A DNA stretch of 37,680 nt from NCBI RefSeq assembly GCF_027322205.1, contig NZ_DAHVHY010000013.1, positions 1-37,680 on the forward strand. The letters are read 5' to 3'. Positions 1 to 37,680 of the stretch are shown one piece after another. Origin of the DNA: Acidithiobacillus sp. GTDB taxonomy: Bacteria > Pseudomonadota > Gammaproteobacteria > Acidithiobacillales > Acidithiobacillaceae. The position numbers and the translations under genes were made by a program. The stretch's first letter is position 1; every line of letters starts with the position of its first letter. The notes beneath the pieces were generated by a model. It did no database searches, was not told the DNA's origin, and saw only the letters and a program-made list of their open reading frames with translations.

Positions 1-44
1 GCGCCGTGACCCGCTACGCCCTGCTGCGTGCTGTTGTCGCTCAT
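1..44 (-). CDS. hdrB: HdrB-like heterodisulfide reductase subunit, second copy, N-terminal fragment
   Basis: An ATG at 44-42 opens a frame running off the left end; its 14 complete codons are identical to those of the hdrB start at the right end. The upstream AAGGAG lies 6 bases before the ATG, so translation signals are intact. HdrB-type subunits of the sHdr complex carry CCG domains that bind non-cubane iron-sulfur clusters and act in cytoplasmic sulfane-sulfur oxidation; that part lies outside the window, so the assignment rests on identity with the copy that follows hdrC. Unlike that copy, this one is not preceded by hdrC but by a 188-nt gap with its own promoter, so it would be expressed separately. 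Whether the rest of the gene is intact cannot be seen. Confidence 0.6.
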   Translation of the reverse strand, partial: MSDNSTQQGVAGHG

Positions 45-55
45 GATGGTCTCCT
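1..55. repeat. Terminal inverted repeat, left copy (hdrB start)
   Basis: Bases 1-55 are the exact reverse complement of 37626-37680; identity stops at base 56 (t here, against c expected). The repeat covers the Shine-Dalgarno, the start codon and the first 14 codons of hdrB. An exact odd-length overlap of 55 at both contig ends is what a de Bruijn assembler leaves when two unique paths enter one repeat node, so this probably marks a genomic repeat longer than 55 bp, not a transposon terminus. Confidence 0.9.
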
Positions 56-113
56 TGGCCGTTAAGCCGCTTGTTGCGAACGAAAATGTTCTACACCTCT
101 CAAGTAGTTGACC

Positions 114-142
114 ATTATGCTCCACAATAATTCCGTTGCCAA
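114..142 (-). promoter_or_regulatory. Sigma70-type promoter of the left hdrB copy
   Basis: On the minus strand TTGGCA (142-137) is followed after exactly 17 nt by CATAAT (119-114); each hexamer matches consensus at five of six positions. The predicted start near 107 gives a leader of about 60 nt to the hdrB ATG. Just downstream, CTAC (91-94) and GTAG (104-107) form a loose inverted repeat that resembles, weakly, the operator-like repeat in front of rhd. The rest of the gap 45-232 shows no gene and no clear promoter for the plus-strand gene at 233. Confidence 0.6.
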
Positions 143-232
143 GTAAATGGCTTTATGATTATCGCTGTGGGTGGCGTGTTGTGTTTACACCTTACAGATG
201 GGCTCGTGGTGCGCTTGTGCACATAAAAACAA

Positions 233-568
233 ATGGATGGGAGTATGAATGAAAATTTGGAACTGATGCAGATTCCGGCACCGGGGGAGATCGCCGAACG
301 TTGCCGTGTGCTCTATCTGGCTCCGGCAGTGTGCAGTAAAGGATGGTTGCCGAACCTGTTCTGGCGGCCTGCGACGCAGGATAATCCCTTTGGGACGTTG
401 CGGGTGGATCCTTGGGAGCTGGAAGTGCTTTTTGCTGCGATCAGCGGTGAACCCGCCCTGTCGCGGGCGGTACTGGAACAGCGCGCCCCCGGTCGCGCTG
501 GATTCATTGAGCGCTCCATCGCCCACGGTGAATTGCCACTGCTGGGTTTTCGTGAGGATATTCCTTAA
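233..568 (+). CDS. Small hypothetical protein preceding rimK-like gene
   Basis: An open frame of 111 codons ends 4 nt before the ATG of the RimK-like ligase, so the two are probably cotranscribed. The first ATG (233) has no Shine-Dalgarno; the second in-frame ATG at 245 sits directly behind GGGAG, too close for an ideal site, so the start is uncertain. The product is soluble, with no signal peptide or membrane segment, and contains a Trp/Pro-rich middle (WLPNLFWRPATQDNPFG) and a C-terminal half predicted helical. I do not recognise the family. Its position suggests it may be a partner or substrate of the ATP-grasp ligase, which is inference only. Confidence 0.55.
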   Translation: MDGSMNENLELMQIPAPGEIAERCRVLYLAPAVCSKGWLPNLFWRPATQDNPFGTLRVDPWELEVLFAAISGEPALSRAVLEQRAPGRAGFIERSIAHGELPLLGFREDIP

Positions 569-572
569 ACTC

Positions 573-1481
573 ATGTCTGCACTGCCCCGCATTGCGATTC
601 TCTCGCGCCATACCGGGTTGTACTCGACCCGCCGTCTGCTGGACGCAGTTGCCGCGGTGGGCGCAGAACCCGTATTACTTCAACCTGAGCATTGCTTGCT
701 GCTGTTAGATAATACCGAGACCCAGCTTTACTACGGATCCTCTCTCTTGGCGCCCTGCACCGCAGTAATTCCGCGAGTAGGTGGTCCGCTGACGCACTTA
801 GGGTCACGCCTGCTCCGTTATTTTGCGGGGGAAGGCAGCTGCTGCCTCAATAGTGCGGAATCGCTGGAGTTGTCCCGCGACAAATTTGCTTCTTTGCAGG
901 TCCTGGTTACCGCGGGGATTGCGGTGCCGAAGACGGCCTATTTCACGCAGATGGGGCAGCGTGATCTGGCGGTATCTGCTCTGGGTACGCCCTTGGTACA
1001 CAAGCTGCTCAGTGGTTCCCAAGGGGTTGGCGTTAGTCTGGCGGAAACGGATATGGCGGCACGGGGGATGCTGGACACCTTCCTCCATCTGCAACACGAA
1101 GCGATGATCCAGCGCTTTCTTCCAGGACGTCAGGATTTTCGGGTAATCGTTCTCTTCGGCGAGGTGATTGCGGCCATGCGCAGGGATGCTTCTGCTGAGG
1201 ATTTTCGCAGCAACCTGCATTGCGGGGGCCAGGCGTCGGCGTTGCTGGATCTGCCGGAAGATTTTGCCGCCATTGCTTGCCTGTCGGTGGCTTCACTGGG
1301 TCTGGGTTTTGCCGGGGTGGATATCATGCTGGCTGAAGATCAGCGGCCCTTGGTGCTGGAAGTGAACCCCGTCCCCAGCCTGGAGGGTATCGAAGGCGTT
1401 ACGGGTAAGGACATCGCCGGTACTCTGGTTAAAGCGCTTTTACAGCAGGCACTGTCCCCATCTTTGCAATCGCAGTCGTAA
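573..1481 (+). CDS. RimK-family ATP-grasp amino-acid ligase
   Basis: The 302-residue product follows E. coli RimK (300 aa) over its whole length: the N-terminal AILSRHTGLYSTRRL segment, the PRVGGPLT loop, the ATP-grasp lysine region (VHKLLSGSQGVGVSLAE), FRSNLHCGGQAS, and the metal/ATP site LEVNPVPSLEGIE near the C-terminus. RimK-type enzymes add glutamate or related amino acids to a carboxylate of a protein or small molecule using ATP; E. coli RimK modifies ribosomal protein S6. The substrate here is unknown. A frame extends upstream to 306 but overlaps the preceding gene; the ATG at 573, four bases after that gene's stop, gives the family's usual N-terminus. The last 53 nt overlap the convergent plsC gene. 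Confidence 0.85.
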   Translation: MSALPRIAILSRHTGLYSTRRLLDAVAAVGAEPVLLQPEHCLLLLDNTETQLYYGSSLLAPCTAVIPRVGGPLTHLGSRLLRYFAGEGSCCLNSAESLELSRDKFASLQVLVTAGIAVPKTAYFTQMGQRDLAVSALGTPLVHKLLSGSQGVGVSLAETDMAARGMLDTFLHLQHEAMIQRFLPGRQDFRVIVLFGEVIAAMRRDASAEDFRSNLHCGGQASALLDLPEDFAAIACLSVASLGLGFAGVDIMLAEDQRPLVLEVNPVPSLEGIEGVTGKDIAGTLVKALLQQALSPSLQSQS

Positions 1482-2157
1482 TCCAGTCTTGCGCTTGTTG
1501 GTTGAGGGCAGCGGCTTTACCTGCAGGGGTTAGTGCGGGGCCGATCTGCACCTCGACCACCCCCGGCCATTTGCGCCAATCCGCGCGTGGCCAGAAGCAT
1601 CCGCTATTCACGGCGATGGGCAGGAGCGGAACCTGAGCGCGAATGGCCAGGCCAGCGGCCGTGCTGCTGAAAGGGCCAACCTCGCCGCAGGGGTGGCGAG
1701 TGCCCTCCGGGAAAATTACGACGTTAAAGCCTGCCGCTAGGCGGATTTTGCCTTCTTCAATCACCTCTACTAAGGCCTGCCGGCCGGCGTCGCGGTCGAT
1801 ACCGATGGGCCAGGACAGGTGCAGGCCCCAGCCAATCACTGGGATACGGAGGAGTTCCTTTTTCAGTACATAGGAGAGTCGTGGGAAGATGCACCAGAGG
1901 AGCAGAGTCTCCAGTGCCGATTGATGGTTGGCGACGATGACGCAGGGCGTGGCGGGAATGTTGGCGAGGCCGCAAACCCGATAACGCAGGCCACAACTCC
2001 AATGGAGCCAGCCGACGCCGGTACGTGCCCATAAACGACTGGTCCAGACCCGCGCCGTCAGCGGCAACAGGGTGACGGTCAGGCTGAAAAAGGCCCAGAC
2101 CAGGGTCCAGATCGTAAAGCCAATGTAGAACAAGCTGCTGCGAATGGTACGTATCAC
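1429..2157 (-). CDS. plsC: 1-acyl-sn-glycerol-3-phosphate acyltransferase (PlsC family)
   Basis: This 242-residue membrane-associated protein has a hydrophobic N-terminus (residues about 8-35) and the acyltransferase blocks: NHQSALE at 77-83, the H-x4-E form of the usual H-x4-D catalytic pair that is common in proteobacterial PlsC, and FPEGTR near 150 for glycerol-3-phosphate binding. It acylates lysophosphatidic acid at the inner membrane to give phosphatidic acid. The start is GTG, overlapping the TGA of gmhB by four bases (GTGA), which implies translational coupling. It is the last gene of glyQ-glyS-gmhB-plsC, an arrangement frequent in gammaproteobacteria. Its 3' end overlaps the convergent rimK-like gene. 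Confidence 0.9.
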   Translation of the reverse strand: MIRTIRSSLFYIGFTIWTLVWAFFSLTVTLLPLTARVWTSRLWARTGVGWLHWSCGLRYRVCGLANIPATPCVIVANHQSALETLLLWCIFPRLSYVLKKELLRIPVIGWGLHLSWPIGIDRDAGRQALVEVIEEGKIRLAAGFNVVIFPEGTRHPCGEVGPFSSTAAGLAIRAQVPLLPIAVNSGCFWPRADWRKWPGVVEVQIGPALTPAGKAAALNQQAQDWITTAIAKMGTVPAVKAL

Positions 2158-2693
2158 GGAATGCCGAGAATAGCGTGTACCGCCGCATTAAGATCCGCGA
2201 AAATGGGGACGCCCGCCGCTTCCGCTTCCAAATGCATGCGTTGGCCTTTGCCCGTCAGCACCAGCATGGGTCGTGCACCGGCTTTATGCGCGGCGATCAG
2301 ATCACGGATACTGTCACCGATGGCGGGAACCCGTTCCAGCGAGATCTGTAGGCGCTCCTGTATCTCGCGAAACAGGCCGGGCGCTGGCTTGCGACACGCG
2401 CATCCTGCTTCTGGAGCATGGGGACAGAAGAAAATGGCATCTATCCGACCGCCTACGGCGGCCAGTTCTTGACGCATACGCTGATGAATAGCGGTCAGGG
2501 TACGGATATCGAAAAGTCCCCGGCCCACACCGGACTGATTGGTGGCTACCACCACTTGGTAGCCGGCGCGGTTCAGCCGCGCGATAGCCTCCAGACTGCC
2601 CGGAATGGGGCGCCACTCGGCGGGAGATTTGATAAAGGCGCTACTGTCCTCGTTGATGACACCGTCACGATCAAGGATGACCAGTTGCCCCAT
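2154..2693 (-). CDS. gmhB: D-glycero-D-manno-heptose 1,7-bisphosphate 7-phosphatase
   Basis: GmhB removes the 7-phosphate during ADP-heptose synthesis for the lipopolysaccharide inner core. The 179-residue HAD-superfamily protein shows the nucleophile motif LDRDGVIN at the N-terminus, the TNQSG motif II, the zinc-binding stretch CPHAPEAGCACRKP characteristic of GmhB, and the acidic motif GDSIRDL. The ATG at 2693 overlaps the glyS stop by one base (TGATG); a TTG three bases earlier is also in frame. Its downstream neighbour plsC overlaps by four bases. The tight packing suggests that heptose and phospholipid synthesis genes are read through from glyQS. Confidence 0.93.
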   Translation of the reverse strand: MGQLVILDRDGVINEDSSAFIKSPAEWRPIPGSLEAIARLNRAGYQVVVATNQSGVGRGLFDIRTLTAIHQRMRQELAAVGGRIDAIFFCPHAPEAGCACRKPAPGLFREIQERLQISLERVPAIGDSIRDLIAAHKAGARPMLVLTGKGQRMHLEAEAAGVPIFADLNAAVHAILGIP

Positions 2694-4777
2694 CAAACCC
2701 CCTGTAACTGCGAGAAGTCGGCGATGCGCAGAAACGCCTCCTGGAGTTGGGCAAGCAGAGCGAGGCGGTTCTGGCGTAGCACCGGCTCTTCGGCAAGGAC
2801 CATGACCGCATCAAAAAATTGATCGACCGATGGACGTAAGCCCGCGAGCAGGTCTAACGTGGCGGCATAGTGGCGTTTTGCGAGCTGCACATGAACGGGT
2901 TGCGCCAAGACTTGCCAGTGTTCCCAGAGTACGCCTTCTGCGGGATCCATAAAGTGCTGAGGGTCCACCTGCCAGTCGGCGGAGAGGGTTTCCTTGCGTA
3001 ATAGATTGTTGATCCGTTTGATCAGCGCCGCCAGAGCATCCGCCGCCGCATGTTCGGCCTGGAAAAGGGCGAGGGCTTCAAGACGCTGGCGCGCATCCAG
3101 TGACTCGTGGGGTTGGCGGCTGAGCACGGCGGCGATCTGGTCGGCACGAAAGCCCTCTTCCCGGAAATAGACACGCATCCGATCCTGAAAGAAGTCGAGT
3201 ACTGCAGCCCGCGTCTCTGTTCTGTTCTTGGCAAAAGCGCTGCCGTAAGCGGTCAGCGTACTGGTTACCGCTGTGTCCAGATTTAGGGGCACCCGAGCAT
3301 CCAGCACAATACGCAGCACCCCCAGTGCGGCGCGGCGCAGGGCGAAGGGGTCGCGGTCACCAGTAGGCACTTTGCCGATGGCGAAGAAGCCGCAGAGGGT
3401 GTCCAGTTTGTCGGCGATAGCCAGGCACTGCCCATGCGCATCTGCCGGAATTTCATCATCGCGCCCACTGGGCATATAATGCTGGGTGATGGCTGTGGCA
3501 ACACGGATATTTTCGTCGTCATGTCGGGCGTAGTGGCCGCCCATGATGCCCTGCAATTCCGGGAACTCGCCCACCAGGCCGCTGAGCAGGTCACTTTTGC
3601 AAAGTGCTGCGGCGCGGTCCATGTCGCCTGCATCCACCGCAAAGTGCGGCGCGAGGGCTGCTGCAAGTGTCTGCAGGCGCGTGGTTTTGTCGAAAATGCT
3701 GCCAAGGCCGTCCTGAAACAGCACTCCGGCAAGTGCGGCCCGTCGCGTCTGCAAGGAGACCTGGCGATCCTGATCCCAGAAGAAGGCAGCGTCGGCCAAT
3801 CGGGCGCGCAGTACCCGGTTGTTCCCGTTGATGATGACCTGCGCATCCAGACTGTGCAGGTTGGCCGCGAACAGATAATGGGGCACCAGGCGCCCATCCT
3901 GGCCGCGCAAGGGGATATAACGCTGATGCTGCATCATGACTGTAATCAGTACTTCTTCCGGCACCCGCAGATAGTCCGCGGCGAAACTGCCGGCGAGAAT
4001 GACCGGCCATTCGTTGAGTCCGGTGATCTCGTCCAGCAAGGCATCTGGCAGGATGGGATTGACGGCCATCTCACGAGCTAAATCTACTATTTTGCGGGCG
4101 ATGTGCGCGCGCCGTTCTGCAAAGTCCACCATCACCTTTGCCTGTAGTAAAGACTCGGCGTAATCGGCGGGGTTGGTAATCTGGACCGCCTGGGGATGAT
4201 GGACGCGATGCCCGAAGCTTTCTCCGTCGGCATTCAGACCAAAAACATGCCAGTCCAGCACCTGCTGGCCCTGACGCAGCAAAAGCCAGCGTACTGGGCG
4301 TAGAAAACTATCGGGACGCGCTCCCCAATGCATACGTTTGCGCAGGGGCAAACTGGCCACCAGTTTGCTGGCGATCGCGGGTAACAGGACGTGACTGTCC
4401 TGGGCCGCGCCGACCTCTCGCCAGGCGAGGACGGGACCTTTGTCCGTCTCCAGCGTGAGCAGATCGTCAACGCTGACCTCGCAGGAACGGGCAAAGCCTT
4501 CTGCTGCCGCCGTGGGTTTGCCCTGCGCATCACGGGCGCGCTCTACAGATGGACCACGGCGCAGGGTTTCCTGCGGTAGACTTTGCCGGGACACGTCTTT
4601 AATCCAGAGAGCGAGTCGTCGCGGGGTGACATAGCCACGGATGTTCCCATACTGCAGTCCGGCCTTGTCTAACAATTGGCCCACGATCTCGGTTGCGGCA
4701 TCTTGCAGGGGTAGTTGTTCCCGCGCCGGCAATTCTTCACAACCCAACTCCAGCAGGAAATCTTCAGGCGCTGACAT
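2693..4777 (-). CDS. glyS: Glycine--tRNA ligase beta subunit
   Basis: The 694-residue beta subunit of the bacterial alpha2beta2 glycyl-tRNA synthetase recognises tRNA-Gly. The family N-terminus [11 protein letters not shown] follows the ATG at 4777; the open frame continues upstream to 4909 but that extension lies inside glyQ and is not conserved, so it is rejected. The body contains the expected HD-type blocks ([25 protein letters not shown], SNxxR-like [19 protein letters not shown]) and a C-terminal anticodon-binding region ending in ADFSQLQG. It overlaps glyQ by 14 nt and gmhB by one base, so all three are likely on one transcript. Confidence 0.96.
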
Positions 4778-5648
4778 CTTGGCTCCGCAGTAAGGGATGA
4801 CCGAGGGCGGCACGCGCTTCGGCATAGTGCTCGGCGACGCCACGGGCGAGAGTACGGACGCGGCCGATGAATCGCGCGCGCTCGTTGACGCCGATGGCAT
4901 GGCGGGCATCCAGCAGGTTGAAGGTGTGGGAGCAGTCTAGCACCCGTTCGTAGGCGGGCAGAGGGAGTTGCGCCGCCAGCAACGCGAGGCAGTCTTTTTC
5001 TGCCTGATCGAAGCGCTGGAGGAGGTCTTCTACCGGTGCCAGCTCAAAGTTATAGCGGGATTGCTCCACTTCGTTCTGATGGAACACATCTCCGTAGAGT
5101 ACGCCGGGGGTCCACACGAGATCATAAACGCTCTCTATGCCCTGCAGGTACATGGCCAGGCGCTCCAGACCGTAGGTGACTTCGCCCATGACCGGATGAC
5201 AATCCAGGCCACCCACCTGCTGGAAATAGGTGAACTGGGTGACTTCCATCCCATTCAGCCAGACTTCCCAGCCCAGACCCCAGGCACCCAGAGTCGGTGA
5301 CTCCCAGTCATCTTCGACAAAACGGATATCATGCACTCGGGAATCAATGCCAAGGGTTGCCAGCGATTCGAGGTAGAGTTCCTGCAGATTTACTGGATTA
5401 GGTTTGAGCACCACCTGAAACTGATAGTAGTGTTGGAGACGATTGGGATTGTTTCCATAACGACCATCCGTGGGACGCCGGGAGGGCTGCACATAGGCGG
5501 CCCGCCACGGTTCAGGGCCGATGGCCCGCAAGAACGTGGCAGGATGGAAAGTACCTGCACCCACCGGCATATCCATGGGCTGAAGCAGAACACAGCCTTG
5601 ATCGGCCCAGAAGCCTTGCAGCCGCTGGATGATTTCCTGGAAAGTCAT
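4764..5648 (-). CDS. glyQ: Glycine--tRNA ligase alpha subunit
   Basis: The alpha subunit forms glycyl-adenylate and charges tRNA-Gly together with GlyS. The sequence is a textbook Gly[38 protein letters not shown], the [16 protein letters not shown] motif, and [18 protein letters not shown] place the start at 5648 (294 aa) because AGGA lies six bases upstream; the in-frame ATG at 5654 directly abuts that AGGA. It is the first gene of glyQ-glyS-gmhB-plsC and is separated from the roadblock gene upstream by about 90 nt. No clear promoter was found in that gap. Confidence 0.96.
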
Positions 5649-5737
5649 ACGCATTCCTGGCAGAAGTTTCGCGCATTATGGCCCAATGCAGCCAATCCTG
5701 TGAAGGGCACCTGCCTGCCCGCGTGCCCCGACTGGTC

Positions 5738-6100
5738 TCAAAGCAGTTCGGCAATCCCCGCAGCCCCACGCTTGGCGTCGAGAAACACCAGTCCAAGCTT
5801 CGCTTCCTTGCGCGCGATGACGGTCAGGACGGCGTCCGGGCCAGCGTGAATAAGCAGGACGTAGCCGTTATCGCCCTTGATCATGACTTGTTCCAATTCG
5901 CCCCGCGCTAATTCTATGGCAGTGCGGTCGCCGAGGGAAAGCATTGCCGCCGCCATGGCACCGACCCGGTCTTCATCCATGGTGGAAGAAAGTAGTGAGG
6001 CGATAGTGAGGCCGTCAGTAGAAATCACGGCTGAGGCCTCGATGTCCGCAGAAGACCCGTTCAGATCACTGAGGACGGATTTGAGCATTTCTTCACGCAT
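5738..6100 (-). CDS. Roadblock/LC7 domain protein (MglB/CvnB-like)
   Basis: A 120-residue protein made up of a single roadblock/LC7 fold: an N-terminal helix (MLKSVLSDLN), the strand pair ASAVISTDGLTIAS, a long helix with MAAAMLSLGDRTAIELARG, and the C-terminal strands VMIKGDNGYVLLIHAG and AVLTVIAR. Such proteins act as GTPase-activating or scaffold partners of MglA-type and CvnD-type small GTPases. It has a good AGGAG eight bases before the ATG and follows, on the same strand, a second roadblock-like gene and a GTPase gene, so a function as regulator of that GTPase is a reasonable inference. The GTPase family and roadblock fold are seen in sequence; the pathway is not. Confidence 0.85.
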   Translation of the reverse strand: MREEMLKSVLSDLNGSSADIEASAVISTDGLTIASLLSSTMDEDRVGAMAAAMLSLGDRTAIELARGELEQVMIKGDNGYVLLIHAGPDAVLTVIARKEAKLGLVFLDAKRGAAGIAELL

Positions 6101-6148
6101 TTTTGTTCTCCTGATGACTTGACAATGGTGTATGAAAAGGATGTGGTT

Positions 6149-6787
6149 TTAGCGATAGCGTTTGTCTAGATCTTGTACCAGCGTAACGAAGGATTGATCT
6201 TGCAGGCGGGGTGTACCGCTGACGACGAGCATGAAACGTTGCTGACCGATGAATAATGGCCAGAACCCCAGCTCAGCGCGACCTGCGGGATCGAGCAGTC
6301 CCCAAGTCTCAGTGTTGATACGCAGGTTGTTTTTCAGCAAACGGCCATGCCTGGACTGTAAGGAGAGCAAGTCTGCTGAAAGTCCGGCGAGTTCTTCCGC
6401 GGCTTCATGGGTGTAGCCGGCTGCGGCGAGATAAAAGCCATTTTCGTCGGCGAGGAGCGTCTTCTGTACATCGGAGAGTTGCGCGAGGAGGGGAGGTAAC
6501 GCATCTTCTAGACGTTTATCCTCTTGCTGACGTGGATGCGCGGTGCCCCGTAATAAACCCAGTCGTTGCAGGCGGAAAATACTGCGTAGGGCTTCCTCTG
6601 CGTTCGCCGCTTGAGTCCAACGCTGTGCGGCCTTGATGCTAAAGGGGGTTTGGTGTCCTTCTCGCAAAATATGTAAAAGAATTGCCCGGTTTCCTTCCTG
6701 ATCCGGATTGGATGTGGCATAAAAAGCCCCGGCTGGTGTCACTTCACCATAAAGATCAGCGCTGGTGGCGACCAGTTCAATACTCAT
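6149..6787 (-). CDS. Uncharacterised protein, winged-helix-like plus divergent roadblock-like domain
   Basis: This 212-residue cytoplasmic protein overlaps the GTPase stop by four bases (ATGA), implying coupled translation. The first half (about 30-80) has a helix-rich stretch, AILLHILREG through SIFRLQRLGLLRG, that reads like a winged-helix domain. The second half, beginning KTLLADENGFYLAAAGYTHE and continuing with EELAGLSADLLSLQS, has the strand-helix pattern of a roadblock domain. In Streptomyces conservons the GTPase CvnD is accompanied by the roadblock protein CvnB and the winged-helix protein CvnC; this gene could fill a CvnC-like place, but the resemblance is structural and by position only. 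No close family is recognised. Confidence 0.6.
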   Translation of the reverse strand: MSIELVATSADLYGEVTPAGAFYATSNPDQEGNRAILLHILREGHQTPFSIKAAQRWTQAANAEEALRSIFRLQRLGLLRGTAHPRQQEDKRLEDALPPLLAQLSDVQKTLLADENGFYLAAAGYTHEAAEELAGLSADLLSLQSRHGRLLKNNLRINTETWGLLDPAGRAELGFWPLFIGQQRFMLVVSGTPRLQDQSFVTLVQDLDKRYR

Positions 6788-7350
6788 GATTGATCCCCGA
6801 TTCCAGGATCGATGGAGTAAAGAAGTGCCATAACCAGATTTTTGACGTCGTCCTTGTTACGACCATCCACTTCAAAAATCGGTGGAATGGGATTAAGCAT
6901 CCGTAGATCAGCGGTCACTTCCGGGAGCATACTGGCGTAGTCTGCTATCTGGGGTTGTGCCTGGACATCTGTTTTGGAAACCCCGATAACTACGGGAACG
7001 TCGACTATGAAATCTTTGAAGGCATGGAGAAAAAAGTGCAGATCTTTTTTCGGGTTAGGGCGGGTGTTGTCCAACATCAAGATGAGGCCTAGACCACCGG
7101 TGGTGAGAATGTCCCACATGAAGTCGAAGCGCTCCTGGCCAGGGGTGCCGTACAGATGAATTTTAGTGTTTTCATCCAGCTTGAGTACGCCATAATCCAT
7201 CGCCACGGTGGTGTGACCCTTGCGATTTAGCGTCATATCCGAAGCTTGGGCATCAGTGGAGATAATTGGAATATCTGACAATGCTGAAATGGCCGTTGTT
7301 TTGCCGACACCAACAGGACCGGTAAAGATAATTTTATTGTCTTCTCTCAC
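6784..7350 (-). CDS. Small GTPase of the MglA/CvnD type
   Basis: The 188-residue protein is a Ras-like GTPase. G1 is GPVGVGKTT (11-19), the switch region contains TTVAMDYG, G3 is GTPGQ (68-72) followed by ERFDFMWD, and the G4 position reads SKTD (125-128) instead of NKxD. TVAMDYG and GTPGQxRFxFMWD are typical of the bacterial CvnD/ATP-GTP-binding protein group. The start is GTG at 7350 with AAGGAG seven to eight bases upstream. It is followed by two roadblock-type genes and preceded by a pseudo-receiver and a FimV-like protein, so a membrane- or pole-linked signalling role is inferred. Guanine specificity is not certain because the G4 motif deviates. Confidence 0.88.
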   Translation of the reverse strand: MREDNKIIFTGPVGVGKTTAISALSDIPIISTDAQASDMTLNRKGHTTVAMDYGVLKLDENTKIHLYGTPGQERFDFMWDILTTGGLGLILMLDNTRPNPKKDLHFFLHAFKDFIVDVPVVIGVSKTDVQAQPQIADYASMLPEVTADLRMLNPIPPIFEVDGRNKDDVKNLVMALLYSIDPGIGDQS

Positions 7351-7402
7351 AAGGGGGCTCCTTCAATATAATTTTTGGCTAAGCACTCTTTGCATACGCA
7401 TT

Positions 7403-8554
7403 TTACAGCCCTGAAATGCGGGCAAGGAGACGGCCCAGGAAGCTTCTTTTGGCCGCTGGTATTTCTGCAGGCGTTGACGCATTGGACGTCGTTGGCTGGA
7501 TGCGGTTGTCGGGATTCTCCGCCGTGTTGTAGCGCAATAGTCCTAAGCTGTCTGCGGCTGCAAGAAAATTGAAGAGATCATGAGGCTCGACGCGTAACAT
7601 CTTCACCGTCAATGCCGGAGATGCCGGCGAACGGGCCAGAAAAGCCGCTAATCGCAGCGCGTCTGGCAACATGGTGAGCCGCGTCAGATTGGGCCATTGT
7701 TTCAGTTGTACCGGGGCGTTAATCTGTAGTTGCTGGCTGAGACGTCCGTCAGCTGTCCATGCACCCATCTGCCAGAGCAGAGACTGAAGAGTGAGGCGCC
7801 GTGTGGATGCATGAGCGGGGACATCGGCGTGATTGGGGGCACGCATTTGTAGCTGCGGGTGCTCTTCTCGTGCTAGCGATTTGAGATGTTCATCGTCCGC
7901 TAGCAAGATGGCCTGATCAGCCATCGGGTCTAAGCGCAGAATGATCTGTTGCTGGCCATCCACAATAATGGCTGACGATTGATCACGCCGGATAATTTGT
8001 AAAAGTCCTAGTAGGCCGGCCTGGGGGTTGAAGTGACGTATTTCTTCAGGACGCAGCACCGGAGTGAGACGTGGTGCTGCGACGGGTTTGGGGGCGGACG
8101 GGTTTGCGGCGGCGGGCGACGGGACAACGGGGGTGGCTGGTGCGGGGATTGTGACCTCGGGCCGAATGGGCATAACCGTGGCGCCGCTCCTTCCCGCTGG
8201 TTTTCCGGGTGCGGGGCCACCATTCAGTAGCGACTCCAGCGCTGGAAACAGGGTTTCCATACGTACCGGTTTCTGCAAAACCGGGAATACGCTATCGGCT
8301 TGCGGGGAAACGCTCGTCAGGAGGATGCGCTGTTCCGGTTGTTCGCTATGCAATTGATGAGCGATAGCCATACCCTCTGCACCATCCACATCAATAATGG
8401 TCACTGCAGGTGCTTGCGTATCACCGGTATCCAGCAGTTGATAACGGCGCCGGGTAAACATTTTGAAAGCCATACGGAAGACGGCTTCTTTGCGTGCATC
8501 CATCCCGATGCTGCGAACGAGGATACTATCGCTATTAGAGGGGTTTTTCGTCAT
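7403..8554 (-). CDS. Pseudo-receiver protein with proline/alanine linker and unknown C-terminal domain
   Basis: The 383-residue product begins at the ATG 8554 with AGGA seven bases upstream; the TTG two codons earlier is less likely. Residues about 10-110 resemble a response-regulator receiver: VTIIDVDGAEG keeps an aspartate where the phosphoacceptor lies and LQKPVRMETL keeps the conserved lysine, but the N-terminal acidic pair is missing, so phosphorylation is doubtful. A Pro/Ala-rich linker (about 125-165) leads to a C-terminal domain (about 180-345) with LQSLLWQMGAWTADG, loosely like DUF4388-type domains. It starts nine bases after the stop of the FimV-like gene and precedes the GTPase, so it is probably the adaptor of that module. 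Family not recognised with certainty. Confidence 0.65.
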   Translation of the reverse strand: MTKNPSNSDSILVRSIGMDARKEAVFRMAFKMFTRRRYQLLDTGDTQAPAVTIIDVDGAEGMAIAHQLHSEQPEQRILLTSVSPQADSVFPVLQKPVRMETLFPALESLLNGGPAPGKPAGRSGATVMPIRPEVTIPAPATPVVPSPAAANPSAPKPVAAPRLTPVLRPEEIRHFNPQAGLLGLLQIIRRDQSSAIIVDGQQQIILRLDPMADQAILLADDEHLKSLAREEHPQLQMRAPNHADVPAHASTRRLTLQSLLWQMGAWTADGRLSQQLQINAPVQLKQWPNLTRLTMLPDALRLAAFLARSPASPALTVKMLRVEPHDLFNFLAAADSLGLLRYNTAENPDNRIQPTTSNASTPAEIPAAKRSFLGRLLARISGL

Positions 8555-8563
8555 GATCAAATC

Positions 8564-10048
8564 CTAAATGATCTGTCGTTGCGGGTAGCGCTGGAGGCGT
8601 TCAGCAAGGCTGAACATTTGGCGCATGATATCTTCATTGGGCTGTGTATCCAGTGCAAGAATCGATTTGATGAATTGGGAAAAGCGCTCGCGCGCATCCA
8701 TCCGTTCGTACATTTCGAGGAGCGGTCCGTAATAAACGCTATGGTTTGGTTGAGCTAATGTGGCCTTCTCCAGAAGATCCACAGCCTCATCTACCTGTCC
8801 ATACTCCAGCAGCAGGTTGAATTCCTCGATAATGCTGTCCTCGCTGCCCTTCGGAGTGATCTGATGATCGCGGCGAATTTCTTCTGTTACCAGCGGTGGA
8901 CTGCTCAGTGGTATGGCAGTGATCGGCAGATAAAGCCCATACTGCTCGGCCAGTCCTGCGAGAACATGTTCTTCTCCGTCACTCTCGGCAAGGGGGGTCC
9001 ACAGGTCATGTTTGCCCAGTCGCTGGCCGCGGTGCAGTAGTCGCTCTCGCAAAGCGCTACCTGCACCCCACAACGTAATATAGAGTTGAAGGAGGGACTC
9101 CGCATAGGAGGCGCATCGCTGCTGGATGTAGAGCATCTCCAGAAGGGTAACCTGGAGAATGAGTTTGCGGGGATCGAGAATAAGGTTACGGCGTAACAGA
9201 CGCTCGGCTTCAGGATATTGGCGACACGTCAGCAAATGGCGTGCGGCACTGAGGGGCGAAATCAGCCCGGCCACTACCTCATATTCCTCCTCATTCAGCC
9301 GCGTGAGGTTATCAGACCCAGTCAGCAGCATGATACCTGTGCCCGCGGAGTTGTTCTTTGAATCCCCGCCTGATAGCTGTCCTGGTTTTGCAATGAATCC
9401 AGACAGATCCAGTGGTTCCGGGTTGACGATGGCTTGCTGCAATTCTCTCTGTGCACCTACGAGCGAGGAAGATGTCGCTGATTGCGGTGCATGCGTGGCA
9501 TGTGTGATAACCGCAGCAATTTGCGCGCTGCTCACGCCTAAATTCTCTGCAGTTACCCGCAATTGCAGGTTTTGCGGATCCAGTTTTAGTCCTTCCAAAA
9601 CGAGTTCCTGCGCCTCTGCACCCGGGATTGCACGCGAATCATTGAGTTTTTCCAAAAGTTCAGCGAAGCGATCAATGTCAGAAATTTCCCGGTAGATCGA
9701 GAGCAGTCGACGTATCTGCTGAATATCATCGGGGTTGTGATCAATGTACCAACTCAGGGATGTGGCAGCCTGTTCCAGGTGGCCATAGGAAAGATAAATC
9801 TCCACCTCGTCAAGAATGCTGGTTTCATTGACCTGTACAGAGGAACTTGTTTCCGGCATGGCGTTGGCTGGACCGGTTTTAATAGCCGGGGTTGCTGGTG
9901 TCTGACTTCCCCTGTTCTCGCGGACATTGCGCAGTGTGCCTGAGGCTTTGAGAAGTTTTTGCCTGCGCAACACCTTCCACAACCCGGTCAAGACCACCAA
10001 GGCTACGAGGAAGGCTATAATAATCAAGCTACCGAGGGGCAATTCCAT
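8564..10048 (-). CDS. FimV-like membrane-anchored TPR protein
   Basis: A 494-residue protein with one N-terminal transmembrane segment (about 7-26) and a short basic stop-transfer (KVLRRQK), so the bulk should face the cytoplasm. The segment ILDEVEIYLSYGHLEQAATSL followed by IDHNPDDIQQIRRLLSIYREI is like the cytoplasmic TPR region of FimV, a polar hub for type IV pili and polarity proteins in Pseudomonas. A second TPR-like region sits near the C-terminus (LLLEYGQVDEAVDLLEKATLAQPNHSVY). There is no LysM domain, unlike full-length FimV. As first gene of the set with a pseudo-receiver, GTPase and roadblock proteins it is a plausible membrane anchor for them; this is inference. Confidence 0.7.
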   Translation of the reverse strand: MELPLGSLIIIAFLVALVVLTGLWKVLRRQKLLKASGTLRNVRENRGSQTPATPAIKTGPANAMPETSSSVQVNETSILDEVEIYLSYGHLEQAATSLSWYIDHNPDDIQQIRRLLSIYREISDIDRFAELLEKLNDSRAIPGAEAQELVLEGLKLDPQNLQLRVTAENLGVSSAQIAAVITHATHAPQSATSSSLVGAQRELQQAIVNPEPLDLSGFIAKPGQLSGGDSKNNSAGTGIMLLTGSDNLTRLNEEEYEVVAGLISPLSAARHLLTCRQYPEAERLLRRNLILDPRKLILQVTLLEMLYIQQRCASYAESLLQLYITLWGAGSALRERLLHRGQRLGKHDLWTPLAESDGEEHVLAGLAEQYGLYLPITAIPLSSPPLVTEEIRRDHQITPKGSEDSIIEEFNLLLEYGQVDEAVDLLEKATLAQPNHSVYYGPLLEMYERMDARERFSQFIKSILALDTQPNEDIMRQMFSLAERLQRYPQRQII

Positions 10049-10129
10049 GCAGGAATCTCGCTTCAGGATGAACGTAGTTTTGCTTCTTCGCCGCTACCAG
10101 CCCTGTAGATAGGCGTTTTAATGGTGCTG

Positions 10130-10561
10130 TCAATGTGCGAAGAGTTCGGCAATTTCATGGATGCGCCTCGTGCTGGGACGCTTCGCCGCCGGAGAGCCAT
10201 CCGCCGCAGCCGCGTAACCCGCAAATAATGCCGGTAATGCGTTGACGACGAGAGGGAGGCGTTCACGACTTACGGTGGCCAGTCGCCATTCGGCACGCCA
10301 TCCATGAACCGGATGGCTCGTGCAAATCGCGGCCCCCCAGCTGCGCTCCTGTAGTGACCACTGCTGGTCGGCGACACAGAGTTGGTGCTGCTGCGGCGCA
10401 TGACTCAGGCCGACGTAGGGACCCGCGTAGGTCACGCGCAGGTCGTTAGCCAGATCAGTCAGCATATGATCGAGGCGATGTAGCGCATCGCGTAACGCCT
10501 CACTGGAAGCAGGTTGACTGTTCACTGCATTCTTCAAGAATATCAGGTGTGGTGATTCCAT
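10130..10561 (-). CDS. Hypothetical protein
   Basis: The 143-residue product has a strong AAGGAGG six bases before its ATG, supporting a real gene. It begins with a helical segment (EALRDALHRLDHMLTDLANDLRV) and continues with a strand-rich middle containing several Trp residues (QQWSLQERSWGAAICTSH, GWRAEWRLATV), then a helical tail. No signal peptide or membrane segment is evident. It lies 81 nt upstream of the FimV-like gene on the same strand and may belong to the same transcript. I do not recognise a family and no function is proposed. Confidence 0.6.
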   Translation of the reverse strand: MESPHLIFLKNAVNSQPASSEALRDALHRLDHMLTDLANDLRVTYAGPYVGLSHAPQQHQLCVADQQWSLQERSWGAAICTSHPVHGWRAEWRLATVSRERLPLVVNALPALFAGYAAAADGSPAAKRPSTRRIHEIAELFAH

Positions 10562-10675
10562 ACATGCCTCCTTTTACCTTATGATTATGGCGGTAATGCT
10601 GGACGCTGCCAATGCGCGCGTGCGGTGGATGGTATTTTTTGCTTTTTCAATGTGCCGCAAACGGGAAAATAAATA

Positions 10676-11761
10676 ATGCGAAAACAGTTAGGTGTCTGGT
10701 TTCTGGCAGCTTTCATGGGATATGGCGCGACGGCAGCGGACGCCAGTGTCTATGCCTTGCCTGCCCAGGGTAATGTTGTCGGAGCGCTGAAGGCGGTAAC
10801 CACCCATAGCGACGACACACTTTTGGATATCGGGCGTTTCTACGACCTGGGTTACAATCAGGTGACGGCGGCCAACCCCGGTGTTAATCCCTGGCTCCCC
10901 GGCCAAGCCAGTAAAGTGGTTATCCCGGCCGAGTATATTTTGCCGCCAAAGCCATGGACCGGGATCGTCGTGGATATTCCTGCACGGCGGATTTACTATT
11001 TTCCGGCGCATGACCGGGTGGTGTACACTTATCCTGTCGGTGTCTTTTTGCCGGGCTGGAAGGAGCATTTGACGGCCACACAGATTGTCGCCAAGTTTAA
11101 AATGCCTGCATGGAACGTTCCCAAAAATATTCACGCGTGGTTTGAGAAGAAATTCCACATGGATATCCCATGGTACTGGCCGCCAGGCGCAGAAAACCCC
11201 ATGGGCGAACTGGCGATGGAGACTGGGCTCTCCGGCATCTTCATCCATGGTACTTATCATCCCTGGGGTGTTGGTATGCGGGCCAGTCAGGGCTGTTTCC
11301 AGATGTTCCCAGAGAATGTCGCGCAACTTTTCCCCATGGTTCCGGTGGGTACCCCGGTGCGAATCATTGATCAGCCCAACCTTGTGGGTGTGCGTGATGG
11401 GCAAGTCTACCTGCAGTCATACAAGCCGATGCATGCCTATCACAAAAAAGGCATCCCGGATTTGCAGCGTGCCGTTATGACGATCAAGTCTTTCATAGTG
11501 CAGAATCGCATCAATCAGAATATCGATTGGGCCAAGGTCCGGCGTATTGTGGCGGAGCACAACACCGTGGCTCTCCCCATCGGGGTCGACGCGCCGAGTT
11601 ATGAAACGCTGTCTGCCGCACTTCCCGCGACGCCTTATGCGTACGCGCCTTACGGTCCGTCGGCGAATGGCGCGGCGGTACCGCCGCCGTTACCCTTGGC
11701 GGGCGCTACCGATCAGGAACATCTGCATGTCCAGGTGACTTTCCCCGATCAGAAGCCATAG
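10676..11761 (+). CDS. L,D-transpeptidase (YkuD family) with altered catalytic motif
   Basis: An exported protein of 361 residues: signal peptide (about 1-23, ending TAADA), a LysM-like segment (about 38-85, DTLLDIGRFYDLGYNQVTAANPGVNPWLPG), and a YkuD domain (about 95-225) in the ErfK/YbiS style, including IHGTYHPWGVGMR and VPVGTPVRIID. Such enzymes make 3-3 peptidoglycan crosslinks or attach Braun lipoprotein in the periplasm. The catalytic Cys207 and the upstream His191 are present, but the signature SHGCxR reads SQGCFQ, so both the histidine before Gly-Cys and the following arginine are glutamine. The C-terminal 130 residues extend past the domain and end in a Pro-rich stretch. The divergent neighbours are unrelated. 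Confidence 0.85.
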   Translation: MRKQLGVWFLAAFMGYGATAADASVYALPAQGNVVGALKAVTTHSDDTLLDIGRFYDLGYNQVTAANPGVNPWLPGQASKVVIPAEYILPPKPWTGIVVDIPARRIYYFPAHDRVVYTYPVGVFLPGWKEHLTATQIVAKFKMPAWNVPKNIHAWFEKKFHMDIPWYWPPGAENPMGELAMETGLSGIFIHGTYHPWGVGMRASQGCFQMFPENVAQLFPMVPVGTPVRIIDQPNLVGVRDGQVYLQSYKPMHAYHKKGIPDLQRAVMTIKSFIVQNRINQNIDWAKVRRIVAEHNTVALPIGVDAPSYETLSAALPATPYAYAPYGPSANGAAVPPPLPLAGATDQEHLHVQVTFPDQKP

Positions 11762-11768
11762 AAAAGTT

Positions 11769-11785
11769 GCTCCCTCCTCGGGGGC
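11769..11785 (-). terminator. Possible terminator of the lip/ydcF operon
   Basis: On the minus strand GCCCCC and GGGAGC form a six-pair stem with one C-A mismatch around a five-base loop, followed after AAC by TTTT. It lies just beyond the stop of the ydcF-like gene. Read on the plus strand the hairpin has a G-U pair instead but no T tract, so it would serve the minus-strand transcript better than the L,D-transpeptidase gene. Confidence 0.35.
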
Positions 11786-11792
11786 GATGGGT

Positions 11793-12593
11793 CTAGTGAC
11801 CACCCCCGATCCCTTGCTCTTGCATCCAGAGCCAAAACAGCCCGAGGTACTCGTGACTCGCCTCGCTGCTGATTTCTAGGTAGATGGCTCGCGGCAGCCA
11901 GCTATCCAGCCGGAGTCCACTCACCCGATCCAGACGGTAGTCGGTAGGAACAGGGGTCACGTTTAAGTCGGCGTGGCGGAACCAGGCGACCGCCCGTGGC
12001 ATGTGCAATGCGGAGGTCACCAGGTATACCTGGTGGATATTGTGCCCGACCAGCAATGCCGCGCTGTCTGCTGCGTTGGCTGCCGTATTGTAGGATTGGG
12101 TTTCTGGCCAGATAGTGCTTGGTACGCCAAAATCCTGGCGCAGGATGTGCTCCATGGTGACCGCCTCAGGCGGGGCGCCCAGTCGCGGTGCTCCGCCGCT
12201 GGGAACGATGGGGAGTCCGGTTTGCTTGGCCAGTTGGGCGGCGGCCATCAGGCGCACGAGCGTGCGCGCATTCGCGGTCTCTTGGGTAGATTCCGGGGAC
12301 CGCATGACCTCGCCGCCGCCCAGCACCACAATCGCTCCAGGAGCTTCACTGCCGCCCACGGGTTTTGCGAGTGGGGGGTAACGATCTTCCAGCGGCAGGA
12401 GGAGGAGCTTGGCACCGACAGCGGTAGAAAAAAAATAAAGGGTACCCAGTGTGAGTAAAATGAGCACTCGCCCGAAATAACGCCACCCCATGGTTTCTGC
12501 CGACCAGCCGATGGCGGCGAGGACGAATAAGAGACCAGGCGGCTGTAACAACGCTGAGGCCAGGGTGAGCACGGTGGTGTAGCGCAGCAACAT
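11793..12593 (-). CDS. YdcF/ElyC-family DUF218 membrane protein
   Basis: The 266-residue protein starts with two hydrophobic segments (about 8-28 and 38-60) and continues with the DUF218 core: GAIVVLGGGEV, TLVRLMAAAQLAKQTGLPIVPSGGAP, SYNTAANAADSAALL, and YLVTSALHMPRAVAWFRHAGL-like VTSALHMPRA. Family members such as E. coli ElyC and SanA act in envelope biogenesis at low temperature or in vancomycin exclusion; the biochemical reaction is not settled. It starts 14 nt after the lipA stop and is probably last in the ybeD-lipB-lipA transcript, although its function is not evidently related to lipoate. Confidence 0.85.
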   Translation of the reverse strand: MLLRYTTVLTLASALLQPPGLLFVLAAIGWSAETMGWRYFGRVLILLTLGTLYFFSTAVGAKLLLLPLEDRYPPLAKPVGGSEAPGAIVVLGGGEVMRSPESTQETANARTLVRLMAAAQLAKQTGLPIVPSGGAPRLGAPPEAVTMEHILRQDFGVPSTIWPETQSYNTAANAADSAALLVGHNIHQVYLVTSALHMPRAVAWFRHADLNVTPVPTDYRLDRVSGLRLDSWLPRAIYLEISSEASHEYLGLFWLWMQEQGIGGGH

Positions 12594-12607
12594 GCCTCTG
12601 GTTCCGC

Positions 12608-13561
12608 TCAGTCCCCGCCCATTTCATGGAAACTGCGCTCGGCATGATAGGAAGATCGCACCAGCGGGCCGCTGGCGACGTGACGGAAACCCATGGCCAC
12701 ACCATCTTGCTGTAACTGCTGAAACTCTTCCGGCGGAACGAAACGAGCGACCGGTAGATGATGGCGGGAGGGTGCCAGATATTGCCCCAGAGTGAGCAGC
12801 TCGCATCCGACCTGCCGCAAATCCTGCATCACCGCGCGGATTTCGTCGAGTTCCTCGCCCAGGCCCAGCATCAGTCCGGATTTGGTGGGGACTGCGGGGT
12901 GATGTGTCTTAAAAGCCGAGAGCAATTGCAGCGAGTGGCTATAATCCGCACCGGGTCTGGCTTGTAAGTACAGGCGTGGTACGGTTTCCAGGTTGTGATT
13001 GAAGACGTCGGGTGGCGTCGCCCGGAGAGCTGCCAAGGCCTTGTCTACCCGGCCGCGGAAATCCGGCACGAGGATTTCTATGTGCAGATTAGGACAATTT
13101 TCACGCAGGGCCGAGAGCACCTGAGCAAAGTGCTGGGCACCGCCATCGCGCAAATCATCACGGTCTACGGAGGTAATGACGACGAAGCGTAGTTCCATCG
13201 TCGCCACGGTCTGGGCAAGGTGCGCGGGTTCCAGCGGATCAGGTGCTTGCGGGCGGCCATGGGCCACATCACAGAAGGGGCAGCGACGGGTGCAAATGTC
13301 TCCTAGAATCATGAAGGTCGCTGTCCCGCCGCCGAAGCATTCGCCCAGATTGGGGCATGAGGCCTCTTCACAGACCGTGTGGAGGTCCGCTGCACGCAGG
13401 ATCTTCTTGAGCCTGTCCACCTCGGGGGACAAGGGTGACCGTACTCGCAACCACTGGGGCTTGGGCTGGCGTTCGGACACTGCCGGAATGATGGGTATAG
13501 GGTTACGTGCGGTCTTTTTGGCACCGCGCTCGGCTTTTTTAGCATCGTGTTGGGGGTCCAT
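12608..13561 (-). CDS. lipA: Lipoyl synthase
   Basis: LipA is a radical-SAM enzyme that inserts two sulfurs into protein-bound octanoyl groups. The 317-residue sequence shows the auxiliary cluster cysteines C64, C69 and C75 ([12 protein letters not shown]), the radical-SAM triad C90-x3-C94-x2-C97 (CTRRCPFC) and the C-terminal RSSYHAE whose serine ligates the auxiliary cluster. The auxiliary cluster is the sulfur donor in this family. It begins two bases after lipB ends and precedes the ydcF-like gene by 14 nt. The N-terminal 30 residues are basic and variable, as in other gammaproteobacterial LipA. Confidence 0.97.
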
Positions 13562-13562
13562 G

Positions 13563-14201
13563 TCAGGCCCCTCCTTTTCTTAAGGGGCGCTCCAGGCTGA
13601 TAGCCAATTCCGCCATCAGGGTTTCGGCAATATCACGACTTGGCCAGTCCGGACAGAGGTCATGCACCTGGGTGACTGCGAGATTGACCATGCCACAAGG
13701 ATGAATGCGCTGGAAAGGACTCAGATCCATCTCGGTATTGAGGCTGAGACCGTGGTAACTGCGACCGCGCTGAATACGCAGGCCCAAGGAGGCGATTTTG
13801 GCATCGCCCACATAGACTCCGGGAGCATCGCGACGCGCACGAGCACTCACGCCACGTCGCTGGAGCAGACGAATGACGGACAGTTCCATGGCGGTGGTTA
13901 AGCTGCGGACGTTGATTCCCATACGGGGGAGATCGATGAGCAAATAAACTACCCATTGTCCCGGTCCATGGTAAGTGACTTTGCCACCGCGATCGCTGCG
14001 AATAACCGGAATGGGGCCAGGGTCAAGAACGTCAGCCGCGTCAGCATTGCGTCCGAGAGTAAAGACGGGAGGATGCTGGAGAAGCCACATCTGATCCGGC
14101 GTGTCGGCTTCTCGCTGGGACGTGAATTCGCGCATGGCGTCCAGTACCGTGAAGTAAGGAAGCAACCCGGGCCAGCAGCGAACGAGTATGGGGGCATTCA
14201 T
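13563..14201 (-). CDS. lipB: Octanoyltransferase
   Basis: LipB moves octanoyl groups from acyl carrier protein to lipoyl domains, the step before LipA. The 212-residue protein contains [16 protein letters not shown], the catalytic lysine K135 in [12 protein letters not shown], the SYHGLSLN motif and the catalytic cysteine C169 in RIHPCGM. The ATG overlaps the ybeD stop by four bases, and the stop is followed two bases later by lipA, so the three genes form a compact lipoate-synthesis operon. Confidence 0.97.
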
Positions 14202-14464
14202 AAGCAGAGGATCACACCGTCGATCTCTTTGACGGATGTATAAATAGCCAGGAGATGTTCATGGCTGTTGACTTCCAGGGAAATCGTGACGGCCTGATAT
14301 TGCCCCTGGCTGCTGGGTCGGCAGGAGAAGGCTGTGTCCGGCAAATCCGGCGCATGAGGTGCGATCGCCGCACGCACTGCCACGAGCAGATCAGCGTGCT
14401 GACCGATGGCTTTGACGTGGTGCAGGTGCGGAAAGTCTGCTGCTGGATTTTTTTCGGTTTCCAT
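14198..14464 (-). CDS. ybeD: YbeD-family (DUF493) protein
   Basis: An 88-residue member of the YbeD/DUF493 family, recognised by FPHLHHVKAIGQH near the N-terminus, the middle [38 protein letters not shown], and its place directly upstream of lipB, which is its usual position in proteobacteria. Its biochemical role is not established; the conserved link with lipB suggests a regulatory or accessory part in lipoylation. It overlaps lipB by four bases. The 160 nt upstream (14465-14626, to the dacA stop) hold no gene; the D-amino-acid aminotransferase often found here in other genera is absent. Confidence 0.85.
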   Translation of the reverse strand: METEKNPAADFPHLHHVKAIGQHADLLVAVRAAIAPHAPDLPDTAFSCRPSSQGQYQAVTISLEVNSHEHLLAIYTSVKEIDGVILCL

Positions 14465-14626
14465 AGCGTCTCATAATCTCTTCGTGTCATCGTCGGACAG
14501 GACCGATCCATACGCCTGATGGTCATGGTAAGTCTTCCCCTGTCTGAGGTGAAGGCCCGCAGTGCCTGGATGGGTGCTCCAGAGGAAGCTAGCGGTATTG
14601 CTGCCGTGACTCAAGCCTCTTTATGC

Positions 14627-15793
14627 TTATAGTGCGTTACTGATCCTGTGAAAGATCAGTGCTATCCAGCCCGCCTTCTTCACAGAAGTCTGGGCAATAA
14701 CTGGCACGGACTTCAACTGCTTACCATCCAGTAGAAAGACGAGTCGCCCGACGATCGCACCTTTCTTCAGCGGGGCCTGGAGATTGGATGTAATCTCCAC
14801 CACGCGTCGTAGATCGGAAAAATGTCCTTTAGGAACTGTAATATCTACAGCTTGCTCGACACCCACGGGGATATGCATGGGCGATAAATCGCTGCGGCTA
14901 ATTTCGCTGACTTTTTCACCGGCAGTATAGACCGGATGATTGGCGAAAAATCGGTATCCGTAATCGAGCAGGGCTTCGACGGCATTGGTGCTGCCAGCCC
15001 AACTCGGCCCGCCAAGAACAACAGCGATAAGACGGCGACCATTCCGTATGGCAGTAGCATCAATACAATAGCCGGAGGCGTCGGTCAAGCCGGTTTTCAG
15101 TCCGTCCACCGTCTGGTCACGAAAAAGTACGGGGTTCCAGCTCCGTTGGGTAATACCATTATAGGTATAGGATTTTTCTTTAGTGATCTGAATAACTTGT
15201 GGGAATTGCTGAATGAGCGCGCGCGACAGCTTGGCCACGTCCAGTGCAGTGGTATAGAGATTGCGGTCTGGCAGGCCATCGACATTGCTGTAATGAGTGT
15301 TGCGCAGATGAAGGCGCAGTCTCGTGTCGTTCATCAGGGTGACAAAGCCCGACTGGCTGCCACCCACCGCTTCTGCAAGAGCCACAGCTGCATCATTCCC
15401 TGAATCAATCAGCAGTCCATGCAGTAATTGATTGACATTCGCCGGTGTATTGGGCTGGACAAACATGCTGGAGCCCCCCGTCCTCCAGGCCGTGTCAGAG
15501 ATCTGGATGTCTTCCTGAGCAGTGAGGGTGCCGTCCTGAATAGCCTGGTAAGTCAGATAGGCCGTCATAAGTTTAGTGAGGCTGGCTGGCGCCCGTCGCA
15601 AGTTTTCACTTTTGGCCGCGATAATCTGCCCAGTATCGTAGTCCATCAGCACATAGCTGACGATGGCAGGCAAAGCCGGTGCCGGCGGTGTGGGCAGCAT
15701 GGGTGTTGGGGTTGCAGCAAACGCCCAAGGAGCGAGACACAAGCCGACGAACAACAAAAGTATTCGGGTGGTCATGGAAGTACGGACAATCAT
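14627..15793 (-). CDS. dacA: D-alanyl-D-alanine carboxypeptidase (PBP5/6 family)
   Basis: A periplasmic low-molecular-weight penicillin-binding protein that trims the terminal D-Ala from peptidoglycan stem peptides. With the ATG at 15793 (GAGG five bases upstream) the product is 388 residues: signal peptide to about residue 26 (AFA), then the serine-peptidase triad SLTK (71-74), SGN (131-133) and KTG (233-235), followed by the PBP5 C-terminal beta domain and an amphipathic tail likely to anchor it to the membrane. The frame is open further upstream to 15880, but that part has no start support. It follows rodA in a cell-shape cluster. Confidence 0.95.
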   Translation of the reverse strand: MIVRTSMTTRILLLFVGLCLAPWAFAATPTPMLPTPPAPALPAIVSYVLMDYDTGQIIAAKSENLRRAPASLTKLMTAYLTYQAIQDGTLTAQEDIQISDTAWRTGGSSMFVQPNTPANVNQLLHGLLIDSGNDAAVALAEAVGGSQSGFVTLMNDTRLRLHLRNTHYSNVDGLPDRNLYTTALDVAKLSRALIQQFPQVIQITKEKSYTYNGITQRSWNPVLFRDQTVDGLKTGLTDASGYCIDATAIRNGRRLIAVVLGGPSWAGSTNAVEALLDYGYRFFANHPVYTAGEKVSEISRSDLSPMHIPVGVEQAVDITVPKGHFSDLRRVVEITSNLQAPLKKGAIVGRLVFLLDGKQLKSVPVIAQTSVKKAGWIALIFHRISNAL

Positions 15794-15851
15794 AGGGGCC
15801 TCAGTGGTGAGCGCTGATTGAAATTTGGAATGGTCTTTGAGTATCCTTGGA

Positions 15852-15857
15852 ATTATA
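15852..15857 (-). promoter_or_regulatory. Probable -10 element of dacA
   Basis: A perfect TATAAT on the minus strand lies about 60 nt upstream of the dacA ATG. The hexamer 17 bases further up (ATGGCT) is a poor -35, so the assignment rests on the -10 and on its place in the gap between rodA and dacA. Confidence 0.4.
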
Positions 15858-15937
15858 GCGATGCCTCGGCAGAAAGCCATGCCTGGAGTGCGGCAAGACA
15901 GTATCCAAAACCCAGCGCTTTTTGGGGAGAAATCGCA

Positions 15938-17032
15938 TTATTCGTGCATGCGCGGATGGGCGTGGACCGACATCAGGATCCCCAACCCGATCATAAAGGT
16001 CAGCATGGCTGTCCCGCCATAGCTTATCAGTGGCAGAGGTACTCCTACCACGGGAAGAATCCCGGTGGTCATGCCCATATTGATGAAAATATAAAGAAAA
16101 AAAGTCAGACTCAGCGTGCCGGCAATGAGGCGGCCGAAAGAATCCCGGCTCTCATAGGCGATTACCAGGCCACGCAAGATAATGAGCAGGTAGGTAGAGA
16201 TAAGAACAATCACTCCGACCAGACCAAACTCCTCGGCGAATCCCGCAAAAACGAAGTCGGTTTGGGCTTCTGGCAGGAAATCGAGGTTAACCTGGGTGCC
16301 GTTGAACCAGCCCTTTCCCCAAAATCCACCAGAACCTACGGCGATCATGCTCTGAATGATATGGTATCCCGCACCGAGGGGGTCGCGTTGAGGATCCAGG
16401 AAAGTCAGGATGCGCTCTTTTTGGTATCCGTGCAGAAAATGCCAGAGAACCGGCCCGCTGACCGTGACCAGGATGATGAGCCCGATAAACCAGCGGCGGC
16501 GTACTCCCGCCAGCCACATCATGAAGATTCCGGCAGCGCCAATTTGTGCGGCTGTGCCCAGGTCGGGTTCCTTGGCGATGAGCAAAAAGGGAATGGCAAT
16601 AAGTACGAATCCCATGATAGCAGAAAGCCAGTGGCGGACGTTTTCCTGCTGAGAATAGTAATAGGCGAGGAATAGGGGCAGGGCGAGCTTCATAAGCTCC
16701 GAGGGCTGAAAGGTCAATGGCCCAACTCCTAGCCAGCGGCGTGCGCCAAGATTGGTTTTGCCCGCCACGAGAGTGATACTGAGCAGGATAATACCTATGG
16801 CGTACAAGGCGGGTGCCCAGGCGCGAATGCGTTCCGGAGGCGTATTGGCGACGACTACCAATACGACGATGCCGATAGCGAATCGCAAAAGTTGGGCAAG
16901 CACCACGCGGGTACTTTCCTGGCTGCCGCTATACAGCACTGCGAGGCTGATGAGCATGAGTATCACGATGCCCGTCATGAGTGCCGGATCCAGTTTCCGC
17001 AGCGGCCGCAGCAGGCGAATGCGCCAGTTCAT
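15938..17032 (-). CDS. rodA: RodA, SEDS peptidoglycan glycosyltransferase
   Basis: RodA polymerises glycan strands for cell elongation, normally with the class B transpeptidase PBP2. The 364-residue sequence is strongly hydrophobic with about ten membrane segments and carries the SEDS signatures FQPSELMKLALPLFLAYY, WFNGTQ...LPEAQTDFVF and, near the end, GVPLPLISYGGTAMLT. Its ATG overlaps the stop of the mrdA remnant by four bases (ATGA), so the original translational coupling to PBP2 is still visible although that gene is broken. Members of this family need a PBP2 partner, so an intact one is expected elsewhere in the genome. Confidence 0.95.
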   Translation of the reverse strand: MNWRIRLLRPLRKLDPALMTGIVILMLISLAVLYSGSQESTRVVLAQLLRFAIGIVVLVVVANTPPERIRAWAPALYAIGIILLSITLVAGKTNLGARRWLGVGPLTFQPSELMKLALPLFLAYYYSQQENVRHWLSAIMGFVLIAIPFLLIAKEPDLGTAAQIGAAGIFMMWLAGVRRRWFIGLIILVTVSGPVLWHFLHGYQKERILTFLDPQRDPLGAGYHIIQSMIAVGSGGFWGKGWFNGTQVNLDFLPEAQTDFVFAGFAEEFGLVGVIVLISTYLLIILRGLVIAYESRDSFGRLIAGTLSLTFFLYIFINMGMTTGILPVVGVPLPLISYGGTAMLTFMIGLGILMSVHAHPRMHE

Positions 17033-17494
17033 GGGTTGACCTCCGGTGTCGTCACAGTATTGAGGTGGGTGTCGCTTCCTGCCCTGTCCACGGGGCCGGC
17101 AGTATTGCCTTCATGGTCATTGTGTTCAACAAGCACGACCATGGCGATATACGGAAGATTGTCCGGCGCATGGGCAATAATAGGGCGCACGAGCCTGCCA
17201 GGTTTGAACCACGGAGCTATCACGCTGCGCATGGTATATCTGAGCGTTGCCGGTATCGGAAGTCACGATATCACACGTCGCACCCCGAATGAGGGGTCGC
17301 GTCAGGTGATCGGGCGATTGTTTTGGATGCGAACTGACCAGGCGGCTACCATGAGCTGAGCGAGACCATTGCCGAATCGTCACCCGCAGTCTGAATACCT
17401 GTATGACGCTAAGCAGAGCGACCAGTCCCGCCACGACGGGAAGGCGGTGGACGAATTGTCGATGTGCCTGGGCGGACTGCAATGCGTTGTTCAT
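17029..17494 (-). pseudogene. mrdA: Remnant of mrdA (PBP2) with internal deletion and frameshift
   Basis: The slot between mreD and rodA normally holds mrdA, about 1.8-1.9 kb. Here it is 466 nt. The 5' end is intact: an ATG at 17494 overlaps the mreD stop (ATGA) and starts with a cytoplasmic tail and a membrane segment (RLPVVAGLVALLSVIQVFRL), as in PBP2. The same frame later reads SDTGNAQIY near 17235-17260, a decayed KTGTAQ motif. A second frame (17232-17029) carries the PBP2 C-terminus (APDNLPYIAMVVLVEH) and ends in an ATGA overlap with rodA. The catalytic SxxK and most of the transpeptidase domain are gone. The match to PBP2 is by motif and position; no alignment was run. Confidence 0.75.
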
Positions 17495-17967
17495 ATATGT
17501 CGTGGACGTAATGTGTGACGCAGATAATCGAACGCTAGCGTAAATAGCGGCCACAGCAGGGCGCCGATCAAGGGTCCTAGGAGTAGTGAAAAATGCCATG
17601 TGATGGTGCCTGCCCAAGCCTGCCACAACCAGACCAGCAAACGGTGCGTGAGCAGTAATAGAAATATGAAGAACAACTGCTCCCAGGACGGCAGGCCGCG
17701 GACTCTGCCAAGACTGGTGTAGAGCAGATAAATCATAATCACCCCGGCGATGGCCTGAGCCCCCAGCACATCCCCGAGCACCATGTCCTGCAACAGACCA
17801 ATCAACCAGACGATGGTGAAGCTCAGTTCAGAGCTGCCGCTGATCGCCCAATAGAGCAGCAGTAGAGCAACAAAATCAGGATGGAGTAACGCATAAAACG
17901 GGCCGCAGGGAATGATTTCTGCTGTAAGTGCAAGGAAAAAGCCGAAAATGAATGAGATGGCGATCAT
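17491..17967 (-). CDS. mreD: Rod shape-determining protein MreD
   Basis: A 158-residue inner-membrane protein with about five hydrophobic segments and the MreD-type arrangement of charged residues (WLIGLLQDMVLGDVLGAQA). MreD links MreC to the elongation machinery. It overlaps mreC by four bases upstream and the mrdA remnant by four bases downstream, preserving the standard mreBCD-mrdA-rodA order. The identification rests mainly on hydrophobicity pattern, the GDVLGAQA stretch and position, since MreD sequences vary strongly. Confidence 0.88.
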   Translation of the reverse strand: MIAISFIFGFFLALTAEIIPCGPFYALLHPDFVALLLLYWAISGSSELSFTIVWLIGLLQDMVLGDVLGAQAIAGVIMIYLLYTSLGRVRGLPSWEQLFFIFLLLLTHRLLVWLWQAWAGTITWHFSLLLGPLIGALLWPLFTLAFDYLRHTLRPRHI

Positions 17968-18803
17968 GGTGTAACTACGGGCTGCGGGGATGGACGATCC
18001 CAGAGCATAAGCACCGTGCTCAACTGTCCCAAGCGAACGGCTGGCCGCACTGCGATCTGTGCAAAGGGTTGGTCACCATTATGGATAACTGCGGAAATCG
18101 TACCGACGTTTAGCCCCGGTGGGTAACGCCCACCTAAGCCAGAGGTGACAAGCCTGTCGCCGACTTTTAGGGAGGTGTTGCGCGGTTGAAAGGGTACTGC
18201 AAGGCTGTCAATATCCCCCCTGCCGTCCACCAGCAAGGGGGTGTCCGAGTCTGTGGGCTGTACGGGAATGCTGCTGTCCAGGTCAGAAAGTAGCGCCACC
18301 TCACTACTCATAGGTGAAACACTGACTACCTGGCCAGCCACTCCGCCCGTGGCAAGAACGGGCTGTCCGACAAATATTCCTGCGCGCGCCCCCATGTTGA
18401 CGACCAACAGTTGGCTACCGGGTGAGAAGTTCTGCGCGATAACCTGTGCGACGGCCACTTTCCCGGGCGGTTGGGGGATGCTGTCGAGTAACGCAAGAAG
18501 TTGACGATTCTCGTTACGCAGGATATCTGCTTCTAATAGTTTGGGTTGGGCACGGATGAGTTCAGCGCGTAGTCTGACATTTTCGGATGCTAACGCGGCA
18601 CGGCTTTGCAGGTAGTTGTTAGCCCGCTGCCAGAAGCTGATTCCCTGCATGCTGATCCACTGCACCGGATAGGCCATAGTCAAAGAAACGCTTTCTATGT
18701 TGGAATGTTTTTCGCTGAACACCGAAACAAATACGGATAATACAATAAGCACCGCTACACGAAGGAGCGGCGGGTAGCGGCGAGGAAAAAACAATGCAGG
18801 CAT
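17964..18803 (-). CDS. mreC: Rod shape-determining protein MreC
   Basis: The 279-residue MreC has a short cytoplasmic basic tail (FFPRRYPPLLR), one membrane segment (about 14-30), a coiled-coil (about 62-95, NNYLQSRAALASENVRLRAELI) and the periplasmic beta domains with GARAGIFVGQPVLATGGVAGQVVSVSP and GDRLVTSGLGGRYPPGLNVGTI. It is the periplasmic scaffold that activates PBP2-RodA. No good Shine-Dalgarno precedes the ATG. The gene starts 24 nt after mreB and overlaps mreD by four bases. Confidence 0.95.
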   Translation of the reverse strand: MPALFFPRRYPPLLRVAVLIVLSVFVSVFSEKHSNIESVSLTMAYPVQWISMQGISFWQRANNYLQSRAALASENVRLRAELIRAQPKLLEADILRNENRQLLALLDSIPQPPGKVAVAQVIAQNFSPGSQLLVVNMGARAGIFVGQPVLATGGVAGQVVSVSPMSSEVALLSDLDSSIPVQPTDSDTPLLVDGRGDIDSLAVPFQPRNTSLKVGDRLVTSGLGGRYPPGLNVGTISAVIHNGDQPFAQIAVRPAVRLGQLSTVLMLWDRPSPQPVVTP

Positions 18804-18827
18804 GGTAGCTCAGGAGAAAGCGTAAAC

Positions 18828-20026
<1,199 letters not shown>

Positions 20027-20094
20027 TTTGAGTTGTGCCTGAACCGTCAGTGGACGCTGCCGGGTGTGTTCGGCAGAAATCAGCGGCGCGGCCA

Positions 20095-20119
20095 CAAAAA
20101 ACCGGCGCTGGGCGCCGGT
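20095..20119 (-). terminator. Intrinsic terminator of the sox operon
   Basis: On the minus strand a perfect eight-base-pair GC-rich stem, ACCGGCGC and GCGCCGGT around a three-base loop (20119-20101), is followed by a run of T residues (20101-20096) and TGT. It lies 36 nt beyond the soxB stop and separates the sox transcript from mreB, which is read in the same direction. Confidence 0.85.
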
Positions 20120-20154
20120 GCATTACGCTCGTTACCTGCAACAGTTTATAAATC

Positions 20155-21882
20155 TTATAAATCGTAGGATTTCGGAAAGGCGATACCGTGGTTGCTTGCC
20201 ATGTCTTTGTTGAGTACCGGCAGGTCCAGTTTGTCTACGCGAACCTGTTTTTTGGACTGCAACCAGTGGGCGAAAACTTCCCAAACGGGCTTGCCCTCCA
20301 CGGGTTTCATGGATGCCCATCCAGCCACCTTGTACTTTTTAGTGGGCGACATGGATTTACCACCAACCCGCATGTTGCTGCAGCGGTGATAAATTTTTTC
20401 ATCAGGGTTGAAGTCGTATTGAATGTTGCCGACCCGAATCATGTCCCCACCCTGTTGATAATAAGGGTTGGGGTTGAAAATGTTATCAGCGACCTGTTCC
20501 ATGATGTTTTTGATTTCTTCGCCTGTATAGGTGTTGACGGTTACCTGAGGATAAGTGATGGCGGTTTGTCCCATCACATCTTCCATGGTGATGGTTTCAC
20601 CCGGAAGCTTACAGTAACCCCAGCGGAATCCTGGTGAGAAAGATGCCTCACAGTCCATTTCTTCGCGCAATGCATCGCAGATGAGTTGGTCAAAAGTGCC
20701 GTTAAAGTTGTCACGCCGATAAAGGAGGCTTTCGGTAGTCGCCAAGGGCTGCGCAAGCTTATCTTTGTAAGGTGCGCGGACCTTTTGAATGTATGCGGCC
20801 ATTTCAGCATCTTCTTTGATCAGGTTAGAGAATACCGGCAGGTAATGGAAACGCCAGCCATTCAGCTTGCCTTTACCCACATCCAGATCAAATCGTGCCA
20901 ATATCTTGCCGTTGGTGCTGGTATTTATGATCAGGGTTTTGTTCACCATAAATGGCTTCGGACCCATAATATCGTGGGTATGCCCCCCGAGAATGATGTC
21001 AATGCCGTTCACCAGAGACGCCATCCTTTTATCCACATCAGCGCCATTGTGAGAGAGTACGACGACCAGATCAACATGATGCTGTTCACGGCACTCTGTT
21101 ACCATTTTTTGCATATGTCCGGTGTGGATGCCGAAGCCCCAGTCCGGCATAAAATGCTCAGGATTGGCGATGGGCGTGAACGGAAAAGCCTGGCCGATCA
21201 CCGCGATTTTGCGTCCGCTTACCTCATGAATGTGGTAGGGCTTGAATACCAGTTCTTGCCAGGTATTGTTAAAGATGTTCTGTGCCAGAAAGTTTGCCTT
21301 CAGTTCGGTTTTGACCAGATGTTCCACCTGATCCTGGCCGTAGGTGAACTCCCAGTGGCCGACAAAATCGTCAACACCAAGTAAGTTCTGGGCACCGACC
21401 ATATCCGCGCCTCTGGTCCAGAGGCTGGTTGCAGAACCCTGCCAGCTATCGCCACCGTCCAACATAAGCACCTTATCTCCGCGCTGCGCCCGGTATCGCT
21501 TGACCAGGCTGGCGATATGGGCGTAACCGCCAATTTTCCCATATTTGTGGGCCAGGGTGTCATAGTCGAGGCAGGAATAGGCATATTCGTTAGATGCCGG
21601 TGTGGCTACCCCATAATAATCCAGCATCCATTTCCCACAGAGGTGGGGTGTTTGATTAAGAACTGGTCCAACACCAATGTTGGTATCAGGTTCCCGCCAC
21701 CAGACCGGTAAAAGCTGGGCATGGGAATCAGTCATGTGCAATAAAGTCACATTACCATAATCGGGAATTTCATAGGGGTCTGCATCGGCACCCCAGGCAG
21801 ATTGGGCGGCACCCGGCGAAAAAAAGCTTGCTGCACCCGCGATACCCATCAACTGCAAAAAATCACGCCTTCCTAAATTCAT
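20155..21882 (-). CDS. soxB: SoxB, sulfate thiohydrolase of the Sox system
   Basis: SoxB releases sulfate from sulfonate groups carried on SoxYZ during periplasmic thiosulfate oxidation and is a dinuclear manganese enzyme of the 5'-nucleotidase superfamily. The 575-residue protein begins with a twin-arginine signal (GRRDFLQLMG), then the metal motifs TDSHAQ (D52, H54), LMLDGGDSWQGS, GHWEFTYG (the SoxB form of the nucleotidase NHE motif), LSHNGADVD and GGHTHD. I use the ATG at 21882 because GGAGG stands five bases upstream; an in-frame TTG at 21894 would include that site. It is the last gene of the cluster and is followed by a strong terminator. No soxXA lie nearby. Confidence 0.96.
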   Translation of the reverse strand: MNLGRRDFLQLMGIAGAASFFSPGAAQSAWGADADPYEIPDYGNVTLLHMTDSHAQLLPVWWREPDTNIGVGPVLNQTPHLCGKWMLDYYGVATPASNEYAYSCLDYDTLAHKYGKIGGYAHIASLVKRYRAQRGDKVLMLDGGDSWQGSATSLWTRGADMVGAQNLLGVDDFVGHWEFTYGQDQVEHLVKTELKANFLAQNIFNNTWQELVFKPYHIHEVSGRKIAVIGQAFPFTPIANPEHFMPDWGFGIHTGHMQKMVTECREQHHVDLVVVLSHNGADVDKRMASLVNGIDIILGGHTHDIMGPKPFMVNKTLIINTSTNGKILARFDLDVGKGKLNGWRFHYLPVFSNLIKEDAEMAAYIQKVRAPYKDKLAQPLATTESLLYRRDNFNGTFDQLICDALREEMDCEASFSPGFRWGYCKLPGETITMEDVMGQTAITYPQVTVNTYTGEEIKNIMEQVADNIFNPNPYYQQGGDMIRVGNIQYDFNPDEKIYHRCSNMRVGGKSMSPTKKYKVAGWASMKPVEGKPVWEVFAHWLQSKKQVRVDKLDLPVLNKDMASNHGIAFPKSYDL

Positions 21883-21900
21883 GGAATCCTCCAATAGTGC

Positions 21901-22437
21901 TCAAAGCCCACCGGCCGCCGCCTGCTTCATAACCGTAATGATCTGCCGATCCAACTCATTGGCGACCTTCGCGGACTCGGCATTCTTCGGAAAGTATTTC
22001 AGGGCATAGGTAGGTAAATAGGTCATAAGTTTAAGTTGACCTCCTTGTTCGTACATCACAATTTTACAGGGTGCAAAGGCCCCGAATTCTGGAGTTGTCT
22101 TGAGAATTTTAGCCCCCAGCACCAGATTGCATACCTCATAGATGACGTAAGGCTGGCTGCTCTTGATGCCGCGTTCCTGGAGCCCCTGCTGAACATCCAG
22201 GGAGCCCACGACATTCATGTTCTCTGCTTCTGCACCACTCTGGATCCCCATCTTTATTTGTGCAGGGGTAACCCCCTTCTGTACATTCACGACGTAGAGT
22301 GGGCTGCTGGTATTGATGGCTGGCATCCCGGACACCGGTGCCGCAATGCTTGCGGCGACTGCTGGCCCGCAAAATAACAATGCACTGCACAGGAGGGTGG
22401 CCGGTACGAATGAGATCATTTTGAGTCTATTCATCAT
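21901..22437 (-). CDS. Exported DUF302-domain protein in sox cluster
   Basis: The 178-residue protein has a signal peptide (about 1-28, ending AVA) and a DUF302-type body: YEVCNLVLGAKILKTTPEFGAFAPCKIVMYEQGGQLKLMTYLPTYAL is typical, with two cysteines that could pair or bind a ligand. DUF302 proteins occur often in sulfur-oxidiser gene sets, but their activity is not established. It begins 177 nt downstream of the unknown exported gene and ends 18 nt before the soxB start, so it is probably cotranscribed with soxYZ and soxB and acts in the periplasm. Two adjacent ATG codons are available; the first is used. Confidence 0.85.
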   Translation of the reverse strand: MMNRLKMISFVPATLLCSALLFCGPAVAASIAAPVSGMPAINTSSPLYVVNVQKGVTPAQIKMGIQSGAEAENMNVVGSLDVQQGLQERGIKSSQPYVIYEVCNLVLGAKILKTTPEFGAFAPCKIVMYEQGGQLKLMTYLPTYALKYFPKNAESAKVANELDRQIITVMKQAAAGGL

Positions 22438-22614
22438 TTGTATTTCCCGTTAGTTGGTTGTTTCAGACGAGCCGTTTCAGAGGAAAGGATGTCGCCCGAT
22501 AGCTTAGATTAGGGTCGATAGCCCGGAACATTGATTTTGATGCTGTTGCTTAAAATAAGCTCATAAAATATCCCGGATTGCGATGGTCCATACTTTCCGG
22601 AGCTGTCGCTGCCC

Positions 22615-22998
22615 CTACTTTTTTGTCGCATCCTTCCATACGTTTTTGCAGCAGTGTTCACTGCTGGCCACGGGGCTCGATAGGTCGGGAAATGAGCGCG
22701 TTCTCTCAGTGCCGGCGACCCACTGGGAAGGGCTGTAATATTTGTCTGTAGCACAATCACATTGGCGTTGCCATTTGATATTGGTTATATATTTCAGGGC
22801 TGCACTCATAAGACCCCGATGCATATTTCTCCAGTGGCATGTGAGAGGCTGCTGTTTGAAATATTTGTGGGACTGTTGAAGATTTTCGGTGGGGCCGACC
22901 CTGGTGTTGTTACCTCGGTCCCACCAGCTCAATGCCTGAGCAGTGCCACTAACGCCAGCAAGACTGACTATTGAAAGCGCGACTGGCAACCGCTTCAT
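22615..22998 (-). CDS. Unknown small exported protein between soxZ and DUF302 gene
   Basis: A perfect AAGGAG stands before the ATG at 22998, and the first 22 residues form a clear signal peptide ending in AQA, so the start is well supported. The mature part (about 105 residues) begins LSWWDRGNNTRVGPTENLQ and contains several Cys residues, including CDC and a CC pair near the end. No CxxCH heme site is present. I do not recognise a family. The composition changes after about residue 55 and an alternative frame is open there for some 20 codons, so a frameshift from a longer protein cannot be ruled out. The following 177 nt to the DUF302 gene contain nothing recognisable. Confidence 0.55.
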   Translation of the reverse strand: MKRLPVALSIVSLAGVSGTAQALSWWDRGNNTRVGPTENLQQSHKYFKQQPLTCHWRNMHRGLMSAALKYITNIKWQRQCDCATDKYYSPSQWVAGTERTRSFPDLSSPVASSEHCCKNVWKDATKK

Positions 22999-23039
22999 GG
23001 TGTTCTCCTTGTTGGAAAGGCGGACATGCCACCCCAAAA

Positions 23040-23372
23040 TCAAGCTACGGTCAGTTTGGAGTCGGCACTCCAAATCCCGCCTGTATTGTCTTTCCAGACC
23101 ATCTTCAGGGTGCCGCTGCTTTCTGCGCGTAATTTAAAGGCCAGGTAGGGGTTGGCGCTCACTGCGGTGCTCCAGTCGATATCTAGGAGCGGCTTGTTAT
23201 TGAACGTAACATTTACCGTCTGGATGAAATGAGCGGGAATAAGCTTGCCCGCCTTATCCTTCATCAGGCCGGTGGTCATGGGATTCATGATCAACGAACG
23301 CACTTCAATGATCTCACCTTTCTTTGCGCTGCTCGCCATGCGAATCATGGGGTTACCGATATTGTTTGACAT
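23040..23372 (-). CDS. soxZ: SoxZ, sulfur-carrier complex subunit
   Basis: SoxZ pairs with SoxY to form the periplasmic carrier on which thiosulfate is processed. The 110-residue protein has no signal peptide, as usual for SoxZ, which is exported with Tat-dependent SoxY. Family features are the immunoglobulin-like pattern with KKGEIIEVRSLIMNPMTTG, PAHFIQTVNVTFNNKPLLDIDWSTAVSANPYLAFKLRA and the tail GTLKMVWKDNTGG. It lies 36 nt after soxY with AGAGGA upstream of its ATG. Confidence 0.95.
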   Translation of the reverse strand: MSNNIGNPMIRMASSAKKGEIIEVRSLIMNPMTTGLMKDKAGKLIPAHFIQTVNVTFNNKPLLDIDWSTAVSANPYLAFKLRAESSGTLKMVWKDNTGGIWSADSKLTVA

Positions 23373-23408
23373 GAATGCTATCCTCTGTAAAATTGGGGTT
23401 TTCTGGAA

Positions 23409-23921
23409 TTAACCGCCGCAACCACCGATAGTAACTTTGACTTCACGCGGTGCTGAGGCCATTAGTTCACCTTTGTTGGTTTTCGCTACCACGCGGACGT
23501 TGTCCGTCTTGGCCATCTTGATGCGTTCCTGAATATAAGCCTGTCCGCAAGCCGGGGTGAAGGTAAACTGGCTGGCAAGGGGGGTTGGGTTGTGATCCAC
23601 GAACAAGTAAACTGCGGCGATGTAGTCATCAGTGGTCATCGGCGAATCAATTTCGATGGTGACTGGCACTGCACCACCGTTCTCAGCGATGGTCGGTGCG
23701 GTCAGTTTGACTTTGGGCGAAACAGCCACCTGTGTTTTGCCAATGGCATTGCTCATGGCCTCTTTAAGGACCTTGGCATCAAAAGCCTTGGCGGGCCAGC
23801 CCGGCACATTATCCGCAAAAGCCAACTGGGGTCTGATCAAGCCAATCCCCGCTGCGGTGGCGACCGCTCCAGTGGCTAAGGTGGTACCTAAAAACTGGCG
23901 TCTATGTATCGTTTTATTCAT
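23409..23921 (-). CDS. soxY: SoxY, sulfur-carrier subunit with C-terminal GGCGG
   Basis: SoxY carries sulfur intermediates covalently on the cysteine of its C-terminal swinging arm. The 170-residue product ends in GGCGG with the carrier Cys168, and starts with a twin-arginine signal (HRRQFLGTT) followed by a hydrophobic stretch. The body LTAPTIAENGGAVPVTIEIDSPM is typical. An ATG at 23921 and a GTG one codon earlier are both possible behind AAGGAG (10 or 7 bases); I use the ATG. It is the first gene of soxY-soxZ-unknown-DUF302-soxB, read from the sigma54 promoter at 24124-24140. Confidence 0.95.
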   Translation of the reverse strand: MNKTIHRRQFLGTTLATGAVATAAGIGLIRPQLAFADNVPGWPAKAFDAKVLKEAMSNAIGKTQVAVSPKVKLTAPTIAENGGAVPVTIEIDSPMTTDDYIAAVYLFVDHNPTPLASQFTFTPACGQAYIQERIKMAKTDNVRVVAKTNKGELMASAPREVKVTIGGCGG

Positions 23922-24123
23922 CACAAAAAGTCTCCTTAAGTTTGCTCACTGGTTTAATTCAAAGACTACGTTTCTGCCAAACCCCAGCACCTTGGCGTAA
24001 GGGAGTGGAATTATCGCCAGCGGCGTACGTGTTTACCTCGAATGGCAGAGTCGACTCATCACTGCGCTTCATTAATATGCTCATCTGACACTACAAATCC
24101 CACGGGCGGTGGCGGGCAATGTC

Positions 24124-24140
24124 TAGCAGCTTTCATGCCA
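24124..24140 (-). promoter_or_regulatory. Sigma54 (-24/-12) promoter of the sox operon
   Basis: The minus strand reads TGGCATGAAAGCTGCTA. It matches the consensus TGGCACG-N4-TTGCW except at two positions, and the invariant GG (24139-24138) and GC (24127-24126) are separated by exactly ten bases. It lies between the gene for the sigma54 activator TspR and soxY, with transcription expected from near 24114. Confidence 0.75.
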
Positions 24141-24363
24141 GAGTGGTTTTACGCTCTTGTCACCGGGCGACGGTTGATATTGTAGTAGATTATATGGGGT
24201 GATGCGCCGACACAGCGGACTGAACAGCAGATAAAGTCAGACTATTTTAATCCAAGCTATAAAAGAGGCGTGCGGTGTCGGGTTGAACTGCTATTACCAG
24301 GGATCAGTGGTGCCGACTTCAGGAGGATGTGTGCAGTGCATTCTGGGTGGCTTCTGCTGTGCC

Positions 24364-24392
24364 AAAAGGGCCAGCTCGTGATGGCACGGCCC
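24364..24392 (-). terminator. Possible terminator after tspR
   Basis: On the minus strand GGGCC (24392-24388) and GGCCC (24372-24368) can pair around a 15-base loop and are followed by TTTT. The stem is short and the loop long, so this is only a candidate for ending the phnD-like/tspS/tspR transcript ahead of the sox promoter. Confidence 0.35.
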
Positions 24393-24405
24393 ATTATTTC
24401 TTCCA

Positions 24406-25776
24406 TCAGGTGTCGAGGGTGTCGTCTTCACCATCCTGATCACCCAGGAGCCCAATATTTTTCATTTTGGTGCGCAGTTGTTTGCGGCTGATTCCCAGGA
24501 GAACCGCTGCCTGGCTCTGGTTGAACCGGGTCTTTTCGAGTGCGTTGAGTACAGTTTGACGCTCAAGCGCTGGCAGGTCGAACGGACTGGTGGAAGCAGA
24601 GCAAGCGTTATCATTTTGCTGTTGAGCAATTTCGGTGGGTAGATCACTGCGCTGGAGGTGGCCATGGCGATTGAGGACAACCATCCGTTCCAGAAGATTT
24701 TCGAGTTGACGGATGTTCCCTGGCCATTCATATGCCTCCAGGGCGGTCAGGGCGTCTGGAGCGATGGTGACCATGGGACCCCGGCCAATAACCGTACAAA
24801 TTTGTTGCAGAAAATGGTGTACCAAAGGCGCGATATCGGCACGTCGTTGCCGCAACGGCGGGATATGGAGTGGAATCACGTTGAGGCGATAGTACAGGTC
24901 CTCGCGAAAATGGCCTTCACTCACGGCTTTTGCAAGATCAACATGTGTGGCGGCGACGATGCGGGCCGCAAGGCGTTGGGGCTGATGGGTGCCGAGGCGG
25001 GTAAACTCCCGTTCCTGCAAGGCGCGTAACATCTTGACCTGCATGGGCAGCGGCATGTCACCGACCTCGTCGAGGAAGAGCGTGCCGCTGGCTGCCATTT
25101 CCAGCTTGCCCGCCTGGGCCCGGGTGGCGCCGGTAAAGGCGCCGCGCTCATAGCCAAAAATCTCACTTTCTACCAGTTCCAGAGGAATGGCGCCACAGTT
25201 GAACGCGATAAAGGGCTGTGCGGCTCGTGGCGATGCCTGATGCAGCGCGCGTGCAACCAACTCTTTTCCGGTACCGGATTCTCCGGTAATGAGTACGTTC
25301 GATGGCGCCGGTGCCACCAGATCAATAGTCTCCAATAATGTCTCAATGGCGCGACTCACGCCGATCAGGCCATGTCGACGCGGCTCCCGGTGCAGCGGGG
25401 GCAGGGATTCCCCGTGTCGGCCCAAAGTCTGGCGGATGAGTGCAATAAGCTCGCCTTCATCGACCGGCTTGGTCAGATAATGCTCTGCCCCCGCCTTGAT
25501 GGCTTCTACGGCCTGTTCAATCTCTCCATAGGCCGTAGAGATGATGACTGGGATCTCCGGGTGTGCTTCCTTGATCCGGCGCAGCAGACCTGTTCCCGAC
25601 AGGCCGGGCAGACGCTGATCTGTCAGGACCAGGGCGGGATGCTCGGTCCGTATCATGTCCAGCGCTTCCTCGGCATTTTCCGCCGCGATGGTCGGGTAGC
25701 CCTCCGCCTCCAGGACCGCGACAAGCACACGACGCAGATTTTTTTCGTCTTCTACAATCAAAACAGGGTTTGTCAT
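24406..25776 (-). CDS. tspR: TspR-type sigma54-dependent response regulator
   Basis: An NtrC-class activator of 456 residues. The receiver domain has the phosphoacceptor D53 (TDQRLPG), T81 and K103; the AAA+ domain shows Walker A GESGTGKE (165-172), the sigma54-contact loop GAFTGA (212-217), Walker B GTLFLDE (231-237) and the WPGNIRQLEN sensor-2 region; a Fis-type helix-turn-helix (QSQAAVLLGISRKQLRTKMK) ends the protein. It follows tspS by 30 nt. TspS/TspR regulate sox genes in Acidithiobacillus caldus; the same placement upstream of soxY, with a sigma54 promoter in between, supports this role. The gene symbol rests on that parallel. Confidence 0.9.
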   Translation of the reverse strand: MTNPVLIVEDEKNLRRVLVAVLEAEGYPTIAAENAEEALDMIRTEHPALVLTDQRLPGLSGTGLLRRIKEAHPEIPVIISTAYGEIEQAVEAIKAGAEHYLTKPVDEGELIALIRQTLGRHGESLPPLHREPRRHGLIGVSRAIETLLETIDLVAPAPSNVLITGESGTGKELVARALHQASPRAAQPFIAFNCGAIPLELVESEIFGYERGAFTGATRAQAGKLEMAASGTLFLDEVGDMPLPMQVKMLRALQEREFTRLGTHQPQRLAARIVAATHVDLAKAVSEGHFREDLYYRLNVIPLHIPPLRQRRADIAPLVHHFLQQICTVIGRGPMVTIAPDALTALEAYEWPGNIRQLENLLERMVVLNRHGHLQRSDLPTEIAQQQNDNACSASTSPFDLPALERQTVLNALEKTRFNQSQAAVLLGISRKQLRTKMKNIGLLGDQDGEDDTLDT

Positions 25777-25806
25777 GGACTACTCGCTGCTGAATTTCGA
25801 ATGGCT

Positions 25807-27381
25807 CTAACTTAACCTATTTTCGACCTGAGAGGGGAGACGCAGCGGCAAATGCAGGACAAAATCCGCACCGCTTGCCGTGGTACGCAGTTCTACCCCG
25901 CCATCATGCACCATCATGATCTTGGTAACCACGGCTAGCCCGAGCCCGCTGCCTTTAGTTTTGGTGGTGACGTAAGGCTTGAAAATGGTGCTGCGTTTTT
26001 CATCGGGTATGCCAGGACCGTTGTCGCGAACCCCAATATTGAGCTGGTAGTATGGCAGTGACTCTGCATAGAGGGAAATATGACCGCCTGTTGGGGGTAG
26101 GGCGTCTATGGCATTGAGGAGCAGGTTGCTGAGTGCCTGCCCGATCAGCGATGGGTCCAGCAGTGCGTGTAGTGACGGAGAGCAGTCCACAGAAACAGCG
26201 ATGGCTTTGGCCTCCAGATCGACGGTATGGCGTTGTACGCTATGTTTCAGCAAACTACGGATCTCCGTATCTACGGGCATGGCGGCGTAAGGCCTGCCAA
26301 AATCGAGAAAACCCTGGGTCATGTCGTAGAGGCGTTGTACTTCCTCTTCAATGATGCGAATAAAATCCCCCTGATTTTCCTCATTCCCATAGCGTACCAG
26401 ATAGCGTGCGGCGCCCCGCAGAGAAGACAAGGCATTGCGAATCTCATGTGCCACCTGCGCCGACATCTCACCGATGGTGGCCATGCATTGCATGGCTTGC
26501 TGGCGTTGATGTAGCTGCCGAAGTTCCGTCAGATGCTCTTTGAGACGTTGCTCTGTCAGGCGGAATGCACGTTCCAGACGATGCAATTCATCACCGGACA
26601 GGGGTTGGCGCGGTGTTATTGGGCGCTCTTCGAGACCTAGTCGTGCCTCCATGTTCTCGATCTCGCCAAGGAGTCGCAGTACTGGACGCGTCATTGCCAA
26701 GCTCACCAGGTAAGCACCCAATAAACCCAGTAAAGCCGTAATCAAGCCAAGTATCAGCAGGCGGCTGGTCGTGCGATTCAATCGCTGGTTGACGAGTTCG
26801 GCGATCTGCTGGCGATCGCTGTTCACCCAGACGGCACCGAGGCGATGTCCGTCCGCCAGAATGGGGGCCATAAACTGGTCGCCCTGGTGATTCGCCACCT
26901 CGGGCAGTGGCCGCCGGATGGCCTGCCCCAGTTGCGAAATGTTCTTGCTGGCGACAATGACGCCCAGGTGGTTAACCACCATGACCGAGCGCACCAAAGG
27001 ATTATTGGAGTTGGCCAACTTGTTGAGCTTGCCGCCATCCTTGAGGAGCAGCGGATCTGCGGCGTCACTGGCCAGATTCTGGGTCAGGCGCATCAGTTCA
27101 GTCTGCACCTGGCTGGTAAGATCCGTACGTACAGAGGTATACAGAAAGAGGGCAATCAAAAGATAGATGAGGGCCACCAGCAAGAGCACAAAAGCCATGC
27201 TCTTGGCACGCCAGGTCATATTCTGCCAAGACCGCAAGATGGGATGTACCACCACGATATAGGACCGGGTCAAATTGCGCACGATGCGCGCCAAGAAGGT
27301 GTGTAACGTGCTTACCTCATGTGGGTCTGGAGAGGTGCTGCCGCGCACCGATACCTGGTCGTCCTTGAAAGAGCTGCTCAT
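25807..27381 (-). CDS. tspS: TspS-type sensor histidine kinase
   Basis: A membrane-bound histidine kinase of 524 residues. An unusually long N-terminal cytoplasmic tail (about 60 residues) precedes TM1 (about 62-83); a periplasmic domain of about 120 residues (VMVVNHLGVIVASKNISQLGQ, AVWVNSDRQ) is followed by TM2 (about 207-230), HAMP, and a kinase core with H312 in the H box (QVAHEIRNALSSLRG), N box NLLLNAIDALP, and G boxes DNGPGIPDE and GSGLGLAVV. It should phosphorylate TspR. Its ATG overlaps the stop of the PhnD-like gene (ATGA), suggesting that kinase and binding protein are made in fixed proportion. Confidence 0.9.
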   Translation of the reverse strand: MSSSFKDDQVSVRGSTSPDPHEVSTLHTFLARIVRNLTRSYIVVVHPILRSWQNMTWRAKSMAFVLLLVALIYLLIALFLYTSVRTDLTSQVQTELMRLTQNLASDAADPLLLKDGGKLNKLANSNNPLVRSVMVVNHLGVIVASKNISQLGQAIRRPLPEVANHQGDQFMAPILADGHRLGAVWVNSDRQQIAELVNQRLNRTTSRLLILGLITALLGLLGAYLVSLAMTRPVLRLLGEIENMEARLGLEERPITPRQPLSGDELHRLERAFRLTEQRLKEHLTELRQLHQRQQAMQCMATIGEMSAQVAHEIRNALSSLRGAARYLVRYGNEENQGDFIRIIEEEVQRLYDMTQGFLDFGRPYAAMPVDTEIRSLLKHSVQRHTVDLEAKAIAVSVDCSPSLHALLDPSLIGQALSNLLLNAIDALPPTGGHISLYAESLPYYQLNIGVRDNGPGIPDEKRSTIFKPYVTTKTKGSGLGLAVVTKIMMVHDGGVELRTTASGADFVLHLPLRLPSQVENRLS

Positions 27382-28907
27382 GATCTGGGCGAACTAAAGT
27401 TCTGAAAGCCCGTGCCGCTCATGGCCTCTGCGGGTAGCGCCAGGACCTTCTTTTTCACTCGATCGCGCAACTCCGCCGGTAACTGGCGGTTGGCAGCCAG
27501 TGTCCAGGCTGGTGCATCTCCCGCATGCTGTATAATGGACCAGGTTCCGGGTAATTCCTTTTCCAGAGCAGTGATGGTTGCTACCCGAACAACGCCCAAC
27601 TGCACCTTTCCGTCGGCCAGGTGGGTGAGTACGGCGCGCTCTGATCCCACGGCTAACCAAACGATGGTGCGTCCGTTTGCGAGCTTATGCAGTTTTCCCG
27701 TCGCAATAGACTTCCCACTGCAATAGGGACTGGCATAGGCGACCGACAGCGGATTGGATAATCTCAGCTTGCTCTCCTTCGGGGCATCGCGCGCGATGAT
27801 GGCCAGCCCCTGTTCGTGTTTGTGCGGCACTGATTCTGCGAGCGGAATCATCCATTCCTTCTCTGCGGGTACCATTTTAGGTGTCAGCAAGGCGAAGTCA
27901 AAACGTCCCTTGCGCCCATCTGCGACATAGGTGTTTTCATTACGGGGTATGACTATTTGGACGGGGCGGTGGGTGATTCGAGATAATGCCTCTTGTAGCG
28001 GCGCAAAAATACGATAGGCAGAAAGGGGAGTGAACGTGGGTGGAATACCGAGTGTCAGGGCCTCCTGCCCAACCTTGGGATTCAAGGCGACACCGTGTAT
28101 GTCTATATAGAGCGTACGCAGTACGTTGTAGTCTTCATCGCTGACGGGCTGAAAGCCTGCAGCCAGTCCACCTAAAGCATGGATGGCAGCCGGATCGGCC
28201 CGATCAACCTGTAGAAGAGCAGCGGTCAGGCGCGATCGTACGGCCGCCGGAACCTCGGATGAAGCGGCTAGCAGGTCGCCTGGCCCTACATCAGCGCGGG
28301 CGATAATACGCAAACTGCCTGAACGCAAGTAGGGCGCCGCTACATTTTCTGCCACGGCCGTCGCGTCGTAGAAGCGTGCGGCCACATCCATCAGAGCGCT
28401 TTGGTCAGAGCCGCTCTGACGAAAGGTGCTGAAGCTTTTGCGTGTGAGTCCTACTTCGTGGAACAGCGACAGGGGAATCAGCGATGAAGCCGCACAGGCC
28501 GGATCTCCCATCACGAAGCTCTGGTTGCGGAGCTGGAGGATGGTGTGAATGTTGCTATCCTTGCGTACGACAATCACACTATGATTCCCGCCAGAGGTGG
28601 GTGTTACCCCAACCAGTGGTTGGTAGGCTTCAGTATGGGCGGTGCGAATATAGGAAATCGGGCAAAACAGGGCAATCTGTGCCGTCGGTTTCTCGGCCTC
28701 ATTATAAAAGTTTTCCAGATTGGCACTGAAGCTGAGGGTAACCTTCTGGCCGACTGCCTGACTCAGATACTTGGCGAGCGGTGTGAATGCGGCATACATC
28801 ACCGCTGGGCTGCTGACCGGCGGCAGCAAAAAGCGCAGATTGGCCTGCGCAGACATACTGAAAAAACAGAGGATCATCCACAGCCAGAGGCGTTTGGGGA
28901 AAGTCAT
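27378..28907 (-). CDS. Tandem PhnD-like periplasmic binding protein coupled to tspS
   Basis: A 509-residue exported protein with a signal peptide ending AQA (about residue 22) and two consecutive PhnD/phosphonate-binding-like modules: LRFLLPPVSSPAVMYAAFTPLAKYLSQAVG starts the first (about 24-260), and LGIPPTFTPLSAYRIFAPLQEALSRITHR starts the second (about 288-500). No ABC permease or ATPase genes lie nearby, so transport is unlikely. The same fold forms the sensor domain of the tetrathionate kinase TtrS, and this gene overlaps tspS by four bases; I infer that it is the ligand-sensing partner of TspS. The ligand is unknown. AGGAAG precedes the ATG; moaC is divergent, 58 nt away. Confidence 0.8.
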   Translation of the reverse strand: MTFPKRLWLWMILCFFSMSAQANLRFLLPPVSSPAVMYAAFTPLAKYLSQAVGQKVTLSFSANLENFYNEAEKPTAQIALFCPISYIRTAHTEAYQPLVGVTPTSGGNHSVIVVRKDSNIHTILQLRNQSFVMGDPACAASSLIPLSLFHEVGLTRKSFSTFRQSGSDQSALMDVAARFYDATAVAENVAAPYLRSGSLRIIARADVGPGDLLAASSEVPAAVRSRLTAALLQVDRADPAAIHALGGLAAGFQPVSDEDYNVLRTLYIDIHGVALNPKVGQEALTLGIPPTFTPLSAYRIFAPLQEALSRITHRPVQIVIPRNENTYVADGRKGRFDFALLTPKMVPAEKEWMIPLAESVPHKHEQGLAIIARDAPKESKLRLSNPLSVAYASPYCSGKSIATGKLHKLANGRTIVWLAVGSERAVLTHLADGKVQLGVVRVATITALEKELPGTWSIIQHAGDAPAWTLAANRQLPAELRDRVKKKVLALPAEAMSGTGFQNFSSPRS

Positions 28908-28965
28908 GTTCGCTTCCTGAGTCGCGCGTGTCCTATGGCCTTAAGCAAAAGGAGTGCCAGATTAT

Positions 28966-29475
28966 ATGTCCAGTCTCGACAACCTCAATCATTTTAATGG
29001 GCTTGGTGACGCACACATGGTCGACGTCGGCGGAAAAGCGGTAACCATTCGAGCGGCACTGGCGGCGGGCGAAATCGTCATGGCGGCAGCGACGCTGGAG
29101 TGCATAGAATCTGGACGGATGGGGAAGGGCGATGTTCTGGGAGTGGCACGCATCGCGGCCATTCAGGCCACCAAAAAAACATGGGAACTGATCCCTTTGG
29201 CACACCCCTTGCTCCTCACGGGTGTCGAAGTCGAATTGACTCCTGCTCATGACCCGGCGCGGATCGTTTGCCGGGCCGAAGTGCGCTGTGCTGGCCAGAC
29301 GGGTGTCGAGATGGAAGCCCTCACGGCGGTTTCCGTGGGTTTGCTCACGATTTACGACATGTGCAAAGCCATAGATCGTGGGATGTTGCTGCAAAACATC
29401 GGCCTCTTGCGGAAAGATGGCGGCAAGACGGGCCTCTGGGAGAGAGATCAGGCGTCCTGTCTGCCCTCCGCCTGA
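28966..29475 (+). CDS. moaC: Cyclic pyranopterin monophosphate synthase
   Basis: MoaC converts the MoaA product to cyclic pyranopterin monophosphate in molybdenum-cofactor synthesis. The 169-residue protein carries the family signatures: [75 protein letters not shown] with the active-site lysine and aspartate. The ATG at 28966 is used with AAAGGAG eleven bases upstream; a GTG at 28954 lies within that site and is unlikely. It is divergent to the PhnD-like gene and stands before soeABC on the same strand, with one small opposite gene between. Confidence 0.95.
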
Positions 29476-29479
29476 TTAC

Positions 29480-29785
29480 CTACTTACCGCGGCTTGGTGA
29501 AGAGCTGTAACGCACCATCACATCCCGATCCTTCCAGTTCGCCTCTTTCAGGATCTCATCAGGGATCATGTAGCGATCTTGCGGTGCCACATCCTGAAAC
29601 TTCACCACGCGCAGGACGTCGCTGAAGGCAAGTTTGCGCAACAAGCCGTCTTTGTCTGTAGCGCGGACGATCATGGCGTCCTTGAGGAGGGCGTAGACGT
29701 AGAAATTACCGGGGCGCAGCTTGCCTTCCTTATCCTTCCAGGTAATGGTAATGCGCGAATGTTCTTTGAACTCATTGCGAATCAT
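29480..29785 (-). CDS. Hypothetical small protein between moaC and soeA
   Basis: The 101-residue product has an AAGGAG nine bases before its ATG, which supports a real gene on the strand opposite its neighbours. It is strand-rich and highly charged, without signal peptide or membrane segment: SRITITWKDKEGKLRPGNFYVYALL, then MIVRATDKDGLLRKLAFSDVLRVVKF and a basic tail. I do not recognise a family. It converges with moaC (4 nt between the stops) and diverges from soeA, so it may share the 177-nt regulatory gap with soeA. Confidence 0.65.
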   Translation of the reverse strand: MIRNEFKEHSRITITWKDKEGKLRPGNFYVYALLKDAMIVRATDKDGLLRKLAFSDVLRVVKFQDVAPQDRYMIPDEILKEANWKDRDVMVRYSSSPSRGK

Positions 29786-29843
29786 GAGTGAATCTCCTTG
29801 GATTGAGTGCCCTTAAACTACTCACCGCGCCGGGTGCAAAGCA

Positions 29844-29928
29844 AATAAGAGCTACTTATTACAAAATCAAAAACGCTGACTTGCTTTATCAGGTCTGCTC
29901 CGCCAACATCTCGGGGATAACGAGATGT
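29844..29928. promoter_or_regulatory. Two inverted repeats in the soeA upstream gap
   Basis: The gap 29786-29962 contains AATAAG-N5-CTTATT (29844-29860) and, closer to soeA, ACATCTCG-N7-CGAGATGT (29906-29928) with perfect eight-base arms. The second ends 35 nt before the soeA ATG and is not followed by a T run, so an operator or a leader hairpin is more likely than a terminator. No convincing -35/-10 pair was found. Confidence 0.55.
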
Positions 29929-29962
29929 CCCCAATTTGGTGCATGCAGACGCGAGGTACAAG

Positions 29963-32821
29963 ATGGCTACCGTCATGGAATTTGAAGACCACAGCAAGCA
30001 GGAGATTAAATATACGACTTGCTACATGTGCGCTTGCCGTTGTGGCATCAAGATCACGGTAGAGGATAATAAGGTACGATTTATTCAGGGCAATCGCAAC
30101 CACCCGATCAATCAGGGCGTCCTCTGTGCAAAAGGTTCCGCCGGAATCATGAAGCAGTATTCCCCCGGGAAGCTGCGTAATCCACTGCGGCGTAAGCCGG
30201 GTACCGAGCGTGGTGCTGGTGAGTTTGAAGAAATCTCCTGGGATGAGGCCATCGATACCCTGACCCAGCGTCTCGCCCACATCCGGGCCACGGACCCCAA
30301 CAAACTCGCCTTTTTTACTGGTCGGGACCAGATGCAGGCACTTACCGGCCTGTGGGCGCAACAGTTCGGTACGCTCAACTGGTCTGCTCATGGCGGCTTC
30401 TGTTCGGTGAACATGGCCACTGCGGGTTTGTATATGTTGGGGCATGCCTTCTGGGAGTTTGGCGACCCGGACTGGGACCGCACCAAGTACTTCATGCTCT
30501 GGGGCGTCGCTGAAGACCATTCTTCCAACCCCTTGAAAATCGGACTGGAGAAGCTCAAGCGCCATGGCGGCAAATTTGTCGGTATCAATCCGGCGCGCAC
30601 CGGCTATCAGGCTATTGCGGATGAGTGGGTGCCTATCAAACCAGGCACTGATGGGCTGCTGGCGCTCTCCATGGTGTATGTACTTTTGCAGAATGAACAG
30701 TTCGACTGGGATTTCCTCCTACGCTACACAAATGCCCCCTTCCTTGTGGTCAACACCCCTGGCCAAAAGGGTGATGGCCTGATTCTACGCGATGCCGAAG
30801 GGCATCCCATGATTTGGGATCTCAAAAAAGAGGCGTTTGCCAATGGGATGGAAGCCGGTTCCAGTGGTGCCCTCTTTGGCGAATATACCGCGCCAGATGG
30901 GAGACCCGTGCGTACCGTCATGTCCGTGCTCACTGAGCGTTATCTGGATGATCGTTTCTCGCCCAAAAATGCCAGCAAGATTACCGGGATTCCTGCCGAG
31001 ACCATTGAACGTCTGGCCCTTGAAATGGCCCATGTGGCCTTTAAGGAAAGCATTGAAATCGAAGTGGAGTGGACCGACTGGGCGGGCCGCAAGCACGACA
31101 AGTTCATCGGGCGCCCGGTGTCCATGCATGCTATGCGCGGTATCTCTGCCCACTCCAACGGTATGCAATCGGCCCGTGCTATCCACTTGCTCCAGGTTTT
31201 GCTGGGCACCATCGACTGTCCTGGTGGCTTCCGCTCCAAAGCGCCATACCCCAAGCCGGTACCACCGCCCAACAAGCCAGCCCAGCACAGCGCACCCAAT
31301 ACGCCACTTAAATCGTTGCCGCTGGGCTTCCCGACAGCACCGGAAGATTTGGTCATTGATGAAAATGGCCGGCCCAAGCGCATCGACAAGGCTTATTCCT
31401 GGGAGGCGCCCATCGCCAACCATGGTCTGATGCATATGGTTATCACCAACGCAGTCAACAAAGATCCTTATGCCCTCGATACGCTGATCTTCTTTATGGC
31501 GAACATGAGTTGGAATTCCACCATGAACACGGCCAACGTACAGGAAATGCTTAAATCCAAGGACGACGATGGCGAGTACAAGATTCCTTTCCTGGTGGTC
31601 GTAGATGCCTTCCATTCCGAAATGGTCAATTTCGGCGATCTGATTCTACCTGACACCACCTATCTGGAGCGCTACGACGCCATTTCTCTACTTGATCGCC
31701 CTATTTCGGAACCGGACGCGATTTGTGACTCCATTCGCCACCCCATTCTCCAGCCCGACCGCAACGTGCGGCCCTGGCAGGAAGTGATGGTGGATATCGC
31801 CAGTCGTCTCAAGTTTCCGGCATTCACCAAAGAGAATGGAGAGCCCCGGTTTACGGGCTATAAAGACTTCATTATCAACTATGAGCGGGCACCGGGTATT
31901 GGTTTCCTGGCGGGCTGGCGTGGCGCGGATGGTAATAGCCACCTGCGTGGCGAGCCGAACCCCAATCAGTGGGACCGGTATATCGAAAATCAAGGGTTCT
32001 TCAAGTATCACCTGCCGGAATCCATGGCTTTTTACCGCTTTGGCAACAAGGATTATCTGGAGTTGGCGCAGCGCGTTGGCTTCAATCCGACGGCTGATCC
32101 CATTGTTATCGAATTGTATTCTGAGACCTTCCAGCGCTTCCGTTTGGCGGGACAGGGGCTTTACGATGGGCCGCAGCCCAAAGATCCGGTGGATCGCGAA
32201 CGCCTGGCAACCTATTTTGATCCTCTGCCCGATTTCTATGAGCCTTTAGAACAGCAGCGTATCGACAAGAAGGAATATCCCTTCTACGCCGTCAACCAGC
32301 GGCCGATGATGATGTACCACTCCTGGGACAGTCAGAATGCCTGGTTGCGCCAGATCATTGCCCAGAACTATCTCTATATGAACCGTCAGCGCGGCCTGCA
32401 GATGGGTATTGAGGATAAAAGCTGGGTTTGGGTAGAGAGTCATAACGGTAAAATTCGCGTGCAGGTCAAGCTCATTGAAGGCTGCCAGGCAGATACGGTG
32501 TGGACCTGGAATGCCATTGGCAAACAATCGGGCGCCTGGGGGTTGAAACCAGACGCTCCTGAAGCAACTCGTGGTTTCCTGATGAACCATCTCATCTCCG
32601 AGTTGCTGCCGGCTAGGCAGGGTGAGCGGCGTCTGACGAACTCCGATCCGATCACCGGTCAGGCCGCCTGGTATGACCTGATGGTCAAGATCTACCCGGC
32701 ATCCCCTGGAGACGAGGGCACTTGGCCGACATTCCCGACCATGAAGCCTCTACCCGGAGACATCCCTGCCCCTGACGTGCTGCGTTATCACACCCACAAG
32801 CCCGTCAACCTGAAATCCTGA
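29963..32821 (+). CDS. soeA: SoeA-like molybdopterin catalytic subunit of sulfite dehydrogenase
   Basis: A cytoplasmic molybdoenzyme of the DMSO-reductase family, 952 residues, close to the length of Allochromatium vinosum SoeA. It has no twin-arginine signal. The N-terminal [4Fe-4S] motif is C20-x2-C23-x3-C27 with C55 (QGVLCAKG); molybdopterin-binding stretches follow throughout, including KFVGINPARTGYQAIADEWVPIKPGTDGLL and, near the end, the dinucleotide-binding domain (NYLYMNRQRGLQMGIEDKSWVWVES). SoeABC oxidises cytoplasmic sulfite to sulfate and feeds quinones; polysulfide/tetrathionate reductase subunits are related, so substrate is inferred from context. The ATG at 29963 has GAGG six bases upstream; a TTG at 29936 also opens the frame. 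Confidence 0.82.
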   Translation: MATVMEFEDHSKQEIKYTTCYMCACRCGIKITVEDNKVRFIQGNRNHPINQGVLCAKGSAGIMKQYSPGKLRNPLRRKPGTERGAGEFEEISWDEAIDTLTQRLAHIRATDPNKLAFFTGRDQMQALTGLWAQQFGTLNWSAHGGFCSVNMATAGLYMLGHAFWEFGDPDWDRTKYFMLWGVAEDHSSNPLKIGLEKLKRHGGKFVGINPARTGYQAIADEWVPIKPGTDGLLALSMVYVLLQNEQFDWDFLLRYTNAPFLVVNTPGQKGDGLILRDAEGHPMIWDLKKEAFANGMEAGSSGALFGEYTAPDGRPVRTVMSVLTERYLDDRFSPKNASKITGIPAETIERLALEMAHVAFKESIEIEVEWTDWAGRKHDKFIGRPVSMHAMRGISAHSNGMQSARAIHLLQVLLGTIDCPGGFRSKAPYPKPVPPPNKPAQHSAPNTPLKSLPLGFPTAPEDLVIDENGRPKRIDKAYSWEAPIANHGLMHMVITNAVNKDPYALDTLIFFMANMSWNSTMNTANVQEMLKSKDDDGEYKIPFLVVVDAFHSEMVNFGDLILPDTTYLERYDAISLLDRPISEPDAICDSIRHPILQPDRNVRPWQEVMVDIASRLKFPAFTKENGEPRFTGYKDFIINYERAPGIGFLAGWRGADGNSHLRGEPNPNQWDRYIENQGFFKYHLPESMAFYRFGNKDYLELAQRVGFNPTADPIVIELYSETFQRFRLAGQGLYDGPQPKDPVDRERLATYFDPLPDFYEPLEQQRIDKKEYPFYAVNQRPMMMYHSWDSQNAWLRQIIAQNYLYMNRQRGLQMGIEDKSWVWVESHNGKIRVQVKLIEGCQADTVWTWNAIGKQSGAWGLKPDAPEATRGFLMNHLISELLPARQGERRLTNSDPITGQAAWYDLMVKIYPASPGDEGTWPTFPTMKPLPGDIPAPDVLRYHTHKPVNLKS

Positions 32822-32839
32822 CGCGCCAAGGAGACTGAC

Positions 32840-33532
32840 ATGAGACTCGGTTTGGTCATTGATCTGGACACTTGCGTAGGTTGCCATGCCTGCGCAGTAG
32901 CCTGTAAGGAATGGAATACCAGCGGTACGACGGCGCCACTGACGGACTACGACCCCTATGGTGCCAAGCCCTCTGGCGTGTGGTTCAACCGCATCCGTCA
33001 CTTTGAGGTGGGTGACTACCCCTACAATAAAACCATTAATTTTCCCATGTCCTGCATGCACTGTGAGAACGCTGAATGCGTGACCGTGTGTCCGACCGGT
33101 GCCTCTTACAAGCGCGCTGAAGACGGCATTGTCCTGGTCGATCAGAATAAATGCATGGGCTGCAACTACTGTTCCTGGGCCTGTCCTTATGGTGCCCGCG
33201 AACTGGATCGCGTCTCTGGCACCATGAAGAAATGCACACTTTGCATTGACCGCATTTATGACATGGAGATTCCGGAAGAAGAGCGCCAGCCAGCCTGCGT
33301 GTTGACCTGTCCGGCACACGCCCGTATGTTCGGCGATGTTGACGATCCGGAAAGTCCAGTGAGCCGTGCGGTACGCGAGCGGGGCGGTTACCAACTCATG
33401 CCGGAGCTCGACTATAATCCCACAAATCACTATTTGCCCCCCCGTGTCCACGCCCCTATCCCGATCGAAGAGCTCAAGAAAAAGGCTGTTCGCAAGGTGA
33501 AGGAGTGGGTCAATCGCGTCGTTGAGCGTTAA
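32840..33532 (+). CDS. soeB: SoeB-like four-cluster ferredoxin subunit
   Basis: The 230-residue electron-transfer subunit has four cysteine groups for [4Fe-4S] clusters: C12-x2-C15-x2-C18-x3-C22 (CVGCHACAVAC), CMHCENAECVTVCP, CMGCNYCSWACP, and CTLCIDRIYD with the distal PACVLTCP. It passes electrons from SoeA to the membrane subunit. There is no signal peptide, matching the cytoplasmic SoeA. It starts 18 nt after soeA with AAGGAG ahead, and soeC follows after nine bases. Confidence 0.88.
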   Translation: MRLGLVIDLDTCVGCHACAVACKEWNTSGTTAPLTDYDPYGAKPSGVWFNRIRHFEVGDYPYNKTINFPMSCMHCENAECVTVCPTGASYKRAEDGIVLVDQNKCMGCNYCSWACPYGARELDRVSGTMKKCTLCIDRIYDMEIPEEERQPACVLTCPAHARMFGDVDDPESPVSRAVRERGGYQLMPELDYNPTNHYLPPRVHAPIPIEELKKKAVRKVKEWVNRVVER

Positions 33533-33541
33533 GGAGATCCC

Positions 33542-34480
33542 ATGCATCCGGCTCTCGCAGTTATATTCCTGACCCTGTTCTCCGGTGGTGGTTTTGGCAT
33601 CATGGCCCTCACGGCCATCGCCAATGACTTCCAGATTGACGGAGGACTTAATCCATTGCAGACGATGATTGCGGTGATTCTTTCCCTCGTTTTCGTCAGC
33701 ATCGGTATGTTGTCCTCCACCGCCCATCTCGCGAATCCCAAAAATGCCTGGCGGGCCTTCACCCGCTGGCGCACTTCCTGGCTGGCGCGTGAGGGGGTTT
33801 TTGCGGTGCTCTATTATCCGTTCGCGGTGCTCTATCTGCTCTGGGTTTTCTTTACCAGTGGTACCCACGACGTCGCCGGGCTGATTCTGTTGAATCTGGC
33901 CGGAGTGATCGGGCTCATTACCATTTTCTGCCAAGGCATGATTTACGCCGTATTGCGCACGATTCGTCAGTGGAATACAGCGCTGGTCCCCGCCAACTTT
34001 TACGTTATGGGCTTAGCTATCGGCGCTACGGTGCTGGCCGCAGAGCGGATTATCATGGGCGCTCCGGCGGGCACGCTGGTGGGTATCGCTCTGGCCCTGT
34101 TGGCCGCATCCGCCGTCATGAAGGGGATCTATTATTTCTGGATTAGTCGTCCAGGTGGCCCGACCATACGTACCGCTACTGGTTTCAATCGTTCTACCGT
34201 GCGCATTCTGGAACAGGGACATACCTTTGGTACCTTCCTGACAGAAGAATTCGGACATTCCTTGTCGGCGGCTAATGCGCGGAGCATCAAAGTCATTATG
34301 TACATCTTCGCTTTTGTCATCCCTATTGCCGCATTGGTGATCGGTATTGTCACCGGGCAGTCGGCCTTCGCCTGGATTGCCGTTCTGTCGGTCGTCTTCG
34401 GAATTGGCGTGGAGCGCTGGCTGTTTTTTGTCGAAGCGCAGCATGTAGTCAACCTCTATCATGGTCGCCAGCAGTGTTGA
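33542..34480 (+). CDS. soeC: SoeC-like DmsC-type membrane anchor
   Basis: A 312-residue integral membrane protein with about eight hydrophobic segments, of the DmsC-type anchor family that links the iron-sulfur subunit to the quinone pool. The N-terminus MHPALAVIFLTLFSGGGFGIMAL and the RAFTRWRTSWLAREGVFAVL segment are typical. AAGGAG precedes the ATG, nine bases after soeB. In the forward direction sulfite electrons would enter the quinone pool here. The gap to moaA is 63 nt and contains no clear terminator, so moaA may be on the same transcript. Confidence 0.87.
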   Translation: MHPALAVIFLTLFSGGGFGIMALTAIANDFQIDGGLNPLQTMIAVILSLVFVSIGMLSSTAHLANPKNAWRAFTRWRTSWLAREGVFAVLYYPFAVLYLLWVFFTSGTHDVAGLILLNLAGVIGLITIFCQGMIYAVLRTIRQWNTALVPANFYVMGLAIGATVLAAERIIMGAPAGTLVGIALALLAASAVMKGIYYFWISRPGGPTIRTATGFNRSTVRILEQGHTFGTFLTEEFGHSLSAANARSIKVIMYIFAFVIPIAALVIGIVTGQSAFAWIAVLSVVFGIGVERWLFFVEAQHVVNLYHGRQQC

Positions 34481-34543
34481 GCTCAGTCTCAAAAGAGGGC
34501 TAGTATAGATTTTCAAGGGAGCAGTCCCCAAGGAGTGGAAGGC

Positions 34544-35572
34544 ATGTCGCAGGGGTTACTTGCAGAACCGATACGGGAAACCGCGTTAGCGGACCAGTTC
34601 GCTCGGCACGTCACTTACCTGCGAATTTCGGTGACTGAGCACTGCAACTTTCGCTGTGATTACTGCTCTCCTGAAGAGGGGACCCCCTTCTTCGCACGGG
34701 ACGACCATCTTCAGGCAGAAGAATATGACCGCCTGATTCGTATTTTCAGCGGGCTTGGCGTCCGCCATATGCGTTTTACGGGTGGTGAACCACTCATTCA
34801 TCCGCGGATTCTTTCTCTCGTCGGCTCCGCACGTCGTCATGGTGTGGGCAAGATCAGTATCAGTACGAATGGGTTACTGTTAGGGCGTCACGCCGAGGCA
34901 CTGCGTCAGGCAGGCGTCAATAATTTGAATATCAGTCTCGACAGTCTTGATCCTGAAGTCTTTGCACGGGTGACTCGGGGCGGTGACTTGCACTGTGTGC
35001 TGGACGGTATCGAAGCAGCTATTCTCGCGAAAATTCCACGGATTAAACTCAATGTCGTGCTGCTTCGCCGGGATAACGGAAACGGCCTGCTGGCGCTGGT
35101 GGCGTACGCGATGCAGCGCGGTATCGACATACGCTTTATTGAGACTATGCCCTTGGGCGCGGCTGGGGCGGGCGTCCAGGAAGTGCAATTTTTGAGCGCC
35201 GCGGAAGCCCAGCAAGTCATAGAGCAGCAATTTGGTCCGCTGCAACCCGTGACTAGGCCCGCGGATAATGGCCCTGCACGTCTCTATCAGCTTCCGGCAG
35301 TGCGCTCCCAGGTGGGCTTTATTACCCCCATCAGCAATGATTTTTGTGCAACCTGTAATCGGGTACGCCTCACAGCGGCGGGGCGCCTGGTGTATTGTCT
35401 GGGTCAGGATAGTGGATTGGAACTTTTGCCTCTCATGCGGGGGTCGAATAGCGACAGGCAGATTGCCGAGGCGATTACTCAGGGTATCTGGCGCGATAAA
35501 CCGGAACGGCATCAGTTTGTAAGTGATCCAAGCCGTTCTGCGCGGGTGTTCATGATGCGACTCGGGGGGTAG
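34544..35572 (+). CDS. moaA: GTP 3',8-cyclase MoaA
   Basis: MoaA is the radical-SAM enzyme for the first step of molybdenum-cofactor synthesis from GTP. The 342-residue protein shows the N-terminal cluster motif C34-x3-C38-x2-C41 (CNFRCDYC), the MRFTGGEPL segment, ISTNG, NISLDSLD, the C-terminal cluster site FCATCNRVRLTAAGRLVYC, and the conserved C-terminal Gly-Gly needed for catalysis. The ATG at 34544 follows AAGGAG by eight bases; the GTG at 34535 overlaps that site. With moaC upstream, the two Mo-cofactor genes bracket soeABC. Confidence 0.96.
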   Translation: MSQGLLAEPIRETALADQFARHVTYLRISVTEHCNFRCDYCSPEEGTPFFARDDHLQAEEYDRLIRIFSGLGVRHMRFTGGEPLIHPRILSLVGSARRHGVGKISISTNGLLLGRHAEALRQAGVNNLNISLDSLDPEVFARVTRGGDLHCVLDGIEAAILAKIPRIKLNVVLLRRDNGNGLLALVAYAMQRGIDIRFIETMPLGAAGAGVQEVQFLSAAEAQQVIEQQFGPLQPVTRPADNGPARLYQLPAVRSQVGFITPISNDFCATCNRVRLTAAGRLVYCLGQDSGLELLPLMRGSNSDRQIAEAITQGIWRDKPERHQFVSDPSRSARVFMMRLGG

Positions 35573-35584
35573 CCTTTGGGGTGT

Positions 35585-35633
35585 TTGACGTTTCCGGTAA
35601 CTGGTGCTACACGCAGTGAGGAGCATCGTGTAG
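35585..35633 (+). promoter_or_regulatory. Promoter with overlapping inverted repeat ahead of rhd-tusA-dsrE-hdr
   Basis: TTGACG (35585-35590) and, after 17 nt, TACACG (35608-35613) preceded by TGC give a -35 with five of six matches and an extended but weak -10. The -10 is embedded in the left arm of a perfect inverted repeat, CTACACG-N13-CGTGTAG (35607-35613 and 35627-35633), with arm centres 20 bp apart, i.e. about two helical turns. This geometry suits a dimeric repressor. No T run follows, so a terminator for moaA is less likely. Confidence 0.55.
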
Positions 35634-35676
35634 ACTACTCATCAATCAACTTTTCTTTCATGTAAACGAGTGACGC

Positions 35677-36009
35677 ATGTACGGTTTTCAAGAAATCACC
35701 GCCGATCAGCTCAAAGCCTTGACGGAACAGGGGGATGCGTTCACCTTGATTGATGTGCGCTCGCCCGGCGAAGTCGCACGGGGTGTCATTGATGGTGCCA
35801 GACACCTGCCTTTGCACCTGTTGCCTATGTCGTTGCAGCACATGGATAAATCGCAACCAGTGGTTTTTTACTGCCTGAGCGGTGGGCGTTCGGCACAGGC
35901 AGCTGCCTTCGCGGCGGCGCAGGGCTTCGGCCAAGTACTTAATTTGCGGGGAGGAATATCTGCCTGGGCCAATCTGGGCTTCCCCATTGTGCAGTTGTCT
36001 GGTCAATAA
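35677..36009 (+). CDS. rhd: Rhodanese (sulfurtransferase)
   Basis: A single-domain cytoplasmic rhodanese of 110 residues with the active-site loop CLSGGRS (C66) and the motifs LIDVRSPGEVARGVIDGARHLPL and LRGGISAWANLGFPI. It moves sulfane sulfur as a persulfide on C66. In Acidithiobacillus and related sulfur oxidisers rhd-tusA-dsrE precede the hdr genes and pass sulfur to the sHdr complex; the order here is the same. The gene is the first of the cluster. Confidence 0.93.
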   Translation: MYGFQEITADQLKALTEQGDAFTLIDVRSPGEVARGVIDGARHLPLHLLPMSLQHMDKSQPVVFYCLSGGRSAQAAAFAAAQGFGQVLNLRGGISAWANLGFPIVQLSGQ

Positions 36010-36129
36010 GGATACTCTAAAATAGGGGTGCTTAATCATCAAATCAAAATATTTGCCTTGCTGTTCATGCTTTTCCTGATAGAGTCTTGCAAGTAGTTTT
36101 TCAGACATCATAACCGAGGAGGTTAACCC

Positions 36130-36360
36130 ATGGTACAAGAAGACAAGGTACTCGACGCCCGCGGACTGAATTGCCCGTTGCCGATTCTCCGCACCAAGAA
36201 GGCGCTTGGTGAACTGACCTCTGGACAGGTCTTGAAGATCGTTGCTACTGATCCAGGCGCCGTAAAGGACTTTGAAGCATTTTCCAAGCAGACCAAGAAT
36301 CCGCTGCTGGATCAGGCGGAAGCCGCTGGCGAGTTCATCTTTTTTATCCAGAAGGCCTAA
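36130..36360 (+). CDS. tusA: TusA-family sulfur carrier
   Basis: A 76-residue cytoplasmic sulfur carrier with the conserved LDARGLNCPLPIL motif; C15 of CPxP takes the persulfide. A strong GAGGAGG lies eight bases before the ATG. TusA accepts sulfur from the rhodanese and DsrE proteins and is an essential donor of the sHdr pathway. A 120-nt gap separates it from rhd; a second promoter there is possible, but the hexamers I see (TTGCTG-N16-TAGAGT) are weak. Confidence 0.95.
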   Translation: MVQEDKVLDARGLNCPLPILRTKKALGELTSGQVLKIVATDPGAVKDFEAFSKQTKNPLLDQAEAAGEFIFFIQKA

Positions 36361-36404
36361 TTTAACAGGGTTGGGAAGCAAAGCCCGACCGGGAGCACAA
36401 AACA

Positions 36405-36875
36405 ATGGACGAGAAAAAGTTAGCAATTATTGCCACGAAGGGCACTCTGGATTGGGGCTATCCGCCCTTCATTCTGGCATCTACCGCAGCAGCGCTCGGC
36501 TATGGGGTTGAGATATTCTTCACCTTCTATGGCTTGCAGTTGTTGAAGAAGGACTTGAGCCATCTGCGCGTGAGCCCGCTCGGGAATCCCGCAATGCCGA
36601 TGCCGATACCGATGCCGACGCTGATGATGGTGCTTCCGGGTATGGAAGGAATGGCCACATCCATGATGAAGAGCAAAATGAAGGCAAAGGGTGTCGCTAG
36701 TCTTGAAGAGCTGCGTGAACTCTGTGTTGAAGCTGAAGTGCGGATGATTGCCTGTCAGATGACCGTTGATCTTTTCGAGTTTGATACGGCTGATTTCATT
36801 GATGGCATTGAACTTGGTGGCGCTGCCTCGTTCTTCGAGTTTGCCGGAGAGTCTGATATTACGCTCTTTATGTGA
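36405..36875 (+). CDS. dsrE: DsrE2-like sulfurtransferase
   Basis: The 156-residue protein belongs to the DsrE/DsrF-like group. KLAIIATKGTLDWGYPPFILASTAAALGYGVEIFFTFYGLQLLKK is typical, with a Met-rich middle (PMPIPMPTLMMVLPGM) and cysteines C107 and C117 in LCVEAEVRMIACQMTVDLF, where the family holds its persulfide. It works with TusA in sulfur transfer. The Met/Pro-rich loop is a known feature of DsrE2 types, which sit at the membrane in some species. It follows tusA by 44 nt and precedes hdrC by 64 nt. Confidence 0.92.
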   Translation: MDEKKLAIIATKGTLDWGYPPFILASTAAALGYGVEIFFTFYGLQLLKKDLSHLRVSPLGNPAMPMPIPMPTLMMVLPGMEGMATSMMKSKMKAKGVASLEELRELCVEAEVRMIACQMTVDLFEFDTADFIDGIELGGAASFFEFAGESDITLFM

Positions 36876-36939
36876 ACTACCGATCTGCACAGATGGTCAA
36901 CAGGGGTGACGTAATTAATTGCGAGCGAGGAGCGAGTAA

Positions 36940-37626
36940 ATGGCGACTTACGCTGAGATGAAAGAGATGTTTGACGAAGTCCGCGCGGATTTTCGTTATG
37001 ACCACGAACTCAATGGATGTTTGAATTGTGGCATTTGTACGGCTACCTGCCCGTCTGCGCAGTTCTATGATTACAGTCCTCGTGAAATTGTTCAATTATT
37101 GTGGACAGAAAATGTCGAGCAAATATATGATGCGATGCAGGAAAAAATCTGGGCTTGCGCGCAGTGCATGACCTGCGCAGCGCGTTGTCCCTTCAAGAAT
37201 TCTCCTGGTGGTCTGGTCATGATCATGCGCGAAGTTTCTATTCGCCATGGCATGCAGTCGGCGAAAGATGTGCTGCGTCCCTTCGGTCGCGTCATGCTCA
37301 AACTGATCACCACGGGCAACCAACTCTCTCCAGACATGATTCAGCCCGATCATTTTCCGGATTGGGGTCCCAATATCCAGAAGGTCGAAGGTGATCTGCG
37401 GATCCTGCGTAAAGCTATCCCGGTGCGCACCTTGCAAACCGTGGAAACGGCGTGGGAAGTTTCGCTGAAAACCTCCGTGGAGATGTACACCATCTGGGAA
37501 ATGACAGGCGTACTCAAATCCTTGGAAACCATGGACGAGAATCTCTTTGATGTTATTGAAGATTTCATTGACGAGAAGCGTGAAGATTATGAAGACTGGC
37601 TCGCGAGCCAGAGTGATAAGGACTGA
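36940..37626 (+). CDS. hdrC: HdrC-like iron-sulfur subunit of the sHdr complex
   Basis: A 228-residue protein with two [4Fe-4S] ferredoxin motifs: C27-x2-C30-x2-C33-x3-C37 (CLNCGICTATC) and C73-x2-C76-x2-C79-x3-C83 (CAQCMTCAARC). It transfers electrons within the cytoplasmic sHdr complex, which oxidises sulfane sulfur (from TusA) to sulfite. The C-terminal 100 residues are helical and end in an acidic tail. GAGGAG lies eight bases before the ATG. The downstream hdrB starts ten bases after the stop, consistent with hdrC-hdrB-hdrA order. Confidence 0.94.
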   Translation: MATYAEMKEMFDEVRADFRYDHELNGCLNCGICTATCPSAQFYDYSPREIVQLLWTENVEQIYDAMQEKIWACAQCMTCAARCPFKNSPGGLVMIMREVSIRHGMQSAKDVLRPFGRVMLKLITTGNQLSPDMIQPDHFPDWGPNIQKVEGDLRILRKAIPVRTLQTVETAWEVSLKTSVEMYTIWEMTGVLKSLETMDENLFDVIEDFIDEKREDYEDWLASQSDKD

Positions 37627-37680
37627 GGAGACCATCATGAGCGACAACAGCACGCAGCAGGGCGTAGCGGGTCACGGCGC
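37626..37680. repeat. Terminal inverted repeat, right copy (hdrB start)
   Basis: Exact reverse complement of bases 1-55. Identity begins at the last base of the hdrC stop codon and runs through the hdrB ribosome-binding site and first codons to the end. See the left copy for interpretation. Confidence 0.9.
37637..37680 (+). CDS. hdrB: HdrB-like subunit, N-terminal fragment
   Basis: An ATG at 37637, ten bases after the hdrC stop and with GAGGAG overlapping that stop, opens a frame that runs off the right end after 14 codons (MSDNSTQQGVAGHG). The identity is inferred from the conserved order rhd-tusA-dsrE-hdrC-hdrB in Acidithiobacillus; no CCG motif is visible yet. The same codons start a second copy at the left end in opposite orientation. 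Confidence 0.7.
   Translation, partial: MSDNSTQQGVAGHG

Follow-up and report, generated by a model that had tools for sequence, protein, structure and literature searches.

We found that the 37,680-nt contig analyzed here (hereafter the window) very probably owes both of its ends to one duplicated gene: two outward-facing copies of hdrB1 bracket a sulfur island throughout the Acidithiobacillaceae examined, the assembler collapsed them, and gene conversion most likely keeps most of the pairs nearly identical. The contig would represent the inside of a 26–39 kb island of sulfur-metabolism genes lying between the hdrB1 copies, which encode a subunit of the sulfur-oxidizing sHdr complex. Both copies would have been in place before the family radiated: copy a in the sHdr operon, and copy b next to a RimK-like ATP-grasp gene, under a separate and conserved sigma-70 promoter and followed in most relatives by orf109 and queH. 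Gene conversion would since then have held them near-identical, across the gene only, in most lineages, and the assembler, by collapsing two identical genes, would have broken the contig on either side and left a 55-base k-mer overlap. Copy b may supply extra or separately timed HdrB1.

Contig Ends and a Probably Collapsed hdrB1 Repeat

Bases 1–55 of the window are the exact reverse complement of bases 37626–37680 and the identity stops at base 56, confirming an earlier reading of the sequence alone (hereafter the sequence-only reading), which had described exact inverted ends holding an hdrB ribosome-binding site and first codons. The match begins at the final base of the hdrC1 stop codon (AGGAGACCATC) and extends through 14 codons plus two bases of hdrB1. 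At the right end (37626–37680, forward strand) it holds the ribosome-binding site and first 14 codons of copy a (ATG at 37637), located 10 bases after hdrC1 (36940–37626) and assigned from the inverted match and the hdrC1-hdrB1-hdrA order in relatives. At the left end (1–55, reverse strand) it holds the same part of copy b (ATG at 44–42), which lies after TTGGCA-17 nt-CATAAT and is assigned from the match and from relatives, in which a second hdrB1 adjoins the ATP-grasp gene. Both genes are truncated by the contig end. Chance does not account for a 55-base exact match at the two ends of one contig.

The window is the whole contig of an Acidithiobacillaceae draft (G000), ended where the assembler collapsed the hdrB1 repeat. 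The assembly had been read as broken at a 55-nt overlap; the break at a repeat stands, but the 55 bases are most likely one k-mer of overlap left at the collapsed assembly node and not the length of the repeat. Another contig of the same draft, C16, starts in hdrB1 codon 395 and continues into the outer flank of copy b (orf109, then queH); because it holds codons about 395–444, the two copies here are probably identical over about 1.25 kb. The two copies are visible in this genome only via the 55 end bases and the 3′ piece in C16: the hdrB1 body, hdrA, and hdrC2 were absent from the G000 bin, while the same hdrA/hdrC2 search found these genes in two control genomes. Contigs C106 and C73 were also matched in the CCG family search of this genome and were taken, by length and place, as encoding other CCG proteins. 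Drafts of relatives likewise end contigs at hdrB1. In G005 (124), G013 (127), and G020 (88), the two arms overlap at contig ends by the same length upstream as downstream, the pattern expected from a collapsed node of the assembly graph. Direct comparison of contig ends gave an arm overlap of 0 or 1 in four out of 12 upstream pairs (G012, G014, G023, G028), because these contigs stop at different points.

Gene Content of the Island

Next to copy b and divergent from it lies hyp111 (245–568, forward strand), encoding a small protein of no known family for which Pfam and NCBIfam searches gave no match. It is a paralog of orf109, located on the opposite side of copy b (37% identity over 92 aa to orf109 of C16). 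The RimK-like ATP-grasp ligase gene (573–1481, forward; PF08443, 3.5e-33; TIGR00768 above cut-off), also found in the family, is the inner marker of locus b and is followed by a plsC-like acyltransferase gene (1429–2157, reverse; PF01553, 7.3e-24). The reverse strand further inside encodes soxB (20155–21894), a DUF302 protein (21901–22437), soxZ (23040–23372), and soxY (23409–23924), as well as a sigma-54 response regulator (24406–25776), a histidine kinase (25807–27381), and a solute-binding protein (27378–28907). On the forward strand, positions 28954–35572 encode moaC, a molybdopterin oxidoreductase with Fe-S subunit and DmsC-like anchor, and a moaA-like radical SAM protein. Set against the cluster that PMC6335251 names, the oxidoreductase genes are soeABC-like.

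The rhodanese gene rhd (35677–36009; PF00581, 5.8e-21) opens the remaining forward-strand series, which represents, from rhd through the start of hdrB1, part of the sHdr operon order. The next reading frame (36130–36360) encodes a 76-aa protein with a CPxP motif that we take to be a tusA-like sulfur carrier. It is followed by dsrE (36405–36875), encoding a DsrE2-type sulfur carrier (PF13686; NF047629 above cut-off), and by hdrC1 (36940–37626), encoding an HdrC-like dicluster 4Fe-4S protein, the inner marker of locus a. Orthologs of hdrC1 are 97–100% identical in 15 out of 16 other genomes of the genus and 11 out of 12 others of the family, and were not found in G006 and G019.

A Second hdrB1 Locus in the Family Genomes Examined

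An hdrB1 sequence is present at a second locus, beside the ATP-grasp gene or orf109/queH, in all 29 Acidithiobacillaceae genomes examined. The separately driven second hdrB, which the sequence-only reading had considered unusual, is thus not unusual in these genomes and is also published for A. ferrooxidans as AFE_2586. In all 19 genomes where a single contig holds the upstream flanks of both copies, the copies face outward (hdrB1 is present at both ends in 16 and trimmed off in three), and the arrangement in complete relatives agrees with the proposal of two near-identical inverted copies about 37.5 kb apart. In the four genomes tested (G002, G003, G007, G016) the repeat measures 1324–1342 bp and is confined to hdrB1; the duplication of a longer hdr block, which had also been suggested, was rejected on this ground.

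In each of the four genera of the family, the second copy has the same location, next to the ATP-grasp gene. Downstream of copy b we found orf109 in 22 of the 25 genomes read, with queH but no orf109 in G023 and G024 and neither gene in G026; in G010, G012, G019, and G027 this flank was either missing or unread. The gene order at the first locus in relatives is rhd-dsrE-hdrC1-hdrB1-hdrA-orf2-hdrC2. The protein begun by the 14 codons in the window is assigned to the HdrB1 class through relatives: its ortholog in G016 (P0001) contains the cysteine-rich CCG domain (PF02754, 5e-07) in one stretch and matches the NCBIfam HdrB models, but below their cut-offs. Ten cysteine columns are conserved in the 30 hdrB1 copies compared; the two partial G008 sequences lack coverage of the tenth.

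The promoter of copy b (114–142, reverse strand) is of the sigma-70 type, with a −35 hexamer TTGGCA (142–137), a 17-nt spacer, and a −10 hexamer CATAAT (119–114), each hexamer matching at five of six positions. The sequence-only reading had singled out these hexamers and their spacing as a separate promoter for the left copy, and they coincide with the promoter region of AFE_2586 (hdrB) in A. ferrooxidans, which was mapped by 5′ RACE (PMC5506826). RegA binds this promoter in A. ferrooxidans. G007 contains the published AFE_2586 promoter stretch letter for letter. TTGGC[A/T] with 17-nt spacing occurs in 22 of 22 aligned genomes; the −10 hexamer is CATAAT in 17 of them and departs from it by one base in the other five (G004, G006, G018, G023, G024, G025, and G027 of the 29 were left out of the alignment).

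Probable Homogenization of the Two Copies

Copies a and b are 97.97–99.92% identical in eight out of 11 genomes and 89.45–90.56% identical in the other three (G003, G007, G008; the G008 copies are partial, 1185 nt), while hdrB1 identity between most species pairs is about 82–93%. The G002 copies are 100% identical over 1342 bp in the repeat search and 99.92% over 1332 in the copy alignment (one end mismatch), with no difference at the codon sites counted. Copies from the same genome are sisters with 99–100% bootstrap in seven out of 11 genomes. A tree grouping all a copies was rejected (p-AU 8e-37), this group having been defined after inspection of a first tree that held all 30 collected copies; the bootstrap and AU tree held 22 of these (without G018b, G028b, G011c, G011d, G016c, G016d, G019x, and G019y).

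Because the copies are 98–99.9% identical within eight out of 11 genomes yet about 82–93% identical between most species pairs, at inherited positions, we infer that gene conversion most likely homogenizes them. Copies resembling each other more within a genome than across genomes, also at silent sites, were found in eight out of 11 genomes by identity and in seven by sister pairing; this pattern was absent in G003, G007, and G008, and in the window it is seen only through the 55 identical bases. Conversion is thus not universal, and the A. ferrooxidans group (89–91% identity) has escaped homogenization. Strain-level replacement or an assembler consensus could inflate the identity in some drafts, G002 above all. 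The within-genome homogenization of the pair is new here, unlike the second copy itself, which was already published. No report of the inverted hdrB1 pair or its gene conversion was present among the matches listed in the open-licence literature, nor in the matched portions of PMC2754497, PMC5506826, PMC6335251, PMC7040056, PMC6450195, PMC4109375, PMC3440390, PMC7082400, and PMC8886135.

Three other explanations were considered, two for the identical copies and one for the left contig end. The sister pairing of same-genome copies is what a recent, independent duplication of hdrB1 in each lineage would give, but the second copy occupies one position across the four genera, with the ATP-grasp gene on one side and orf109 on the other (22/25) and with the same promoter pattern; as separate insertions are very unlikely to have hit a single site in a single orientation time after time, we regard this origin as highly improbable. 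Strong purifying selection alone, without exchange, would fit a highly conserved HdrB1, with zero to three changes of 888–894 at codon positions 1 and 2 within the eight homogenized genomes. The four-fold degenerate sites, however, are also near-identical within these genomes (0–14 differences of 186–205) against 18–68 differences of 172–189 in six between-genome pairs of this group, and selection alone is scarcely credible. Chimeric amplification can yield contigs with inverted identical ends, so that the left end might be a chimeric or palindromic artefact of a genome with a single hdrB. Against this, relatives with complete or draft genomes have the flank of promoter, hyp111, ATP-grasp gene, and acyltransferase gene ahead of a second hdrB1, and experiments in A. 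ferrooxidans located the promoter itself, leaving such an artefact next to no probability.

Orientation of the Island

DNA segments can be inverted by homologous recombination between inverted repeats. The island may, although we consider this rather doubtful, be such an invertible segment, in which recombination between the hdrB1 copies would place hdrA-orf2-hdrC2-hdrB2 under the rhd operon promoter (state A) or the copy b promoter (state B). Every subunit would remain expressed in both orientations, because the hdrB1 of copy b is intact and separately promoted. Most genomes that have both copies carry outward-facing, near-perfect repeats about 1.3 kb long, which is consistent with this idea, and so is the comparison of G002 (A. 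ferrianus MG) with G003, G007, and G016: the genomes are collinear inside the island and swapped outside, with the breakpoints inside hdrB1. However, A. ferrianus MG was, according to its available description, sequenced with Illumina pairs with an insert of about 460 bp, which cannot resolve a 1342-bp exact repeat; the swap may be a misjoin, and G002 was withdrawn as proof of inversion. G019 joins the ATP-grasp/promoter side to hdrA and has a b-like N-terminal part (92% identity to G020 b, 86% to G020 a), but hdrC1 was not found in this fragmentary genome (71% complete, 140 contigs), and we did not accept it as a second flipped case. All nine other genomes with contigs through copy a into hdrA (G003, G007, G009, G011, G016, G017, G021, G022, G026) are in state A. 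The orientation evidence comes from single assemblies per species, in which G002 and G019 are no more than suggestive. A flip would leave the sequence of the window unchanged, as it alters only the outer flank to which each copy is joined.

Tentatively, the hdrB1 pair might thus make the whole 26–39 kb island a slow, recombination-driven switch between the rhd operon and copy b promoters. If so, the second hdrB1 and its promoter would be kept because both orientations are thereby viable, and the same exchange would homogenize the copies.

Comparison With Known Systems

Duplicated genes kept identical by gene conversion include tufA/tufB and the rRNA operons. The hdrB1 pair shares with these the homogenization of distant copies within genomes over the gene only, but it encodes a catabolic enzyme subunit, faces outward around one conserved island, and has one group that escaped. 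With invertible segments it shares inverted near-identical repeats and promoters that would be exchanged, while the island is 26–39 kb long and its flipping only possible. The hdrC1B1A-hyp-hdrC2B2 (sHdr) operon of sulfur oxidizers, as presented in the matched text of PMC6335251, has the same gene order and upstream rhd, tusA-like, dsrE, and hdrC1 genes; the additional hdrB1 outside the operon, bracketing the sulfur island, is the difference.

A close counterpart is A. ferrooxidans ATCC 23270, with two such hdrB genes, AFE_2554 and AFE_2586 (PMC2754497, PMC5506826). In A. ferrooxidans both genes were higher on sulfur, and both proteins were more abundant in pyrite biofilm cells. The microarray probes may cross-hybridize between the two copies. 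One hdrB lies in the hdr operon and one stands alone with its own promoter, whose pattern is common to the window; in contrast to the identical ends of the window, the copies in G007 (which contains the published promoter stretch), G003, and G008 are about 90% identical, with much divergence in the first 375 nt.

Significance

Drafts of these bacteria break at hdrB1, and hdrB or hdrA can consequently go missing from bins and from inventories of genes. Every family genome examined has a second hdrB1 with a promoter of its own, near-identical to the first in most, which argues that its dose or timing is important for sHdr, an enzyme that is poorly understood. The genomes with homogenized copies form, together with the A. 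ferrooxidans group, whose copies have diverged, a natural experiment on the role of copy b.

Contig ends and the break within hdrB1

The window corresponds to the full length of contig C44, from a draft (G000) of 150 contigs and 2.28 Mb. Bases 1-55 are, as the sequence-only reading stated, the exact reverse complement of bases 37626-37680, with the match ending at base 56. Both ends carry the hdrB1 ribosome-binding site and first 14 codons, directed outward. At the right end (copy a, plus strand) hdrB1 starts 10 bases past the stop of hdrC1, the closest matches of which are in Acidithiobacillus genomes and metagenome bins. At the left end (copy b, minus strand) a promoter lies in the intergenic stretch ahead of the gene, and beyond that stretch come hyp111, a small ORF, and a RimK-like ATP-grasp gene. 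Apart from these two ends, hdrB1 is represented in the bin by a single 3' piece (codons about 395-444), which opens contig C16 and is followed by orf109, a pterin dehydratase-like and a queH-like gene (Pfam names of the versions in relative G016); the rest of hdrB1 is missing. Searches that found hdrA and hdrC2 in G013 and G016 found neither in G000.

Copy b is flanked on either side by small paralogs, hyp111 (245-568) and orf109 (326-646 of C16, stretch L207), which share 37% identity over 92 aa and have no Pfam or NCBIfam match. The orf109 gene adjoins copy b in 22 of the 25 genomes with this flank read. A further ORF of 101 aa without Pfam match (29480-29785, minus strand) lies between moaC and a molybdopterin oxidoreductase gene.

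The drafts of relatives are also broken within hdrB1. The upstream arms overlap exactly by 55 (G000), 127 (G013), 126 (G001), 124 (G005), 116 (G010), 88 (G020), 84 (G015) and 78 bases (G008); in G028 (126) and G012 (103) one arm ends inside the other, G014 has no upstream overlap and G023 is trimmed ahead of hdrB1. Exact downstream overlaps measure 198 (G004), 127 (G013, G023, G025), 124 (G005), 88 (G020) and 55 bases (G006), with 55 at an offset in G014 and, leaving out the last 1-2 bases of one contig, 125 (G001, G028), 83 (G015) and 77 (G008). Upstream and downstream overlaps are thus equal in G005, G013 and G020 and within one base in G001, G008, G015 and G028, as expected from the ends that a collapsed k-mer-graph node leaves. 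Usual k-mer sizes include 55 and 127, and the 55-base inverted match is therefore most likely the overlap left by such a node. In G000 the identical stretch probably extends from the ribosome-binding site as far as about codon 413, a length near 1.25 kb.

In the A. thiooxidans A01 draft, the contig with sox cluster II begins in a partial HdrB (PMC4109375), which looks like the same break; the A. caldus MTH-04 draft is described as yielding just hdrB and hdrC (PMC3440390). Both published drafts may share the break.

An outward-facing hdrB1 pair across the family

We searched 29 Acidithiobacillaceae genomes (G000-G028) for HdrB1 and the ATP-grasp protein and annotated the flanks. All 29 have hdrB1 sequence adjoining a marker of the copy b locus (hyp111/ATP-grasp or orf109/queH); in G019 the sole such gene is joined to hdrA and a separate copy a was not seen. 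The upstream flanks face outward in all 19 genomes with both on one contig, 16 with hdrB1 at both ends (G000, G002, G003, G005, G007, G008, G009, G011, G012, G015, G016, G017, G021, G022, G026, G028) and three with hdrB1 trimmed off (G018, G023, G025); for the remaining 10, flanks are split over contigs or missing. Where both are seen, the start codons lie about 26 to 39 kb apart. The proposal of two near-identical inverted hdrB copies thus stands, but its variant of a longer hdr block does not, since the repeat (1324-1342 bp) is confined to hdrB1 in all four genomes tested.

Two window segments, 20001-28938 (sox genes, two-component system) and 29892-34453 (soeABC-like genes), lack any nucleotide counterpart in the island of G003; the content of the island varies, and its ends stay constant. 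G016 has two more hdrB1-like genes (L202, L203; 81% to copy a) within a 4.3-kb stretch, of which the chromosome holds two, 99.7% identical. Small contigs of G011 (L191, L192) carry extra rearranged fragments, hdrB1-hdrC2-hdrC1 and hdrB1-hdrA. Additional hdrB1 copies are also present in the sister family (G029, G030), at other places and some at contig ends (L227-L233); none of these seven fetched stretches showed an ATP-grasp or orf109 neighbour.

Concerted evolution of the two copies

Identity between copies a and b is 97.97-99.92% in eight of 11 two-copy genomes (G002, G009, G011, G016, G017, G021, G022, G026) and 89.45-90.56% in G003, G007 and G008 (A. ferrooxidans group). Like copies from different genomes (ten tabulated) mostly share 82-93%, rising to 95-98% in the pairs G003/G007 and G011/G016. 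In a maximum-likelihood tree of 22 copies, same-genome copies pair with 99-100% bootstrap in seven of 11 genomes and with 53% in G011, and those of G003, G007 and G008 do not pair; a tree grouping all a copies is rejected (p-AU 8e-37). At four-fold sites, a and b differ at 0-14 of 186-205 positions within the eight homogenised genomes, and six between-genome pairs from this group differ at 18-68 of 172-189. Because the locus is inherited, this likeness amounts to concerted evolution of the hdrB1 pair, for which gene conversion is the simplest mechanism.

In G003, G007 and G008, copies a and b fall into separate clades, and most of their differences lie within the first 375 nt or near nt 963-1110. 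Of the 15 120-base bins between nt 361 and 960, 14 are 94-100% identical (the exception, 84%, is in G008), about equal to the same bins of G003 versus G007, which leaves room for partial exchange. Specialisation of copy b in these genomes is possible. Ten cysteine columns are kept in the hdrB1 copies. A set of 24 amino-acid differences between a and b (residues 4-395) is common to the three genomes; 17 fall at residues 43-122, and the cysteine columns are intact.

Orientation of the island

Flipping of the island as a real, recurring process seems unlikely. The order hdrC1-hdrB1-hdrA is found in 9/9 genomes with a contig through copy a into hdrA (G002 and G019 excluded). In G002 (A. ferrianus MG) the order is swapped, with breakpoints inside hdrB1, which may be an assembly misjoin at the repeat: the assembly used Illumina pairs with inserts of about 460 bp (PMC7040056), unable to cross the 1342-bp exact repeat, and the perfect a/b identity there may likewise be an assembly effect. 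In G019, 71% complete, the copy b promoter side is joined to hdrA. The window itself is uninformative, since the contig reads alike in both orientations.

Promoter and role of the second copy

The promoter proposed for the left copy reads TTGGCA-17-CATAAT at 142-114 (minus strand). Before copy b, all 22 aligned genomes have a -35 TTGGC[A/T] (TTGGCA in 19, TTGGCT in three) and a -10 hexamer (CATAAT in 17, a one-base variant in five) separated by 17 nt, amid otherwise poorly conserved sequence. The promoter matches the published region of hdrB (AFE_2586) of A. ferrooxidans, in which 5' RACE placed the transcription start and to which RegA bound in gel shifts (PMC5506826); G007 contains the published stretch without a single difference. 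AFE_2586 is among the three HdrB counted by Quatrini et al., who report it as higher on sulfur (PMC2754497), and its protein is raised in pyrite biofilm cells (PMC6450195). From this literature, A. ferrooxidans was already known to have a second hdrB with a promoter of its own, and with hdrB1 beside a copy b marker in all 29 family genomes examined, the earlier view of it as unusual falls.

Copy b most likely provides extra or separately timed HdrB1 from its own promoter. Gene conversion would keep the HdrB1 subunit interchangeable in most species, and in the A. ferrooxidans group copy b may be acquiring a separate role.
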